64,000 nucleotides of DNA, taken from Oceanospirillaceae bacterium (GTDB lineage Bacteria; Pseudomonadota; Gammaproteobacteria; Pseudomonadales; Balneatricaceae). Of this stretch, positions 1 to 64,000 are shown piece after piece. The translations under genes were made by a program, and so were the position numbers. The stretch lies in NCBI GenBank assembly GCA_013215505.1, contig JABSQZ010000024.1, positions 1 to 64,000 of the forward strand. The letters run 5' to 3'. Each line of letters starts with the position of its first letter. Within the stretch, counting starts at the first letter, position 1. A model generated the notes under the pieces. The model ran no database searches. It was not told the DNA's origin and saw only the letters and a list, made by a program, of their open reading frames with translations.

Positions 1-641
1 GCCCCTTCATTTTCGGAGATCCACATGCCTAGCAGCTCTTTGTGACCTTCTATATTCACCCCCAGAACAAGGTAAATAGCTTTATTTATAACCTGCTTAT
101 CCTGGCGTATTTTCAAGACGATGCAGTCCATATAAACAATAGGATAAACTGGATCGAGTGGTCGATTTTGCCATTCTATAACTTTTTCAATCACTGAATT
201 GGTGACTTGTGAAACTAAGCCAGCAGAGATGTCAGCACCGTACATCTCTTGAAATGATGCCACTATGTCCCTTGTGCTCATCCCTTTTGCATAGAGGCAC
301 AATATTTGATCGTCCATGCCCGTAATGCGGGATTGTCCTTTTTTGACGAGCTGTGGTTCGAAGACCCCGTTGCGATCCCGAGGCGTTTGCAACTCGATCT
401 CACCATGAGTGCCTTTTAGCGTTTTTGAGGAGAAGCCATTACGACTATTGCCACTGTGGTGGCCTGTAGTGTCATTCTTATCGTAACCAAGGAAATGATT
501 CATCTCACCTTTTAGAGCGGCTTCTACAGTCAATTTAGTCAGGAAAGCGCTTAATTGGCTAAGGTCTTCGGGAGTTTTTAGATCCTTGGCCAGTTCTTCA
601 GCCATCGCTTGGAGTTTTTTATGGTTCATTAAGTTGCTCAT
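1..641 (-). CDS. IS256-family (mutator-type) transposase, partial
   Basis: Open reading frame entering from the left edge on the minus strand, starting at ATG 641 (MSNLMNHKKLQAMAEELAK). About 213 N-terminal residues are present out of about 400 usual for the family. The frame carries the typical N-terminal block (AAALKGEMNHFLGYDK-like, then HHSGNSRNGFSSKT and ELQTPRDRNG), GMSTRDI, and the region of the first catalytic Asp (YMDCIVLKIR). It catalyses DNA transposition with a DDE active site. No frameshift is seen in the visible part, so the copy may be intact. The track of complete ORFs would miss it because its stop lies outside. Confidence 0.9.
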   Translation of the reverse strand, partial: MSNLMNHKKLQAMAEELAKDLKTPEDLSQLSAFLTKLTVEAALKGEMNHFLGYDKNDTTGHHSGNSRNGFSSKTLKGTHGEIELQTPRDRNGVFEPQLVKKGQSRITGMDDQILCLYAKGMSTRDIVASFQEMYGADISAGLVSQVTNSVIEKVIEWQNRPLDPVYPIVYMDCIVLKIRQDKQVINKAIYLVLGVNIEGHKELLGMWISENEG

Positions 642-702
642 AATTATACCTTTTGGATAGGTTATAGATTATGAGCAGTTACACAATTACTTTTACAGCC
701 TC
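1..702 (-). mobile_element. IS256-family insertion sequence, left part beyond window
   Basis: The transposase gene below runs off the window edge. Beyond its start codon lies a short region ending in a terminal-repeat-like sequence at about 673-702; read on the minus strand it contains GAGGCTGTAAAAG and TTGTGTAACTGCTC, the type of end seen in IS256-family elements. The outer edge is placed at about 702, and AGGGTCAG (703-710) would be the candidate 8-bp target duplication. The other end is not visible, so neither the edge nor the duplication can be confirmed here. Confidence 0.7.
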
Positions 703-723
703 AGGGTCAGTAATACTCTGAGC

Positions 724-821
724 AACTTCCAACTTCCAACTTCCAACTTCCAACTTCCAACTTCCAACTTCCAACTTCCAACTTCCAACTTCCACTTTAC
801 GACTTACGATTTACGACTTAC
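724..821 (-). repeat. Heptamer tandem array (AAGTTGG on minus strand)
   Basis: Ten perfect copies of AACTTCC occupy 724-793 (AAGTTGG on the minus strand). Diverged heptamers follow to 821, read on the minus strand as GTAAGTC, GTAAATC, GTAAGTC, GTAAAGT. The array begins inside the last codons of the minus-strand histidine kinase gene (stop at 804-806) and continues downstream of it to near the IS256 edge. Related arrays occur at 48311, 55462 and 58278. Confidence 0.95.
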
Positions 822-2363
822 ATTCACCGGCAAGCGCAGGTAAAGACTAGTACCTTCACCTTCAACACTGTGAATGTTAATGGATCCACCGAGGATATTG
901 GTGACAATATTAAAAACAATATTTAGCCCTAAGCCGGTGCCACCTTTACCCCTTTTAGTCGTAAAAAAGGGGTCGAAAGCTTTGTTGACAGATTCTTGGG
1001 GCATGCCTTTACCGTTATCTTTAATTTCCAGTGCAATCCAATCTTGATCAATAATAAACACCGCGAAGCTGATATGTCCTTCAGCACATGCCTCAAAGCC
1101 GTGAATGATTGCATTGTTAAAACAATTAGTGATCACTTGCCCCAGTGGGCCGGGGTAACTATCCATCATTAGCCCGACAGGCACATGTACTTCGGAGGTG
1201 AAACCAGTGCTTTTAAACAGGGGGTGCAAGGTATGCAGTATCTCATTCACTGTTGCTTTTAAATCGAATACCCGGCGCTGTTCGCTGGTTTGATCGACCG
1301 CAACTTGCTTAAAGTTGCTGACTAACCCCGCGGCAATTTTCAAACTTTTCTCGATGATTGAGGAAGCCTCATACAATGATGATATGTAGTGGTCGAGGCT
1401 CTCTTTCTCAAGCGTGCTGTTATCCACTTTCATTTTCAATTCTCTTGATAAATCAGCAACGGTGGAAGCAACAGTGATGCTAATGCCCAATGGCGTGTTA
1501 ATCTCGTGTGCAATTCCAGCGACTAACTCCCCCAGGGATGCCATTTTCTCAGCTTGTATTAAACGCTCCTGAGCTTCTCTTAAAGAGGCTAAAGCTTGCT
1601 CTGCTTCCTGGCGAGTGGCTTCAAGCTCTGTCTCTGTTTGATGCTGACGAATCAGGCCATTGTTATATTCGTGGATAAATACACCTAATTCATCTGCAGT
1701 GTCCCAATTTACCGGGGTACGCACACCTGTTTCCTGATAAGTTTTCAGTGATTGCGATACATTCGCCAGCGGAGCGAGGATGGCCCAGCGAAAGACCACC
1801 ACAGTGACAGCGACAATAGTGAAAAAAAGAACCACAGTAAGTACCACTAATATGGCAATTTCTTTGGAAATGGATTTCCAGTTAGTTTGCATGCGAATAT
1901 AGATGCTGGCGTCGCCCAGTTTCCTCGGCTTCCCCAAATCATGGTAAATGATCTCACTGCTAAAGACTTCGACCGTTTCTGCGTCGCTATCGTTAAAGGA
2001 TTTACAGTCTCCTTTGACTAATAGCAGATCGACTGGGTCCATTGAAGTGCTCTGATTCAGCTTGGCACAAATGAGGTTTTCATCTAAGACAGAGATCAAG
2101 ATACTTTCGGATAATGTGATAGACAACTGCCAGACTGACTCTTGTAGTAGAATAGCAAGATTGTCAGCCTGCTCTTGAGCAGCCTTGCGACTGGCATCTT
2201 TTGCGTTGTTAACTTCGATGATCGAAAGTATGATCAGAAAAGCCAGAGAAATGAAGAAGAATGCAGGCAGTATTCTCAATATAAAATGATAACTTAATGA
2301 GTTCTTAAACTGTGCTGGCATTATCTTTGCGCCATACTTTACTTCCTTTGCTCGAGGGCCCAC
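804..2363 (-). CDS. Membrane sensor histidine kinase
   Basis: Two-component sensor kinase of 519 residues. Visible order: TM segment about 29-50, periplasmic sensing loop about 50-167, TM2 about 169-191, HAMP-like linker and coiled coil to about 275, dimerisation/phosphoacceptor domain with His in GIAHEINTP (about 287), then ATPase domain with N box NCFNNAIIHG, G1 DNGKGMP and G2 GKGGTGLGLNI. The frame starts at GTG 2363, overlapping the upstream binding-protein gene by 25 bp; ATG 2321 (MPAQFKNSLS) is an equally plausible start and neither has a strong ribosome site. The upstream periplasmic protein is probably its ligand-binding partner. No response regulator lies next to it, so its target is elsewhere. 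The last residues SRKS are encoded by the heptamer array. Confidence 0.9.
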   Translation of the reverse strand: MGPRAKEVKYGAKIMPAQFKNSLSYHFILRILPAFFFISLAFLIILSIIEVNNAKDASRKAAQEQADNLAILLQESVWQLSITLSESILISVLDENLICAKLNQSTSMDPVDLLLVKGDCKSFNDSDAETVEVFSSEIIYHDLGKPRKLGDASIYIRMQTNWKSISKEIAILVVLTVVLFFTIVAVTVVVFRWAILAPLANVSQSLKTYQETGVRTPVNWDTADELGVFIHEYNNGLIRQHQTETELEATRQEAEQALASLREAQERLIQAEKMASLGELVAGIAHEINTPLGISITVASTVADLSRELKMKVDNSTLEKESLDHYISSLYEASSIIEKSLKIAAGLVSNFKQVAVDQTSEQRRVFDLKATVNEILHTLHPLFKSTGFTSEVHVPVGLMMDSYPGPLGQVITNCFNNAIIHGFEACAEGHISFAVFIIDQDWIALEIKDNGKGMPQESVNKAFDPFFTTKRGKGGTGLGLNIVFNIVTNILGGSINIHSVEGEGTSLYLRLPVNVSRKS

Positions 2364-3142
2364 TGTGCTAATGCTCTGGTTAAATAGGACTGCATCTTTT
2401 TCTCACCGGCGAACCTTTGCAGTATTGCTGAGATATCAGCTTTTAGTTTTACTGTATTGCAGGGGGATTTTTGTGACACTGTTAAAAATAGATCTTGATG
2501 CGTTACCTCGGTAGGTAGCGCAGTGATGTTATTTATCTCCAAGCGTTTAGCATTCGCTAGGCCAGGATTTTCTTCGTACAGTAAATAGTCAACCCTACCA
2601 GCACTGAGCATGCCTAACCCTTGATTCAGGCTACCGACTTCGGCAATGGCTAAGTTTCTTTTAGCAAACTCGTCAAACTCCTGACCGAAGCTGTTATGGA
2701 TCACCGTTACGCCCCGTAAACCTTTTAAGTCGTCCCATTGGTGAAAGGCAAAAGGTTTGCTGTTATTAACCCATACGGCGGTTTTGGTGCCCTGAAACTG
2801 CGGATAAACATAGTCCATATATTTTGTTCGCGGCACAGTGAAAAAGGCACCGGCGATTAGGTCTAAGTCACCTGAGGCCATATCTACCTGGACCCGCCCC
2901 CAGGGGCCGCTATAAATCAAATCAATCTCAATATTTAATGCGCTAGCTAAATCTTTGATCATGAAGGAAATGGCACCTGTAAGACGAGAGGGATCATCAA
3001 CTGCTCGCCATAGATACGGGGGGTATTCGGCATTACCACTGGCCTGCAACCGAGTACAAGACTGGCTGTTATCGGCAGCCAATGCAGCAGCGCTGATGCT
3101 CAGTAGAATGATGACGAGAATACATTTAATTGTAGATTTCAT
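2339..3142 (-). CDS. Periplasmic solute-binding protein, family 3 type
   Basis: 267-residue secreted protein. A signal peptide is clear (MKSTIKCILVIILLSISAAALA, cleavage near residue 22). The body resembles amino-acid-type binding proteins (SBP_bac_3), with GAISFMIKDLASALNI, the GDLDLIAGAFFT strand-turn and VTVIHNSFGQEFDEF. It is not accompanied by any ABC permease or ATPase; instead its stop overlaps the histidine kinase gene, so it more likely feeds a signal to that kinase than to a transporter. ATG 3142 has a good ribosome site (AAAGGGAT). The ligand cannot be deduced. Confidence 0.8.
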   Translation of the reverse strand: MKSTIKCILVIILLSISAAALAADNSQSCTRLQASGNAEYPPYLWRAVDDPSRLTGAISFMIKDLASALNIEIDLIYSGPWGRVQVDMASGDLDLIAGAFFTVPRTKYMDYVYPQFQGTKTAVWVNNSKPFAFHQWDDLKGLRGVTVIHNSFGQEFDEFAKRNLAIAEVGSLNQGLGMLSAGRVDYLLYEENPGLANAKRLEINNITALPTEVTHQDLFLTVSQKSPCNTVKLKADISAILQRFAGEKKMQSYLTRALAQWALEQRK

Positions 3143-4076
3143 ATCCCTTTCCCTGTCTGTAGGTAAAGTCTTTTAGCAATATTGACTAGCACAGTATGTT
3201 CACTGAGGGTCTGCTGGCTATTAAGCGAATTGAAGTGAGTAGATAACGCTGCACAATGAATGGCCCATTGCAGCGGGTTAGACAAGGCTATCTTGTTTAA
3301 CTTACGATACCTGCCTGGAATGATTTAGGCAGAGTAAACACTGGACTTTTTCGAATGCACGTTAAGCGTGGACACCTTAGATTATTCCCCAAGACCCCAT
3401 AAAGGACAACCCAGATTATTTACTATTTAGGCTGAACTTGCAGAGATACAATCTCTCAAATGAAATTTTTGTTGCCAGAGCTCGATAAATAATTTTTCAC
3501 CTTTGGGTACGGTGTTAATGCCTTTCTAGTGAATACTTGGCCGGTAGATTTTTAGCAGCGCATCGATAGAGTAGGTCAGTACCTGTTAGGTCGAAAAGCA
3601 TCATCGAAAGACAGCAGGGAATAGTTTGCGCATAAACTACAGCGGTACAATGTCACTTGATGGTAGTGTCAAAGGCAGACAGGGATAACGCCATTTGCTG
3701 AATGAAATTAGCCAATAGATCACCGTCACCGAAACTTCAATATACTTTAATTACAAAATGTTGCAGGCTTTACCCATAAATAGCATCAATGTCTGACGGC
3801 TCTGTTGAAAAGGTTGCTGGTAGGCTACATGGAAAGTTTTACCCTACTTTTTCAGCATGCCTCCAGGTAATCCTAACTCATTAGTTGCGACTAATTTGTG
3901 CACTTGCAGTGAGTTAGCCAGTAAATGAATTTCCAGATATCTTCCTGCAGAAGCAATCCATGTACACAAACTATCATCGGTATTAGGTTCTAATTAATTG
4001 AATCTCCGTGTTATTATCTAATTCTGTAAATATGCGATATCAGCCAAACATAAAAAGAAAAATATGAGTACGGAAG
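3143..4076. other. Gene-free, possibly degenerate region (0.9 kb)
   Basis: No intact gene is visible on either strand. On the minus strand at about 3740-3985 short open stretches with protein-like composition follow each other, interrupted by stops and shifts (for example WIASAGRYLEIHLLANSLQ, then GKTFHVAYQQPFQQSRQ). This suggests an old decayed gene, but I cannot name the family. The promoter of the cupin gene at 4077 must lie in the last part of this stretch. Confidence 0.35.
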
Positions 4077-4682
4077 ATGAATCAGTTAACTTGTCAGCGT
4101 CCCTACGAGCTGCAACAGCTATTAAACTTATTGAAGAGCGTAATGACAGAAAAAGCGCTAGAACCCATTAATGCCTATCAGTTAACTCGGCATATTTTTT
4201 CCACACTGGATAATACCCCGGGCATAATTAGCACCGAGCAACCGCGGCAAGTTGCAGCTTGTCGGCATTTCGATGCAGCCATTGATAACATCCGCAATGC
4301 AGTGCCATCGATTTACCCTTTCGCCGACGCTCTTGCTGCCCTGGAACCTAGACTACACTGGCGGCATCGACGTCCGGCAAAGAATTTACTGGGAACAGAG
4401 CATGAGAACATCGCCAGTGCAATTCTGGTGGGACCAGATGGCTTGGAGCAACGTGAAGATATTCAAATAGGTATGACCCTGATGGCTCCCAATATGCTTT
4501 TTACAGAGCATAGACACCCGCCACAAGAAGTTTATGCAGTACTCTCAAAAGGGCAGTGGAGACAAAATAATCAGCCCTGGCACGAACCTATGGCTGGTGG
4601 CTTCGTCTATAATCCCGCAAACATTGTTCATGCCTTTAGATCTACTGATGCACCGCTGTTGGCGATCTGGTGCTTAGCTTAA
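4077..4682 (+). CDS. Cupin protein of the DMSP lyase type (DddL/DddQ-like)
   Basis: 201 residues, the usual length of bacterial cupin DMSP lyases (about 190-230). The C-terminal half is a cupin barrel with metal-binding motif TEHRHPPQEVYAVLS (HxH...ExY) and a second motif around NPANIVHAF (His), preceded by ILVGPDGLEQREDIQIG. This arrangement, with Tyr next to the metal-binding Glu, matches the DMSP lyase family, which cleaves dimethylsulfoniopropionate to DMS and acrylate. The N-terminal 80 residues form a helical region, as in that family. It lies about 370 bp upstream of, and in the same direction as, the FMN dehydrogenase, but with its own intergenic space. The family assignment is by motif recognition only; another cupin lyase or isomerase acting on an organosulfur compound is possible. 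Confidence 0.65.
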   Translation: MNQLTCQRPYELQQLLNLLKSVMTEKALEPINAYQLTRHIFSTLDNTPGIISTEQPRQVAACRHFDAAIDNIRNAVPSIYPFADALAALEPRLHWRHRRPAKNLLGTEHENIASAILVGPDGLEQREDIQIGMTLMAPNMLFTEHRHPPQEVYAVLSKGQWRQNNQPWHEPMAGGFVYNPANIVHAFRSTDAPLLAIWCLA

Positions 4683-4911
4683 GCTCTCTGCTGTTCTCAT
4701 TAATGAAGCTAAGTAGGTTCTCTGACTAACTGGGGACAGCCAACAATGTTCTATTGTATTGCACCTTTGATGGATACCTCTTTGCGAATTTAATGGTTAA
4801 GTAAATAGATATTGCACTGGCTATATTTTTACTTAGAATACAAAATATTTAACCATAAAAACAGATATTTATGATAATTTATTAATGTAGAGTATTGACA
4901 TAAATGAATAA

Positions 4912-4925
4912 TGTAAGCGCTTGCA
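4912..4925. promoter_or_regulatory. LacI-family operator, upstream site
   Basis: TGTAAGCGCTTGCA, a palindrome with the central GCGC typical of LacI/GalR-family operators. It differs by one base from the site at 7543-7556 near the lacI-type gene, so the same repressor probably controls the FMN dehydrogenase gene. Confidence 0.8.
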
Positions 4926-4956
4926 AAGTTGTTGTGAATTGTGCTTTGCTGTGTCT

Positions 4957-4975
4957 GCGCTCAAGTACTGAGCGC
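4957..4975. promoter_or_regulatory. Perfect inverted repeat GCGCTCA-N5-TGAGCGC
   Basis: Seven-base arms separated by AGTAC. It lies between the LacI-type operator and the coding start. Could be a second regulator site or a short 5'-leader hairpin. Confidence 0.5.
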
Positions 4976-4997
4976 TTAGTTACTCAGTAATTATCTT

Positions 4998-5014
4998 TGA
5001 CAATGTAATTGTCA
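4998..5014. promoter_or_regulatory. Perfect inverted repeat TGACAAT-N3-ATTGTCA
   Basis: Seven-base arms around GTA, ending 33 bases before the ATG at 5048. It overlaps a possible -35 box (TTGACA 4997-5002), which would suit a repressor site; no regulator is assigned. Confidence 0.5.
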
Positions 5015-5047
5015 TTTATTCACCCATTAATACCCGAGAGTAAAAAA

Positions 5048-6193
5048 ATGGCAGATTCCTTAATCAGCAAGGCGGCTTGCATCGCGGATCTTAAAGCGAT
5101 AACCAAAGCACGCATTCCCAAATTTGCCTTTGAATATCTGGCGGGGGGCTGTAACGATGAAAATACCTTGCGGCAAAACCGCCGGGCACTGGACCAGGTT
5201 TATCTGCAACCGCAATACCTGGCGACATCTTGCCCGGCCAGTTTAACCACAGAGCTGATGGGTCGGCAATATGCAGCCCCTTTTGGTGTGGCTCCACTGG
5301 GACTGAGCGGTCTGGTATGGCCAAGGGCAGCTGAATATCAGGCGCGGGCGGCAAAAGAGGCAAACATTCCCTATATCCTTAGTACACTGGCGTCTACCTC
5401 CATAGAACGGGCGGCAGAATGCGCCGGGGATAACTTCTGGTTCCAGCTCTATCCGCCCTCTGATCTGGCAATACGTAAAGATTTAATGGCCAGGGCAAAA
5501 GCGGTGAACTGCCAGCATTTAGTAGTGACTATCGATGTGCCGGCAGCTGGGCGGCGGCCAAAGGATATTCGCAATGGCTTAGCGGTGCCGCCTAAAATCA
5601 GCGTCAAAAGCATCGCTCAAACCATGTTGCGCCCGGCATGGGCAATGGCAACTGTGCGACAGGGGATGCCACAATTCGCATCGATGATGCCCTATATGAA
5701 AGACATTTCGAATTTACGGGAAGTGGCAAACTATATACGCACCACCCTTAAAGATGTTGTGGACTTGCCGATGTTGCAGCAGCTGCGCGAGGACTGGTCG
5801 GGGAAATTAATTGTCAAAGGAGTGCTCAGTGTTGCCGATGCGCAAAAGGCACTGGAGGCGGGGGCCGATGCTATTATTGTCTCTAACCACGGCGGCAGGC
5901 AACTGGATGCGGCACGGCCCTCTGTGACTGCACTTGAGGAAATAGTGGCTGCTGTGGGCGATAAAATGGTGGTGATGGTCGACAGTGGTGTGGAGTCTGG
6001 TCCGGATATAGCCAGATTTTTAGCACAGGGTGCGCAAATGGTGTTTGCCGGACGGGCCTTTATGTACGGAGTGGGCGCCTTTGGTGAGCCAGGTGCGGCT
6101 CATTGTATTGATTTGTTACGCCAAGAGCTGCTGCAGGTCATGGAGCAGTTGCGCTGCCCGACAACGACACAGCTTCCCAACTATCTGCTTTGA
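5048..6193 (+). CDS. FMN-dependent alpha-hydroxyacid dehydrogenase/oxidase
   Basis: Member of the LldD/glycolate oxidase family (TIM barrel, FMN). The start at ATG 5048 (MADSLISKAACI) follows GAGAG at a good distance; an in-frame codon at 5009 would add 13 residues without family character. Visible marks: FAFEYLAGGCNDENTL near the N-terminus, APFGVAPLGLSGL, STLASTSIE, FQLYPPSD, TIDVPAAGRRPKDIRNG, GKLIVKGVL, the active-site SNHGGRQLDAARP (catalytic His, Arg) and GAQMVFAGRAFMYG. It oxidises an L-2-hydroxyacid to a 2-oxoacid. Because it shares an operator with the sulfonate operon, sulfolactate to sulfopyruvate is the likeliest reaction (inference); lactate or glycolate remain possible. Confidence 0.85.
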   Translation: MADSLISKAACIADLKAITKARIPKFAFEYLAGGCNDENTLRQNRRALDQVYLQPQYLATSCPASLTTELMGRQYAAPFGVAPLGLSGLVWPRAAEYQARAAKEANIPYILSTLASTSIERAAECAGDNFWFQLYPPSDLAIRKDLMARAKAVNCQHLVVTIDVPAAGRRPKDIRNGLAVPPKISVKSIAQTMLRPAWAMATVRQGMPQFASMMPYMKDISNLREVANYIRTTLKDVVDLPMLQQLREDWSGKLIVKGVLSVADAQKALEAGADAIIVSNHGGRQLDAARPSVTALEEIVAAVGDKMVVMVDSGVESGPDIARFLAQGAQMVFAGRAFMYGVGAFGEPGAAHCIDLLRQELLQVMEQLRCPTTTQLPNYLL

Positions 6194-6370
6194 TTCTCGA
6201 ACCCAGGGGCTCTGACTGTCTTAGTCAGGTCTGCTGCTGTTAAGAAATCAAAAGGTTCGGGTCTTCCGATACCGGAGCAGCTTCCCAGTTCTGTTGCTTT
6301 GATTTATCTGCTCTTATAAATTGTGAGGCTCTAGGCTGTCTGATACAGGCAACACTCGCTACTGAGCTAG
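6170..6370. repeat. Imperfect tandem duplication of the FMN dehydrogenase tail
   Basis: The end of the gene, CAGCTTCCCAACTATCTGC TTTGATT (from 6170), recurs in diverged form from about 6280 (CAGCTTCCCAGTTCTG, TTGCTTTGATT). In both units it is followed by a GGCTCT...CTGTCT(T/G) segment with small inverted repeats such as CTGACT-GTCTT-AGTCAG (6211-6227). It looks like an about 110-bp duplication spanning the stop codon; the second unit is noncoding. Confidence 0.6.
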
Positions 6371-6406
6371 TCTGTCCGGGCCAATATTATTGAAAGAGTA
6401 TGTTGA

Positions 6407-7420
6407 TTAAGCCTTGGCCGGACCAGTGGTCTGACGAACTATCAAGTCCACCGGCAGCTCTATGCGGGTAAGTTCACGACTGTTGCCGGCAATGCACTCC
6501 AATAAATACTGGGCTGCTATCTTGCCCATGCGCCGAGCGGGTACATTGATTGTGGTTAGCCCAGGTGACAGCGAAGCGGTAATCTCAAGGTTATCAAAGC
6601 CGGTGATGGACAGTTGTGCGGGGACTGCAATATTAAGCTCTCGTGTGGCGGCAAGAGCCCCCAGCGCCAGAATGTCATTACCGCAGATAACGGCACTAAA
6701 AGGCTGCTCTGCTGCCAGTAATTCTGTCAGCGCTAGCGCTGATTCTACTGCGCTATAGCGGCACTCACGCAGCAGCTCATGGTCGAGTGGATAGCCCTGT
6801 TCAGAAAAATAATCGCGGGCACCCTGGATGCGCTCTGTGGCCCGGTCATTCTTGTCTAAAATACCGGAAATGATGGCGACTTGGCGGTGGCCGAGCTCAA
6901 ACAAGTGTCTGGCGATGGTACGCCCGGCCAGATTATTGTTGAAACCAATGCAGCTATGGGCTGCATGTTGATTCCAGGTCCACAAATTAACGAATGGAAT
7001 CTGCTGCCTGTCCAGTAGTTGATACAATTCTGGGCTATGGGTATTACCAATTAATACCAGGCCATCCAGCCCTCTGGTGACCAAAGATTTCACCTCCCGG
7101 TACTCTTCTTCCAGAGAATAATTACTACTGGCCAGCAGCAATGTAAAATTTTGTTTTGCTATTCCCTGTTGTAAGTAGTCAATGGTATGGGCAAACAGAC
7201 CATTGGCGATGGTCGGGACCACCGCCCCTATAGTGTAGCTACGGCGAGAGGCCAGGGCTCTGGCTGCTCCGTGTGGGGTATAACCTAAAGCCGTGACTGC
7301 AGCGTTGACTTTGTCACGCAATTTCTCTTTCACTTGTTGCGGAGAATTCAGACACCGAGAGACGGTCGCTGTAGAAACAGCAGCGTAGTCGGCAACGTCT
7401 TGCAGGGTTGGTTTGGACAT
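6407..7420 (-). CDS. LacI-family transcriptional repressor
   Basis: 337 residues from ATG 7420 (MSKPTLQDVADYAAVS), chosen because AAGGAG lies at the right distance and the helix-turn-helix begins at once; nine extra upstream codons are open but not family-like. N-terminal HTH TLQDVADYAAVSTATVSRCLN, hinge helix with ARALASRRSYTIGAVVP, then a periplasmic-binding-protein-like ligand domain (GLDGLVLIGN, ICGNDILALGAL, SITGFDNLEI). The product probably binds the palindromes at 4912 and 7543 and releases them on binding a pathway intermediate. It is divergent from the TRAP operon and sits between that operon and the FMN dehydrogenase gene. Confidence 0.93.
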   Translation of the reverse strand: MSKPTLQDVADYAAVSTATVSRCLNSPQQVKEKLRDKVNAAVTALGYTPHGAARALASRRSYTIGAVVPTIANGLFAHTIDYLQQGIAKQNFTLLLASSNYSLEEEYREVKSLVTRGLDGLVLIGNTHSPELYQLLDRQQIPFVNLWTWNQHAAHSCIGFNNNLAGRTIARHLFELGHRQVAIISGILDKNDRATERIQGARDYFSEQGYPLDHELLRECRYSAVESALALTELLAAEQPFSAVICGNDILALGALAATRELNIAVPAQLSITGFDNLEITASLSPGLTTINVPARRMGKIAAQYLLECIAGNSRELTRIELPVDLIVRQTTGPAKA

Positions 7421-7513
7421 CAGGCTCCTTGAGAGTGTTAGCCTCAATTGTCTTTAAAATCATCGGGATTATAGCAAAGGATAACTTAATTACAGTATTT
7501 ATAACGTTAATGT

Positions 7514-7542
7514 TTGACAATTATAAAGGATAAAGATAAAAA
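7514..7542 (+). promoter_or_regulatory. Candidate promoter of TRAP/hps operon
   Basis: TTGACA at 7514-7519 and TAAAAA at 7537-7542, separated by 17 bases. The LacI-type operator starts right after the -10 element, overlapping the expected transcription start, a classic repression geometry. Confidence 0.55.
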
Positions 7543-7556
7543 TGTAAGCGCTTACA
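7543..7556. promoter_or_regulatory. LacI-family operator, TRAP operon
   Basis: Perfect 14-base palindrome TGTAAGCGCTTACA in the divergent region between the lacI-type gene and the small membrane protein gene. One base different from the site at 4912. Confidence 0.88.
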
Positions 7557-7583
7557 AAAATAAATACAAAGGCTTTACTGATA

Positions 7584-7805
7584 ATGAATAAAGGTTCCAA
7601 TAAATTTTTCCTGGCGGCCGGAATATTTCTGATGCTGTTTTCTGTGAATGTCATGGTTGGCAAGATTTCAATGTCAATGTTCAATCAGCAACTGCCCTTG
7701 AGCATTGGAGAAGTACCTGAATTTCTGTTGCTGTTTATCACTTGTATCTTATTTGTAGGAGGCATCTTAGGTCGGGAATCCGAGGCAAAAGACGCCAGCA
7801 AATAG
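7584..7805 (+). CDS. Small membrane protein leading the TRAP operon
   Basis: 73 residues with two predicted membrane segments (about 8-26 and 46-62: FFLAAGIFLMLFSVNVMVG and EFLLLFITCILFVGGILG) and a short polar tail. It is the first gene after the LacI operator and is followed 58 bp later by the TRAP binding protein, so it is transcribed with the transporter. I do not recognise the family. It is too short to be DctQ, which is present separately. Could be an accessory subunit of the importer or a membrane anchor; the operon position is the only evidence. Confidence 0.65.
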   Translation: MNKGSNKFFLAAGIFLMLFSVNVMVGKISMSMFNQQLPLSIGEVPEFLLLFITCILFVGGILGRESEAKDASK

Positions 7806-7863
7806 CTTAAATTTTCACTTTACTGTTTTACACCTAGAAATAATAACAATATTAGGAGTTTAT

Positions 7864-9009
7864 ATGAGTAAGTCGAATGATCTGAAATCCATCGCCCGCC
7901 GGCGTTTTTTTTCACTTAGTGCGAAATACGGCGTCACTGCGGCGACTATTGGTTTCGCCTCTTCTATGATGGTCACCGAAGAAGCGGTTGCTGCTATCTC
8001 TAAAGAGGAGCGTGAGCTGGAGAAAAATGCAAAACATACCATGGTGATAGCGACAGCTTATCCTCTAGGTGCATCGCGCAGCTACCCGATAATGCAGATG
8101 GATCTAAAAGAAAATATTCAGAATATGACCCAGCGTCAGGTGTATGTAAAACTGGCACCTGGTGGACAGTTAGGTGCAGGTGGTGCACTGGCGCAAAAAG
8201 TTCAGCAGGGGACCATTCAGTGTGCGCAACATTCACTGGCTAACTTCGCGCCTTTTGCTCCTGTGGTCGATTTAATCAATGTCCCTTATTGGTGCGGTGA
8301 GAACCAGAAGTTCACTAACTTGGTTAACTCAAGCACCTGGAAAGAGGAAGTAAACCCTAAAGTAGAAGCCAAGGGCTTTTTACCGCTGCTGTATATTAAT
8401 ATCGATCCTCGTGTTGTGGCACTGCGCCGTGGTATGGAGGGGCCGATCAAAACTCCGGACCAGATGGAAGGTATTAAATTCCGTGTTCCCGGATCAAAAA
8501 TTCTGCAGCAATTTTATCGTTTGCTCGGCGCCAACCCAACACCTGTGGCTTGGGGTGAAACACCTTCTGCCATCAAACAGGGGGTTGCCGATGCGCTGGA
8601 TCCTTCAGTTGAGGCACTTAACGTATTTGGTTTTAAAGACGTTCTCTCACACGTTACTTTCATCCGTTCAGTACCTGATGCCCAGGTCTACTCAGTAAAT
8701 ATTGAATGGTTTAAGGCGCTGCCCAGTGTGGTTCAGGACGGCATCCTTTTTGCCGCCGAGGTTACCGCACAGCAGAACCTGGCTAAAGTACCAGGTGCGC
8801 GTTCTTATGCAATGGCTGAAATGGCCAAATCCGGGGTCAAGTTTTACTCTCCGACTCCAGCAGAATTGCAGCAATGGGTAGATAAAGCAGGTCATCAACT
8901 ACCGGTTTGGGATGACACTAAGATCGAGCTCGCCGGGTCAATGGAAACTTTCGATAAGTTACTGGATGCGGCAAATACTCAAGGAAAATACTACGTCCAC
9001 GACGTATAA
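7864..9009 (+). CDS. dctP: TRAP transporter substrate-binding protein DctP, Tat-exported
   Basis: 381 residues. The N-terminus has a twin-arginine-like signal (IARRRFFSLSAKYGV followed by a hydrophobic stretch ending AVAA, about 10-40). The mature part is a DctP-type binding protein: MEGPIKTPDQMEGIKFRVPG, the Arg-containing motif that binds the substrate's acid group, then PTPVAWGETPSAIKQGVADALD and FKDVLSHVTF. It captures an anionic substrate in the periplasm for the DctQM permease. In this operon the substrate is probably DHPS or another C3 sulfonate (HpsK role). AGGAG stands 7 bases before ATG 7864. Confidence 0.92.
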   Translation: MSKSNDLKSIARRRFFSLSAKYGVTAATIGFASSMMVTEEAVAAISKEERELEKNAKHTMVIATAYPLGASRSYPIMQMDLKENIQNMTQRQVYVKLAPGGQLGAGGALAQKVQQGTIQCAQHSLANFAPFAPVVDLINVPYWCGENQKFTNLVNSSTWKEEVNPKVEAKGFLPLLYINIDPRVVALRRGMEGPIKTPDQMEGIKFRVPGSKILQQFYRLLGANPTPVAWGETPSAIKQGVADALDPSVEALNVFGFKDVLSHVTFIRSVPDAQVYSVNIEWFKALPSVVQDGILFAAEVTAQQNLAKVPGARSYAMAEMAKSGVKFYSPTPAELQQWVDKAGHQLPVWDDTKIELAGSMETFDKLLDAANTQGKYYVHDV

Positions 9010-9025
9010 CTGCCCCTCTAATACC

Positions 9026-9045
9026 CTGGCGGGGAACCCCGCCAG
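9026..9045 (+). promoter_or_regulatory. Intercistronic hairpin between dctP and dctQ
   Basis: Perfect 9-bp stem CTGGCGGGG / CCCCGCCAG with an AA turn, 17 bases after the dctP stop and not followed by a T run. This is the sort of structure that stabilises the 3' end of the binding-protein message or attenuates transcription, giving more binding protein than permease. Confidence 0.7.
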
Positions 9046-9123
9046 CGGTTGTTACACATTTCATAGTGATCACTTCGACTCGTTGTTGTGATGACTATAC
9101 CGTTTTGATTTGGGCCATAAATT

Positions 9124-9675
9124 ATGCCAAAGCTACCTGATAGCACGACGCGCTCGCGCACTGCATATTTTTTTCAACAACTGGATGAAAATGCTGAACG
9201 CTGGTTGTTACTGATTTTTTATACCTTGATAGTAACGACTGTCGGCATTGAAGTAATCCGCCGCTTTGCCTTGTCATATTCATCCAACTGGGGTGAGGAG
9301 ATCGCCCGTTACGCATTTATTTATCTTGCCTGGGTAGGCGCAGCCTGCGGGGTCAAAGAACGGGCGCATATACGCATAGATATTATCCTCAATTTTTTAC
9401 CGAGAAAAGGGCAGCTGTCGGTATACATATTTGGTGATTTTGTGATGTTGGTCTTAGCTTGCCTGGCTTTCTACTATTCACTGGAAACTCTCCTCACCTC
9501 GATGAAGTACGGCTCAGTGACTCATGGGCTAGGGATCAGCCAGGCCTGGTTTATTGCCGCAGTGCCCATAGGCTTTAGTCTCATCTGCTTCCGTCTGCTG
9601 CAGTCAATGTACCGTGACATCAGAATGTTCAACAGCCAACAAGCCATTTTTACAGGTCGCAAGCTGTTTGACTGA
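9124..9675 (+). CDS. dctQ: TRAP transporter small permease DctQ
   Basis: 183 residues with four membrane segments (about 30-50, 63-80, 100-120, 142-160). Family marks: NWGEEIARYAFIYLAWVGAACGVKERAHIRID, the conserved E-E..R-Y segment and the charged loop of DctQ proteins. It joins DctM to form the Na+-driven permease. It lies between the binding protein and DctM in the same direction. Confidence 0.93.
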   Translation: MPKLPDSTTRSRTAYFFQQLDENAERWLLLIFYTLIVTTVGIEVIRRFALSYSSNWGEEIARYAFIYLAWVGAACGVKERAHIRIDIILNFLPRKGQLSVYIFGDFVMLVLACLAFYYSLETLLTSMKYGSVTHGLGISQAWFIAAVPIGFSLICFRLLQSMYRDIRMFNSQQAIFTGRKLFD

Positions 9676-9699
9676 TAAAGGTTTTTAGAAGGTAAAACT

Positions 9700-11022
9700 A
9701 TGTACAATTATTTAAACACTGAGGTTAGTTTGGATTGGGGCTGGGAGCTTGGCGGCCCGTTGTTATTTGGCGTGATACTGTTTGCTTTTGGCGTGCCTAT
9801 CTGGGCTGTGCTGGGCACTATATCGGTATTTATTCTGCATTTCAGTGGTGCATTACCACTATCGTTACTGGGAGAAGCTTTATTTGATGGCATAGATGCC
9901 TTTGCATTGATTGCAATCCCGCTGTTTATTCTTACCGGTGATGTATTAGTGCGCACCGGGCTATCACGTAAATTGTTAGATATCGCCGAGGCGATGACCG
10001 GCGGCATACGCTCTGGCTTTGGTACAGCCACTGTGCTGGTCTGTGGCTTTTTTGCCTGTATCTCAGGCTCCGATGCCGCCGGCGCGGCCGGAGTTGGACG
10101 CATGACGATAGATAGACTGGTTGAACAGGGGTACCCAAAACCTTATGCCTGCGCGCTGGTGGCGGCGGGGGCATGTACTGGTATTCTGATACCTCCTTCA
10201 ATCGCCTATATTATTATCGGGCTGGTACTGGGGATATCCGCTTCCACACTGTTCCTGGCGGCTCTGGTACCCGGTTTATTGGTGATGTTTATCATTATGT
10301 TGTGCAACATAGTGCTAAATCGCATCAACAAGTTTGAAAATGCCGATTCCGGTTTCTCACTGAAGCGTATCCGCACTGCTTTGTATCAGGGACGCTATGC
10401 ACTGATAGTCCCTGTGGTAATCCTGGGGGGCATTTACAGCGGTATGTTTACCCCGACCGAAGCTGCGGCGGTGGCGGTTATTACCACCATTTTTATTGGC
10501 CTGGCTCAGGGCACTATCAGTTTGGCTGATTTTCCGAAGATGCTCAGTAGTTCGGCTAAAGTTAACGGGGTTATCCTGCCGATCATCGCTTTCTCTCTGC
10601 CGCTGGCACAGGCACTGGCGGCACTGGAAGTCCCTCAGGGGTTTGTCTATATGATCACTGAAGTTACTGAGGACCCCACTTATATCATTTTATTGATGAT
10701 CGGAATTTTGATCCTCGCCGGCTGTGTGATGGAAACTACACCGAATATCGTTATTCTAGCGCCCATTATGTTGCCACTGGCCCAGGAAATCGGCATGCCT
10801 GATATCCAGTTCTGCATCATGATGATCACCGCTTTAGGGGTCGGCTTTATTACCCCGCCACTGGGTCTGAATCTATTTGTAGTGTCGAGCATCAGTGGCA
10901 CATCCGTATTAAACATTGCCAGCTACGCAGTGCCATTTGTACTTTCAATGCTCTCTATCGTATTACTGCTGGCTTTTGTCCCTGAACTCTCAATGTGGGC
11001 AATACCTGATTACGCTCGCTGA
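9700..11022 (+). CDS. dctM: TRAP transporter large permease DctM
   Basis: 440 residues, about 12 hydrophobic segments. Family marks: FALIAIPLFILTGDVLVRTG, the small-residue stretch CGFFACISGSDAAGAAGVGRMTID, ACTGILIPPSIAYIIIG, GIYSGMFTPTEAAAVAV and GVGFITPPLGLNLFVVSSISG. It carries substrate and ions across the inner membrane. 24 bp follow the dctQ stop, with a ribosome site in TTTTAGAAGG. Confidence 0.95.
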   Translation: MYNYLNTEVSLDWGWELGGPLLFGVILFAFGVPIWAVLGTISVFILHFSGALPLSLLGEALFDGIDAFALIAIPLFILTGDVLVRTGLSRKLLDIAEAMTGGIRSGFGTATVLVCGFFACISGSDAAGAAGVGRMTIDRLVEQGYPKPYACALVAAGACTGILIPPSIAYIIIGLVLGISASTLFLAALVPGLLVMFIIMLCNIVLNRINKFENADSGFSLKRIRTALYQGRYALIVPVVILGGIYSGMFTPTEAAAVAVITTIFIGLAQGTISLADFPKMLSSSAKVNGVILPIIAFSLPLAQALAALEVPQGFVYMITEVTEDPTYIILLMIGILILAGCVMETTPNIVILAPIMLPLAQEIGMPDIQFCIMMITALGVGFITPPLGLNLFVVSSISGTSVLNIASYAVPFVLSMLSIVLLLAFVPELSMWAIPDYAR

Positions 11023-11066
11023 AAAACTTAATAAGTAATTACACATTCAAATTAGGAATAGAACAG

Positions 11067-12374
11067 ATGACAATCAGTTACTTAAAAAAGGCCAATAAAA
11101 ACGCCACCAGTCTGGAAGATAATACCCGGGGAATAGTAGAGTCAATGCTCAAAGAGATTGAGCTTGGCGGTGAGCAGAAGTGTCTAGAATTCGCTGAGAA
11201 ACTGGATAACTATCAAGGCAATGTTGTGGTCAGTGCCGAGGAAATTGCAGCGGCGACGGCAACTTTGTCACAACGCACTAAGGATGACATTCGCTTCGCC
11301 TATGACCGGGTGTTTAGTTTTGCGCAAAAACAGCGTGCAGCGCTGATAGACTTTGAGATTGAACTGAGCCCGGGGCTCTGGGCCGGGCAAAAGCAAATCC
11401 CAATGAATACAGCGGGTTGCTACGTTCCGGGAGGGCGCTATGCGCACGTGGCCTCCGCCGTTATGTCGGTAGCTACCGCAAAAGCGGCGGGTGTAGAACA
11501 TGTGATTGCCTGCTCGCCTCCTAAACCCGGTCAGGGGGTAAATCCGGCAATTATCTACACGGCTAATCTGGCTGGCGCCGATACCATTTTGGCTCTTGGC
11601 GGGGTGCAGGGGATTGCCGCAATGGCCTTTGGTCTGTTTACCGGAAAGCCCGCGGATATATTAGTGGGACCGGGTAATCGTTTTGTTGCCGAAGCTAAGC
11701 GAATGCTCTACGGGCGGGTGGGTATTGATTTGTTTGCCGGACCGACCGAGATTGCGATTATTGCCGATAAAAATGCTGATCCACATATAGTGGCTACTGA
11801 CTTGGTGGGTCAGGCAGAGCATGGCCCGGACTCACCTGTCTGGTTGATCACCACTGACCGCTCACTGGGAGAAAAAGTTATCGAGATGATGCCGGGCTAT
11901 ATTGCAGAACTTCCGGAGACGGCGCGTAAAGCGGCCGAAAGCGCCTGGGGGGAATACGGTGAAGTGATCTTGTGTGACAGCGCTGAAGAAGCGGCTAGCG
12001 TCAGTGATCAATATGCTGCGGAGCACTTAGAGGTGATGTGTGATGATTTACCCTGGTGGGTTGATCGCCTGAAAAACTACGGGTCTCTGTTTGTCGGTGA
12101 AGAAACCACGGTGGCCTTTGGAGATAAATGCTCAGGCACCAACCATATTTTACCCACTAAAGGTGCGGCGCGTTATACCGGCGGTTTGTCGGCGGGTAAA
12201 TTTATTAAAACTGTGACTACCCAGCGCATGACCCGCGAAGCTAATCGGGAAGTGGCGGCGGTCACCGCGCGGATCTCTCGTTTAGAGGGGATGGAAGCGC
12301 ATGCCCGTACCGGAGATGAGCGACTGGCGAAGTATTTTCCCGATGAAACTTTTCAATTACAGGTCGCTGAATAA
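11067..12374 (+). CDS. hpsN: HpsN-like sulfopropanediol 3-dehydrogenase (HisD family)
   Basis: 435 residues, full-length histidinol-dehydrogenase fold. Visible motifs: PGGRYAHVASAVMSVATAK, LALGGVQGIAAMAFG, GPGNRFVAEAKR, FAGPTEIAIIAD, zinc/catalytic segment GQAEHGPDSPVW, AAEHLEVMCDD and GTNHILPT. HisD homologues outside histidine operons, next to TRAP genes, include HpsN, which oxidises the C3 alcohol of (R)-DHPS by two steps to (R)-sulfolactate with NAD+. No other his gene is nearby, and the following SDR, alcohol dehydrogenase and ComDE support the sulfonate role. True HisD cannot be fully excluded without phylogeny. Confidence 0.8.
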   Translation: MTISYLKKANKNATSLEDNTRGIVESMLKEIELGGEQKCLEFAEKLDNYQGNVVVSAEEIAAATATLSQRTKDDIRFAYDRVFSFAQKQRAALIDFEIELSPGLWAGQKQIPMNTAGCYVPGGRYAHVASAVMSVATAKAAGVEHVIACSPPKPGQGVNPAIIYTANLAGADTILALGGVQGIAAMAFGLFTGKPADILVGPGNRFVAEAKRMLYGRVGIDLFAGPTEIAIIADKNADPHIVATDLVGQAEHGPDSPVWLITTDRSLGEKVIEMMPGYIAELPETARKAAESAWGEYGEVILCDSAEEAASVSDQYAAEHLEVMCDDLPWWVDRLKNYGSLFVGEETTVAFGDKCSGTNHILPTKGAARYTGGLSAGKFIKTVTTQRMTREANREVAAVTARISRLEGMEAHARTGDERLAKYFPDETFQLQVAE

Positions 12375-13133
12375 ATGAATCTGTTTGATTTGAGCGATAA
12401 AGTGGCGTTGATTACCGGCGCATCTTCCGGTATTGGCGCACAACAGGCCAAAGCGTTGTCGGCGGCAGGCGCATCTGTGGTGTTGCTGGGCCGGCGCGAA
12501 CAAAAGCTAGCTGCACTCAAGTTAGAAATCGAAGCGAAAGGTGGGTGGGCCAGCACAGTAGTGGCGGATCTGGCTGACTTTTCGAATCTAGATGATATTG
12601 CTAACGCATGTCTGCAGCCCTATCAACAAATAGATATTTTGTGTAACACCGCAGGTATCAATATGCGCCAGCACGCAGACCAGTTAACTGTTGAAAGCTG
12701 GGATGAAACGCTGCAGCTGAATCTGAAAGTTCCTTTTTTTCTGGCGCAAAAACTGGTGCCGCAAATGTTCTCCAGGGGTTGGGGGAAAATTATCAATGTG
12801 GCCTCGTTACAGTCTCAGCGAGCCTTCAACAATGGTATTGCCTATGGGGCTTCCAAGGGCGGAATTGTACAGCTGACCCGCGCCATGGCGGAGGCCTGGT
12901 CCTCCCGTGGGGTGAGTTGCAATGCCATTGCACCGGGTTTTTTTCCCACTGAACTGACTCAGACAGTGTTTGAACAGGGAGACTTAACAGCGAAACTATC
13001 CCAGCAGACGGCGATCGGTCGCAATGGCGAACTGCAAGACTTGGATGGACTATGTGTTTTTTTGGCCAGCCATGGGTCTGATTATATTACCGGGCAAACC
13101 ATCTATATAGACGGTGGCTTTACTGCTAAATGA
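12375..13133 (+). CDS. SDR-family dehydrogenase of the sulfonate operon
   Basis: 252 residues, classical short-chain dehydrogenase: TGASSGIGA cofactor motif at about 15-23, CNTAGI, and the Ser..Tyr-x-x-x-Lys site (NVASLQSQRAF...YGASKGG). Its ATG directly abuts the hpsN stop codon (TAAATG), indicating translational coupling. In characterised DHPS gene sets two extra dehydrogenases (HpsO, HpsP) interconvert the DHPS enantiomers through the 2-oxo form; this SDR and the next gene fit those two roles (inference). Unrelated polyol oxidation is an alternative. Confidence 0.85.
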   Translation: MNLFDLSDKVALITGASSGIGAQQAKALSAAGASVVLLGRREQKLAALKLEIEAKGGWASTVVADLADFSNLDDIANACLQPYQQIDILCNTAGINMRQHADQLTVESWDETLQLNLKVPFFLAQKLVPQMFSRGWGKIINVASLQSQRAFNNGIAYGASKGGIVQLTRAMAEAWSSRGVSCNAIAPGFFPTELTQTVFEQGDLTAKLSQQTAIGRNGELQDLDGLCVFLASHGSDYITGQTIYIDGGFTAK

Positions 13134-13142
13134 GGAGTTCAA

Positions 13143-14156
13143 ATGAATACTAAAGTGATGAATGCACTAGTGTACACGGCTACCCGGGAGATGAGTTATC
13201 GTCAGGAGCCACTGCCACAGCCCCGTGAAGGTGATGTGCGGGTGAAAATTATCGCCAGCGCGATTTGTGGTTCAGACATGCATGCCTACCACGGTAAAGA
13301 CAGCCGCAGAGTTGCCCCGCTTATTTTGGGGCATGAAGTGAGTGGTGTGGTGATGGATGGCCAGTTTGCCGGGAAAATTATGGTAATCAATCCGTTAATG
13401 ACCTGTGGTGAGTGTCGAGATTGTCTGACAGGGCGCAGTAATTTGTGTCAGCAACGTGAATTAATAGGTATGTATTTGCCCGGCGCATTCGCTGAGCAAG
13501 TGGCAATTTCAGAGCGCAACCTGCTCCCTATGCCTGTTGATATGAACCCTGTGCATGCTGCATTAACTGAACCTACGGCAACGGGCTTACATGCAGTGGC
13601 CTTGGTAGAGCGGGTCTTAACCAGACCTCTGTCGGAGGCGCGCGTTCTGGTGATAGGGGGCGGAGCGATAGGTTTGTTAACTACGTTAATTCTTAAAGCC
13701 AAAGGTTGTGTGTCTATTGATCTTGCAGAAACCAATGCCTTGCGCCGTCTTAGTATAGAGCAGCAAGGCTGCGCAAATTGCTTTGATCCACTCTCCGGCG
13801 ACCAGCCTGATGAGGGCAGCTATGATGTTGTCTTTGATTGTGTAGGAGCGGGTGCCACCCGTATAAGCGCCTCGGCAGCGGTATGTCCCGGGGGGATCAT
13901 TTCCCATATCGGATTACAGGATGATAACGCCGGTTTGGATATCCGCAAGCTGACATTACAAGAGATTACCTTGCTGGGTAATTACTGTTATACCAAGGCG
14001 GATATGCTGGCGGCAATCGATATGCTGTATCGCGGACAACTCGGTAATCTTAACTGGATAGATGTTCGGCCGCTGTCGGCAGGGGCTCAGGCTTTTGACG
14101 ACCTGCATAATGGAAATGTCGGTGCCGCAAAAATAGTACTGCAGCCGTGTTTCTAA
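13143..14156 (+). CDS. Zinc alcohol dehydrogenase of the sulfonate operon
   Basis: 337 residues, medium-chain dehydrogenase. Catalytic zinc ligands CGSDMHAYHG and GHEVSGVV, structural-zinc loop CGECRDCLTGRSNLC (four Cys), and a nucleotide-binding stretch VLVIGGGAIGLL. AGGAG precedes the ATG by 6 bases, and only 9 bases separate it from the SDR gene. With the SDR it probably oxidises and re-reduces the 2-hydroxyl of DHPS to isomerise enantiomers (HpsO/HpsP-like role, inferred from context). Confidence 0.85.
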   Translation: MNTKVMNALVYTATREMSYRQEPLPQPREGDVRVKIIASAICGSDMHAYHGKDSRRVAPLILGHEVSGVVMDGQFAGKIMVINPLMTCGECRDCLTGRSNLCQQRELIGMYLPGAFAEQVAISERNLLPMPVDMNPVHAALTEPTATGLHAVALVERVLTRPLSEARVLVIGGGAIGLLTTLILKAKGCVSIDLAETNALRRLSIEQQGCANCFDPLSGDQPDEGSYDVVFDCVGAGATRISASAAVCPGGIISHIGLQDDNAGLDIRKLTLQEITLLGNYCYTKADMLAAIDMLYRGQLGNLNWIDVRPLSAGAQAFDDLHNGNVGAAKIVLQPCF

Positions 14157-14265
14157 TACTCAGCCAACAATTTACTGTCGATAGGTAAAGTGAGTGGATT
14201 AAGTGTTTGAATTAAATAATTCCATCTGGCGAAAAAAACAAAAATAATTTAAAGGCTATATTGAG

Positions 14266-15384
14266 ATGAACAACAGTGAAAAAATCTGGCATGCACTGGC
14301 TGAAAACGGTGTAGATAAAGTGGTGTACATGCCCTGCAACAAGTTAAATGCGGTAATGAGACAGCGTCCAGATAACATAAGTGTTTGGGATATCAGTAAA
14401 GAATCCATTGGCTTAGGACTGTGTTTTGGCCGCAGCCTGGCGGCTAAACGCAGCGCTATGTTTATGCAAAATACCGGTCTGGGTAATTTAGTGACTGATC
14501 TGTATACGATGCAAAAACTCTATCAGGAGGCACTGCCAATCTTTGTATCCTGGCGCGGTCACTACCAGGAGCTAATCGAAGCGCAAGTGATTTTTGGCAC
14601 TAAGGTTGAAGATCTGTTAACCGCTATTGATGTTGAGTATAAAATCCTGGAAACCGCAGCCGACCTTGAGGGAATAGAAGAAGATGTACGCAGCTGCTTT
14701 ACTGAGTGTAAAGTAAAAGTATATCTTTGTTCACCACAGCTATGGGAGACCAACAGCCCGGATTATCATGTCTTTGGTCAGCCTAAATTAGATGCTGTTG
14801 ATATTCAGGTTGAGGGCTACAACGGTACCCCGTCCCTGCAACGCGCCGGTGCTATTGCCGCGGCTATGGACACAGTAAACCCACAAGACATTGTCATTTC
14901 ACAAATTGGTTTTCCCTCCCGCGAGCTGTATAACTATGCCGACAGGGCGACCAACTTCTATATGCTGGGGGCGCTGGGATCAGCCACCGAGGTGGCAATT
15001 GGCTTGGCACTGGAATTACCTGAGCGACATGTCTATGTGATAGATGGCGATGGTTCATTCTTCTTTAATCCCAATCAGCTATTTGATCTGGCCGCCATGT
15101 GCCCAGAAAATTTAACGGTTATCTGTCTGGACAATGGTAGCTGGGGATCTACCGGTAATCAGCCAACTCTTAGTTCTAAGGGATATAATTTGTCAGCATT
15201 TGTCAAATCATTGGGTCTGAAGCGCACAGGGATGACCGGGGATACAGAGGTCTTCCAGAGCATGCTGGCTGAGCGGCTTAACTTTGTGCATTTCATGATA
15301 GAGGCGGGCAATAAAGCGCAGGACTGTGAAATCCCCTACAGTGCGGTGGAAATCAAAGAGCGCTTTATGCAGGCGGTTAATTAA
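14266..15384 (+). CDS. comDE: Sulfopyruvate decarboxylase, fused alpha/beta (ComDE)
   Basis: 372 residues. The first about 170 match the ComD (pyrimidine-binding) part with the catalytic Glu in WDISKESIGLGLCFGRSLA; the rest matches ComE with the thiamine-diphosphate motif GDGSFFFNPNQ ... LDNGSWGSTGNQ. It decarboxylates 3-sulfopyruvate to sulfoacetaldehyde. The single fused chain resembles bacterial ComDE in sulfonate degraders; methanogens mostly use two chains. Phosphonopyruvate decarboxylase is the close alternative, but no phosphonate gene (pepM, phnW) is near. It follows the dehydrogenases in the same direction after a 110-bp gap. Confidence 0.82.
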   Translation: MNNSEKIWHALAENGVDKVVYMPCNKLNAVMRQRPDNISVWDISKESIGLGLCFGRSLAAKRSAMFMQNTGLGNLVTDLYTMQKLYQEALPIFVSWRGHYQELIEAQVIFGTKVEDLLTAIDVEYKILETAADLEGIEEDVRSCFTECKVKVYLCSPQLWETNSPDYHVFGQPKLDAVDIQVEGYNGTPSLQRAGAIAAAMDTVNPQDIVISQIGFPSRELYNYADRATNFYMLGALGSATEVAIGLALELPERHVYVIDGDGSFFFNPNQLFDLAAMCPENLTVICLDNGSWGSTGNQPTLSSKGYNLSAFVKSLGLKRTGMTGDTEVFQSMLAERLNFVHFMIEAGNKAQDCEIPYSAVEIKERFMQAVN

Positions 15385-15413
15385 AGTTCTAACTTTGCAA
15401 AAAGCGTACTTAT

Positions 15414-15464
15414 AACATTCAGAGGCGGGTTACTTTGACCAAAAGGCAGCTGGCTCTGAATGTT
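15414..15464 (+). promoter_or_regulatory. Hairpin downstream of comDE
   Basis: Perfect 11-base arms AACATTCAGAG (15414-15424) and CTCTGAATGTT (15454-15464) around a 29-base loop with small inner pairings. No T run follows. The 311-bp gap to the exporter gene otherwise shows no coding; this may be a processing or partial termination site. Confidence 0.5.
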
Positions 15465-15695
15465 GTCGCCACTGACGCATTTACCAATTCCTGGTTACTC
15501 AGACAACTATTTGATGACTTAAAATTCTCCCATGACCAGGCAACTTATTTGATTTACAAACATTAAATTTGTTCTCCTCAGCAAACGGCAGAGCAAATTA
15601 GTCTCTTTCTGCTATCATCTGCCTTTCAAAAGTTGATCTAAATAGGCTGTAAGCCAGCCCATATAGATAACACCGCGTCTATTAAAGAGGAAAGC

Positions 15696-16436
15696 ATGTT
15701 AGACAGTTATAGTTTTTGGCTGCTGGCCATTGTCGCAGTTTTAATTACCGGCATTTCTAAATCGGGCTTTGCCGGCGGCGTTGGGGTGATAGCGGTGCCG
15801 TTACTGGCGTTGCAAATAGGACCGTTAAGGGCCGCAGCAATTATGTTACCCGTACTGATTTTTATGGACTTTTTGAGTGTCAGAGCCTGGTGGGGTAAAC
15901 AGCGAAATGACTTGTTGAGGCTGTTGATTCCCGCAGCCGCGCTGGGTATTGGTCTCGGTTATTTGTTATACGATTACTTTAACGAGCAAATACTGATGTT
16001 ATCACTGGGGCTGATGTCCATCCTGTTTGCCTTGTGGGGGCTGCTCAAAGGGGTTGAGATGAGCACTGCCGGGCATCCCTGGATCGGCAGAATCAGCGGC
16101 GTAGTTGCGGGTCTTACCAGTTTTATTGCGCATGCGGGCGGGCCGCCAATTAACTTTTATCTGCTGCCGTTGAAATTGACAAAATCGGATTTTCTGGCGA
16201 CGGCGGTGTACTTTTTCGCCACCATAAACTTAATTAAATTGTTACCTTATGCGCTGCTGGGGCAATTAAATGCTGACAATTTAGCGATAGCGGCGCTGTT
16301 GGCCCCGGTTGCCTGGTTGGGGGTTAAATTAGGTTTGATAATCCAACAAAAAGTCAGTAACCAATTGTTTTTAAACATCGTATTGTGCATGTTGCTAGTG
16401 GTAGGTGCTAAGCTTGTGTGGTCTGGATTAGTATAA
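15696..16436 (+). CDS. TauE/SafE-family sulfite or organosulfonate exporter
   Basis: 246 residues with about eight membrane segments. Family marks: two repeats with the small-residue/Pro-rich turns SKSGFAGGVGVIAVPLLAL and FIAHAGGPPINFYLLPL. TauE/SafE (DUF81) proteins export sulfite (TauE) or sulfoacetate (SafE) in sulfonate degradation. The location at the end of the DHPS cluster supports such a role, and which end product it exports depends on the fate of sulfoacetaldehyde. AGAGGAAA gives a good ribosome site. Confidence 0.85.
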   Translation: MLDSYSFWLLAIVAVLITGISKSGFAGGVGVIAVPLLALQIGPLRAAAIMLPVLIFMDFLSVRAWWGKQRNDLLRLLIPAAALGIGLGYLLYDYFNEQILMLSLGLMSILFALWGLLKGVEMSTAGHPWIGRISGVVAGLTSFIAHAGGPPINFYLLPLKLTKSDFLATAVYFFATINLIKLLPYALLGQLNADNLAIAALLAPVAWLGVKLGLIIQQKVSNQLFLNIVLCMLLVVGAKLVWSGLV

Positions 16437-16451
16437 AAATCTGCGATTTTT
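16435..16451 (+). terminator. Weak AT-rich terminator-like hairpin
   Basis: AAAAATC-TGC-GATTTTT overlapping the stop codon of the exporter gene and ending in T5. The stem is short and AT-rich, so termination is uncertain. Confidence 0.35.
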
Positions 16452-16566
16452 AACGGCTAAGTTGTTCAATCCGGGATTGCCTATGAAACTGATACCCAAC
16501 TAAAATTTAAATGAGTTTGAACCTGGATATCAGTGTAAAAGCAGTGCCGGCAATCCATTTGTGTCG

Positions 16567-16594
16567 CTGACAATACTGACAATACTGACAATAC
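16567..16594. repeat. 9-bp tandem repeat (TGACAATAC x3)
   Basis: Three direct copies of TGACAATAC followed by TGGCAT, in the space between two convergent genes. Confidence 0.85.
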
Positions 16595-16624
16595 TGGCAT
16601 ATTTTGCAGTGCAGAAGCTGCAGA

Positions 16625-18253
16625 TTACTGCTGATTATCTTCCAGGATCATCGCCGCCCCTTTCTCCGCCACCATCATAGTGGGCGCATTGATATTACCT
16701 GAGGTGATGGTCGGGAAGATAGAGGCATCAACGATTCTAAGTGCCTTGATGCCATGCACTCGTAAACGACTATCTACTACTGCCGATTGCGGGTCGGGGC
16801 CCATCGCACAGGAACCACATAAATGATAAATAGAACCAGCATTTTCGCGGAAATATTTTAGCATGCTGGCTTCATCATAAACGGTTTCTGCCGGTGACAC
16901 TTCCTCGACAGTAATGGCTTTTAATGCCGGAGCCTGCATGATTTTACGCACTAACTTACATCCCTGAAGCACTTCCTGAAGGTCTTTGTCAGTGGATAGA
17001 TAGTTAGGTTTAATCAGGGCATCATCTTCGACCACAGCTGAGGCTATTTCAATTTTTCCTCTGCTGCTGGGGCGACAGGCATTAAATGCAACTAAAAAAC
17101 CTGAGTAAGGTTCAGGTACTAAACTGGCGTTGGGATCCTCTGGGATCCGATAGGACATAGGGTTAAAATACAGTTGAATATTAGCGCTGGACTGGTTTTC
17201 ATCTCCCCTGAAAAAACCGCCGGCCTGATTAACACTCATTGACAGCTGCCCGCTGCGATTATAAGCGTATTGTAAGGCTGCTTTAGCCTGGCCAATCACT
17301 GAACCGAAATCGTCGTTCAAGGTTTTTACCTTGGCTTTATAATAGAAGCTAACACAGAGATGATCTTGCAGATTTTGCCCCACCCCAGCTAAGTGCTTAA
17401 CTAGCGGTATCTGGTGTTCCTCCAACAGATTCTTATTTGCAACACCGGATAACTGCAACAGTTTGGGAGAGCCCACGGCACCTGCAGCAACAATTATTTC
17501 GCCCCTGGCACTCACAGTCGATACTTTGGTAGCGCTTGTTAGCTGAACAGCGATGGCGCGCTTATCCGGGTCAAAGAGTATTTTATCGACATTAACATGG
17601 CGCTTAAAATGCAAGTTACTACGTTTTAAGGCAGGTTTCAGGTAGGCGCTATTACTGGAGTCCCGCTGGCCTTTACGGATGTTGGCCTCGTATATACCCG
17701 CGCCTTCAAAATCGGCAGCATTGAAACCATGGTTAATGGTATAACCTAACTGCACAGCGCCTTTGAGGTAGTAATCACAGAGCTTGTGCGCGCCATTTTT
17801 CATCTCGGTAATGGCTATTTTTCCCTGCGCTGAATGGTATTTTGTGTCGCCTTGCGGATGCTGCTCAAGTTTCTTAAAATAAGGTAGTACATCTTGATAA
17901 GACCAGCCCGGATTACCCGCTGCTGCCCAGCTATCAAAATCGGCGGCGGCGCCACGCACGTAGATCATCGCATTAATAGAACCGGAGCCCCCTTGTACTT
18001 TTCCTCTGGGTGCGTACATTTTACGACCGCCCATGGCCTGTTCGGGCTCTGAGTAGTACATGTAATTGTATTTAGGATGGTAATAGGTTTTACCAAAGCC
18101 TACTGGCAAACGGATCCAGGGGCTGATGTCCCGACCCCCAGCCTCTAATAGTAGAACCTGATACTGTCCGGACTCTGTCAGTCGGTCTGCCAGAATACAG
18201 CCCGCAGAACCTGCCCCGACAATGATAAAATCGTATTGAATATCTGAACCCAC
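16625..18253 (-). CDS. GMC-family FAD oxidoreductase (choline/alcohol dehydrogenase-like)
   Basis: 542 residues, full length for the glucose-methanol-choline family. N-terminal FAD motif DFIIVGAGSAGCILADRL, GGSGSINAMIYVRG (GMC signature 1), GAVGSPKLLQLSGV (signature 2), and C-terminal YHLCGSCAMG...VVDSRLRVHG and NINAPTMMVAEKGA with the catalytic His/Asn pair. It oxidises an alcohol to an aldehyde, passing electrons to a quinone or oxygen. The start is GTG 18253, four bases after the preceding stop, preceded by GAGG, so translation is coupled to the dehydratase gene. An aldehyde dehydrogenase lies two genes upstream, giving an alcohol-aldehyde-acid series; the substrate is unknown. Confidence 0.9.
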   Translation of the reverse strand: MGSDIQYDFIIVGAGSAGCILADRLTESGQYQVLLLEAGGRDISPWIRLPVGFGKTYYHPKYNYMYYSEPEQAMGGRKMYAPRGKVQGGSGSINAMIYVRGAAADFDSWAAAGNPGWSYQDVLPYFKKLEQHPQGDTKYHSAQGKIAITEMKNGAHKLCDYYLKGAVQLGYTINHGFNAADFEGAGIYEANIRKGQRDSSNSAYLKPALKRSNLHFKRHVNVDKILFDPDKRAIAVQLTSATKVSTVSARGEIIVAAGAVGSPKLLQLSGVANKNLLEEHQIPLVKHLAGVGQNLQDHLCVSFYYKAKVKTLNDDFGSVIGQAKAALQYAYNRSGQLSMSVNQAGGFFRGDENQSSANIQLYFNPMSYRIPEDPNASLVPEPYSGFLVAFNACRPSSRGKIEIASAVVEDDALIKPNYLSTDKDLQEVLQGCKLVRKIMQAPALKAITVEEVSPAETVYDEASMLKYFRENAGSIYHLCGSCAMGPDPQSAVVDSRLRVHGIKALRIVDASIFPTITSGNINAPTMMVAEKGAAMILEDNQQ

Positions 18254-18257
18254 CCCG

Positions 18258-19505
18258 TTAATCCTCGACCGAAAGGCTGGAATTTCTCCAACTCTGATCA
18301 GATTGCTGTTTGTATTGGTAGGGCTTTGCGTCCATAGACAAGTGTAGCGGTTTTCCTTTGTACGGAGAGTGCGCCTTGACCGTCTGCATGTTCAATTCGA
18401 TACCTAAACCGGGTTTGCACGAGGGAATTATATAGCCATCACACCACTGAATTTTTTCTTCAACTATCTCGGCGTGAAAACCATCCCAGGTGCCGATGCT
18501 CTCCTGGATTAAAAAATTTGGCGTCGCTGTTGCCAGCTGAATACTGGCGGCGGCGCCTATAGGGCCATTGTATAGATGCGGGGCTATCTGGCAGTAATAG
18601 GCCTCGGCGATAGCGGCTATTTTTTTAGCCTCCAAAATCCCGCCAACCCGCCCCAGATTCATTTGTAAAATTGCCGCTGCACCATTTTTCAACACATCGT
18701 GGAATTCATATTTAGTGGTCAGGCGCTCACCTGTGGCCACCGGGATACTGGTTTGTTTAGCGACTCTGGCCATCGCCTCGGCCTGTCCTGGAGGGACCGG
18801 CTCTTCGAACCACAGCGGGTCAAAAGGTTCCAGGCGTTTGGCCAGTCGAATCGCCGAGGCGGGAGTCATTTGCCCGTGGGTACCGAAGAGCAAGTCACAG
18901 TTATTGCCAACAGCCTCGCGTATTCTGCGACAAAACTCGGCTGATTTATCAAGCGCTTCAAGCGATATCTGATGCCCGGAATAGGCGGTGTAGGGACCAG
19001 CTGGATCGAATTTAAGGGCGGTAAAACCCAACTCCATGTCTTTGACGGCGCACTCAACTGCTAGTTCTACATTGTCGTAGTCATATTCACCGGCACTGTT
19101 GGCTGGATAAAGATAGGTATAACAACGTAATTTATCATGTACTCTTCCGCCGATCAGCTCATAGACGGGCTTTCCCGCCGCTTTGCCGACAATATCCCAG
19201 CAGGCCATTTCCAGTCCGCTGGTAACCCCCATCATGGTTAAGTCCGGTCGCTGGGTAAAGCCGCTGGAATAAGTTTCACGGAAGAAACGTTCAATATGGT
19301 GCGGATCGTAGTTTTTTAGATAGCGCTGAAAAACATCTTCTATCGCTGCCACCATCACCGTCGGATGAAAAGAGGCGGCATACACTTCACCTACTCCCTG
19401 GATGCCACAGTCTGTGCTCAGTTTGACAAATATCCAGTACATACCGCCTATATGTGGGGCAGGGGTGGCAACAACGTATGTTTCACAGGAAATTACTTTC
19501 ATCAT
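18258..19505 (-). CDS. Enolase-superfamily dehydratase (mandelate racemase/MLE group)
   Basis: 415 residues. N-terminal capping domain with GVGEVYAASFHPTVM, then the barrel with Lys motif TALKFDPAG, metal ligands DLLFGTHGQ, WFEEPVPP (Glu) and ATGERLTTKYEF (Glu), and late base region QIAPHLYNGPIG. Members dehydrate or racemise sugar acids such as galactonate, gluconate and mannonate. The KxD/H pattern fits acid-sugar dehydratases, but the precise substrate cannot be read off. It is the middle gene of a three-gene minus-strand operon with the aldehyde dehydrogenase (upstream) and the GMC enzyme (downstream). A short polar tail after residue about 390 is longer than usual. Confidence 0.88.
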   Translation of the reverse strand: MMKVISCETYVVATPAPHIGGMYWIFVKLSTDCGIQGVGEVYAASFHPTVMVAAIEDVFQRYLKNYDPHHIERFFRETYSSGFTQRPDLTMMGVTSGLEMACWDIVGKAAGKPVYELIGGRVHDKLRCYTYLYPANSAGEYDYDNVELAVECAVKDMELGFTALKFDPAGPYTAYSGHQISLEALDKSAEFCRRIREAVGNNCDLLFGTHGQMTPASAIRLAKRLEPFDPLWFEEPVPPGQAEAMARVAKQTSIPVATGERLTTKYEFHDVLKNGAAAILQMNLGRVGGILEAKKIAAIAEAYYCQIAPHLYNGPIGAAASIQLATATPNFLIQESIGTWDGFHAEIVEEKIQWCDGYIIPSCKPGLGIELNMQTVKAHSPYKGKPLHLSMDAKPYQYKQQSDQSWRNSSLSVED

Positions 19506-19564
19506 GGAACCTATTTATCAGCGTAGTTTTTTAGTTTGATTGTCAGGTGATCTGTAAAAACGAC

Positions 19565-20989
19565 TTAGTATTTCATTACCACTAACCTTGTCTGGGTATA
19601 TTCGAGCATGCCGTGTTTACCGTCGTCACCCCCTAGCCCGGAGCGTTTCCAACCGGCGTGAAATCCCTGGTAGGGGTCTGCTGGGGTACGATTGATATAG
19701 ACCTCACCCGCTTCTATGTTATTGGCGACTTTCATCGCAGTACGGTAATTTTCCGTATAAATAACCGAGGCCAGACCAAACTGATGATCGTTTGCCAGGG
19801 CCAGCGCCTGATCTGCATCCGAGTATTTTAAAACCGGTAGCACCGGACCAAAAATTTCTTCTTGTACTATTTCCATATCCTGGCGGCAGTTAGTCAGCAA
19901 AGTCGGAGGATAAAAGTGGCCATTACCTGGCGGTATAAAACCGCCGACTTCTAAAGTGGCACCGTCATCGATCGCTCTGGCGACCATTTGATGGATGTTT
20001 AAGCGGGCGTTTTCATTGATAAGTGGCCCCATGAAATCGGGATTCTCAGCGCGATCGCCAAACTTTAATGCACGCATATGCTGACGCAGTAAGTCGACAA
20101 ATTGCTCATAGATTTCTGTGTGTACATAAACCCGTTCAACGGCGGTGCAAAGCTGTCCGCAGTTGGTGGTGGTGGAAGTGACAATCTCGCGGGCAGCGGT
20201 TTCTAAATCGGCATCTGCCTCGACAATGGCGGGAGTTTTACCGCCCAATTCCAGTGACGATTTAGCGATATTGACCTGTGAGTATTCCAGTACTTTTCTG
20301 CCGGCACCGACACTGCCGGTTAAGGTGATCATGCCGACTTTTGGGTGAGTACAGACTCGCTCTGCAGTAGCGTGATCCATGGTTAAAATGTTCACAACTC
20401 CCGCTGGGATAGCGGCATCCTGAACGGCCCTGGCGACTGCAAAAGCAGAGCAGGGGGTGTTGTTACTGGGGCGAACCACCACAGTGTTACCGGTAATCAG
20501 GGCCGGTGCAATTTTTCTCAGTAAGGTATACACCGGATAGTTGAAGGGGATTAAGCAAGCGACAACGCCTATAGGTTCGCGCTGCAATAATAAGCTCTCT
20601 GAAGGAGAGTCACTGGGAATAATTTCACCTTCGATACGCCGTGCCCACTCGGCGTGATAGCGGGTAATATCCGCGGCATAGACGGCTTCATTGGTGGCGT
20701 CTTCAAGGCTTTTTCCCGACTCCAGCGCCAGCGCCTGACCTATTTCATGTTTACGTGCCAACAGGGCATCTGCAAGGCGATGCAGATAGGCGGCGCGCTC
20801 TACACTGGTTAACAATCGCCAGTCGCGCTGGGCTGCACTGGCAAAGCTAACCGCGTTACAGGCTTCTTCTGAACTGGCCAGGGAAACTTGGCCAATTAAC
20901 TCGCCACTGGCCGGATTGTAGACGGGTATGCTCTGGCCGCTGTTGGAGAGAGTAAATTCATTGTTTATATAATTATTTTCAACGTTCAT
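19565..20989 (-). CDS. NAD(P)-dependent aldehyde dehydrogenase (AldA-like)
   Basis: 474 residues, complete ALDH fold: FNYPVYTLLRKIAPALITGNTVV, TGSVGAGRK, ELGGKTPAIVEADAD (Glu), NCGQLCTAVERVYV (catalytic Cys about 279), EEIFGPVLPV. The NCGQ-C-x-A-x-E-R-V-Y context resembles lactaldehyde/glycolaldehyde dehydrogenases. It probably oxidises a small hydroxyaldehyde made by this cluster. In principle it could also serve as sulfoacetaldehyde dehydrogenase for the nearby ComDE product, but it belongs to a different operon. It is first in the minus-strand operon, divergent from iclR. Confidence 0.88.
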   Translation of the reverse strand: MNVENNYINNEFTLSNSGQSIPVYNPASGELIGQVSLASSEEACNAVSFASAAQRDWRLLTSVERAAYLHRLADALLARKHEIGQALALESGKSLEDATNEAVYAADITRYHAEWARRIEGEIIPSDSPSESLLLQREPIGVVACLIPFNYPVYTLLRKIAPALITGNTVVVRPSNNTPCSAFAVARAVQDAAIPAGVVNILTMDHATAERVCTHPKVGMITLTGSVGAGRKVLEYSQVNIAKSSLELGGKTPAIVEADADLETAAREIVTSTTTNCGQLCTAVERVYVHTEIYEQFVDLLRQHMRALKFGDRAENPDFMGPLINENARLNIHQMVARAIDDGATLEVGGFIPPGNGHFYPPTLLTNCRQDMEIVQEEIFGPVLPVLKYSDADQALALANDHQFGLASVIYTENYRTAMKVANNIEAGEVYINRTPADPYQGFHAGWKRSGLGGDDGKHGMLEYTQTRLVVMKY

Positions 20990-21060
20990 GATGACAGCCT
21001 TAACTTCAATAAGATCATCCTAAGAGTAGAAAATCATACTGTCAATTAGGTTTTTGTATA

Positions 21061-21076
21061 TAGAATTATTATTCCA
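21061..21076. promoter_or_regulatory. Candidate IclR-type operator
   Basis: TAGAATTATTATTCCA, a near-palindrome (RGAAT-N4-ATTCC type) 72-87 bases upstream of the aldehyde dehydrogenase start at 20989 in the divergent region with the IclR gene. Assignment rests on symmetry and location only. Confidence 0.4.
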
Positions 21077-21128
21077 TATATGAAAAAAATGATAATCTAG
21101 CAAAGATTCACTTATGATGTGAAGCCAT

Positions 21129-21167
21129 TTACCGAAGTAGCCAAACAATCTTTGGCTACTTCGGTAA
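21129..21167. repeat. Perfect 17-bp-arm inverted repeat in divergent region
   Basis: Arms TTACCGAAGTAGCCAAA (21129-21145) and TTTGGCTACTTCGGTAA (21151-21167) around CAATC. It sits between the divergently transcribed aldehyde dehydrogenase and iclR genes. As RNA it would form a strong hairpin in either direction, followed by only a few T residues. It could be a regulator site, an insulating terminator or a leader structure. Confidence 0.85.
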
Positions 21168-21303
21168 TATAGCGAAATAAATACTGTCGTGAAAAAAAAT
21201 TCAGCCGCCAGTCATTAGATTTATTTTATCACTGCTGTATTTACTGCTGAAAATTGTCAATGTATCAGTTAAAAATTTTATATATAGAAAAGGTGCGGGT
21301 AGC

Positions 21304-22092
21304 ATGTCGTTGAGTGAAGAGAGAGTACAACAAAAAAGTAGGGCGAAATCTAAAGCGCCCGCCGTTGATAGTTCAATCTTGATGCTGGATCTGCTCGCCA
21401 GCACCACTTATCCTTTAACACTCTCCGAAATCTGTTCACAAACTGCTATCCCCCTGGCCAGTGGCCACAGGATCATCAGTGTGCTCTTAGAGCAGCAAAT
21501 GGTTGCTTTGGACCCGAGCGGGAAAAAATCCTACTGTATCGGCTCTAAAGTCTTCCAGATAGCTGCGACTGTTTACAATAGACAAAGTATCATTCCGTTT
21601 TTTTATCCTATCGCTGAAATTCTTAAAAACGAGCTACATAAGTCAGTTTTTCTCTGTGTGCCTGTGGGTAATAAAGTGGTGGTTATCTCAAAAGTTGAAT
21701 CCTCAATTAATCAGGCAATTAACTTATTTATTGGTCAGACATTAGCCATGCATAATTCGGCATCAGGGCTGGCGATTCTGTCGATGTATAGTCAGCAAAC
21801 CCAGCAAAGCTATCTGCAAATAGAACAGAACCATGATCCTGACATCGGTCAACAGTATCAAGAAATTGAACAGGATTTAGCGCGATCTAAGTTGCTGGGT
21901 TACAGCGTTGCCAGGGATCAGGTTGATCCTCAGGTGAGTCATATTGCCGCGCCAATATTAAATTTAAGGAATGAACCTGTTGCCGCTATTGGTATTGCGA
22001 TTAACAGCGAGGGGCTCAGTCCTCAGCTATGCAGAAGTTATTCGAAAAACTTGATCCAGGGTGCACGTCAATTATCATCGCGGATCATTTAG
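21304..22092 (+). CDS. IclR-family transcriptional regulator
   Basis: 262 residues. Winged HTH in 20-90 (SILMLDLLASTTYPLTLSEICSQTAIPLASGHRIISVLLEQQMV) and an IclR effector domain (LHKSVFLCVPVGNKVVVISKV, AMHNSASGLAIL, GYSVARDQVDPQVSHIAAPI). Divergent from the aldA/dehydratase/GMC operon and followed by another aldehyde dehydrogenase, so it probably governs one or both according to a small organic-acid effector. Confidence 0.9.
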   Translation: MSLSEERVQQKSRAKSKAPAVDSSILMLDLLASTTYPLTLSEICSQTAIPLASGHRIISVLLEQQMVALDPSGKKSYCIGSKVFQIAATVYNRQSIIPFFYPIAEILKNELHKSVFLCVPVGNKVVVISKVESSINQAINLFIGQTLAMHNSASGLAILSMYSQQTQQSYLQIEQNHDPDIGQQYQEIEQDLARSKLLGYSVARDQVDPQVSHIAAPILNLRNEPVAAIGIAINSEGLSPQLCRSYSKNLIQGARQLSSRII

Positions 22093-22401
22093 CCGTTGTC
22101 TGGATCAAGTTGCTGGTTAATTATTTTTACCTATCAGTTAAAAAAATTCAATTGTCAGTTTTGTGTGCGATATCTAGTCTATTAAGCTATCGCCAACACT
22201 GGATTAATGGCGCTTGCCGATCCATAGGTGATGGCAGCCTCAATGATGATTTCAGGCCATAAACTTCTTGTTTGTTGAACCCGCACCCTTGGTTTTAATC
22301 GCTTTGGCGGACGGCAGATTTTTTGTTTATCGATGCTTAGAAGAATCATTTGGCGAGTGGCTCCAAGCTGACTTTAAACACTGACAATAATAGGAATTCA
22401 A
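22093..22401. other. Intergenic region, no gene seen
   Basis: 309 bp between iclR and the next aldehyde dehydrogenase. It must hold that gene's promoter; AGGAATTC just before ATG 22402 is its ribosome site. I see no clear terminator or operator. Confidence 0.5.
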
Positions 22402-23823
22402 ATGCAACTAATTGAACAGCTCTATATAAACGGCCAATGGCAGACGCCTGCAAAAAACAACTCATTAACGTTGATAAACCCAGCAACTGAGCAAGTTTTT
22501 GCCAGAGTATCGCTTGCAGCAGAGGGGGATGTGGAACAGGCTATTTTAGCTGCGCGTCAAGCCTTGCCCAGCTGGTCAGCAACCAGCGCCAGCGAAAGGG
22601 CACGGCTGATGAATGCAGTAGCCGATGAAATGCAGCTGCGTTTTGACGACTTAGTTGCCGCCCACGTTACTGCCATGGGCTGTCCGATAAGCATTGCCGG
22701 GGCCTATCAAGTGGATTGCCCGATTGAGGCGATGCGTTATTATGCGGATCTTGCCGCGAGTATGGATGAAGTTGAAGAAAAGGGCAGGGTATTAATCACC
22801 AAAGAGCCTGTGGGGGTCTGTGCTTTTATTAACCCCTGGAACTACCCATTGGTTCAGTTGATTGGCAAACTCGCCCCGGCACTGGCTGCTGGATGTACTG
22901 TTGTTGCTAAACCCGCCGAGCAAACGCCTACCGCTGATCTCATTATGGCGGAAATTTTACATAAGGTTGGGGTGCCGCCTGGGGTGTTTAATTTAGTGTT
23001 TGGTATAGGCCGTGAGATCGGGCCTTTCATGGCGAGTCACCCTGAAGTTGATTTGATTTCGTTTACCGGCTCAACTCGCGCGGGAATAGAAGTGGCAAAA
23101 GCAGCGGCGGGTACGGTGAAACGGGTCTGCCAGGAACTGGGCGGCAAGTCCGCCTATATTATTACCGAAGATGCGGATATTGATGCCGCTGTGCGCTACG
23201 GTGTGGAAGATGTAATGGCCAATAGTGGGCAGACCTGTAATGCCCTGACGCGTATGCTGGTGCCCGCCAGTCAATTGCAAGCGGTTATTGATCAGGCTGT
23301 CTTAGTGGCGGCTGAGCAAGTAGTAGGTGATCCCCTGGTTGATAATTCAAGTATGGGGCCTATGACATCCCGGGCGCAGCAGCAGAAGGTTCTAAAGTAT
23401 ATCGAACAGGGGATCGCAGCGGGGGCCCAGCTAATTGTTGGCGGAACAGAAATGCCAGAGGGGTTGGAGTCAGGTTATTACGTCAAGCCAACTATTTTTG
23501 CCGGGGTGACAGGGGATATGAGTATTGCCCGTGAAGAAATTTTTGGCCCGGTACTGTGTATTATCAGTTACGACACTATTGAACAGGCGATAGAGATCGC
23601 CAATGACAGTATTTATGGTCTGTCGTCTGCAGTGTTTGCTAAAGATAAAACCAGCGCCTTAGCCATTGCCCGGCAGATTAAAGCGGGGCAATGTTATCTG
23701 CAAGGCAGCTATTTCTCTATTGATGCGCCCTTTGGTGGTTATAAGCAATCCGGTAATGGCCGGGAGTGGGGAAGTGAGGCGATGGCCGAATATATTGAGA
23801 TTAAAGCAATTATATGTACCTAG
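22402..23823 (+). CDS. NAD(P)-dependent aldehyde dehydrogenase
   Basis: 473 residues, complete ALDH: INPWNYPLVQLIGKLAPALAAGC, FTGSTRAGIEVAK, QELGGKSAYIITEDAD (Glu), NSGQTCNALTRMLVP (catalytic Cys about 281), EEIFGPVLCII, and a C-terminal FGGYKQSGNGREWG. The NSGQTC context is that of broad aldehyde dehydrogenases (betaine, phenylacetaldehyde, 3-succinoylsemialdehyde-pyridine types) and differs from the enzyme at 19565. Between iclR and the ABC importer; the substrate is unknown. Confidence 0.88.
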   Translation: MQLIEQLYINGQWQTPAKNNSLTLINPATEQVFARVSLAAEGDVEQAILAARQALPSWSATSASERARLMNAVADEMQLRFDDLVAAHVTAMGCPISIAGAYQVDCPIEAMRYYADLAASMDEVEEKGRVLITKEPVGVCAFINPWNYPLVQLIGKLAPALAAGCTVVAKPAEQTPTADLIMAEILHKVGVPPGVFNLVFGIGREIGPFMASHPEVDLISFTGSTRAGIEVAKAAAGTVKRVCQELGGKSAYIITEDADIDAAVRYGVEDVMANSGQTCNALTRMLVPASQLQAVIDQAVLVAAEQVVGDPLVDNSSMGPMTSRAQQQKVLKYIEQGIAAGAQLIVGGTEMPEGLESGYYVKPTIFAGVTGDMSIAREEIFGPVLCIISYDTIEQAIEIANDSIYGLSSAVFAKDKTSALAIARQIKAGQCYLQGSYFSIDAPFGGYKQSGNGREWGSEAMAEYIEIKAIICT

Positions 23824-24886
23824 AAAGTTTGTCGAAGATAAGTGCTGGATAGGGGTTAAATTAATAGAGCCACAAATATATTGATGCCTTAGAGGGTAAA
23901 TGCTTTGTTTGTTTTTAGTCTTAATTCACGTTACAAATGATAGTATCTGCATAGAGATCTGGGTGTTAAACAGCAATAGCTAGTATTTAAAGTAGCGGCT
24001 GTTAACATAATAGGGTTAAGTATCGTTATGAAATGCCTACTCATTATTAATTTTGATTATGTTTCACGCAAGTGTAAGGTTTCGAAGTTAATATGATATT
24101 AGATATCGGGGGCTTAATGGCTGCTTGCAGTTACCGGGCAACAGCCAGCTTAGTCTCCAATGAGTATTATCGCAGGATTAAAATAGTGTTTGTTTATCTG
24201 TCAATCCAGGAGACATAACCCCTGGATTAAAGCCGGCACGACTCTGGCATATGAAAGTAGCTTAGGCTTATTTTGCTGTTGTTTGGCGTCGCGGATTTTC
24301 CAGTTCAGTTGGAACTGGGGGGCAGTGAGGTTATGAAATTGGTCGCAGCAAACTAGACTGTTGCTAATTATTCAAAAAATCGCTGCTAAAGAGGATATTT
24401 GCCCAGCAAAGAGTTCAGCTATTAACGATTTGTGCCATTCACTGGAAAAACATTAGTGGCAAATGGCATAAATTCACGAACTTGTTCGCAAACGCCGACA
24501 AACTGTCCATAAGGGACACTAACAGTCAGCTATTGTCGCTTTTGGGTATGGTATTATCTTTAGTTTTTCTTAATATAATAGGAGGAATTAAAACCTGAGA
24601 TTATGCGTGAAGAAAACCAGTTGCGTATGATGAAAAAAATGAAATGCTCGGCTATATCTGATAAAACCTGGTATAAAGGGTTACTAAGATAGCAACTGAT
24701 AATGACAGTTAATTGATTTTCTAAAGTTGACTTAGTTTAGTTTTTCTAAAGTGTTTGATTAGAAAAGCTTGCTTTCTGCAGTGCCGTTATTAGTAATGAT
24801 TATGAGGTCTAGGTGGTTGTCTGTTTAAGTTAAATCCCAGCAGCTCCCTGGTTATAATTTAGAATAATAATATTGAGGTCATAAGA
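23824..24886. other. Long noncoding region with hairpins (1.06 kb)
   Basis: No convincing gene on either strand. Two hairpins are visible: AATCCAGG (24204-24211)/CCTGGATT (24222-24229), and TGCCATTCACT (24433-24443) with AGTG...AATGGCA (24455-24468). AGGAGG at 24582 has no start codon at the normal distance (a 29-codon frame begins at 24604). Direct repeats TTTTCTAAAGT at 24717 and 24742 lie before the importer gene. It may contain the promoter/leader of the ABC operon, a small RNA, or a decayed gene. Confidence 0.45.
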
Positions 24887-26476
24887 ATGCATAATAAGAT
24901 TGAACAATTGACACAAGAAGCTAAAAAAGGCCGTATAAGTCGTCGTGACTTTATGCGCCATGCTGCCGCCATCGGCATTGCAGCTCCATTTGCTACATCA
25001 TTACTAGGCCAGAGCGCCTTTGCTGCAGAAACACCGAAAAAAGGTGGTCATCTAATTGCTGCACTGACCGGTGGTAGCTCAACTGATTCACTTGATCCTG
25101 CCTTAAGCGCATCCAACGTCCCGTTCAATATTCTGCGTACTTGGGGCGAGACTATGGTTGATATCTCTCCTACAGGTGAGGCAATTCCCTGGTTAGCTGA
25201 GTCTTGGGAGTCTTCTAACAACGCGCAAACTTGGACTTTCACCATCCGCAAGGGCATTACTTTCCATAATGGCAAGACTATGGATAATAACGATGTCGCT
25301 AAAACACTACAGCGTCATTCGGGTGAAGACACTAAGTCTGGCGCACTGGGAATCATGCGTGATATCAAATCTATCACCACCCAGGGCAGCGATAAAGTAG
25401 TTGTAGAACTGACCGGCGGCAATGCCGATCTACCTTTCTTAATGTCTGACTATCACCTAGTCATTCAGCCAAACGGTGGTTTTGATGATCCTGCTGCCGG
25501 TATAGGAACAGGTCCTTATAAGGTTAAAGTCAATGAGCCGGGTATCCGCCACGTTGGTGAGAAGTACGATGGTTACTGGCGCGAAAATGTTGGTCATGCC
25601 GACACTGTAGAAATCCGTGTTATGAACGACCAGACAGCACGTATGGCCGCTCTGCAATCTGGTAGCGTACATTTTGTGAACCGTGTAGCACCTAAGACAG
25701 CCAAGTTGTTAGGCCGTCTAGCAAACGTTGAAATCGTGAACGCCAAAGGCCGTGGGCACTACCCATTCCTGATGCATGCAGACACTGCTCCTTTCGATAA
25801 CAATGAATTACGTCTGGCGCTTAAATATGCCGTTGACCGTGAAGATCTGGTTAAACGTATTTTGAACGGGTACGGTACAGTCGGTAACGATAACCCAATC
25901 AATGCCGCTTACGATTTGTTCAACGAAGATATCGAGCAACGTGCTTACGATCCGGACAAGGCAGCTTTCCACTATAAGAAATCAGGACACTCAGGCCCTA
26001 TCGTATTGCGCTCATCTGAAGCGGCATTCTCAGGTGCGGTTGACGCAGCCTTGTTGTTCTCTCAGCATGCGGCTAAAGCGGGAATCGAAGTTAAAGTACA
26101 GAAAGAGCCTGCAGATGGTTACTGGTCGAATGTTTGGAACAAGCAACCGTTCTGTGCATCTTACTGGGGTGGTCGTAATACTCAGGATCAGATGTTCTCA
26201 GTGGCTTACAAGTCATCTGCTGACTGGAATGACACTAAGTGGCAGCGTCCAGAGTTTGATTCATTGCTTGCTAAGGCACGTACTGAAACTAACCGTGATA
26301 ACCGCAAGGAAATCTACACTGACATGTCTATGATGGTCCGTGATGAAGGTGGTGCTATCATTCCAATGTTCAATGACTTCGTCGATGCTAAGTCAACTAA
26401 AGTTGCTGGTTACGTTGTCGATCCGTCTGCTGAACTGTCTAACGGTTTCGCCTTAATTCGCTGCTGGTTGGCATAA
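24887..26476 (+). CDS. ABC importer substrate-binding protein, family 5 (dipeptide-type), Tat-exported
   Basis: 529 residues. A clear twin-arginine signal, SRRDFMRHAAAIGIAAPF, ends around AFAAE (about 45). The mature protein is a family-5 binding protein (SBP_bac_5): GEAIPWLAESWESS, WTFTIRKGITFHNGKTM, GTGPYKV, LRLALKYAVDREDLVKRIL, and a C-terminal PMFNDF. Members bind peptides, but also glycosides, opines and other solutes. The surrounding enzymes suggest a non-peptide solute here (inference). GAGGTC precedes ATG. First gene of a four-gene importer operon. Confidence 0.92.
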   Translation: MHNKIEQLTQEAKKGRISRRDFMRHAAAIGIAAPFATSLLGQSAFAAETPKKGGHLIAALTGGSSTDSLDPALSASNVPFNILRTWGETMVDISPTGEAIPWLAESWESSNNAQTWTFTIRKGITFHNGKTMDNNDVAKTLQRHSGEDTKSGALGIMRDIKSITTQGSDKVVVELTGGNADLPFLMSDYHLVIQPNGGFDDPAAGIGTGPYKVKVNEPGIRHVGEKYDGYWRENVGHADTVEIRVMNDQTARMAALQSGSVHFVNRVAPKTAKLLGRLANVEIVNAKGRGHYPFLMHADTAPFDNNELRLALKYAVDREDLVKRILNGYGTVGNDNPINAAYDLFNEDIEQRAYDPDKAAFHYKKSGHSGPIVLRSSEAAFSGAVDAALLFSQHAAKAGIEVKVQKEPADGYWSNVWNKQPFCASYWGGRNTQDQMFSVAYKSSADWNDTKWQRPEFDSLLAKARTETNRDNRKEIYTDMSMMVRDEGGAIIPMFNDFVDAKSTKVAGYVVDPSAELSNGFALIRCWLA

Positions 26477-26479
26477 TTT

Positions 26480-27448
26480 ATGGCTGTAGATAATAATTCT
26501 CTGTCTACTTTAGTGGTCAAGCGCTTAGCGCTTGGCCTACTATTACTTCTGGCTATATCGGTGCTGATTTTTGCCGGTACAGAATTGCTACCTGGAGATG
26601 TAGCGCAAAGTATATTAGGTCAATCGGCCACACCCGAAGCTGTCGCTAATTTGCGCGCTGAAATGGGACTGGACAGACCGGCTGTTGTTCGTTATTTCAC
26701 TTGGTTATTCAACATACTACAGGGAGATTTAGGTACTTCTTTGAGTAGTGGGCGCGATATCAGCTCTATGATTGGAGATAGACTGAGTAATACCCTATTT
26801 TTAGCTTCATCTGCCGCCATTATATCGGTGCCATTGGCCATCTTTCTCGGAATGGTCGCGGTGCATTATCAAAACGGCATTGTCGACAAGCTGATTTCAA
26901 TCACCACTATCACCACTATTTCACTGCCCGAATTTTTTATCGGCTACATCTTAATCCTGTTTCTGGCCGTTAACTGGAACATATTGCCCTCCAGTTCGAT
27001 CGTCTACAGTGATATGCCCTTTGGCGAGAGAATGTTGGCCATCGCAATTCCCTGCATCACCCTGACACTTGTAGTGTTAGCGCATATGATGCGCATGACC
27101 CGTGCTGCGATTCTCAACGTGATGAACAGTGCCTATATTGAGACGGCAGAATTGAAAGGCCTCAGCCCTTTTAAAGTTATCTTTCATCACGCACTGCCCA
27201 ATGCAGTTTCGCCAATCATCACCGTAGTTGTGCTAAACCTGGCGTATTTGGTGGTCGGGGTTATCGTCGTAGAGATAATTTTTGTCTACCCTGGCATGGG
27301 ACAACTGTTGGTCGATCATGTAACAAACCGTGATGTACCTGTAGTGCAAGCGGTAGGACTGATCTTTGCTGCGATTTATATATTACTCAATATGTTTGCC
27401 GATATTATGTCTATTATCGCCAATCCGAGATTAAGACACCCGAAGTAA
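26480..27448 (+). CDS. ABC importer permease, DppB/OppB type
   Basis: 322 residues with six membrane segments. Family marks: the early FAGTELLPGDVAQSILGQSATPE loop, DRPAVVRYFTWLFNILQGDLGTSL, and the ATPase-contact motif around EYIETAELKGLSPFKVIFHHALPNA (EAA loop). Starts four bases after the binding-protein stop. It forms the inner-membrane channel with the DppC-type protein. Confidence 0.93.
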   Translation: MAVDNNSLSTLVVKRLALGLLLLLAISVLIFAGTELLPGDVAQSILGQSATPEAVANLRAEMGLDRPAVVRYFTWLFNILQGDLGTSLSSGRDISSMIGDRLSNTLFLASSAAIISVPLAIFLGMVAVHYQNGIVDKLISITTITTISLPEFFIGYILILFLAVNWNILPSSSIVYSDMPFGERMLAIAIPCITLTLVVLAHMMRMTRAAILNVMNSAYIETAELKGLSPFKVIFHHALPNAVSPIITVVVLNLAYLVVGVIVVEIIFVYPGMGQLLVDHVTNRDVPVVQAVGLIFAAIYILLNMFADIMSIIANPRLRHPK

Positions 27449-27450
27449 AG

Positions 27451-27473
27451 CCTCTGCTGCTAAACAGCAGAGG
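27451..27473 (+). promoter_or_regulatory. Intercistronic hairpin in ABC operon
   Basis: Perfect 9-base arms CCTCTGCTG / CAGCAGAGG around CTAAA, directly after the first permease stop and without a T run. Probably an mRNA-stability element within the operon. Confidence 0.65.
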
Positions 27474-27517
27474 ACAGAATAATTACAATAGAGAAAACTA
27501 CATAGGTTTTACTTAAG

Positions 27518-28357
27518 ATGAAAAATAATTTGATGCTCGATCTTCTTTCGCATCTATCTTGGGGTGCACGCATCGGTCTGCTGAGCATCTTGGTTTTTGC
27601 TTTCGCAGCCACGTTTGCACCTTGGGTATCTCCTTTCACTCAAGATGAAATTGTCGGCGATGTATGGGAGCCTATCTCCGCCAATTCCTGGCTGGGTACC
27701 GATCAGCTGGGCAGAGATATTCTGTCTCGTTTAATCCACGGGGCCCGCAATACATTCTTTATTGCCGGCGCTGCAACCTTACTGTCTTTTTTCATGGGTA
27801 CCTTTCTCGGCTTTATGGCCGCCGTATCCGGTGGCAGAACTGACCAGGCATTGAGCCGCAGTAATGATTTGCTGATGGCTATCCCGACATTGATTTTTGC
27901 CCTGGTCGTACTTTCGGTGCTGCCTTCAAGCATGGGGGTACTGATTGTGGTGATGGGGGTGTTAGACTCTACCCGGGTGTTCAGATTATCCCGAGCCGTC
28001 GCTGTTGATATTGTCGTGATGGACTATGTGGAAGCCGCTCGTCTGCGAGGGGAAAACTCACTGTGGATTATCTTCCGGGAGATTTTACCCAACGCGCTGT
28101 CACCGCTGTTTGCAGAATTTGGCTTACGCTTCGCCTTTGCTGTATTGTTCCTCAGTACTTTGAGTTTCCTAGGTTTAGGAATTCAGCCTCCGGATGCCGA
28201 TTGGGGCAGCATGGTTAAAGAAAATAAAGACGGTATTGTCTTTGGTATACCGGCTGCACTGATTCCCGCCGGTGCCATCGCTATTTTAACTATTAGTATA
28301 AACTTAGTAGTAGACTCTATTCTCAGCCGCACCAGCAGTTTGAAAGGGGGCAGATAA
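27518..28357 (+). CDS. ABC importer permease, DppC/OppC type
   Basis: 279 residues. N-terminal segment then WLGTDQLGRDILSRLIHGARNTFFIAG (family signature), LLMAIPTLIFALVVLSVL, EAA loop MDYVEAARLRGENSLWIIFREILPNAL, and LSFLGLGIQPPDADWGSMV. Second inner-membrane subunit of the importer. Its stop overlaps the ATPase start by one base, so the two are coupled. Confidence 0.94.
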   Translation: MKNNLMLDLLSHLSWGARIGLLSILVFAFAATFAPWVSPFTQDEIVGDVWEPISANSWLGTDQLGRDILSRLIHGARNTFFIAGAATLLSFFMGTFLGFMAAVSGGRTDQALSRSNDLLMAIPTLIFALVVLSVLPSSMGVLIVVMGVLDSTRVFRLSRAVAVDIVVMDYVEAARLRGENSLWIIFREILPNALSPLFAEFGLRFAFAVLFLSTLSFLGLGIQPPDADWGSMVKENKDGIVFGIPAALIPAGAIAILTISINLVVDSILSRTSSLKGGR

Positions 28358-30075
28358 TGTCAGTCACTCAGCTAATAAAAGAATCGGATACTGAACTTCA
28401 GTCAGAGTCGCAGCACCTTGAAGGGGAGCAGGCAATGCCCAGCACTACGTATCTAGAGGTAAAAGATTTAAAAATTGAGGCCAGCATTAGTATGCCCGGC
28501 CAGGAAAGGCAATCTATTACTCTGGTGGATAAAATATCCTTCACTTTAGGCCGCGGCAAAGTACTGGGCTTAATTGGTGAATCCGGAGCCGGTAAGTCAA
28601 CCATTGGTTTGGCCAGTATGGCCTTTGGCCGTGGTGGCTGCGAAATTACCGGCGGTCAAATGTTGGTGAACGGGGTTGATATTCTGAAGCTATCGGCCAA
28701 TGAAGTGCGAAAAATACGTGGCGCCAAGATTGGCTACGTGGCTCAGTCCGCGGCTGCCGCATTTAACCCGGCGCATCGCATTGGTGAGCAAGTCATAGAG
28801 TCGGCGATTGAGCATAAATTGATGACTCGCAAAGAAGCGCTGGCCTATGCAGACGAACTGTTTGCTAAATTGGGTTTGCCGGATCCGAAAAACTTTGGCC
28901 GACGTTATCCCCATCAAGTATCTGGGGGGCAATTACAGCGCGCGATGACGGTGATGGCGCTCTGTCCCAAACCGGATATGATCGTTTTTGACGAGCCCAC
29001 TACAGCACTGGATGTCACCACTCAAATTGAAGTGTTGGCCACCATCAAACACGCCATCCAGGAGACCGGTGTCGCGGCGCTGTACATCACTCACGATCTG
29101 GCTGTAGTCGCCCAGATTGCCGACGATATCATGGTGCTGCGCGGTGGTAAAATGATTGAATATGGTTCCACAGATGAGATCATTAATAAGCCACAGGAAC
29201 GATATACGCAAAACCTGGTATCAGTGCGCAGCATTGAAAAGGAGGAGAAGCCTGATCCCGCGAGCGAGCCGATACTCAAAGTGACTAATATTGACGCCGC
29301 CTACGATGGGGTTAATAAGATATTAAAAGATGTCACTTTACACTTACATGCGGGACAAACTCTTTCGATTGTCGGGGAGTCAGGTTCGGGTAAATCAACA
29401 TTGGCGCGAGTGATCACCGGTTTATTACCTCCTATGGGAGGGGCCATTGAGTATGATGGCACTACGCTATCAGCAGATCTGAAATCCCGTAGCAAAGAGC
29501 AATTGCGACAGCTGCAGATGATTTATCAGATGGCCGATGTCGCCATGAACCCACGTCAGACCATTGGCCAGATTATCGGCCGTCCGATAGAATTTTACTT
29601 CGGGGTTAAAGGTGCGGAAAAACGCCGTCAGACGATTGAGTTGCTGGAGCAGATAGAATTAGGTGAGGAGTATTTTCACCGCTATCCGGCGGAACTTTCC
29701 GGTGGCCAAAAGCAGCGGGTGTGTATTGCCAGAGCGCTGGCGGCAAAGCCATCACTGATTATTTGCGATGAAGTCACCTCGGCGCTGGATCCATTAGTCG
29801 CTGACGGGATTTTGCAATTACTGATGGATCTGCAAAATAAACACGATATCGCCTATCTGTTTATCACCCACGATTTAGCTACGGTAAAAGCCATTTCAGA
29901 CAGTATTGCAGTAATGTATCAGGGAAAACTGGTGCGTTTCGGCAAGAAGTCTGTGGTACTGGCACCACCTTTTGACGATTATACCGACATGCTGCTCTCC
30001 TCAGTGCCGGAAATGCAACTGGGATGGCTGGAACGCATTCTGGCTGAACGCAAAATGCACTCTGCGGATCATTAA
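28357..30075 (+). CDS. Fused DppD-DppF-type ABC ATPase
   Basis: 572 residues holding two nucleotide-binding domains in one chain. NBD1: Walker A GESGAGKST (about 75), signature VSGGQLQRAM, Walker B IVFDEPTTALD. NBD2: Walker A GESGSGKST (about 340), signature LSGGQKQRVCIARAL, Walker B LIICDEVTSALD. These normally are two proteins in dipeptide-type importers; fused forms occur in a subset. The N-terminal about 26 residues before MPSTTYLEV are variable, and ATG 28435 is an alternative start. It powers the DppBC-type permeases. Confidence 0.94.
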   Translation: MSVTQLIKESDTELQSESQHLEGEQAMPSTTYLEVKDLKIEASISMPGQERQSITLVDKISFTLGRGKVLGLIGESGAGKSTIGLASMAFGRGGCEITGGQMLVNGVDILKLSANEVRKIRGAKIGYVAQSAAAAFNPAHRIGEQVIESAIEHKLMTRKEALAYADELFAKLGLPDPKNFGRRYPHQVSGGQLQRAMTVMALCPKPDMIVFDEPTTALDVTTQIEVLATIKHAIQETGVAALYITHDLAVVAQIADDIMVLRGGKMIEYGSTDEIINKPQERYTQNLVSVRSIEKEEKPDPASEPILKVTNIDAAYDGVNKILKDVTLHLHAGQTLSIVGESGSGKSTLARVITGLLPPMGGAIEYDGTTLSADLKSRSKEQLRQLQMIYQMADVAMNPRQTIGQIIGRPIEFYFGVKGAEKRRQTIELLEQIELGEEYFHRYPAELSGGQKQRVCIARALAAKPSLIICDEVTSALDPLVADGILQLLMDLQNKHDIAYLFITHDLATVKAISDSIAVMYQGKLVRFGKKSVVLAPPFDDYTDMLLSSVPEMQLGWLERILAERKMHSADH

Positions 30076-30087
30076 TAGCAATGCTCA

Positions 30088-30105
30088 GGCCCCGTCCCAG
30101 GGGCC
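30088..30105 (+). terminator. GC-rich hairpin after importer operon
   Basis: GGCCCC-GTCCCA-GGGGCC followed by GTTTCT, with outer CTCA/TGAG pairing. It is 12 bases past the ATPase stop and 18 bases before the HAD gene start. Likely a partial terminator or operon-end structure; the T run is poor. Confidence 0.5.
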
Positions 30106-30122
30106 GTTTCTGAGAATAATCA

Positions 30123-30836
30123 ATGACAGTAATTAAAGGCATTCTGTTTGATAAAGACGGAACCTTAATAGATTTCATGGCATCCTGGATGCCGGCCATC
30201 CATGAGGCAGCCAAACATTTTTCTAACAATGATCAGAGTATCGCCGATAAGATGCTCGCGGCATCAGGTTATGATAAAGAATCAGCTGAAATTATTGGCG
30301 GATCCATCTTAGCTGCAGCCAATAATCAGCAAATTGCCGAATGCTGGAGCCAGTTTCTAGGGATTCAACCCGACACTGCAATGGTTGCACAGCTGAACCG
30401 AATTTTTCTGTACCACAATAAACACAGCAGTGTTGCGGTCACTGATTTACCGTTGCTGTTTAGTGATTTAAAATCCCGGGGTATTAAACTTGGGCTGGCC
30501 ACCAGTGACAGCGAAGAGGGGGCTATCGCCACCTTACAAGCTTTGCAGGTATATGAACAAATGGACTTCGTCTGCGGTTACAACAGTGGCCATGGCATTA
30601 AGCCTGAGGCCGGTATGGTGAATGCATTTGCTCACCAGCTAGGCCTGAGTAACGATCAGATCATGGTGGTTGGCGATAATACTCACGACTTGCATATGGC
30701 GCACAACGCCAAGGCAAAGTTAGCCGTAGGAGTGTTAACAGGGACCAGCTCTGTTGAAAAATTGCACGAAGCTGACTACGTCCTCAACGACGTGGCAGAG
30801 ATACCCGCCTTGCTCGATAAATTGTCCAGTCACTAA
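30123..30836 (+). CDS. HAD-family phosphatase, phosphoglycolate phosphatase-like
   Basis: 237 residues. HAD motif I GILFDKDGTLIDF (nucleophile DKD), motif II LATSDSEEG, motif III Lys in GHGIKPEAGM, motif IV MVVGDNTHDLHMAHNAKA. The DKDGTL variant is shared with a group of putative phosphoglycolate or sugar-phosphate phosphatases. It follows the importer by 47 bp and may dephosphorylate a pathway intermediate. Substrate unproven. Confidence 0.85.
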   Translation: MTVIKGILFDKDGTLIDFMASWMPAIHEAAKHFSNNDQSIADKMLAASGYDKESAEIIGGSILAAANNQQIAECWSQFLGIQPDTAMVAQLNRIFLYHNKHSSVAVTDLPLLFSDLKSRGIKLGLATSDSEEGAIATLQALQVYEQMDFVCGYNSGHGIKPEAGMVNAFAHQLGLSNDQIMVVGDNTHDLHMAHNAKAKLAVGVLTGTSSVEKLHEADYVLNDVAEIPALLDKLSSH

Positions 30837-31201
30837 TCAACAGCAATCAGCTGACCCCTCTTAATACACTTAATCTGACAGTAACAATGCAGCAGCTAAC
30901 ATTAGATAGTCTGCTGCTCTGTGGCTGCTGTGGTGAATTTATGAAAATCAGCAGTTAGCAAGTGCTACAGCGTACAGGGGTATAAGTTCTGGACGGATAA
31001 ACCGGGCTAAGTCGACAGAATTTTTGAGACGTGCTAATCACTTTTAATCAATCAAAGGGAAAACTGCGAACTTCAACAGCGGCAGGTTAGGCGAGGAAAG
31101 GAAAGAGTACTGCAGTTATAGATTAAGCGTACTGTTTACAGCTTTATGCCGGTATAGCGCAGCTGGCAGACAGTTTTCTTGTCTGCCACTGCAATGGGTT
31201 T
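30837..31201. other. Intergenic region, no gene seen
   Basis: 365 bp between convergent genes. I find no coding frame and no clear terminator; GCAGCAGACTATC-like short inverted stretches are visible near 30890-30930 but not strong. Confidence 0.5.
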
Positions 31202-33211
31202 TTAATTAAGTTTAAATTGTTGGATCATCTGTAGTTGTTGTTCTGCAAGCCCCGCCAACACTTCACTGCTCTGTACTCCCTGTTCCGCATCTTTGGCACT
31301 GTTTTCTGATGTCACTGCGATGTTTACAACACTCTGCGAAATTTCCAGGCTCACCGCCGTTTGCTCTTCTGCTGCCGCCGCAATATCAACTGACATCTGG
31401 CGTACTTGCGCTAGTTGCTGGAGCATTTCTATCAGCGATTCCCCGACATTTTCTGTCTGTTGCAAGCTCGATTGCACCGATGTACGACTGGAATCCATCA
31501 GCGTAACGGCATTTTTGGCCCCTGATTGGAGTTTGTCGATCATCTGCTGAATCTCTTTGGTGGCACCTTGGGTGCGACTTGCTAAAGTGCGTACTTCATC
31601 AGCGACTACGGCAAAACCGCGTCCCTGTTCACCCGCACGGGCAGCCTCAATGGCTGCGTTGAGTGCCAGCAGGTTAGTCTGGCCGGCAATTGATTCTATG
31701 ACTTCGACAATACGGCCAATGTTGGCAGAGTCTTCATTGACTGAATGAATCACATCGGCCGCCTGGTCTATCTCCTGGGCCAGCGCGTTTACCTGCTGCA
31801 CATTTTGCTGCATCAAAGTTCTATTTTCACTGGCGGTATTATCTATATCTGTGACTCGCTGCTGTGCCATTTCGGCACTTTTTGCCACTTCAGCGACAGA
31901 TGAAGACATTTGGCTCATTGCCGTGGCCACTTGTTCGGTCTGCTGTTGCTGCTCTCTCATCATCAGGTTGCTATTGTTACTGAGCTGAGAAGATTGACGG
32001 GCCGATCCACTGATTTGATCCGCGGTATCTTGGATGTTGCGGATCATTTGTTGCTGTTTTTCAACCAGTTCATTGACCCACTCTGATAGCTGGCCAAATT
32101 CATCTTTACTGGTGATGCTCAGACGCTGGCTCAGGTCCCCATTGGCAATGACCTTTAGAATAGCCATGACACTGCGCAGTGAGTTGCGAATGTTGCGGCA
32201 GACCCATAGCCCGATGATAGCGGCAATCAGCACGGAAAGAGCACTGACCACAATATTGATCAACTGGGTCAGTTGTACCTGATCTTCAGTGTCAGTTTTG
32301 ACTGTATCTGCCAGTTTGAGCGCATCATCCATCAGCAAATCTAAGGCTTGAGTGCTGTTCTGTACACTCTTTAGCAGGTCTACAAGGGTTAGCTCAAGTT
32401 GTTCTTGTTGCTGCATTTTCTTTTTGTAAAGCTGGACCAGGCCCTGTTCCTCGGTAATAGCAGCCTGCACAACCGCCATATAGGTAGGCAGTTCAGGGGA
32501 CGTATCGCTGCCACTGGTGACCAGCTTTTGTAAGTTTTCCTGCAGGCCCTGCATACCAAAACCATAACCTTGGCTGCTCAGAGAGAGCTCTATCTCCTCC
32601 ACTTGTTGTAAGCTATTCGCATCCAGCAGTTGCTTGAACTGCCCCTCAACGATCTTCAGGTTTTCCTCTAATGCTCTGCCAATGCTTTTTTCGTCTGAGT
32701 TGAGTCCATAAGTTACCAGCAATGCAATGTCTTCATAGAAAGTCTTCATCTCTAGTTGCAGCTGTTGCTGCAGCAGCACTAATTGATGATTAGTATTTAA
32801 AAAATTTCGATGAATAGCGAGCGACAGCGTGGCGTTAGAAAAATATGCGCTGACTTGTTTGTCCAGGGAGTTAATGGCGCTCTCTACTTCTGAATAATGT
32901 TGGCCAACTGCTAACAGTTGGCTGCGTTGCTGGGCATAATTTTGCTGCTGTTTCTCAAAAGCCTGCTGTTGGATCTCTAATGCTTCGTCGCTGTGATTGT
33001 CCATAAACAGCATCAATGCCTGATTTGCAGAGAGTAAAGATACTGCCATTTCTCCGCTGTGGACTATGATAGGGGTGATTTGTTGGTTAGTAATTTCTAG
33101 CTGTTCATTCACTTTTGTTAGGCTGACAAAGGAGATACTACTGATAATGAGCAAGAGTATGACTAATAGAGTGAAGCCACCGCCAATACGTTGAGTAACA
33201 GTTAAGTTCAT
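31202..33211 (-). CDS. Methyl-accepting chemotaxis protein
   Basis: 669 residues from ATG 33211 ([13 protein letters not shown]), chosen because TM1 follows at once and GCGGA lies upstream; the 41 codons before it are not family-like. TM1 about 10-30, a long helical periplasmic domain to about 315, TM2 around [24 protein letters not shown], and the signalling hairpin with the conserved [21 protein letters not shown] and [15 protein letters not shown]. It relays an external chemical signal to CheA. No chemotaxis gene cluster is adjacent; such orphan receptors often sit next to the catabolic genes for their ligand. Confidence 0.93.
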
Positions 33212-33455
33212 CGTTATTTTCCGCAAAGTAGAATTCAACAAATAAATGCAGTTCATCCGTAAATCTGCATGTTTGCAATTTAATTCAGCCCCCAGGAGGG
33301 CTGTGTTGACACACATGTTTATAGCAGAAATCACTGTGTTTTTAAAGTGAATGGTAAATAACTCTGCCTATAGCTCATGCTTTGGTCTTTTATAGGCAAT
33401 AGTGACGAAATCGTAGAATATCTTATTAATTAGTCCTTAATGTTTTAGTAGTATT

Positions 33456-34421
33456 TTAATAATCGTTGCGCATAGGTATCACTAATTCATAACCCGGCTC
33501 TTCTGGTTCATTGTCGACCATCTGTGCCGGGAAGCCTTTACCTAGAACCTGAACATTGCAGGCATCTTCCAGGCGACGAATTATGTTCGGTGAAAATTCC
33601 CGGGGACCGTAGCGATTTTGCCCGTCTTTAAATATCTCGACCATAAGGGGTGCCAGTTGCAGGGGCAAATTATGCCGTTTGGCGATCTGATCAAACAGGC
33701 CGACATCTTTTAAGACTAAATCCAGCGTAAAGCTAATATCGCGGCTACCGTTTAAAATCACCTGAGATTCAGTTTCATGCACAAAAGAGTTGCCTGATGA
33801 GGCTTTGATCGCCTCGTAAGTGACGTTCATGTCCATGCCCATCACCTTGGCGGCTGTCAGCGCTTCAGAGAGTGCCGCTAGGTGAACGGTACAGAGATAG
33901 TTGGTTATGACTTTTAAAATAGAGGCGGAGCCCAGCTCACCGGTATGTAAGATTCTGCGGCCCATGGTGGTCAGGACCGGCAGGACCCGATCAAAAGTCT
34001 CCCGCTTGCAGCCGGCGAAAATGGAGATGTTACCGGTTCCGGCGCGATGACAACCCCCAGAGACCGGACAGTCTACCGGCATAGCCCCTTTAGCTTCTAC
34101 CAAAGCAGCGATACGGCGCATTTCAGCTTCATCCGTAGTGCTCATCTCCAGCCAAATTTTACCTTGGCTAATCCCTGCCAGTACCCCATCATCGGCTTCC
34201 ATCACTTGAGAACACACTTGTGGAGAGGGCAGGCAAGTGATGATGACATCGCATTTTATTGCCAGTTCTCTGGCAGACTCTGCTGAACTGGCACCCCGGG
34301 AGATGAAGTCAGCGACAAATACAGGGTTTAAATCTCGTACTGTCAGGTCATAACCATTACGTAAAATACTGCCTGCCAACTGACCACCGGCATTGCCCAG
34401 ACCTATAAATCCAACTTTCAT
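33456..34421 (-). CDS. NAD(P)-dependent beta-hydroxyacid dehydrogenase
   Basis: 321 residues, 3-hydroxyisobutyrate dehydrogenase family. N-terminal Rossmann motif VGFIGLGNAGGQLAGSIL, substrate motif DCPVSGGCHRAGTGNISIF, catalytic Lys in SILKVITNYLCTVHLAALSEAL, and KDVGLFDQIA. Members reduce or oxidise 3-hydroxyacids, tartronate semialdehyde and also sulfolactaldehyde. The C-terminal 30 residues extend beyond the usual length. AGAGG precedes the ATG. It stands alone, divergent from a LysR gene with a repeat element between; the substrate is unknown. Confidence 0.88.
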   Translation of the reverse strand: MKVGFIGLGNAGGQLAGSILRNGYDLTVRDLNPVFVADFISRGASSAESARELAIKCDVIITCLPSPQVCSQVMEADDGVLAGISQGKIWLEMSTTDEAEMRRIAALVEAKGAMPVDCPVSGGCHRAGTGNISIFAGCKRETFDRVLPVLTTMGRRILHTGELGSASILKVITNYLCTVHLAALSEALTAAKVMGMDMNVTYEAIKASSGNSFVHETESQVILNGSRDISFTLDLVLKDVGLFDQIAKRHNLPLQLAPLMVEIFKDGQNRYGPREFSPNIIRRLEDACNVQVLGKGFPAQMVDNEPEEPGYELVIPMRNDY

Positions 34422-34986
34422 AATAAACCTCTGTGTAGAATGCTATTTGTATTTATGTTTGAATTGCTAGGGGCATTCTATGGGGGATATCAGCGCCGAA
34501 AAATTGATATTTTTTTGCTGTATTGGTAAAAATAATCTTCCAAAGCCAGGCGTGTTCGATTAGTTTATCTGCTGATTGAAGTGAGACTAAGGAACATATG
34601 AACAAGTCCGGTACGCCTCTGGCATTCAGAGCATTCTGAGATCTAGGCATCGACTACAGACATGCTGGTTGCCTATCGAAAGTCGATAACAACGATATCT
34701 GGATGCTCTGAACGCCCCTCCGGGCGGGCTATAAAGCGGTCAGCTGCTTTGTTAGACAATTTGGAAAGGACTAGTCATTCCGCTGCATTGTCTGTCGCAC
34801 ATCTGACCGCTTTATAGCTCGCAGAGAAGATACAGGACTTGTTCATATGTTCCCTAATATCCATTAGCCCGGTATATTGCGCTGTTATACCAACAAAACT
34901 ATGCCGCTGTTATATTTACTGTTAATCGCTACTGCCTATCCCCATGGGAAAGACGCCGTGATATAGCCGCTAGTACAGGAAAAACA
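34422..34986. other. Divergent intergenic region carrying a structured element
   Basis: 565 bp between the beta-hydroxyacid dehydrogenase and LysR genes. Almost half is the mobile-like element 34591-34853. The remaining flanks hold the divergent promoters; no gene seen. Confidence 0.6.
34591..34853 (+). mobile_element. Non-autonomous structured element, copy 1 (263 bp)
   Basis: Perfect 19-base terminal inverted repeats GGAACATATGAACAAGTCC / GGACTTGTTCATATGTTCC, flanked on both sides by CTAA (candidate 4-bp target duplication). Inside are two hairpins: TTCAGAGCAT (34625-34634)/ATGCTCTGAA (34703-34712), and GCTATAAAGCGGTCAG (34728-34743)/CTGACCGCTTTATAGC (34803-34818). No coding frame. A second copy lies at 58562-58891 in the opposite orientation and a degraded one at about 63356-63531. 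Confidence 0.88.
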
Positions 34987-35904
34987 ATGGCAAAAAAGAT
35001 CGATTTACGAAAACTACCGCCGCTTAAATCATTGAAGGGCTTTGAAGCGACGGCTCGACTATTAAGTGTCCGAGGCGCGGCAGAAGAGCTGAATTTAACC
35101 CATCCAGCCGTCAGCCATCAGATTCAGGTCATTGAAAAAGCCTTAGCGGTGAAGTTGTTTTCTCGTGCGGGGCGCAACATACGTTTGACAGATGCCGGAC
35201 ATGCCTATTACCTATTTGTGCGCCAGGCATTGGAAATTCTAATTCAAGGCACAGAGCAAGTAGCGAGCTTTTCGACAGTGCCGGCGCTGCGTTTTCAGAC
35301 TTACATCAGCCTTTCTATTCGCTGGTTGGCGCCGCGTTTACATCGCTTCTCGATGGAGCAGCCAGACATAGACATACAGTTAAGCTCTTGTAGCCCGGGA
35401 TGGGAGTTTGATGAAGGCAATGCTGATATAGGACTTATCTACTCTACCTCGGCTCTGCCAAATCACCTGCATTGGGTGGACTTTTTTGATTCTGAGTTCT
35501 TTCCGGTATGTTCACCTGATTTGATTAAACCGGCCAATACACAAATGTCCCCACAACAGTTATGTCAATATCCGCTACTAAAAGTATCGGGAGAAGAGAA
35601 GTACTGGAACTGGGAGCAATGGTTTACCTCTGTCGGCAGCGAAAACAAAAACTATCAATCATCCATTGAGGTCGATACTTCTGCAGCGGCTATTGAAATG
35701 GCGATTAACGGTGAGGGCATAACCTTAGTCAGTGCGGCCCTGGTGACTGCGGATTTAACCTCAGGGCGACTCATAAAGCCTATAGATCACAGCACTCGCG
35801 GTAATGGTAAATGGGGTTTAATCTGCAACAAAACAGCGTTACAAGACCCAAGGGTAGAAGTGTTTCTTAACTGGCTGATTGCAGAAAAAAATGCTAGCAA
35901 ATGA
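34987..35904 (+). CDS. LysR-family regulator (GcvA-like)
   Basis: 305 residues. HTH near the N-terminus (LKSLKGFEATARLLSVRGAAEELNLTHPAVSHQIQVIE) and a LysR effector domain (FQTYISLSIRWLAPRLHRF, DIGLIYSTSALP, EMAINGEGITLVSAALV). The LSVRGAAEELNLTHPAVSHQI type is that of GcvA-like regulators. Divergent from the beta-hydroxyacid dehydrogenase gene and probably its regulator, although the mobile-like element now separates the two. AGGAAA precedes the ATG. Confidence 0.92.
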   Translation: MAKKIDLRKLPPLKSLKGFEATARLLSVRGAAEELNLTHPAVSHQIQVIEKALAVKLFSRAGRNIRLTDAGHAYYLFVRQALEILIQGTEQVASFSTVPALRFQTYISLSIRWLAPRLHRFSMEQPDIDIQLSSCSPGWEFDEGNADIGLIYSTSALPNHLHWVDFFDSEFFPVCSPDLIKPANTQMSPQQLCQYPLLKVSGEEKYWNWEQWFTSVGSENKNYQSSIEVDTSAAAIEMAINGEGITLVSAALVTADLTSGRLIKPIDHSTRGNGKWGLICNKTALQDPRVEVFLNWLIAEKNASK

Positions 35905-36097
35905 AGTATTTAAATATTCTGACAGCAATCTAATTATTCGATTTACAGCTAATCGCGAACAGCACCTTATTTACTCTAATAAAAGGCCTGAAGCAGTTTT
36001 AGAAAACTCCGCCACAATAGGACGGAGTTAGCAGAAGGTCATATCCTGCAACAGGACCCAGCTGATTGAAGTCCCTCTAACGCAAATGTCGATGATC

Positions 36098-37846
36098 TCA
36101 GTCGCCTAAGACTATTCCCTCTCGACGTGGGTCAGCAGCACCCACCAGCTTTCCATCCTGGAACAGAACTGCATGCAGGCCTGAGTTCAGGTCCCGCACT
36201 TTAACTTTAAAGCCCATTGCCTCTAAAGGTGCCTGAAAACGAGTAGCAGCACTGCCTTTCTCCAGATCGTAAGTGCCAAATCGGTTAACTAAATGAGGTA
36301 GATTGATCGCCTCATTAATCGGCATGCCCCAATCAAGATGCGCGATCAAAGTAGCGGCGACATAACCTATAATCCGCGAACCACCCGGAGAGCCCAGTGC
36401 TAAGTATGGCTTGCCGTCTTTTAAAACAATGGTTGGCGACATGGAGGAGCGGGGCCGTTTGCCAGGTTCCAATCTGTTGGCAATAGGATATCCATTTTTA
36501 TAACTGGCAAAAGAAAAGTCAGTCAGTTCATTGTTCAGCAGGAATCCATTGCTCATCACCCGCGAGCCAAAGCCATTCTCGATGGTACTGGTCATAGAGA
36601 CAATGTTACCCATCTTATCGACAATCACCAGATGAGTAGTTGAAGGCAGCTCGATCGATTGATCATCAGCCATCACAATAGGGTGTTCCCAGCGTGGCTC
36701 ACCAGCGCTGGCAGTTTCTAGCGCTTTACCCGGTTTAATCAACTTGGCGCGCTGTGCTAAATAGTTTGCATCCAGTAACCCCTCGGGCATAGGTACAAAA
36801 TCACTGTCCGCCATATAGCGACCGCGGTCGGCAAAAGCTAGGCGTGATGCATCACCGATAACTTGCCAGGCGGTGGCATTATCGGCACCCATTGACTGCA
36901 GATCAAAATGGCTGGAAATCCCCAGGATCTGACCTACTGTCAGCGCACCAGAGCTAGGTGGTCCCATGCCACAGACTTCATACTGACGATAGGGGGCACA
37001 GATCGCAGGGCGCTCTATAACCCGGTAGTTGGATAGATCCTGAAGTGACAGTAATCCAGGGTTATTTTCCAGCCCTTGAACTTTGTTAACAATGGCTGCA
37101 CCTATCGAACCATTATAGAAAGCTGTTGCCCCGTCTTTTGCCAGCGTCGCAAGTGTTCGGGCATAAGCCGGATTTTTTAACACTGTCCCTGCTGTTAAGG
37201 GTTCTCCGGCAGCGTCAAAGAAGTACTGTTGAGTGTCCGGATAACTGCTTAAGCGTTTTTTGTCCTTGGCGATAGCCCCGGCGAGGCGCGCAGATACTTT
37301 GAAACCACGCTGGGCTGTTTGCTGTGCGGGCAATAACAAATCGGCCCAAGGTTCGCTACCAAAGCGTGTGTGAAGGTCGGACATTAGTTTTACAGTCCCT
37401 GGAGTGCCGACAGACAACCCGCCAACTACTGCTTGGTAAAACTTCAGAGGCTTACCGTTTTGATCCTGAAACAGTTCCGGTCTGGCCGTCATTGGCGCTG
37501 TTTCACGACTGTCAAAAGAAGTGAGTTTGCCACTTTTAGCATCGTAATAGAGCATAAAGGCACCACCGCCTAAACCTGATGACTGTGGTTCGACCAGGCC
37601 TAACATCGTCTGTACTGCGACCATTGCGTCTATGGCGCTACCTCCGCGTTTGAGTACATCGTAACCTGCTTTGGCGGCCAGCGGGTTAGCCACCGCCAGC
37701 ATATAATTGCTGGCGCTGACACTGGCTTTTTTAGTAAAACCGCTAGCCGCTTCCGGAGCGATTGAGTCGGTTGTCTGAGCAGCGTTTAAAGGTACAGATA
37801 ACAGCGCGGTAGCCGCAAGTAGAGCTGAGCTTTTGAAAATATGCAT
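36098..37846 (-). CDS. ggt: Gamma-glutamyltransferase, periplasmic
   Basis: 582 residues, family-typical length. Signal peptide MHIFKSSALLAATALLSVPLNA. Large-subunit marks GGSAIDAMVAVQTMLGLVEPQSSGLGGGAF and DSRETAPM (Arg). The autoprocessing Thr nucleophile is in ELPSTTHLVIVDKMGN (about 400), and GFGSRVMSNGFLLNNELTDF and RPRSSMSPTIV follow. It hydrolyses glutathione and transfers gamma-glutamyl groups in the periplasm. Stands alone with a good ribosome site (AAGGAA). Confidence 0.95.
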   Translation of the reverse strand: MHIFKSSALLAATALLSVPLNAAQTTDSIAPEAASGFTKKASVSASNYMLAVANPLAAKAGYDVLKRGGSAIDAMVAVQTMLGLVEPQSSGLGGGAFMLYYDAKSGKLTSFDSRETAPMTARPELFQDQNGKPLKFYQAVVGGLSVGTPGTVKLMSDLHTRFGSEPWADLLLPAQQTAQRGFKVSARLAGAIAKDKKRLSSYPDTQQYFFDAAGEPLTAGTVLKNPAYARTLATLAKDGATAFYNGSIGAAIVNKVQGLENNPGLLSLQDLSNYRVIERPAICAPYRQYEVCGMGPPSSGALTVGQILGISSHFDLQSMGADNATAWQVIGDASRLAFADRGRYMADSDFVPMPEGLLDANYLAQRAKLIKPGKALETASAGEPRWEHPIVMADDQSIELPSTTHLVIVDKMGNIVSMTSTIENGFGSRVMSNGFLLNNELTDFSFASYKNGYPIANRLEPGKRPRSSMSPTIVLKDGKPYLALGSPGGSRIIGYVAATLIAHLDWGMPINEAINLPHLVNRFGTYDLEKGSAATRFQAPLEAMGFKVKVRDLNSGLHAVLFQDGKLVGAADPRREGIVLGD

Positions 37847-38327
37847 GAAAGTTCCTTTTTATCATTATTGCAGATTGATTGTATATATCAGTGCTGAGCT
37901 GTTTTCAATAAAAATCTGTAACTGATAATTTATACCAGCATATTGATCAGCGCCTCACTTCACTCAATCTCAGAGCTAATAGACAAAACTGCGAGACACT
38001 TTTTACAACAGCGACCTATTGCACTTTTATCCTCTATCTCTAAAGTTAAAGGGTATTGAACTAACCAGGAGCGCGGCACTAACTGCACTGTGCTTTTCTG
38101 CCATCTTTGGATGCATTCACAAACGATATCTGTTGCCATCGCAGTTATTCGCCTTAGATAATTGCAGATATCAGAGAGACTCGCATCTAACACTGATGTT
38201 TATAGAGTTTTACTTATGTTGCAAATCGCAATGCCCTCAAATACCTGTTGTTTACAGGAAATTATCAGTAAACAAAGATCTGCTGGCCATGTTTATTGTC
38301 TAATAAGGACTGCGCAGAAGGGCATAT
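37847..38327. other. Intergenic region, no gene seen
   Basis: 481 bp between divergent genes. Frames of 77 and 94 codons exist on opposite strands over the same bases, but neither has a ribosome site or family resemblance. Promoters of ggt and of the cyclase gene are expected here. Confidence 0.5.
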
Positions 38328-39947
38328 ATGAATATAAGTAAAAAAATCATTCTACTGCCTGCAGTGATCATTGTGCTTTTAGGTGGCGCCGGTTTAATGG
38401 TTATCGATGAGGAAATACGTGAGGGGTTGGGGGTAAGAGTCGAGCGAGAATTAAAATGGCTGGCCGAATCTGCCTTAGAGGGCCTGGCTATTTCCAACAA
38501 AACACTGACGGTGGCCAATGTGGATGCTATTGCTAAACGGTTCGGCAACATATCAGGGGCCAGGATTACCTTTGTTGATGAATTTGGTGTAGTTACTGGA
38601 GACTCAAAGGTTGCGATAGAGGCGATCTCGACACTCCCCAACCATAAAGAGAGGATTGAAATATTCCAGGCGTACAAATCGGGGCTGGGTGTGGCCAAGC
38701 GCCACAGCGAAACCTTAAAGCAAGATTTTTTCTATGTGGCCATATTTAAACCTATAACCGTCCAGGGGCAGTCGATAGATTATTATGCCCGTGCCTCGTT
38801 TTCCTCGCTGACTATCCGCAAGCAAATTGTGCATATGCGCTATGCCTTGTTGTCTATTTTAACGGTTGGGGTCATCTTTATTACGTTACTGACCGTACTA
38901 GTACTGCGCTGGCTCTCGCTATCCAATGAGAGGGAGAAATTACACTTAGAAAATGAATTAAGGTCCAGAGATACTGAAATTGAATTAATGCATGAACTTG
39001 ATTCGCTATTGAGTGCCTGCAGTGAAATAGCGGATGCTAAAGAGGTAATCAAGCAAGTACTGCCCAGTATATTAACCCAATCCCAAGGCGCTATTTCGGT
39101 CTATAAGTCATCCAGAGACAAGTTGAAAACGCAAATGTACTGGGGGGGAACCTGGAGTGAGAATAAACACTTCAGGCCCAACCAGTGTTGGGGGCTACGT
39201 AAAGGGCATCGACACTTATCCAGTGACAAGCAGCAAGGGGTGGTGTGCGAGCACTTTGCCAACACTGGCAATCAATCTACACTCTGTATTCCGCTGATTG
39301 CCCACGGCGAAACAATTGGTGTGTTGCATCTGCTAAAGAGCAAAATTGATTCACAAACAGCAAAACTTGCGGACGCAATCGCCAAGAGAATTGGTATTGC
39401 GATTGCAAATATCGAACTAAGATTCAGTCTGAGAGAACAGGCAATTAAAGATACTTTGACCAATCTGTATAATCGACGCTACTTATTTGAATCTCTGGAG
39501 CAGTTTGTCGCCAGAGCGCTGCGAACAAAAAGCCATATTGGCATTGTGATGGTCGATATTGATAATTTTAAAAAGCTCAATGATAGCCATGGCCACGATG
39601 CCGGTGACCTGGCGCTTAAGGCCATTGCAAAATTTTTCAAAACAGTCACCAGAGCAAGTGATGTGGTTTGTCGATACGGAGGAGAAGAGTTTTGTATTGT
39701 CTGTCCTGAAAGTAACAGCGAAGAAACCTTGTTTATCGCTGAAAAGCTGTGCTTTGGGGTACGAGATTTAGCGATACAGATTAGTGGGACGCAAAAGATA
39801 ACCCTTACCTTATCTGCGGGAGTGGCAATCTTTCCAAACGCCGAAGAATCTATTCAAAAAACCATAAGCGATGCTGATCAGGCACTGTATCAGGCCAAAC
39901 ATGACGGGCGAAATTGTGTCCGAGTCTCTCAATCAATCCACAGTTAA
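38328..39947 (+). CDS. Membrane diguanylate cyclase with GAF domain
   Basis: 539 residues. TM1 about 8-25, a periplasmic sensor (26-165, with GARITFVDEFGVVTGDS, PhoR/sCache-like), TM2 about 170-195, a coiled-coil linker, a GAF-like domain about 230-370, and a GGDEF domain. The catalytic site is RYGGEEF (GGEEF form), preceded at five residues by RASD, a complete inhibitory I-site (RxxD). It makes cyclic di-GMP and is likely inhibited by its product. The 3' end overlaps the convergent LysR gene by four bases. Confidence 0.93.
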   Translation: MNISKKIILLPAVIIVLLGGAGLMVIDEEIREGLGVRVERELKWLAESALEGLAISNKTLTVANVDAIAKRFGNISGARITFVDEFGVVTGDSKVAIEAISTLPNHKERIEIFQAYKSGLGVAKRHSETLKQDFFYVAIFKPITVQGQSIDYYARASFSSLTIRKQIVHMRYALLSILTVGVIFITLLTVLVLRWLSLSNEREKLHLENELRSRDTEIELMHELDSLLSACSEIADAKEVIKQVLPSILTQSQGAISVYKSSRDKLKTQMYWGGTWSENKHFRPNQCWGLRKGHRHLSSDKQQGVVCEHFANTGNQSTLCIPLIAHGETIGVLHLLKSKIDSQTAKLADAIAKRIGIAIANIELRFSLREQAIKDTLTNLYNRRYLFESLEQFVARALRTKSHIGIVMVDIDNFKKLNDSHGHDAGDLALKAIAKFFKTVTRASDVVCRYGGEEFCIVCPESNSEETLFIAEKLCFGVRDLAIQISGTQKITLTLSAGVAIFPNAEESIQKTISDADQALYQAKHDGRNCVRVSQSIHS

Positions 39948-40846
39948 ACTGTTTCACAGTTTAGCGCAACTGCGTCATCGATAAAAAAGCTCAGCAGAGC
40001 TTGTACTTTTGCAGTTAAGTGTTGGCGGTGTGGGTAGAGGATGTAAATTCCGGTCTGCTGTGGGGTATATGGGCTTAATAACCTGACCAGTGATCCGAGC
40101 TGCAACTCTTGCTGCACTGAAAAGTCCGGCAGTAGTGATATGCCTAAACCTGCTACTGCCGCACTTTTTGCGGCGACGGCACTGTTAACAGTAAGGCGAG
40201 TGTTAGGCAGTACCGTTTGATTCAAGCCCTGTAAACTAAAGCGCCACTTAGCACCAGAGCGGCGATTGCTGTCATGGATAGCGGGGAGTTGTCTGATATC
40301 ATCGGGGGTCTGTATTTTCGGATACTGTTTTAACAGCGCAGGACTGGCGACTAACACAGATTCTATCGCACCGATTTTGCGCGCTATTAAGTTTGAATCT
40401 TGCATTTCTCCAATGCGAATAGCCAGGTCAAAACCTTCATCAACAATATCTACATAGCGGTCATTAAGTTGCATATCTACGGTAATGTTTGGATAAGCGA
40501 GCATAAATTTTGCCAGTAGCGGGGTGAGTTTTATCTCGGCAAAAGATTGCGGCGCACTGATGCGCAGTCGACCACTGATAGCATCCTTCTGTCCTTGGGC
40601 GGTTAATTGTAATGCGCCGACATCATCCAGTATCTGCCGGGCTGAAGCATAGATCACTTTTCCGGTATCAGTAATGGCAATGCTGCGGGTCGTGCGGTTG
40701 ATCAGTTTGGCCTGCAGTAACTCTTCAAGTTGTGATACTTGTTTGCTGACGATCGCTTTAGTCTTTCCCAGGCTGGCGGCGGCCTTAGTGTAACTGCCTT
40801 GCTCTACCACAGCGGCGAAGCTATTCATTAACGTTAACTTGTCCAT
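39944..40846 (-). CDS. LysR-family regulator
   Basis: 300 residues: HTH DKLTLMNSFAAVVEQGSYTKAAASLGKTKAIVSKQVSQLEELL and a substrate domain with ISGRLRISAPQSFAEIKLTPLL, DLAIRIGEMQDSNLIARKIG, SAVAAKSAAVAGLGISLLP. This is the CrgA/DmlR-like subgroup. Divergent from the GST-remnant/dioxygenase/GlcG operon, which it probably regulates. Confidence 0.93.
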   Translation of the reverse strand: MDKLTLMNSFAAVVEQGSYTKAAASLGKTKAIVSKQVSQLEELLQAKLINRTTRSIAITDTGKVIYASARQILDDVGALQLTAQGQKDAISGRLRISAPQSFAEIKLTPLLAKFMLAYPNITVDMQLNDRYVDIVDEGFDLAIRIGEMQDSNLIARKIGAIESVLVASPALLKQYPKIQTPDDIRQLPAIHDSNRRSGAKWRFSLQGLNQTVLPNTRLTVNSAVAAKSAAVAGLGISLLPDFSVQQELQLGSLVRLLSPYTPQQTGIYILYPHRQHLTAKVQALLSFFIDDAVALNCETV

Positions 40847-40981
40847 ACATTCACATTGTCAATTAATTGTTAACAGTAAGTTCTAAATAATCGATATTGT
40901 CAATAGATGTTCAGGACTTCATTATCTTAAGCAACAGTTAATTACTCATCGTCTTTAAACCTCTGGTCATAGGAGAGTGCA

Positions 40982-41386
40982 ATGTTAGTGAACGGCGTTT
41001 GGCCAAGAAAAACGGAATCCTACCAAAACAAGGATAAGCAGAGCAGGTTTATCAGACAAAGCTCCAGTTTTAGACACTGGGTGAGTGCAGATGACCGCCC
41101 TTATCTGCTGGGCGAGGCAATTACAGAGTGTGACATCAGAGCCTTTGTCACAGGGGTAAGGTTTAATGTCGCCTACCAGAGTTTATTTAAATGCAATCAA
41201 AAACGCATGAGCGATGACTCTTATCTAGCAGCTTACTTAGAACGTTTCTATAACCTCGATGGGATCAGCGAAACGGTCAATATTGAACATATTAAAAGCG
41301 GCTATTATTCAGCGGCTGCCTTAAACCCCCGTTTAATCGCCCCCATCGGGCCCTCATTAAACTTTATTGAAAAGGAGTCTGAATGA
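40982..41386 (+). pseudogene. Glutathionyl-hydroquinone reductase with large internal deletion
   Basis: 134 codons, still in frame. The first about 37 residues (LVNGVW...RFIRQSSSFRHWV-S-AD) match the N-terminus and the rest (YLLGEAITECDIRAFVTGVRF, FKCNQKRMSD, ETVNIEHIKSGYYS, NPRLIAPIGPS) the C-terminus of the xi-class GST/YqjG family, about 320 residues long. About 180 middle residues are missing at the junction near residue 40, including the whole thioredoxin-like domain with its CPWAHR active-site Cys. The ribosome site (TAGGAGAG) and the four-base overlap with the next gene are intact, so it may still be translated but cannot catalyse the normal reaction. Confidence 0.82.
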
Positions 41387-42171
41387 TGCTGGCCCCGGTG
41401 TTTTATCTGTCTCATGGCTCGCCGATGCGGGTATTAGAAGACAGCCCCGCCCGCGATTTTTTACAGCATTTAGGAGAGAGCACAACAAACATAAAAGGCC
41501 TAGTGGTGGTTTCTCCGCACTGGGAAACAACCGATATCGAATACACTAACAGCGAAAAATTAGAGACAATTTATGATTTTTATGGCTTTGGCGAACAGTT
41601 GCATCAGATTGTATATGCGCCAAACAATCCTCTGTGGCTGCAACAGGCTTTAATGCAAAGTTTAGAGCAACATTCAATTAACTCACTCGGAGCAGGACGC
41701 GGACTAGATCACGGCGCCTGGTCAGTTTTATCGCTAATGTACCCACAAGCTGACATACCTACAATAGGGTTAAGTTTACCCAGCAGACTGGATTTGCAGG
41801 GCCTATATGCATTAGGGCAAGCGTTAATACCGTTGCGGGAGCAGGGCATCGCTATCATCACCACCGGTATGGCCACTCATAACTTAGCCGAGTTAAGCTA
41901 TTTCGGAGAGACGCAGCATTGGGCCAGGGAGTTTATCGATTGGCTGCAATGTACCATGCAGCAACAAGACTTAAAGGCCTTGTTAAACTATAGAACACTC
42001 GCCCCAAATGCAGTAAAAAGCCATCCAAGAGATGAACATCTACGGCCTTTATTTATCGCCTTAGGGGCGTCTGATAAGCAGAGCGCTGAGTTAATTCACG
42101 ACTCCTGGGAAATGCGCAACGGTAATAATTCCAGCTGGGGCTGGGGGATGCCGGCAGGAGAGAGAGAATGA
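41383..42171 (+). CDS. Class III extradiol ring-cleavage dioxygenase, DODA (YgiD) type
   Basis: 262 residues. Metal-site marks: VFYLSHGSPM with the first His, VVVSPHWETTD (His), GRGLDHGAWSVLSLMYP (His) and HPRDEHLRPLFIALGA. DODA/YgiD enzymes open catechol rings such as 4,5-DOPA, using zinc or iron. Overlaps the preceding remnant by four bases and the next gene by four, so the three form one operon, typical for quinone/catechol detoxification sets. Confidence 0.9.
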   Translation: MMLAPVFYLSHGSPMRVLEDSPARDFLQHLGESTTNIKGLVVVSPHWETTDIEYTNSEKLETIYDFYGFGEQLHQIVYAPNNPLWLQQALMQSLEQHSINSLGAGRGLDHGAWSVLSLMYPQADIPTIGLSLPSRLDLQGLYALGQALIPLREQGIAIITTGMATHNLAELSYFGETQHWAREFIDWLQCTMQQQDLKALLNYRTLAPNAVKSHPRDEHLRPLFIALGASDKQSAELIHDSWEMRNGNNSSWGWGMPAGERE

Positions 42172-42608
42172 CAGTGCGCGGTTTAAATCTACAGCAGGCA
42201 CAACAAATTTTGCAACGTGCACTCATGTTGTCCACTGAACTCAGTGCCGCTCCACTGTCAATCGCCATATTAGATGCTGGTGGTCATTTAAAGAGTTTTG
42301 CCAGTGAAGACCAAGTGGGTATTGCCCGCGCTGAAATAGCGCGGGGAAAAGCTGCTGCGGCCTTAGGCATGGGTTTTGGAACCCGCAAACTACATAACCT
42401 AATCAGGCAGGGCATTTTACCGGAAATGTTTGCCACTTGTATTAACGGTGCCACTAATGGCAACTTTGTTGCATTACCTGGCGGTGTACTCATCTATGAT
42501 AAAAGTGATCTTTTAGGTGCTGTAGGAATATCAGGTGCCTCATCGGATCTAGATGAACGGGTGGCAGTCAGGGCGATTGAAAGCTGTAATTTTCAAGCAG
42601 AGCCTTAA
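42168..42608 (+). CDS. GlcG/HbpS-family heme-binding protein
   Basis: 146 residues, DUF336/PF03928 family: LSIAILDAGGHLKSFASEDQVGIARAEIARGKAAAALGMG and the C-terminal GGVLIYDKSDLLGAVGISGASSDLDERVAVRAI. Function ranges from extracellular heme binding (HbpS) to small companions of oxidases (GlcG). Here it is the last gene of the dioxygenase operon. No signal peptide visible. Confidence 0.87.
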   Translation: MTVRGLNLQQAQQILQRALMLSTELSAAPLSIAILDAGGHLKSFASEDQVGIARAEIARGKAAAALGMGFGTRKLHNLIRQGILPEMFATCINGATNGNFVALPGGVLIYDKSDLLGAVGISGASSDLDERVAVRAIESCNFQAEP

Positions 42609-42982
42609 GCATCTATAGAGCAGGAAAAGCCACCCATGGGGGATATTCATAAGATTTGCGAGGCAAAGTCTGGTGTTTTCTGCGGTTAAATGTACAGCTT
42701 TCAGCATGAAATACTGTTTTTTGCTGGTGGCAATTGTGCTGTGGTTTACTTAATCAGATAATTAAATTCCCCTTATTTTTACTGGATCACATAGCGTCAT
42801 AATAGCTCTTTATCCCGCCAAAAAAAATTCTAACTGATTAATATAACGTGTTAATATTCTGTTCGATAAATATTAAATATATGATATATCTGCAATGCAG
42901 TGTAGCGCTTAAAGCTAATACAGCATTGACCAGAGTTGAAGTCGCACGGGTATATTCGGCACAGCCAAATTTAAGGAGCATT
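42609..42982. other. Intergenic region, no gene seen
   Basis: 374 bp before the SDR gene. Open codons of the SDR frame continue upstream to 42848 but lack family character; no terminator recognised. Confidence 0.5.
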
Positions 42983-43696
42983 ATGAAGTTATTAATAATT
43001 AGCGGTGGATCAAAAGGGCTGGGATTAGCACTGTGTAATCAGTACCAGAAAAATGGATTCACAATAGTCGAGTTTTCTCGCACGGCTCCCCATCCGTTTT
43101 CAGTGTCGATTGATTTGTCCTCCAGTGTAGATTCTGCAACGGTGATTGCAACTGCATTAGCACCTCTGTCGGCAGTGCAATGGCAGGAAATAGTCATTAT
43201 AAATAATGCTGGAACCTTGAATCCGATTGGGCCTGCAGCCAAGAAACCCAGGGGTGCCGTGGTTGACAATATCAATATTAATTTCACCTCAGGGCTGTTG
43301 TTCATCATCGAAGCGCTAAAACAATTTCAGGGCCATAGTGGAAAAAAAACCTTAGTCAATATCTCATCGGGTGCCGCACTTGGCGGATATCCAGGTTGGT
43401 CTCTTTACTGCGCTGCCAAAGCGGGGTTGGAAAATTTTATCGCTGCAGTTGCTCTAGAGCAGGATCTGCAAGCAAAACCTTTTACTGCCATCAACATTGG
43501 TCCGGGTGTCATCGACACAGACATGCAGGCTTCTATCCGCAAAGCTAAAGTCGAAGATTTTCCAGCGGTGGAACGTTTTATTGATCGAAAAGAGTCAGGA
43601 GAACTGCGTCCTCCCGAGAAGGTCGCTGCTGATATTTTTGCTATAAGCGAGCAATCGAACATAGAAAACGGGCGACGCTATGATGCCGCGGGATAG
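42983..43696 (+). CDS. SDR-family reductase (sepiapterin/benzil reductase-like)
   Basis: 237 residues from ATG 42983, chosen for AAGGAG at the right spacing and the immediate MKLLIISGGSKGLGLALC cofactor motif. Other marks: IINNAGTLNPIGP, LVNISSGAALGGYPGWSLYCAAKAGL (Ser, Tyr, Lys) and NIGPGVIDTDMQ. The VQWQEIVIINNAGTLNPIGP region resembles sepiapterin/benzil reductases. NADP-dependent reduction of a small ketone is probable; no operon partners. Confidence 0.87.
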   Translation: MKLLIISGGSKGLGLALCNQYQKNGFTIVEFSRTAPHPFSVSIDLSSSVDSATVIATALAPLSAVQWQEIVIINNAGTLNPIGPAAKKPRGAVVDNININFTSGLLFIIEALKQFQGHSGKKTLVNISSGAALGGYPGWSLYCAAKAGLENFIAAVALEQDLQAKPFTAINIGPGVIDTDMQASIRKAKVEDFPAVERFIDRKESGELRPPEKVAADIFAISEQSNIENGRRYDAAG

Positions 43697-43809
43697 CGAC
43701 AGAACGTGCAAGATATCCACCCGCTAGCGGCCTACCTGCATATGTCTTGTATTCTAAGGCTAATAGTATTCCTCGGCACTCGCTAAGCTATCCATTTTAG
43801 CCACCGGAT

Positions 43810-43830
43810 AAAGGTTAAAGGTTAAAGGTT
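43810..43830. repeat. Heptamer tandem repeat (AAAGGTT x3)
   Basis: Three copies of AAAGGTT just before the HAD gene start at 43839; it also supplies an AAAGG ribosome-site-like sequence. Confidence 0.85.
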
Positions 43831-43838
43831 AAATACAA

Positions 43839-44534
43839 ATGAACTGTATATTCTTCGATTTAGATAATACTTTGACAGAAAGGGCAGCCACTATAACCGC
43901 CTATGCCGACCAGTTCGAAAATGACTTTAACCAAGTTGTTAAGCCGGCTTTGCACAGGGACCGCTTAGCTAAAGCTTTTAACGCTATCGATTGCGGCGGT
44001 TATACAACGTATGAGAAAAGAGCCGATGATATGCTGGCGCTTGATATTTGGGAGTCTAAGCCAAGCGTTACAGAGCTTTCTTTGCACTGGCAAACCTGGG
44101 TTTCGAAAAATGCATTGCCTATGCATGGGCTATATGAGTGCCTAGAGGCGCTAATCAAGATGGGGTTGCGGCTTTGCCTGGTGTCTAACGGCCAAAGTAA
44201 AATCCAGCGCGCTACGGTTATGGCTTTGCAACTAGAGCCTTACTTCGAGCAAATCGTCATCTCAGAGGAGGTGGGAGCAAAAAAACCTGATTCAGTAATA
44301 TTCGAGGTTGCCCTGCAAAAAATGCATTGCAGTGCAACAGAGGCTATCTTTGTTGGTGATCATCCACTCAATGATTATATAGGTAGCCAAAGACAGGGTT
44401 TTTCAGCGGTCTGGTTCGGCGGATTCCACACTTGGCCAGCGGATCAGGAACAGCCTAAAAGGGTCATAAAATCTTTATCTGAGCTGTATCCGATAGTGAG
44501 GGAATTAATCCCTACAAAAAGCTTAACATTCTAG
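43839..44534 (+). CDS. HAD-family hydrolase (YjjG-like)
   Basis: 231 residues. Motif I CIFFDLDNTLTER (DxD), motif II LVSNGQSKIQ, motif III Lys in EVGAKKPDSVIFEVAL, motif IV FVGDHPLNDYIGSQRQG. The cap domain is helical as in nucleotidase-type HADs. Probably a small-phosphate monoesterase of pyrimidine or sugar type; substrate open. Confidence 0.88.
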   Translation: MNCIFFDLDNTLTERAATITAYADQFENDFNQVVKPALHRDRLAKAFNAIDCGGYTTYEKRADDMLALDIWESKPSVTELSLHWQTWVSKNALPMHGLYECLEALIKMGLRLCLVSNGQSKIQRATVMALQLEPYFEQIVISEEVGAKKPDSVIFEVALQKMHCSATEAIFVGDHPLNDYIGSQRQGFSAVWFGGFHTWPADQEQPKRVIKSLSELYPIVRELIPTKSLTF

Positions 44535-44559
44535 TGCTAACGTAACATTTATGTTTCTG

Positions 44560-44603
44560 AAACAGCGGGTTAATTTCGAATTAACAGCGGGTTAATTTCG
44601 AAT
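44560..44603. repeat. 22-bp direct repeat, two copies
   Basis: AACAGCGGGTTAATTTCGAA followed by TT, then the same 20 bases followed by TC, head to tail between the HAD and NUDIX genes. Each unit contains TTCGAA. Confidence 0.85.
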
Positions 44604-44632
44604 CGGGGGATTAAATCAGATGAGAACAATAG

Positions 44633-45052
44633 ATGTCCGTTAAAATATCGCAGATTATCTTCATGGATAAAAATCTAGTCGTACTTGGCTTTCGACAAAA
44701 CGTCTCTGCTGATAATAACCTTTGGGGCTTCCCGGCAGGCCGTTTAGAGCAAGGAGAGAATCCCCTTGAGGCCGCCGTTCGTGAATCGATGGAAGAAGTT
44801 GGGGTTGAGCCAATAGATATCAAAGGGTCATTTGAGATTTTAGATCAGCAAGGAAATCAACACAGCTTCTTTGTTTGTACTCATTGGCGCGGGGTATTGC
44901 ATAACGGGGAAGCAGATAAATGCCGTGAAATACGATGGTTCGCCTGGGATGCTCTGCCTGATGATTGCACTGCAGCAACTTATATTGCCCGGGAACATTT
45001 AATACAAAAGGCTGCTGAGCTAGAACTGCAGGCTCAGATAAATATCTTCTAA
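44633..45052 (+). CDS. NUDIX hydrolase
   Basis: 139 residues with a complete Nudix box, GRLEQGENPLEAAVRESMEEVGV (about 36-58; Gly, Glu and the REx2EE core all present). Hydrolyses nucleoside-diphosphate-linked compounds. Preceded by the 22-bp repeats; not clearly in an operon. Confidence 0.92.
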   Translation: MSVKISQIIFMDKNLVVLGFRQNVSADNNLWGFPAGRLEQGENPLEAAVRESMEEVGVEPIDIKGSFEILDQQGNQHSFFVCTHWRGVLHNGEADKCREIRWFAWDALPDDCTAATYIAREHLIQKAAELELQAQINIF

Positions 45053-45088
45053 ACAAGCAACTGTAAAAAAGTTTAAGGGTGAAACTGG

Positions 45089-45478
45089 ATGATTAATGGA
45101 AGCTGCCTGTGTGGCAAAGTGAAGTATCAAATATCAGGCAAACTAGGTGATATAGTGCACTGTCATTGTCAGTCATGCCGTAAAGCCCATGCTGCGGCAT
45201 TTTCTAGTGTAGCGTCGGTTTCAGATAGTGACTTTCAGTTAATGAGTGAAACACCGCTGTCTGAATTTGAATCATCACCGGGCAAACACAGATATTTTTG
45301 CCGCAACTGCGGCACACAAATCTACGCCAAAAGAGTAGCTACAGAGCATATTATTTTACGCTTGGGCTCATTAGATGATGATCCCGATGCAACTGAAAAA
45401 AATCATATCTGGGTATCACAAAAAGCTTCCTGGTACTCAATTAATGGAGAGTTACCCGAATATCCAGAGTTTGAATAA
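45089..45478 (+). CDS. GFA-family zinc protein
   Basis: 129 residues. Zinc Cys motifs in order: GSCLCGKVKY, VHCHCQSCRKAHA and FCRNCGTQIYA. The fold is that of glutathione-dependent formaldehyde-activating enzyme-like proteins, most of which have no proven reaction. 36 bp after the NUDIX gene. Confidence 0.92.
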   Translation: MINGSCLCGKVKYQISGKLGDIVHCHCQSCRKAHAAAFSSVASVSDSDFQLMSETPLSEFESSPGKHRYFCRNCGTQIYAKRVATEHIILRLGSLDDDPDATEKNHIWVSQKASWYSINGELPEYPEFE

Positions 45479-45517
45479 ACTCGCTCTGGCGTCACACAAT
45501 GTGAAGATAAGCGACTT

Positions 45518-46165
45518 ATGGGTTTTGTCATGGGAAAATGTCCAGTGATTAAAAATGTAGTATTTGATTTGTCCGAAGTACTTTTGCCTGGGCTTATAGG
45601 CGTTGAAGATAAGCTACAACTTAGAACTGGCAAACCTGGAAATTTAATAGCTCAAGCGCTGGGAAGCTACCCTTACTACCAGGTCAATAATAACTTAGAT
45701 AAGTTGCTAAAAAGTGAGATGTCATACCCAGAGTATCGCACGGCTTTTCTTTTAGCTGTGGGACTTAGCGAATCTGATGGGAGCATGTTTGATGACCAAT
45801 GTTTGCAGATGTTTGACCAACCGTATTGGTATACGAATGAATTACTGAGAAATGTAGCGCTATCTTGCAAGTTATATCTGCTTTCAGATCACTGTGAAGT
45901 TTGGGCGGATTATATTTATAAAAGACACCGCTTCTTTGAGCATTTTACAGCTATAGTCTGGTCCTATGAGTTAGGAGCCACTAAAAAAGGGCTTGAGCCT
46001 TTTGTAGCCATTATAGAGAAATATCAACTTGATCCCGCAAACTGCCTGTTTGTCGATGACAATCTAAACAATATCAACAATGCCCGTGAAATCGGCTTTC
46101 AAGTGCTACATTTCACCGGTGAGGAATCTGTTGAACATGTGTATGCGGCTATTGGCAAAGACTAA
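45518..46165 (+). CDS. HAD-family hydrolase (YihX-like)
   Basis: 215 residues. Motif I NVVFDLSEVLLPG has the nucleophile Asp and a Ser at the usual second-acid position, as in HAD-IA YihX-like enzymes (DLGxV). Motif II LLSDHCEVW, motif III Lys in ELGATKKGLEPF, motif IV FVDDNLNNINNAREIG. Met1 is at 45518; Met5 (45530) is an alternative start. Third HAD gene of this region; substrate unknown. Confidence 0.83.
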   Translation: MGFVMGKCPVIKNVVFDLSEVLLPGLIGVEDKLQLRTGKPGNLIAQALGSYPYYQVNNNLDKLLKSEMSYPEYRTAFLLAVGLSESDGSMFDDQCLQMFDQPYWYTNELLRNVALSCKLYLLSDHCEVWADYIYKRHRFFEHFTAIVWSYELGATKKGLEPFVAIIEKYQLDPANCLFVDDNLNNINNAREIGFQVLHFTGEESVEHVYAAIGKD

Positions 46166-46201
46166 GCTGCTCTACAAATACCTAAAAGTGCGCCTCGCAC
46201 A

Positions 46202-46774
46202 CTAGTCGGTAGCAAACTCTATTAACATTTCCTGAGCATCACAGTGGCAATCATCGCCACAAATGGTGCAAATATAACCCGTTTTGCAATCTTCGTTCCA
46301 TCTGCTGGGATGGGTTTTGATGTATCTGGCACCACATTTAGTGAAATAATTGACCGCGCTATTGCCCGGGCTCTGTTGCCATAAATGCGCAATACCCGCC
46401 AGTGCCCCTTGCTCTTGTACCGCTTGAGAAGACAGCGCCAGTAATTTCGGACCTATGCCAAGCCCCCGATAAGCTTCTGTCACTGTGTTACATTTGAAAT
46501 AACAAACCTTGTCAGGCTCTACATCCCAGAGTACCGGGGTGCACCATTTATCAATGCTCCATTGTGTTGCAGAGAAGGTAATCCGATATCCTATTAAGTT
46601 ATTGTCGTCAAAAACCACGAAACTGGCATTAATCTCATTGAAAATCCCCTGCGAAAACCATTTCTTTAAGACTTGAGCATCAATATAGCCTTCACCGTGC
46701 ACTTGGGTTGCCAGCTTGATAACAGCGTCAAAATCATCTGGAGCTAAATGTCGAAAAATCAGATCGGTATTCAT
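46202..46774 (-). CDS. GNAT-family N-acetyltransferase
   Basis: 190 residues. Acetyl-CoA-binding motif A around CNTVTEAYRGLGIGPKLLALSSQAVQEQG, later AVNYFTKCGARYI. The Cys-rich C-terminal part (CKTGYICTICGDDCHCDAQ) looks metal-binding, unusual for simple GNATs and probably a small zinc site. Acceptor unknown. Confidence 0.85.
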   Translation of the reverse strand: MNTDLIFRHLAPDDFDAVIKLATQVHGEGYIDAQVLKKWFSQGIFNEINASFVVFDDNNLIGYRITFSATQWSIDKWCTPVLWDVEPDKVCYFKCNTVTEAYRGLGIGPKLLALSSQAVQEQGALAGIAHLWQQSPGNSAVNYFTKCGARYIKTHPSRWNEDCKTGYICTICGDDCHCDAQEMLIEFATD

Positions 46775-46796
46775 ATTGGGTTATATCTATCTATCA

Positions 46797-46820
46797 GTGA
46801 GGTTAGGTTAGGTTAGGTTG
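46797..46820. repeat. Pentamer repeat (GGTTA x4)
   Basis: GAGGTTAGGTTAGGTTAGGTTG directly upstream of the GNAT gene on its minus-strand side (its 5' leader). Confidence 0.85.
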
Positions 46821-46964
46821 CTCAAATATAGGCTGTATTTCAGTAAATGGTCAAGTATGGAATTTTAATTTGCAACATTAATGTTTTAAAAAATCGCCAA
46901 ACTGCTTGCTCACCTGGATACGCTTATTGTTAGATGGCTTAGCGAGGAAGAGAGGGAGATAAAT

Positions 46965-48302
46965 ATGTACGATCCAATGTTAGAGACGAATCCAGGTTGT
47001 GGGCTGGCTTATCCCCAAAGTTATTGGGCTGCACAAGCGTCTGAAGCCCCGGAAGATGACGGCGTGCTAGTGTCTGATATCGAAGCGGATGTGATCATAA
47101 TAGGCGCAGGCTACACTGGCTTATCTTGTGCACTGCACCTGGCTCGCGAACACGGCATAAAAGCCCATGTCCTAGAGGCTAATAAAACTGCCTGGGGTTG
47201 CAGCGGACGAAACGCTGGATTCATTTTAAAATCTAGCGGTCGCAAGACTTATGCGCAGATGGAACAGCAGTGGGGCAGCAAAGTGATGCATGGCATCTAT
47301 GATGAAATGTGCCAGGGGGTTGCCACCGTCGAAAGTTTGATCGCAGAGGGCATTGATTGTGACCGACAAGCCAGTGGCTTTTTAAAGTTAGCGCATAAAC
47401 CCGCTGTTTTTCCCGGATTAATAGAACAGGCAAAGCTACAGCAGCAACGTTTTGGCTATCAGGTAGAAATTTTATCTAAGGCTGAGTTACGCGATCAGTA
47501 TATGGACGACCAGAATGCTTTTGGTGCTATTCGCTACAGCGATGGCTTTGGTCTTAATCCCTTAAAGCTGGCTTGGGGATATCACAAGTTGGCCCGTGCA
47601 GAGGGAGTAAAAATTCATACTCACTCGAGTGTGGAAAGTTGGCGTGAACAGGGTGAATATCAAATTTTATCGACAGCTAACGCTCAGATTAAAGCTAAAA
47701 AAGTTGTGATAGCCACCAACGGCTACACCCCGAAAGGCTTTCATGAGTTAATCAACAACCGTACTCTGCCCGTATTATCTCAAGTGATAGTGACAGAGCC
47801 GCTGAGTGATGAACAGCTGCGTGCCTGCAATTTTTTAACAGAAAATGTGGTTATGGATACCCGCGCTCTCAAGTACTTTTACCGCAAACTACCGGATAAC
47901 CGTATTCTATTTGGGGGTAGAGGAGCGATTACCGGTAGAGGGGCCGATGACCCCTATTTCTCTCAACGCTTGTTAAAAGTATTACAGAGCAGCTTTCCAC
48001 CGCTGAGTGAATTACAGTATGACTATGCATGGTCGGGCTGGATCAGTGTCTCGATTGATGATCTGCCACACATCTATCAATGTGAAAAACGTCGGGTATT
48101 TTATAGCATGGGCTACTGCGGCAGCGGAGTCGCTTTTTCGGTACAAGCAGGCAAACGCCTGGCTGAAAAAGTCGCGGGGGTGGCTGTCCCCAATTTGCCA
48201 CTGTATCAGCAGCCACTGAAAAAATTTCCACTGGCACCTTTTCGACGTATGGGTCAGTGGGGCTATTTCCAGTATGGTCAGGTGAAGGATAGGTGGTTTT
48301 AG
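46965..48302 (+). CDS. FAD-dependent amine oxidase-type oxidoreductase (PuuB/DAO family)
   Basis: 445 residues. FAD motif ADVIIIGAGYTGLSCALHLA at about 40-60, GCSGRNAGFI, GFGLNPLKLAWGYHKLA, RILFGGRGAITGRG and YAWSGWISVSIDDLPHI, then GYCGSGVAFSVQAGK. This matches gamma-glutamylputrescine oxidase/D-amino-acid oxidase-like proteins, which oxidise an amine with O2. No puu genes are adjacent. GAGGGAGAT is a good ribosome site. Confidence 0.88.
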   Translation: MYDPMLETNPGCGLAYPQSYWAAQASEAPEDDGVLVSDIEADVIIIGAGYTGLSCALHLAREHGIKAHVLEANKTAWGCSGRNAGFILKSSGRKTYAQMEQQWGSKVMHGIYDEMCQGVATVESLIAEGIDCDRQASGFLKLAHKPAVFPGLIEQAKLQQQRFGYQVEILSKAELRDQYMDDQNAFGAIRYSDGFGLNPLKLAWGYHKLARAEGVKIHTHSSVESWREQGEYQILSTANAQIKAKKVVIATNGYTPKGFHELINNRTLPVLSQVIVTEPLSDEQLRACNFLTENVVMDTRALKYFYRKLPDNRILFGGRGAITGRGADDPYFSQRLLKVLQSSFPPLSELQYDYAWSGWISVSIDDLPHIYQCEKRRVFYSMGYCGSGVAFSVQAGKRLAEKVAGVAVPNLPLYQQPLKKFPLAPFRRMGQWGYFQYGQVKDRWF

Positions 48303-48310
48303 ACAATAGC

Positions 48311-48380
48311 AAGTTGGAAGTAGCGAGTAGCGAGTAGCGAGTAGCGAGTAGCGAGTAGCGAGTAGCGAGTAGCGAGTAGC
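48311..48380 (+). repeat. Heptamer tandem array (GAGTAGC x8, led by AAGTTGG)
   Basis: AAGTTGG, AAGTAGC, then eight perfect GAGTAGC units, starting nine bases after the oxidase stop. The first unit is identical to the repeat of the array at 724 (minus strand), linking the families. Confidence 0.95.
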
Positions 48381-48593
48381 GAGGCTAGTGTGAATGTTGT
48401 TTATCGGATTGTATAGTTTGTTGATTGAAATATATAGATAATTTAGTATTGTGCCCATGCTTGGATAGGTGGTTTTTGGCGTGAATTTTTCCCCGGGTGG
48501 GGTCTATGTTATTGTTGATGTTTTGTCTATTGAGTTGCAGTGGGTTAGAAGAGACACTCTTATTTGTTGTGCAACTAAGGTATAAAGATAACT

Positions 48594-49043
48594 ATGTTGG
48601 CTAAATTGACGATTCGAAAATACCTGGAAGCTGACTGGATTGTTACTTGCAAAATTCACGATCAAGCGCGTCCACTAGAGTTAGCAGGATCTTGTGATGC
48701 TCGGGGATTTGTGCCGTTGGCCGAAGACCAAGGGGATATTTTGGAGTTTAAGCGCTGTGTTAAACATGTCGCTTGCATCGCAGATGAGGTTGTAGGTTTT
48801 GTCGGTACTAATAAAACCGAAGTGAGCTGGCTGTATGTCGACCCTCGCTTTCACGGGCAGGGCATTGGTCGTAAACTACTACAGCGTGGCTTATCCCAGA
48901 TCAATAATAAAGCTTCAACTTATGTACTGGAAGGCAATAGCAGTGCTCGTAAGCTATATGAGAGTGTCGGCTTTAAAGTTATCCAACAGTTTGACAGTAA
49001 AAATAATGGCTATATCTGCTCGGTGTTGAAACTGGTGCAATAA
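48594..49043 (+). CDS. GNAT-family N-acetyltransferase
   Basis: 149 residues: WLYVDPRFHGQGIGRKLLQRGLSQI (motif A with QGIGRKLL) and LEGNSSARKLYESVGFKVI. Small acetyltransferase of the RimI/PhnO-like kind; acceptor unknown. Alone between the heptamer array and the next gene. Confidence 0.9.
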   Translation: MLAKLTIRKYLEADWIVTCKIHDQARPLELAGSCDARGFVPLAEDQGDILEFKRCVKHVACIADEVVGFVGTNKTEVSWLYVDPRFHGQGIGRKLLQRGLSQINNKASTYVLEGNSSARKLYESVGFKVIQQFDSKNNGYICSVLKLVQ

Positions 49044-49089
49044 CAATATTTTTAGCAGCAATGGATTGAGTAGAGCAAAGGAGCGAGTT

Positions 49090-49494
49090 GTGGATCTTAA
49101 TTTTCAATATGCGCATCATACCCATGATCAGTTCGATACGGTTACTGACGTCACAGATAATCAAGCGATCAAAGCCTTTGATGATTTTGCATGGCGTACA
49201 GAAGCTGAAAAAGCGAAAATGCTACAAAAGTGTTTACCGACACTTTCAATTATTATTGAAGCTGAGCACAAGCTAATATGGATCTCATCATATTTAGAGG
49301 GCAGTGATCTGCATTTTATTGCTGAAACTAAGTTTCTAGTGTCAGTATCTTCATACTTTGCATGCTCTGAAACAGAAACTATAAGAGATTTGTCCAACCC
49401 ATCATTTACACAAACACAAGCTAGAAAGGCAATAGAGCTGTTTGTTAGCGAATCTTTAGATGAGCTAGAAATGCATTTTAATATTAGCCATTAG
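49090..49494 (+). CDS. Conserved hypothetical protein
   Basis: 134 residues from GTG 49090, chosen because AAGGAG stands six bases ahead; the frame is open upstream to a TTG at 49066. Soluble, acidic, no signal peptide. HTHDQFDTVTDVTDNQAIKAFDDF and an EHKLIWISSYLEGSDLHFIAET stretch are seen. I do not recognise the family. The last residues (SH, stop) lie in the TTAGCCA repeats. Confidence 0.7.
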   Translation: MDLNFQYAHHTHDQFDTVTDVTDNQAIKAFDDFAWRTEAEKAKMLQKCLPTLSIIIEAEHKLIWISSYLEGSDLHFIAETKFLVSVSSYFACSETETIRDLSNPSFTQTQARKAIELFVSESLDELEMHFNISH

Positions 49495-49504
49495 CCATTA
49501 GCCA
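49484..49504 (+). repeat. Heptamer tandem repeat (TTAGCCA x3)
   Basis: Three perfect copies spanning the stop codon (49492-49494) of the hypothetical gene. Confidence 0.9.
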
Positions 49505-50050
49505 AAGCGTTATTAGGGTTCTGAAACAGGCCTATAACATCAATTGATGTGCCCGCTGGAACAGCAGTTGATCGTCGATTCATGTTGCTTTGTTAATCAC
49601 CTTCCGCGCCAATAAATTAGCTTAATTAATTAGTGTAACTAGCTGATAAGTAATATTTAACTATTCTGTTTTTGAAAGGATTGTTTTTTAAAAACTGAAC
49701 TGTTAGAGGTCTTTTTTGCCATTAATTTGTTGTTTAACAACTAGTCAATTTGCTAGCATGTTCTAACCTCTGTTATTGCGATATCAGGAGTAACATAGAG
49801 CGGGATATTACTCGTTTTGATATCTGTGGCTATGTCACAGAGTGTTCTGTCGACATTGGCACCAGGGCTGCCGCAGGCCCTGGACATCTACTGCAATTGA
49901 TTGCCTATGCGCACAACACCCATGACCAAAATCTCGCCAGTGGTGAACAAATTCGTGCGCATCACAATGTAAACTTATAAGGCCTTGCTAACTTTAGAGT
50001 CGCTATTTTTATTGCAAAACATCGATTTAAGCTTCGAAGATTAAATCGTT
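49505..50050. other. Intergenic region, no convincing gene
   Basis: 546 bp. A 76-codon plus-strand frame at 49750-49980 has no ribosome site and no recognised family. No terminator identified between the convergent neighbours. Confidence 0.45.
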
Positions 50051-51037
50051 TTAATCTATTTCGACAATAACACAGCCGTAAAAACCGCCTTGTTCGATTT
50101 TGCTATTCGCCTGGGCGATTTCAGCCAGAGGGTAGCGCGCTGCAACACGATGTAGCAATCGATTTTTCTGCAGTGCGTCGGTGATATCGGCTATTGCCGC
50201 CTTTTTTGCACTCTCGGGCATTGCATAGACAATTACCAGCCGGATGGTTAAATCCATAAACATCATTTGTTTAAAGGGCAGCACTGGCTCAGGGACTACC
50301 GTCGATGAATAAGAGGCAATAACACCGCCTACGCGCAGTAGTTGCAAGCTGTTCTCAAGGTTAGCGCCAAACTCAACATCGATAATTCGATCCACTTTAA
50401 CTCCAGCGGTGAATTCGAGTACCTGTTTGATCATTTGTGGGTCTGTATGATTTACCACCAGATCTGCACCGGCTTCGATACACTGCGCTCTGGATTGCTC
50501 GCTGCTGGCGGTACTGATAACCGTGGCTCCGGCTAGTTTGGCCCATTGAATCGCATAGTGGCCGACACGTCCCGCGCCACCGGTAATAAACACTAATTGT
50601 CCCTCGACATCACCGTCAGCAAATACACAGCGGTGGGCGGTCATGGCTGGAATACCCATGCAAGCACCGACTGCGAAAGAGGTATTGTCGGGCAGTGCGA
50701 CCGCACGTTCACTGGCAATTGCTACATATTGCGCAGCAGTACCGTGCAGGCGTGCAAACTGTGCCTGGTAAACCCAGACCCGTTCGCCGATACGTGCATG
50801 AGGAACGCCCATACCTACAGCTTCAATGACACCAGCACCATCACTGTTGGGGATAACAGCGCCATTATCGAGTAAATTGGGAAAAGCGCCATCGCGTTTT
50901 TTCGTATCAGAGGGGTTAACCCCTGATGCTTGAAGGCGGATAAGAACTTCACCAGGGCCAGGTTGCGGTTGTTCGAATTCAGTCAGCTGTAAAACATCTG
51001 AGGCGGGGCCAAAACGGTTAAAAATTGCTGCTTTCAT
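50051..51037 (-). CDS. NADPH:quinone reductase-like zinc-free MDR oxidoreductase
   Basis: 328 residues. Typical QOR start MKAAIFNRFGPASDVLQLTEFEQPQPGPGEVLIRL, SGVNPSDTKKRDG, and the nucleotide motif VFITGGAGRVGHYAIQWAKLAGATVI. No structural-zinc Cys cluster, consistent with quinone reductase/zeta-crystallin types. Third gene of a minus-strand set with thiolase and SDR. Confidence 0.9.
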   Translation of the reverse strand: MKAAIFNRFGPASDVLQLTEFEQPQPGPGEVLIRLQASGVNPSDTKKRDGAFPNLLDNGAVIPNSDGAGVIEAVGMGVPHARIGERVWVYQAQFARLHGTAAQYVAIASERAVALPDNTSFAVGACMGIPAMTAHRCVFADGDVEGQLVFITGGAGRVGHYAIQWAKLAGATVISTASSEQSRAQCIEAGADLVVNHTDPQMIKQVLEFTAGVKVDRIIDVEFGANLENSLQLLRVGGVIASYSSTVVPEPVLPFKQMMFMDLTIRLVIVYAMPESAKKAAIADITDALQKNRLLHRVAARYPLAEIAQANSKIEQGGFYGCVIVEID

Positions 51038-51115
51038 GGGTATGTACCTTAATTCTTGATTGATATTCTGTATTTGACTGCTGCAATATGCGCAGTAGCC
51101 TAGCGTATAGTTTTT

Positions 51116-52300
51116 TTAATGAATCGCCTCAATGATCAGTGCAATCCCCTGACCACCGCCGATACACATAGTAATCAGGGCGTAGCGCCCACCACTGCGC
51201 TGTAACTCGTAGATGGCTTTGACCGTTATTACTGCTCCAGATGCCCCGATAGGGTGACCCAGGGCGATTGCGCCGCCATTAGGGTTCGTCTTTTTAGGGT
51301 CCAGCCCCAACACTTGGGAGACTGCACAGGCTTGAGCGGCAAACGCCTCATTTGATTCAATAAGATCCATATCAGACAAGCTTAAACCGGCACGCTGCAA
51401 GGCTTTTTCAACCGCTTTAACCGGGCCAATCCCCATCAGCGCAGGATCTACCCCAGAGTGTCCGTAGGCGACGATCCTCGCTTGGGCTTTTAACCCTTGT
51501 TGCTCGGCTGCCTCTGCTTCCATCAGTACCAGTGCCGCGGCACCGTCATTCAGTCCTGAAGCGTTACCGGCTGTTACTTTGCCACCTTTTTTAAATACCG
51601 GTCGCAGCTTACTGAAATCTTCCAGACAAGGGGCCTGGCGAAAGTGTTCATCGGTATCAAAAAATTCTGGTCCGCGGCGCTTATTAAGCGCTACAGGCAC
51701 TATTTGCTGCTTAAAATAACCCAGCTTAATGGCCCGGTCGGCGCGTATGTGGCTCTCGAGGGCGAATTCATCTTGTTGCAGCCGATCGATGTTGTATTTT
51801 TCTGCCAGGTTCTCAGCAGTGATTCCCATATGGCCGTTGCCAAAAGGGTCGGTCAAAACACCGGTCATCATATCTATCATGGTTGCGTCACCCATACGTT
51901 GCCCCCAGCGCAAAGCAGGCGCCAGGTAACCGGCACGGCTCATGTTTTCTGCGCCACCGGCAACGGCGACGGTGGCATCCCCGAGCATCAACGACTGAGC
52001 CGCAGAGATCACCGCTTGCAAACCACTACCACAGAGGCGGTTGACGGTTAGAGCGCTGCTATGTTGCGACAGGCCTGCCTCCAGTGCGGCAACTCTGGCT
52101 ATATACATATCTCTGGCTTCAGTATGGATAACGTGGCCCAGTACCAACTGTTGTACTGAATCTGCATCAATATTGGCCCTGGCTATTGCTTCCTTTATAC
52201 AGATTGCCGCCAGTTGACTCGGAGGGATATCTTTCAGGCTGCCGCCATAAGTGCCTATAGCAGTGCGCACAGCGCTGAGAATTACGATTTCCTTGCTCAT
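51116..52300 (-). CDS. Acetyl-CoA acetyltransferase (thiolase)
   Basis: 394 residues, complete thiolase. Active-site Cys in TVNRLCGSGLQAVISAAQ (about 89), NPNGGAIALGHPIGASGA (His) and MCIGGGQGIALI (second Cys). Start MSKEIVILSAVRTAIGTYGGSLKDI. Catalyses beta-ketoacyl-CoA cleavage or acetoacetyl-CoA condensation. With the SDR upstream it may perform the last steps of a degradation path. Confidence 0.94.
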   Translation of the reverse strand: MSKEIVILSAVRTAIGTYGGSLKDIPPSQLAAICIKEAIARANIDADSVQQLVLGHVIHTEARDMYIARVAALEAGLSQHSSALTVNRLCGSGLQAVISAAQSLMLGDATVAVAGGAENMSRAGYLAPALRWGQRMGDATMIDMMTGVLTDPFGNGHMGITAENLAEKYNIDRLQQDEFALESHIRADRAIKLGYFKQQIVPVALNKRRGPEFFDTDEHFRQAPCLEDFSKLRPVFKKGGKVTAGNASGLNDGAAALVLMEAEAAEQQGLKAQARIVAYGHSGVDPALMGIGPVKAVEKALQRAGLSLSDMDLIESNEAFAAQACAVSQVLGLDPKKTNPNGGAIALGHPIGASGAVITVKAIYELQRSGGRYALITMCIGGGQGIALIIEAIH

Positions 52301-52325
52301 TTATAATCCTTTAAGTAAATTGTTT

Positions 52326-53087
52326 TCAGGCGAGTAACCCGCCATCGACGATCAGAGTCTGGCCGGTAATATAGCTGGCGCCGGCGCAGAAGTAGAAAAT
52401 GGCCTCCGCGTAATCTTCTGGGACACCAATGCGCTTGAGGGGCAGGGCCTGGGCCGCCTTGTCTGCATCGGCTTCATCCCAGCTACAGTCCCAGCCAGAG
52501 CTTTTAACCCAGCCCGGAGCAATCGCATTCACCCGAATGTTGGGACCTAGTCCCCGGGCCAACTCGCGGGTCATAGTGATTAAGCCGCCTTTAGTCGAAG
52601 CATACACAGTGCTACTGGCACCACCACCCATGGCCGCCACTGAGGCGACGTTAACGATAGCTCCACCCTCTTTAAGATGCGGAAGGGCCGCCCGAATACA
52701 GCGAAAAGGCCCCACCAGATTGACTGATAATAGCTTGTCCCAGAACGCTTCGTCCTGAGTGTTCAGATCAGACTGGGCAATAGTATCGCGAGTGCCAGGA
52801 GTCGCAGCGTTGTTAATCAGATAATCCAGCCCGCCCATGCTAGCTGCAGCATTATCCACCATACGAATTACATCTGCAGGATCACTGACATCGCCCTCTG
52901 CGGCCAACACGTCAAAGCCTAGCTCAAGTAGCCTCTGTACTTGTTCTGCCAGAATTTTACTTCCAGGCAAATCATTTATTGCCACTGTAGCACCGCAGCG
53001 GGCAAGCTTTTCGACGGTGGCCAGGCCTATACCTGAGGCGCCACCTGTCACTAAGGCACACTTGCCTTTTAGATCAGCGTAAATCAT
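52326..53087 (-). CDS. SDR-family dehydrogenase
   Basis: 253 residues: cofactor motif ALVTGGASGIGLATV, YLINNAATPG, catalytic SVAAMGGGASSTVYASTKGGLI, APGWVKSSGW. Probable 3-hydroxyacyl or alcohol dehydrogenase acting before the thiolase 25 bp downstream. Divergent from the LysR gene. Confidence 0.92.
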   Translation of the reverse strand: MIYADLKGKCALVTGGASGIGLATVEKLARCGATVAINDLPGSKILAEQVQRLLELGFDVLAAEGDVSDPADVIRMVDNAAASMGGLDYLINNAATPGTRDTIAQSDLNTQDEAFWDKLLSVNLVGPFRCIRAALPHLKEGGAIVNVASVAAMGGGASSTVYASTKGGLITMTRELARGLGPNIRVNAIAPGWVKSSGWDCSWDEADADKAAQALPLKRIGVPEDYAEAIFYFCAGASYITGQTLIVDGGLLA

Positions 53088-53336
53088 CTTTGAATTCCTT
53101 GTATTTTATTTTTATGGTGACAACCGATGTGAGTAGCCATCCCCTGGAGATGGATTGATGAATCATCGGTCTGATTAAGTTGCATAGTGGAAGAATACCT
53201 AGGCACTTATCATAAATAAAACGAATAATTATTATGTATATCATGATGAAATGGAATGACGTAAGCTAAGGGCAAGTTCAGGGGTCCCAGTACTCTTTGA
53301 ATACAACCGCACTTATCATTTGCAGCAGGGGGTCCC

Positions 53337-54233
53337 ATGCGTCGCGTCAATCTGGATATCGATTTATTAAGGTGTTTCGCCACTGTCGTGGAAGCGGGAG
53401 GCTTTACCGCGGCGGCTAAAACCTTGCTGCGTACCCAGTCTGCAGTCAGTGTGCAAATCAAACGCCTCGAAGCAACCATCGGCCATAAATTATTTGAAAG
53501 GAGTAAACGCACACCGGTGCTGACCGAGCAGGGTGAAATGTTGCTGGGCTATGCGCACCGCATCTTAAAACTCAACGATGAAACCGTGCTTCGATTGACC
53601 GAAACCGAGATGGAGGGTACTTTGCGACTGGGGGTTGTTGAATATTTAGCGCCGCATCGACTGCCGGACATTATCTCTAAGTTGAGACGCGCTTATCCGC
53701 GTCTGGATCTGCGCTTGCGTATTGATCTGAGCAGCAAACTGCATGCAGAGCTGGAAGCGGGTAAGCTGGATGTGATTATTGCAGCCAGAAGTGAAAATAA
53801 AGATTATGGGCAGGAGCTTTTTCGTGAACAGCTTTGCTGGGCCACTGGTCCTTTGGGAATACCAGATGCCCAAACTCCTGTGCCTCTGGCAGTGCTGCCA
53901 CACCCTTGCTTTTATCGCCAGGCCGCCATTACCTCGCTGGATCAACAGGACAGGCCCTGGTATTGCGCGGTGACCACAATGAATATTTCCGGGGTCCAGA
54001 AGGTCATCGAAGCTGGCCTGGCAGTCGGGGTACTAAGCAAATCATCGCTGCTTCCGAGCATGACTATATTGGGTCCAGAAGATGGTTTCCCATTGCTGCC
54101 AATGATTAGTCTTGGGGTGTTTAGCAATAACTACGACAGTAAATTCGCCATTGCACCTGTGATGAAATTTATTGCTGATTGCGTGGTCGATACACAGCAT
54201 TATATTCCTCAGCTAGTAACTGCGAAGCTTTAG
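53337..54233 (+). CDS. LysR-family regulator
   Basis: 298 residues. HTH DIDLLRCFATVVEAGGFTAAAKTLLRTQSAVSVQIKRLEA and an effector domain with GTLRLGVVEYLAPHRLPDIISKLRRAYP. Divergent from the SDR/thiolase/quinone-reductase operon, its likely target. GGGGG precedes the ATG. Confidence 0.93.
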   Translation: MRRVNLDIDLLRCFATVVEAGGFTAAAKTLLRTQSAVSVQIKRLEATIGHKLFERSKRTPVLTEQGEMLLGYAHRILKLNDETVLRLTETEMEGTLRLGVVEYLAPHRLPDIISKLRRAYPRLDLRLRIDLSSKLHAELEAGKLDVIIAARSENKDYGQELFREQLCWATGPLGIPDAQTPVPLAVLPHPCFYRQAAITSLDQQDRPWYCAVTTMNISGVQKVIEAGLAVGVLSKSSLLPSMTILGPEDGFPLLPMISLGVFSNNYDSKFAIAPVMKFIADCVVDTQHYIPQLVTAKL

Positions 54234-54338
54234 CAGGCTCACTATTGTGTAATATAATCCCTATATAAGATGAACTTATCTTTATTTCCTACCTCCAATT
54301 CAATTACTTAAAGCTACCTTTGAACGGAAAATGAAGCG

Positions 54339-54677
54339 ATGCAAAAATTAATTGACGATTATATAGCGATGAATATTGAAGGTCGGGTATTAGAGCTATG
54401 TCAGAAGTACTACGCCACAAATGTACTGATGCTCAATAACGGTAAGGTTTTTGCCGAGTCTATGCAGGAATCCTATGATAAGCAGAAAAAGTATATTGGG
54501 CTAGTCACCGAGTTTGAGGTTAAATTGCTCTCTGCAAAAATTCAGGGAAACGTCAGTGAACTGGTTTTTCACTATAAAATGACTGGAGCTAATTCAGTAA
54601 ATGAGTTTACCGGTAAGCATATTCAAACCTGGGAGCAACAAAAAATTGTCAGAGAAGAATATCTTTCCATTGAATGA
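54339..54677 (+). CDS. SnoaL/NTF2-like small protein
   Basis: 112 residues. The order of elements (helix MQKLIDDYIAMN, CQKYYATNVLMLNNGKVFAES, strands VTEFEVKLLSAKIQGNVSELVFHYKMT, HIQTWEQQKIVREEYLS) is that of the SnoaL-like cone fold. Function unknown; followed by the AlkD-like gene. Confidence 0.75.
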   Translation: MQKLIDDYIAMNIEGRVLELCQKYYATNVLMLNNGKVFAESMQESYDKQKKYIGLVTEFEVKLLSAKIQGNVSELVFHYKMTGANSVNEFTGKHIQTWEQQKIVREEYLSIE

Positions 54678-54701
54678 GTGGTTTGAATGAGTAGGAAACC
54701 A

Positions 54702-55477
54702 ATGGATGAAATCTTATTAATAATAAACAACAAGTTGAAATAATCAGAGATAAACTCAGAGCTGTCTGTACTGCTGAAATAGCGCAGTCGATACGTCGCT
54801 ATTTTCCGCATGGAATTAACTGTATCGGAGCCACTGCTGCTGATATAAATAGGATTGTCACCAGCTTTAAAGCTGAGAATTCGGGGCTGTCGGCCAATGA
54901 AGTTTTAAGTGTCTCTGAAACTGTTTTAAAGCATGCCCAGTACAGCGAAGAAGTGTTTATCGCCTATGGTCTTATCGGGCATCTGGTGAAAAAGCATTTC
55001 GATGATGATCTATTACTGCGTTTTCAATATTGGCTCGAACACTATGCGTGCAACTGGGCGCATGTCGATGATCTGTGTATTAAAGCTATTTATAATTTCT
55101 TAATGGCACGCCCGCATTTAATAGAAGCTACTCAAGTTTGGTCATACTCAGATGTGCCCTGGTGTCGACGGGCCAGTAATGTGGTTTGGGTGAAGTTTAT
55201 CAAACGAAAAATCGGCAAGTCTGTTTACACTCTGGATACAAACTTAGTCTTCGAGAACTGTGATCAGCTGATGTTAGATGAAGATGAGTTCGTGCAAAAA
55301 AGTGTCGGCTGGCTGTTAAAAGTCACAGCAGTACATCATCAACAAGATGTTATTGAATACCTAAAGCGCAATATCAATATTATACAGCGATCTACTTTGC
55401 GCTATGCGCTGGAAAAAGTGGATGTTGATACTCGAAAATCAATATTGTCATACTCAGAGATGAGTCGTAAGTCGTAA
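54702..55477 (+). pseudogene. DNA alkylation repair (AlkD-like HEAT) protein, frameshifted start
   Basis: The body frame (open from 54714) contains VEIIRDKLRAVCTAEIAQ, GLIGHLVKKHFDDDLLLRF, NWAHVDDLCIKAIYNFL and WCRRASNVVWV, the family's HEAT-repeat pattern with the conserved Trp/Asp. No start codon opens it before about GTG 54953, which would remove the first 80 residues. ATG 54702 (MDEILLIINN) lies in a different frame and stops at 54741-54743. A one-base change near 54720-54740 would join the two into a full-length about 258-residue protein. Either a recent frameshift, a sequencing error or an unusual start. Ends in SRKS, encoded by the heptamer array. Confidence 0.65.
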
Positions 55478-55489
55478 GTTTTAAGTTGG
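55462..55489 (+). repeat. Heptamer array at convergent gene ends
   Basis: GAGTCGT, AAGTCGT, AAGTTTT, AAGTTGG in tandem. It forms the last codons and stop of the AlkD-like gene and overlaps the end of the opposite HDAC-like gene. Confidence 0.85.
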
Positions 55490-56389
55490 TAATAATTTGT
55501 GGGCTTCTTCTACTGCTATGGCGTGGCGCATTGCCAGGGCTCGCTGGTCTTTGTCGTAGCCTCCGCCTATGACGGTGGCGACTGGGATTTTTAGATCCAG
55601 GCAGCGCTTTAGTACATGATGATCACGGGCACGGATACCGTCCATAGTGACATTAATCAGCCCAAGCGGATCATCGGCAAAGATATCCACTCCGGCATCA
55701 TAGATCACAAAATCCGGCTGACTAAGTGCCAGTGCCTGTTCCAAGCCATCGGCCATCAGCTGCAGATAAATATCGTTATTTGCACCCACCGGGATGTTTA
55801 TATCCAAATCACTTTGCGCCTTGCGCGCCGGGAAATTTTTTTCGCAGTGTACTGAACAAGTGAAGACATTTTGCTGATCAGCTAATATTCGTGCTGTACC
55901 GTCTCCCTGATGCACATCCAGATCAAAGATCAACACTTTGCTGGCGCTGCCATGGCTCAGCAGGCTATTAGCCGCAATCGCCAAATCATTGAGGATGCAA
56001 AAACCCGAAGCGTAATCGTAGTGGGCGTGATGGGTACCCCCGGCTAAATGGCAAGCTATACCGTGTTTTATCGCCAGATGGCAAGTGAGCAAAGTGCCAA
56101 CCGGTGATATCAAGGTACGGCGCACTAGCCCCGCGCTCCAGGGCAAGCCCATACGGCGCAATTCTTTTTTATCCAGTTTATTGTTAACAAACCGCTGCAA
56201 ATAATCAGAGCAGTGGGCCGTCTCTAACAACTGCATTTTTGCGCTGCCGGGGCGGTAAGTGTTGCTGGGGGTGGCAATTCCCTGATGTTGCAAATACTCA
56301 TATAACAGCCGAAACTTCTGCATCGGAAAGCGATGTTTATCCTCGAAGTCGTAGCTGTAGTGCGGGTGAGTAACAAGGGGTAGTGACAT
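55481..56389 (-). CDS. Histone deacetylase-family protein
   Basis: 302 residues. Zinc/catalytic marks: HLAGGTHHAHYDYASGFCILND (His-His, Asp), LIFDLDVHQGDGTA (DxDVHxG) and YDAGVDIFADDPLG (Asp). Bacterial members deacetylate polyamines or small amides, or acetylated proteins. Convergent with the AlkD-like gene. Confidence 0.92.
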   Translation of the reverse strand: MSLPLVTHPHYSYDFEDKHRFPMQKFRLLYEYLQHQGIATPSNTYRPGSAKMQLLETAHCSDYLQRFVNNKLDKKELRRMGLPWSAGLVRRTLISPVGTLLTCHLAIKHGIACHLAGGTHHAHYDYASGFCILNDLAIAANSLLSHGSASKVLIFDLDVHQGDGTARILADQQNVFTCSVHCEKNFPARKAQSDLDINIPVGANNDIYLQLMADGLEQALALSQPDFVIYDAGVDIFADDPLGLINVTMDGIRARDHHVLKRCLDLKIPVATVIGGGYDKDQRALAMRHAIAVEEAHKLLPT

Positions 56390-56637
56390 AGTTCTACTTT
56401 TTTAAAGCTAACGCCAAAAGGGTCAGAGAATTGGATTGAATAAAGCTTTGCCATGTTACAAAAAATCGATATGGATTTATACCGTTACCTGCTTTGAAAG
56501 AAACTGCCGTATAAGCTGCACGTTACAGTGGTATCGATACTCTTTTGTAATCAGGTTTAAAAAGTGTCAATAAACATCATTAAAACATCAAATATCAGAT
56601 GCTTGCTGTGAAATTCACAGTATTGGCAATATAATCT

Positions 56638-57423
56638 GTGGCCAGTGCCATAGGCGCCAGCTTTGAATCGATTAACTTTACCTCTGGAATTAACCTGGAT
56701 ATTCTGCATTTATATTTTTTTATCATTGCTCTATTTGCATCTGCAATATCCGCTGTCGTTGGCTTTGGCTCAGCATTGATCCTCATCGCCGCCTCCTCGA
56801 TGGTCTACGATATAAAATGGAGCATAGCCATAACTACCTTTTTGTATTTTTACAATAGCGCACTGAAAAGCTACTCGTTTAGACAAAGTGTTGATGTATC
56901 GCTAACGTTGAAAATGACTGCTCTGGCTATACCTGGCGTTTTTTTAGGCGGCTATTTTTTACTCAACATACAAGCTCAAGTTATCCATATATTACTTGCT
57001 TTGGTCGCGCTGCTCTATTTAGCGATTGATTTTTTTAAGTTCAATAGTCAGATAACAGTTGCTGACAAACTCCTGTACGGCTCTGGCTTTATCTATGGCT
57101 TTATTTCCGGGGCTGCAGGCAGTGGCAGTATAGTAAAGGCTATTGTCTTTAAGCATATCCAGCTCCCTAAAGAGGTTTTTGTTGCCACTATGGCAGCGTC
57201 GGCCCTACCACTCAATATTATTAAAATAGGCATTTTTTCTGCCGGCGCAATTATCGGTTTTTCAGACATACCACTGATATTGCTATTGCTTGTCGCCAGC
57301 TATTTAGGTACCCAGCTAGGTAAAAAAGTGCTGGTGAAAATATCGCAATCTTTTTTTGAAAAGCTAGTCCGATTAATGTTGTTAGTGTTGTCTATAAAGT
57401 TACTGTATTCAGCTATAGTCTGA
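56638..57423 (+). CDS. TauE/SafE-family membrane transporter
   Basis: 261 residues, about eight membrane segments: ALFASAISAVVGFGSALILIAASSM, FLGGYFLLNIQAQV, ISGAAGSGSIVKAIVFKH and LVASYLGTQLGKKVLV. Starts with GTG 56638; a later start within the first 30 residues is possible. Distant relative of the exporter at 15696; no sulfonate genes nearby, so the substrate is open. Confidence 0.82.
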   Translation: MASAIGASFESINFTSGINLDILHLYFFIIALFASAISAVVGFGSALILIAASSMVYDIKWSIAITTFLYFYNSALKSYSFRQSVDVSLTLKMTALAIPGVFLGGYFLLNIQAQVIHILLALVALLYLAIDFFKFNSQITVADKLLYGSGFIYGFISGAAGSGSIVKAIVFKHIQLPKEVFVATMAASALPLNIIKIGIFSAGAIIGFSDIPLILLLLVASYLGTQLGKKVLVKISQSFFEKLVRLMLLVLSIKLLYSAIV

Positions 57424-57489
57424 CAGCCGAGACGCTGTACAATCCATCTTGCTGCCGCCATGGCAATTTTAAATCCGCAAAGGAATTCT

Positions 57490-58278
57490 ATGAGAAGTTT
57501 GCATGTATTATTATTCCCGCTAATCAGCACAATACTGATTGGTTTTACGACAATAGCGCAGGCAAAAAGCCAATGGACGGTGCTGGAAAGGATAGAGCGG
57601 TTTAGTAACCAGACTCATCATTGGGGGCAAAAGGGCCAGGTCTCTGCCAATAACGGATGGTCTGATTACGGGAAATTAAAAATTAGCTTGAGTAATGAAA
57701 AATACCTGTTACTACAGCAGTGGCAGAACGAGTTATTACTTGAGGTGTATTCAACACAATCAACCACTCCAAGCTTCAAGGCGTTGAGTATTCCCGGCGC
57801 GGGTTTGTTTTTCAGCCCTCAAGGCTCAAGTAATTGCGCAGCTGATTCGATTCAACAAGCCGGCATGTTTGCAGAAATGACCCTGTTTTACATGGCAAAG
57901 CTATTTCCTGAAGGACCTTCCAATTTAATTAAAGGGAGCTCTTTTAAACTAAAAGGTGCACAAACTGAATTCAGGTTTATGAAATTAGCGGTGCAAATTA
58001 ACACCCCTTGGTCAGTCACTGGGTTAATCAGTATGTCACAGCCGGGCAGGCATAAGTTGCAAATAACCGGACCGGATAATCATCCGGCATTGGTAGATTG
58101 GAGTCAGCAAAAAAAACAGCGGGTAGCTTCCTCTGAGCTGTTGAAAAACTGGGATGCTTGTTGGACGGGCTCGCATAGAGCAGATAATAAAGGTGGCAGC
58201 AGAACCTTTAAAACCAATATTTCAGATACCGAAAATATAGCGACTTTTGCACATATACGGGAGCAATTGGATAATTAA
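57490..58278 (+). CDS. Secreted hypothetical protein
   Basis: 262 residues from ATG 57490, chosen for AAAGGA at the right spacing; ten extra codons upstream are open. Signal peptide MRSLHVLLFPLISTILIGFTT to about AQA. The mature part has two Cys (SSNCAAD and WDACWTG) that may form a disulfide, and beta-rich segments. Family not recognised. Its stop codon runs directly into the AAGTCGG array. Confidence 0.75.
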   Translation: MRSLHVLLFPLISTILIGFTTIAQAKSQWTVLERIERFSNQTHHWGQKGQVSANNGWSDYGKLKISLSNEKYLLLQQWQNELLLEVYSTQSTTPSFKALSIPGAGLFFSPQGSSNCAADSIQQAGMFAEMTLFYMAKLFPEGPSNLIKGSSFKLKGAQTEFRFMKLAVQINTPWSVTGLISMSQPGRHKLQITGPDNHPALVDWSQQKKQRVASSELLKNWDACWTGSHRADNKGGSRTFKTNISDTENIATFAHIREQLDN

Positions 58279-58319
58279 AGTCGGAAGTCGGAAGTCGGAA
58301 GTCGGAAGTCGGAAGTCGT
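58278..58319 (+). repeat. Heptamer tandem array (AAGTCGG x5 + AAGTCGT)
   Basis: Starts with the final A of the upstream stop codon. Five perfect AAGTCGG units and one AAGTCGT. Confidence 0.95.
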
Positions 58320-58320
58320 C

Positions 58321-58576
58321 AGGGTAGTATTTGGAATAATTACGAAATTACCGTTATTAATGCATATACTCAGTTTCACTGCAGCGGGGCAGGTAATAAG
58401 GCGGATTATCCGGCGATTAGATCGGTGTTTGCCGCTATAAAATCACCGTTTTGCGGTAAGCGCATCGGCTATGTGTTGATTGGTGCGGCTCTGGGTGGGG
58501 AGATTGGAAAATTATCGCAGCTATCATTGATGCAGAACTACAAAACGAGGATCATATCCTAGGATCATGTGAATAA
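58321..58576 (+). pseudogene. Macro-domain (ADP-ribose phosphatase-like) gene remnant
   Basis: Translation shows EITVINAYTQFHCSG, DYPAIRSVFAAIKSPFCGKRIGYVLIGAALGG, then after a one-base shift KIIAAIIDAELQNEDHI and a stop at 58574-58576. This is the C-terminal half of a small macro-domain protein of the phage-like NAYTQ type. The N-terminal half is absent: the remnant begins where the AAGTCGG array ends. Its last codons run into the terminal repeat of the structured element, which therefore abuts or inserted at its end. Confidence 0.7.
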
Positions 58577-58891
58577 ATCCGGTATCTTCTCTGCGAGTTC
58601 TAAAGCGATCAGATGTGCGACAGTCAACGCAGTGGAATGACGAGTCCTTTCCAAGTTGACTAACAAAGCAGATGATCGCTTTAGAACCCGCCCGTAGGGG
58701 CATTCAGAGCATCCCGATCTCGTTGTTATCAACTTTCGACAGGCACAGATTTTTTGCTCCATGCAAAGTCTAGGTACCTACATCCCTGTAGGCAACCAGC
58801 ATGTCTGTAGTTAGCATGCCCTTTGGGTGCGATGCCTAGATCTCAGAATGCTCTGAATACCAGAGGCGCACCGGACTTATTCACATGATCC
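58562..58891 (-). mobile_element. Non-autonomous structured element, copy 2 (330 bp)
   Basis: Terminal inverted repeats GGATCATGTGAATAAATCC / GGACTTATTCACATGATCC (one mismatch). Inside: GTTCTAAAGCGATCA (58597-58611)/TGATCGCTTTAGAAC (58673-58687) and ATTCAGAGCAT (58702-58712)/ATGCTCTGAAT (58848-58858). Aligns over its length with the reverse complement of 34591-34853, with about 65 extra bases in the second hairpin loop. No coding frame. Confidence 0.88.
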
Positions 58892-58923
58892 TCAGTAATT
58901 TTTCCACAGAGAATGACAAACAG

Positions 58924-59274
58924 ATGACATCAGAAATATTAGAGAAAAAAGAATACCTATTACACTGGATGTATGACTTTATAGAAGACGATGACGAGCC
59001 CGCTTATTTGGCGAGTGATGTTTTAGAGTGTGACAAGGTTTTGACAAAATTCATTAATACCCTCAGCGAATCAGCAACAAAGTCGGATTATGCCTGGGTA
59101 GTCTGTCAAGTTGAAGCTGTGGTGAAAGCACTGAATGTTTTGAATGCAAAACATGCTAATCAACTGATAGAAACAGATCAACGAGAAGATATTTGCGCTT
59201 TAATAGCGCTAGTTATACAAAACGCTGGTCACGGCGTCGAACAGGATATTACTGAGCAGTGGCGTGAATGGTAA
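58924..59274 (+). CDS. Small acidic protein of unknown function
   Basis: 116 residues from ATG 58924 (MTSEILEKKEYLLHWMYDF); the frame is open to an ATG at 58885 that lies inside the element's terminal repeat, so the inner start is preferred. Acidic and helical, rich in E/D. Family not recognised, though the pattern (HWMYDFIEDDDEPAYLASDVLECDKVL) resembles small immunity or stress-linked proteins. The element may have replaced its original promoter. Confidence 0.6.
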   Translation: MTSEILEKKEYLLHWMYDFIEDDDEPAYLASDVLECDKVLTKFINTLSESATKSDYAWVVCQVEAVVKALNVLNAKHANQLIETDQREDICALIALVIQNAGHGVEQDITEQWREW

Positions 59275-59380
59275 AGCGCCGAGCAGCTATCGATCAAACA
59301 GTAGCAGGCTAATATGAGTCGCAATCTAACGTCTGACAATCAATGAATAAATCCAAGATAAAAATGGGGCAGTCATATTT

Positions 59381-60145
59381 ATGCATACAGGCGAACTGAC
59401 TAAAAGCACATTTCACAGTGATATCTACCCGGGAACAATCAGAGATTACTGGCTGTATATCCCCGAGCAATACAACTCTGAAACAGCCGCTAATTTAATG
59501 GTGATTCAAGATGGTTTTTGGTACTTAGACGATCAGAGACCGATGTGCATGCCTGAAGTCATTGATCGGCTGATAGGGCAAATGGCTATCCCGGCGACAG
59601 TCTGCGTATTTATTAACCCGGGAATCGTTGAATCACCGACTAAGCCAGAGCATCACCCGGATTCGCAACGCAGTTTTGAATACGACACCCTCAGTGATCA
59701 ATACACTCGCTTCTTAGTTAGCGAATTGTTACCCCAGGCACTGGAGGGGCTTAATATCAGTCAGGATCCGAGTAAACGCGCCACAGTAGGCTTTAGTTCT
59801 GGTGGGATCTGCGCCTGGTCAATCGCCTGGTATCGCTCTGACTTGTTCGGCAAAGTGCTGAGCCACTGTGGCAGTTTTGTTGATATCCGCGGCGGCGGTA
59901 AATATCCCTATCTGATTCGCAATCAGTCGGCCAAGCCTATCAAAATATTTTTCCAAAGTGGCGAGAAAGATTTAAACACCCGCTATGGAGACTGGGCGCT
60001 AGGCAATCAACAAATGCAGTCGGCTCTGGCCTTTAAAGGCTATCAACATCAATTTGAGTTTGGTATCCAAGGCCACACGTTAACACAAGGTGCGCAGTTG
60101 TTGGAATCATCTATTAAGTGGTTGTTTACAGATGGCGATGAATAA
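59381..60145 (+). CDS. Enterochelin esterase-like alpha/beta hydrolase (esterase D family)
   Basis: 254 residues. Nucleophile elbow VGFSSGGICAW (Ser about 148), opening strands YWLYIPEQYNSETAANLMVIQDG, acid region FFQSGEKDLNTRYGDW (Asp), and the His in FGIQGHTLTQ. This group cleaves siderophore esters, S-formylglutathione or other small esters. No siderophore genes are near. Confidence 0.87.
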   Translation: MHTGELTKSTFHSDIYPGTIRDYWLYIPEQYNSETAANLMVIQDGFWYLDDQRPMCMPEVIDRLIGQMAIPATVCVFINPGIVESPTKPEHHPDSQRSFEYDTLSDQYTRFLVSELLPQALEGLNISQDPSKRATVGFSSGGICAWSIAWYRSDLFGKVLSHCGSFVDIRGGGKYPYLIRNQSAKPIKIFFQSGEKDLNTRYGDWALGNQQMQSALAFKGYQHQFEFGIQGHTLTQGAQLLESSIKWLFTDGDE

Positions 60146-60226
60146 AAAACGTATTAACAAGTAGATACTTAGCGCAATTTTGTATTAGCGATTGTATGGG
60201 TACTAAATAAACGAAGGGATAAGGAT

Positions 60227-60568
60227 ATGCCTAGTGACTTCTATTGTGATCAGGCTTTAAGCGGTAAAGCGACATTAAAAATAGTACGTGAAACTGCGGA
60301 AGTGCTGGCTTTTCACCATACCAGAGCTCACTGGCCAGTGCATATAGTGGTCGTACCTAAAACGCATATTCCCTCATTAACAGATCTTGGCGGGCATCCG
60401 ATTGAACTGCTGCATAAAGTATTGGCAGTAGTGCGTGAAATAGCCGCACAAGTTGAACGTGAGTACGGTGCTTGCTGCGTGCTGACCAACCTTGGTGAGT
60501 ACCAGGATTCAAAGCATTTACATTTTCATGTCACCAACGGACAGCCTGTAAATGACAGTGACTTTTAA
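60227..60568 (+). CDS. HIT-family hydrolase
   Basis: 113 residues. The histidine triad is at KHLHFHVTNG (HxHxH), preceded by HWPVHIVVVPKTHIPSLTDL and CVLTNLGEYQDS. HIT proteins cleave nucleoside phosphoramidates or dinucleoside polyphosphates. AAGG before ATG. Lone gene. Confidence 0.9.
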   Translation: MPSDFYCDQALSGKATLKIVRETAEVLAFHHTRAHWPVHIVVVPKTHIPSLTDLGGHPIELLHKVLAVVREIAAQVEREYGACCVLTNLGEYQDSKHLHFHVTNGQPVNDSDF

Positions 60569-60635
60569 CAACAGAGTAATCATCGCTTAAACAGCAGTAG
60601 CAATCATTAATCATCCAAAAACCTGGAACAATTTT

Positions 60636-61401
60636 ATGGATTATATTGCCGTTAATAAAATCGCCTGGGGTAAACGCACTAAAATCCATGTCGAATCGGA
60701 GTCTTATGATCTACCGGCCTTTCTTGCAAGTAAATCATCACTAAACCCATTCAACTGACGTTGCTGTGGGATGTCAGGGGTAAAAGTCTGCTGCTGCAGT
60801 ACCATTTGGTCAGGACACATTGTCATGGGCCAGATTAGGGGCAACAGTGACAGGGGTTGATCTGTCGGGAGAAGCTATTGCAAAAGCGCAAAGTTTAGCC
60901 GGACAATTATCTATTGATGCAGTGTTTATCGAAGATGATCTGTATAGCTATGGCCAATCCAATCAACAGTAGTTCGATATTGTATTTAGTTCTTATGGGG
61001 CGTTAAATTGGCTGGGTGATCTAGATCTGTGGGCACAGACAGTGGGGCATTCACTTAAAACAGGTGGCAGTGTTAATTTGCTTGATTTCCATCCTATTAA
61101 CGATTTCATAGCCGGCGATGCCTATTTTGAGTCAGGTAAAACCGATGTGGGAGAGGCAGGTACTTATTCCGAAAATTGTACAGGAGAAAAATCAACCTTG
61201 GTAACTTGGCCGCAGTCACTCAGTGAGCTGATCCGAGCATTAATTAATGCGGGTATCGCAATCGAAGTTTGTCATGAATACCCTTACAGCCCATATGATT
61301 GCTTTGCAGATGCACAGTGGGTCTTAGATAAAGGCTATCAGTTGTTGTTCAAAGATCAACAAGTACCCTTAAACTATGCCATTAAAGGCCGAAAACTTTA
61401 A
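60636..61401 (+). pseudogene. SAM-dependent methyltransferase pseudogene
   Basis: Reconstructed order: MDYIAVNKIAWGKRTKIHVE, frame loss near 60755, PIQLTLLWDVRGKSLLLLQ in another frame, a one-base loss near 60807, then the SAM-site region GATVTGVDLSGEAIAKAQSLA, an in-frame TAG at 60970-60972 (between SNQQ and FDIVFSSYG), and an intact tail to 61401 (about 143 codons). Resembles class I methyltransferases with the N-K-x-x-W-x-x-R-T-x-I-H start. At least two frameshifts plus one nonsense codon, so not expressed as full protein. Confidence 0.8.
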
Positions 61402-61537
61402 GATATTACCCATTGAAACCGGTCTTTCTCAGCCACAATGGATTTGGTATGACAACAGCTTCAGGTCTATTTTCAAATCAATAATGAGGACCTCTACAGT
61501 AATGATTAATCTGCTAGTGTTCCGGTCGTCGCATTGG

Positions 61538-62233
61538 TTACAGCTGGGTAACGTCTTGTTGTCCTCCTCCCTGACTATATGGCAGATAGAAGTCAATTAA
61601 ACGCTGTTGATAGTTACCTTGCGAAACAGTGCTTCTGAACGCTGAGGTTTCAATATTCGCTTGATACCAATGCAGATATTTTTGCCAAATGGCAGAATTT
61701 TCAGGTAACTTAAAGCGCCTATAATGCTGCAGCAATAAGTTAATGCGATAGGCAAATGGGATTAGCGCAATGTCCACTGCGCTAATCTGCTCACCGTTAA
61801 AAAATGGCCCCCGGTGATCAATGGCCTGGGCAAACTGGTGCAGTCCATCGATCATTTGTTTTTTATCAGCAGCGGTATCCACCCTGCTATCGGAAAATTT
61901 AAAGTAACGATAGAAATAGGGAATAATGCGTTTATTGATATGTTCAATCCAGTATTTTTGCTCGGCGTTGATAAAGGCGTCTGCTGAGAATAACTTAGGG
62001 GCTGACGGATGAAGTTGCTCGATAAACTCTATAATACGGGTAGAGTCTATAACGCTGTGCTGCCCTGGAACTGTGATTACCGGTACTTGTCCGGTGTTGC
62101 GGGAAATTTCCATCCAACTCTGTGTTTTCAGATAAGGGTCAATTTCAACATATTCAAAAGGTATCTTCTCTACCTGCAAAGCCAGCCATGCTCTCTGGGC
62201 AAAAGGACAGTACCAGGCACTGTATAATTTCAT
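61538..62233 (-). CDS. Glutathione S-transferase
   Basis: 231 residues from ATG 62233 (MKLYSAWYCPFAQRAWLAL); GGAGAG stands seven bases ahead, and two upstream ATGs in the frame are less well placed. N-terminal thioredoxin fold with active-site Cys in YCPFAQR (omega-like), the cis-Pro region TGQVPVITVPGQHSVIDSTRI, and an all-helical C-terminal domain. Conjugates or reduces small electrophiles with glutathione. Confidence 0.9.
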   Translation of the reverse strand: MKLYSAWYCPFAQRAWLALQVEKIPFEYVEIDPYLKTQSWMEISRNTGQVPVITVPGQHSVIDSTRIIEFIEQLHPSAPKLFSADAFINAEQKYWIEHINKRIIPYFYRYFKFSDSRVDTAADKKQMIDGLHQFAQAIDHRGPFFNGEQISAVDIALIPFAYRINLLLQHYRRFKLPENSAIWQKYLHWYQANIETSAFRSTVSQGNYQQRLIDFYLPYSQGGGQQDVTQL

Positions 62234-62753
62234 GAACATACTCTCCATTGTCTCCAAGCATTAATTTCACTTGAGTATTCTATGTGCTTCATGGCTGATC
62301 TGGAACAGCCAAAAGGTATCGATGAATGTGCAAAAATGCACAGCCAAATAAAAATCCAACTCAGCAGCAAGTAGTTTTATCTGTTGTTTGGACAAGCAAT
62401 AGTCAGTTTTTACTCTATTCATCGCTGTGCCTTAAAGTCTCTTTCTAACAGCCATGTACAGCCGAAATCTATGTGTACTTCGCCTTGGTATCGTCGAAAA
62501 AGCAGGAGCGGCTAAAATATTCTAATGTATGTAAAAAAGTCTATAAGCGATGTATGGAGCTACCCTCTAAGACAAAATCATTTATGCTATGTTCACATCG
62601 TCGCCAAAAGTGCTACTAACGTGACCAATTTTCCTATTACAGAGCTATAAACAACTGACAGAGTTGCAAAGCGACAAATTCGGTTTATTATTAAGTACTA
62701 AGCTGCAGAAGTAGAGTCTGTAACAGTGCGGATTAAATCCTGGGTCGTGTCAG
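62234..62753. other. Intergenic region, no gene seen
   Basis: 520 bp between divergent genes, no coding frame of note. Promoters for the GST (minus) and the small membrane-anchored gene (plus) must be here; none is clear-cut. Confidence 0.5.
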
Positions 62754-63260
62754 ATGGAAAAATTTAAATTTAAAATACCGAAAAAACTTTCCCTGATCAT
62801 ATGGTCGGGAATCTTAGTCGCTTTTGTATTACTGGCATCTAACATTGATTTTATGATCAAGCTTAAAGGTGGCGGAGACAAAGCTTATATTACCTCAGGT
62901 AATACGGTAAACCCCTATCAAATCAATATCTATTATTTTTCAAGTCGTAAAAATAGTGCTTTTGCCTTAACTGATTACTTCGAACAGCAGGGCTATCTGG
63001 TAAAAACATTAACTGCTTCAGAATTAGAGAATTCGGAGGCTACCCGTTATTCACCTACGCACTTCTTTTTTAACCGCGAAGACTTCGCCCAGGCGATGCG
63101 CATTAAATCAGATATGGAACAAGTGTTGGGTTACCCGATCAGCGCCTACAGATTCGGGATATCACAAAGCGTACCTTCTATGATTGTGGTCTTTACCCAA
63201 GCTGAAAAGGAAGGAGCAGCTACTCCAGGAAAATCGCGCCTTAAAACATCGAATGACTAG
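62754..63260 (+). CDS. Membrane-anchored protein of unknown function
   Basis: 168 residues. One N-terminal membrane anchor (LSLIIWSGILVAFVLLASNI, about 13-32) and a periplasmic domain with INIYYFSSRKNSAFALTDYFEQQGYLVKTL and HFFFNREDFAQAMRIKSDMEQVLG. The layout resembles a LytR C-terminal-like or SPOR-like small domain, but no family is confirmed. ATG follows a GTGTCAG with no strong ribosome site. Confidence 0.65.
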   Translation: MEKFKFKIPKKLSLIIWSGILVAFVLLASNIDFMIKLKGGGDKAYITSGNTVNPYQINIYYFSSRKNSAFALTDYFEQQGYLVKTLTASELENSEATRYSPTHFFFNREDFAQAMRIKSDMEQVLGYPISAYRFGISQSVPSMIVVFTQAEKEGAATPGKSRLKTSND

Positions 63261-64000
63261 CTGATAGCTTGTTTAGTACGGTAGAGTATTTCAAGCCAGT
63301 GAAGTATCAGCTATTCAAGACTTAAGAGGATGCAGACAATACCAGTGAGACTACTGCGGCTATGTGACCAAGTCGGATACTACCCAAGGCCCACCCCAGA
63401 GCGAGATCTGGAGCTAGCGTAATCTTTGTCAGATAACCTGGAAAGGGCTTGTCATTAAACTGCAAAACTTTCACTTAGCTGACAGCTTTATAGCCTGAAG
63501 ATAAGATACAGGGATTATTCGGCTACTCCCCAACAGCAACAACGCTGTTCAATAAAGATAGTAAATGCCCAGACTCTTCAATATCACAGCAGTATTGTTA
63601 GCCTGAAAATATTTGCTTGCAAAATCATACATATATTAGCCCTGCTGATAACTTCTCCTGATCAAACATCCCAGCTGTAAATTGTGCTTTTATAGTCTAC
63701 AGTTTTATTAAGCAGCGTACTGTTTATCACTTTTCTCAATATTAGCAAACATAAATACTGGTGCGCTGTTTTAGTTTTCCTCCTTAATGCAATTGGGGAA
63801 GTTGGCCAATGTTAAGCAGTAATGGGTACAAGCATCAGTGGCAATTGCTGGGCCTACGACAACCAATCTTCATCAGCAGAGTCAATGGGTAGGCTTGGTA
63901 ACGCCATGTAGATAGATTTAAAAAGCCAAAGTAACGCTGATTTCTTGGAAAATAGCCCTTGTAGAAGCTGCTCTTTATTTAATAAGACTAGTTAGAATTT
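63261..64000. other. Noncoding right end with degraded element
   Basis: 740 bp to the window edge. It holds the decayed element copy at about 63356-63531; the rest shows no gene on either strand. Confidence 0.5.
63356..63531 (+). mobile_element. Non-autonomous structured element, degraded copy 3
   Basis: Same orientation as copy 1. Left-end traces at CTATGTGACCAAGTCGGATAC and CCAGAGCGAGATCT; a clear right half from TGGAAAGGGCTTGTCATT through GACAGCTTTATAGCC and AGATAAGATACAGGG to CTACTCCCC. The internal part and first arm of hairpin 2 are lost and the terminal repeats no longer pair. Confidence 0.65.

Follow-up and report, generated by a model that had tools for sequence, protein, structure and literature searches.

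The recurrence of one short sequence at this locus raises the question of whether its inverted ends are kept only for a transposase or whether the fold that they close is itself selected. The window, the whole 64,000-nucleotide stretch analysed here (contig JABSQZ010000024.1, from an Oceanospirillaceae bacterium), was described in an earlier note as carrying two copies that align over their length, at 34591–34853 and, inverted, at 58562–58891, and sequence inspection confirms both. The paired differences reported between them are also present: GGAAC/GTTCC becomes GGATC/GATCC, ATATG/CATAT becomes ATGTG/CACAT and AAC/GTT becomes AAT/ATT in the terminal repeats, and the inner stem GCTATAAAGCGG becomes GTTCTAAAGCGA with matching changes opposite. 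The first copy (263 bp, plus strand; 293.5 bits with R1, a covariance model built from 20 full copies) lies between target-site duplications reading CTAA at 34587–34590 and 34854–34857, of the YTAR type seen across the family. Its terminal stem P1 is formed by a left arm at 34591–34620, consisting of the IS5-type terminal repeat GGAACATATGAACAAGTCC and an inner CTCTG, and a right arm at 34823–34853, consisting of CAGAG and the right terminal repeat GGACTTGTTCATATGTTCC. Between these arms lie the long hairpin H1 (34622–34715; putative functional polarity, plus), with the internal loop CTAGGC at 34643–34648 facing TAACAACG at 34687–34694; a three-pair central hairpin recognized by inspection, P3 (34716–34724); and H2 (34725–34821; putative functional polarity, minus), an inverted copy of the H1 module.

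The second copy (58562–58891, minus strand, 330 bp, 247.5 bits with R1) aligns with the first over its full length, its 67 additional bases forming two inserts in the first hairpin; its flanks are unlike each other and no target duplication is visible at them. Extra small hairpins at internal-loop positions occur in this copy and in L031, L144, L176 and L179, and CACCC..GGGCA is common to several such inserts, on either strand and in H1 or H2, in distant bacteria; they may represent a sub-domain that is optional, or a repeat nested within the element. A third, decayed copy at 63325–63529 on the plus strand (28.5 bits with R1, E 2.3e-4) retains a recognizable right half, CTTTGTCAG..CTGGAAAGG..GTCATT. 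Unpaired drift in the arms had been put forward as evidence against a selected fold; drifting copies such as this one do exist, but they are expected of dead transposon copies.

We searched the genome of the window with R1 and obtained 47 matches at E<=0.01, five of which are the opposite strand of another, leaving 42 places, the weakest with an E-value near 0.01 under a model whose E-values are rough. A BLAST search of the same genome with the element returned 62 pieces. At two places, G000:C5:14520-14571 (52 bp) and G000:C2:170034-170088 (55 bp), the body is deleted and both ends nearly touch. R1 finds a match in 47 of 116 genomes from the bacterial family and in 54 of 369 sampled from the class; R2, a core model built from 32 diverse copies, does so at E<=1e-5 in 102 of the 398 Pseudomonadota genomes sampled. 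These fractions vary with model and sample, every count includes the genome of the window itself, and copy numbers in the large searches are lower bounds, the scored candidates being limited to 17 or 5 per genome. Named records among the R1 matches listed include Amphritea, Neptuniibacter, Pontibacterium, Marinobacterium, Osedax symbionts and Reinekea, together with Gynuella, Thiomicrospira, Piscirickettsiaceae, Candidatus Thiodiazotropha, Vibrio penaeicida and Woeseiaceae. The core is probably present in the genus Pseudomonas as well, family f16 appearing to be Pseudomonadaceae from the plasmid matches of one member. Of at least 80 loci found by pattern scan, two from Bacteroidota (L106 and L125) went unmatched by R1 at E<=0.01 and were taken as chance.

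Inspection by eye found the shared loop motifs in 28 of 29 R2 loci, within ends of many sequences, among them TATACCCAAG.., AATACCAA.., CTAGTGTCC.. and GGGGGCGTTCTC..; ends beginning TGTRCTG.. are found in Thiodiazotropha and others. Because the same loop motifs sit inside ends of many sequences, the core is old and the ends are lineage-variable, whether by exchange or by divergence. At one R2 locus, L367, both halves of the element were also found with R3, a model of the half-element described below. The sequence CTAGGGGGCGTTCTCAATTA stands in the right flank of a Thiodiazotropha copy (L144) and is also the element end in L373, which hints that it is an end common to another mobile element.

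The family is a transposable element, specifically a non-autonomous miniature inverted-repeat transposable element (MITE): its ends are of the IS5 type, YTAR duplications flank its insertions, its copies are many and dispersed, and two sister genomes lack it at one locus. Exact 4-bp flanking repeats occur at 62 of 215 distinct insertions, compared with a shuffled mean of 15, and 55 of these 62 are YTAR (TTAG, CTAA, CTAG or TTAA). Insertions are short and uniform (159 of the 215 measure 261–267 bp and 177 measure 253–267 bp; the longest is 400 bp), have terminal inverted repeats and offer no space for a transposase. The relatives checked for empty sites, G003 and G006, carry the same two flanking genes at one locus with the element absent; their junction differs from the genome of the window by 18 further bases beside the element position, so the empty site is orthologous yet not letter-perfect. 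Genome G250 holds five copies (L338–L342), three of them identical at different sites and a fourth differing by 2 bases, which we read as a recently active family whose partner was not identified among the IS5 ends there. The gene context of 199 elements, assigned with a crude ORF caller, was divergent in 63, tandem in 104 and convergent in 32, with no clear preference at that resolution.

Element ends in the clade of the window read GGAACNTNYGAANAAGTCC. Ends of the same kind are found in 19 IS5-type elements, of which 17 belong to genomes of the same bacterial family and 2 to G250, another genome of the class. Identical 4-bp flanks border 13 of these 19, in a search that demanded a TA-centred left flank; the ends were counted by hand, and L355 is the element of another row reversed. 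The two groups differ in how well their own ends agree. At end position 5 the left and right ends agree in only 8 of the 19 IS5-type elements, and at position 6 in only 6; the element agrees at these positions in 92% of 103 distinct end pairs, a set obtained by passing the 215 insertions through an IS5-like filter and collapsing identical pairs. Across positions 4–9 the agreement is 78 of 114 cells for IS5-type elements and 559 of 618 for the element (p = 7e-9). Mismatched ends are thus common in autonomous elements and rare in the element, which argues that a transposase is not the sole reason for keeping its ends. The end-to-end distance is about 1.2 kb in the IS5-type elements versus 0.26 kb here, and more homogenization over the shorter distance is a possible partial cause of the end identity.

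In the genome of the window the search for a transposase beside such ends yielded only fossils: remnants of IS5-type transposases lie beside such an end in L237 (from 1288) and beside a weaker end in L238 (from 1194), no intact IS5-type partner was found in that genome, and its two longer PF05598 frames (L234 and L235) have no such ends. IS5-type matches occur in 31 of 47 element-bearing genomes of the family versus 25 of the others (searches covered 116 and 114 genomes), and 6 of the 12 element-bearing genomes examined in the class lack any PF05598 match. In G250 the element ends, ACTAAGACAAACGATAAC and also ACTAAGACAAACGATAACAAAGCC, differ from the IS5 ends of that genome. The IS5 link is good for the clade of the window, and we do not extend it to other lineages. 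The module itself has no match at E<=1 in the 19 IS5-type loci (60 kb). We also considered an autonomous element with modules at its ends and rejected it after inspecting six partial Thiodiazotropha matches, with no two halves flanking a gene among them; L129 and L132 from Thiodiazotropha are lone right halves adjoining unrelated sequence.

The proposal that the terminal repeats close two long hairpins corresponds to the nested structure that we recover, in which P1 (the inverted ends plus CTCTG/CAGAG) is combined with H1 and H2, and P1, H1, P3 and H2 meet with almost no spacer. P3 reads CCC..GGG in 190 of 198 rows and is too invariant for covariation. In these 198 rows, taken from 231 aligned places, all 59 pairs that exceed 20 tree-preserving nulls lie within the nested structure, though this alignment had been fitted to the model and some of the same data had served to define the structure. 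MAFFT alignments, each tested with the RNAalifold consensus structure computed from it, agree: of the pairs above all 50 tree-preserving nulls, those in the structure number 37 of 37 in the alignment of 32 diverse cores, 32 of 37 in that of 100 modules and 3 of 3 in that of 20 copies (A1). Double-sided changes occur in 34 of 35 module pairs. Shuffling lowers the module covariation score from 0.953 to 0.222 +/- 0.008, and sliding the partners brings it to 0.198 or less. Among the 100 modules, 90.2% of 3474 pair cells are paired (51.7% in shuffles; at most 42.5% when slid). When 90 elements of exactly 263 bp are stacked without gaps, the signal is weak: only 2 pairs exceed the null and 26 of the top 50 lie in the structure. 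Elements of equal length need not be collinear. On the results from the other alignments, the fold of the element is selected. The central claim of the earlier note, that selection acts on folding and that a transposase alone does not explain why the ends are kept, is supported by the tree-null covariation in MAFFT alignments, the comparison with IS5 ends and the lack of an Rfam match.

The body of the element consists of two inverted copies of one hairpin module of about 97 nt, such that H1 aligns with the reverse complement of H2. Of 10 loci outside the 100 half-elements from which R3 was built, 9 yielded both halves on opposite strands and the tenth yielded one half. When modules are placed in their common orientation, G.T cells outnumber A.C cells by 241 to 79 (left halves 123:33, right halves 118:46, middle stem 36:3), and by rows G.T prevails in 76 of the 100 modules and A.C in 8, with 16 ties; some of the scored pairs were picked by a program that favours G.U. 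G.U-type pairs are accordingly tolerated on the strand running inward from the module's own end. Pairs chosen strand-blind give a mirrored bias, 135:67 in H1 and 84:218 in H2, and tree-based events in the two longer stems (a and b) are mirrored likewise, at 82:39 in H1 and 68:119 in H2; outside that sum the H1 apical stem gives 22:17 and P1 gives 89:76. The element is nearly symmetric, so some distant rows were probably flipped in alignment, which is expected to weaken the polarity signal, not to create it. Unpaired bases on the plus strand are mirrored too, with 34% A and 15% T in H1 and 37% T and 16% A in H2. A single full-length RNA from one strand as the sole selected form was rejected, wobble tolerance marking opposite strands in the two halves.

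Within the module, the internal loop CAAGGC / AACNCNG is strongly conserved and non-Watson–Crick. Loop positions 28 and 69 change as a unit: 91 of the 100 modules have C.A there, the other 9 have A.G, and none mixes the two. Positions 21 and 77 alternate between Watson–Crick and G.A types. The central loop (alignment columns 126–134; 34716–34724 in the first copy) reads GNA on the plus strand in 114 of 198 rows and TNC in 42 of 198; a GNA loop resembles UNCG when read on the opposite strand, and the signature is ambiguous between DNA and RNA. Across the sampled Pseudomonadota, pairing, loop and strand polarity are under selection, and the sequence of the terminal stem differs by lineage.

A somewhat unlikely alternative is that the fold works as single-stranded DNA or as a cruciform, on the 5'-ended strand of each terminus, folding during replication, transformation, conjugation or transposition, with the paired repeats rebuilding a duplex end for the transposase. 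Several observations are consistent with this: the terminal repeats pair and covary within the same structure as the hairpins, polarity follows the 5' strand of each end, and the element is found in all gene contexts. G.T is the milder mismatch in single-stranded DNA as well. The commonest plus-strand central loop is of the G.A-type GNA form, a very stable DNA triloop, but the other strand resembles UNCG, which is an RNA tetraloop, and this leaves the triloop clue ambiguous. The mirrored polarity speaks against a constraint on duplex DNA only, since a cruciform alone should give no strand polarity. Coupled non-canonical loop changes and A-rich unpaired bases on the functional strand, both found here, are more typical of RNA. 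We infer that the fold most likely acts as RNA rather than DNA.

Two further alternatives deny either the function of the fold or the mobility of the element, and both fare poorly. It is very improbable that this is an ordinary MITE with ends matched by a transposase, arms matched by template switching or gene conversion, and a functionless fold. Template switching is known to correct imperfect inverted repeats, the ends of the element lie closer together than those of an IS, perhaps easing homogenization, and drifting copies exist; yet repair of a palindrome would erase the mismatched internal loop, which persists in 100 modules, and would yield neither the coupled non-Watson–Crick changes nor the bias of G.T over A.C, and IS5-type elements with the same ends lack left-right identity at positions 4–9. 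We rejected palindrome repair on the conservation of the loop and the coupled C.A/A.G changes. Hardly any credence attaches to a family of regulatory RNA genes that do not transpose but have been duplicated within genomes, with terminal repeats that would be a mere closing helix: strong covariation and conserved loops are indeed typical of an RNA family, but target-site duplications, IS5-type ends and sister genomes without the insertion all conflict with it, as does the complete change of end sequences between lineages. A reading as an attC-like site or a bridge RNA was also weighed and not adopted.

On present evidence this MITE is probably moved in trans by IS5-type transposases and carries orientation-independent structured modules that most likely act as RNA. 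Each module would act as a folded single strand, its RNA being made when a transcript enters the element from the side of that module. Because the two modules are inverted, a correctly oriented module would be transcribed first from either side. Acting in cis, the module could control processing, termination or antitermination, stability or protein binding of the host transcript; insertions might thereby be tolerated and the spread of the element favoured. A broader reading, which we put forward only tentatively, is that a selfish RNA module is distributed throughout Pseudomonadota, has travelled inside varied transposon ends and is kept as an inverted pair, with the enterobacterial repeat ERIC as its one-module form. 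If so, the module would bind a conserved host factor such as RNA polymerase, an RNase, the ribosome or an RNA-binding protein, and this binding would render insertions harmless or couple transcription to mobility. Gene-less transposons are usually regarded as short-lived IS derivatives with an unimportant interior. The interior of this element is an ancient structured module, kept by compensatory and coupled non-canonical changes while its ends differ by lineage, and its function can be tested through unpairing, re-pairing and inversion.

With regard to novelty, Rfam 15 gave no match above its curated threshold in the window and 20 loci, the best weak match being SgrS at 11.7 bits against a threshold of 37, and the element thus adds a large structured family absent from that release. 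An exact pattern search of viral contigs found no match; BLAST searches with single members found none in phages and, for two members, none in plasmids, whereas two other members each matched 3 plasmid records. A literature search of open-access scope returned no paper recognizable as describing this element family. The earlier suggestion of an undescribed structured mobile-like or regulatory RNA family holds in that Rfam has no counterpart, and needs amending in that this is a true transposable element with a possible relative in ERIC.

Gene-less repeats of comparable description are known from several bacteria. Bacterial MITEs are described in a review as mainly IS-derived, with target duplications (PMC10969869). 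The R0 and R2 repeats of P. fluorescens are short and gene-less, and an IS of that genome has identical inverted repeats (PMC2718517). Unlike IS-derived MITEs, the element has a core that is unmatched in the 19 IS5-type elements and that is spread across the sampled Pseudomonadota in differing ends. R200 (320 bp) and R6 (177 bp) of P. fluorescens are also intergenic repeats (PMC2718517), from a genus in which the core is probably present, and serve as no more than a lead. The CIR repeats of Caulobacter and Brucella are intergenic, with an RNA of two long arms and a linker, according to a review (PMC2229807); by the same account they differ from the element in measuring about 110 bp and having GANTC in a loop. 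REP/BIME sequences, GTAG-tagged short hairpins with a linked Y1 RAYT transposase, differ from the element in size and ends.

The closest comparison is with ERIC (also IRU or RU-1), a 127-bp repeat of enterobacteria that is likewise MITE-like, intergenic and built around a long hairpin. AAGGCG is found in 4 of 4 real ERIC copies and CAACGC in 3 of 4 at the matching place in the stem, the E. coli copy L389 being the one without CAACGC. The right end of ERIC (L387) and the element end of L371 are identical at 21 of 27 positions, a match reached by 1 of 2000 shuffles with the first six letters held fixed. TATACCC-type ends, which are ERIC-like, are present in L360, L368, L371, L374 and L381 and absent from the copies in the window. 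ERIC carries one module whereas the 263-bp element carries two, and the two are not alignable over the 127-bp body of ERIC; the module model scores 11, 9.3, 8.3 and 2.6 bits on four ERICs (best E 0.057 over 1.7 kb, not significant), compared with 9.8 and 9.1 bits on two flank stretches outside ERIC. On these sequence likenesses the case for kinship of the element with ERIC appears evenly balanced, and we do not claim membership. The review that describes CIR (PMC2229807) also reports an orientation-dependent effect of ERIC on mRNA, which would fit a polar module. The element offers a lead on two questions about ERIC, namely what moves it and what purpose its fold serves.
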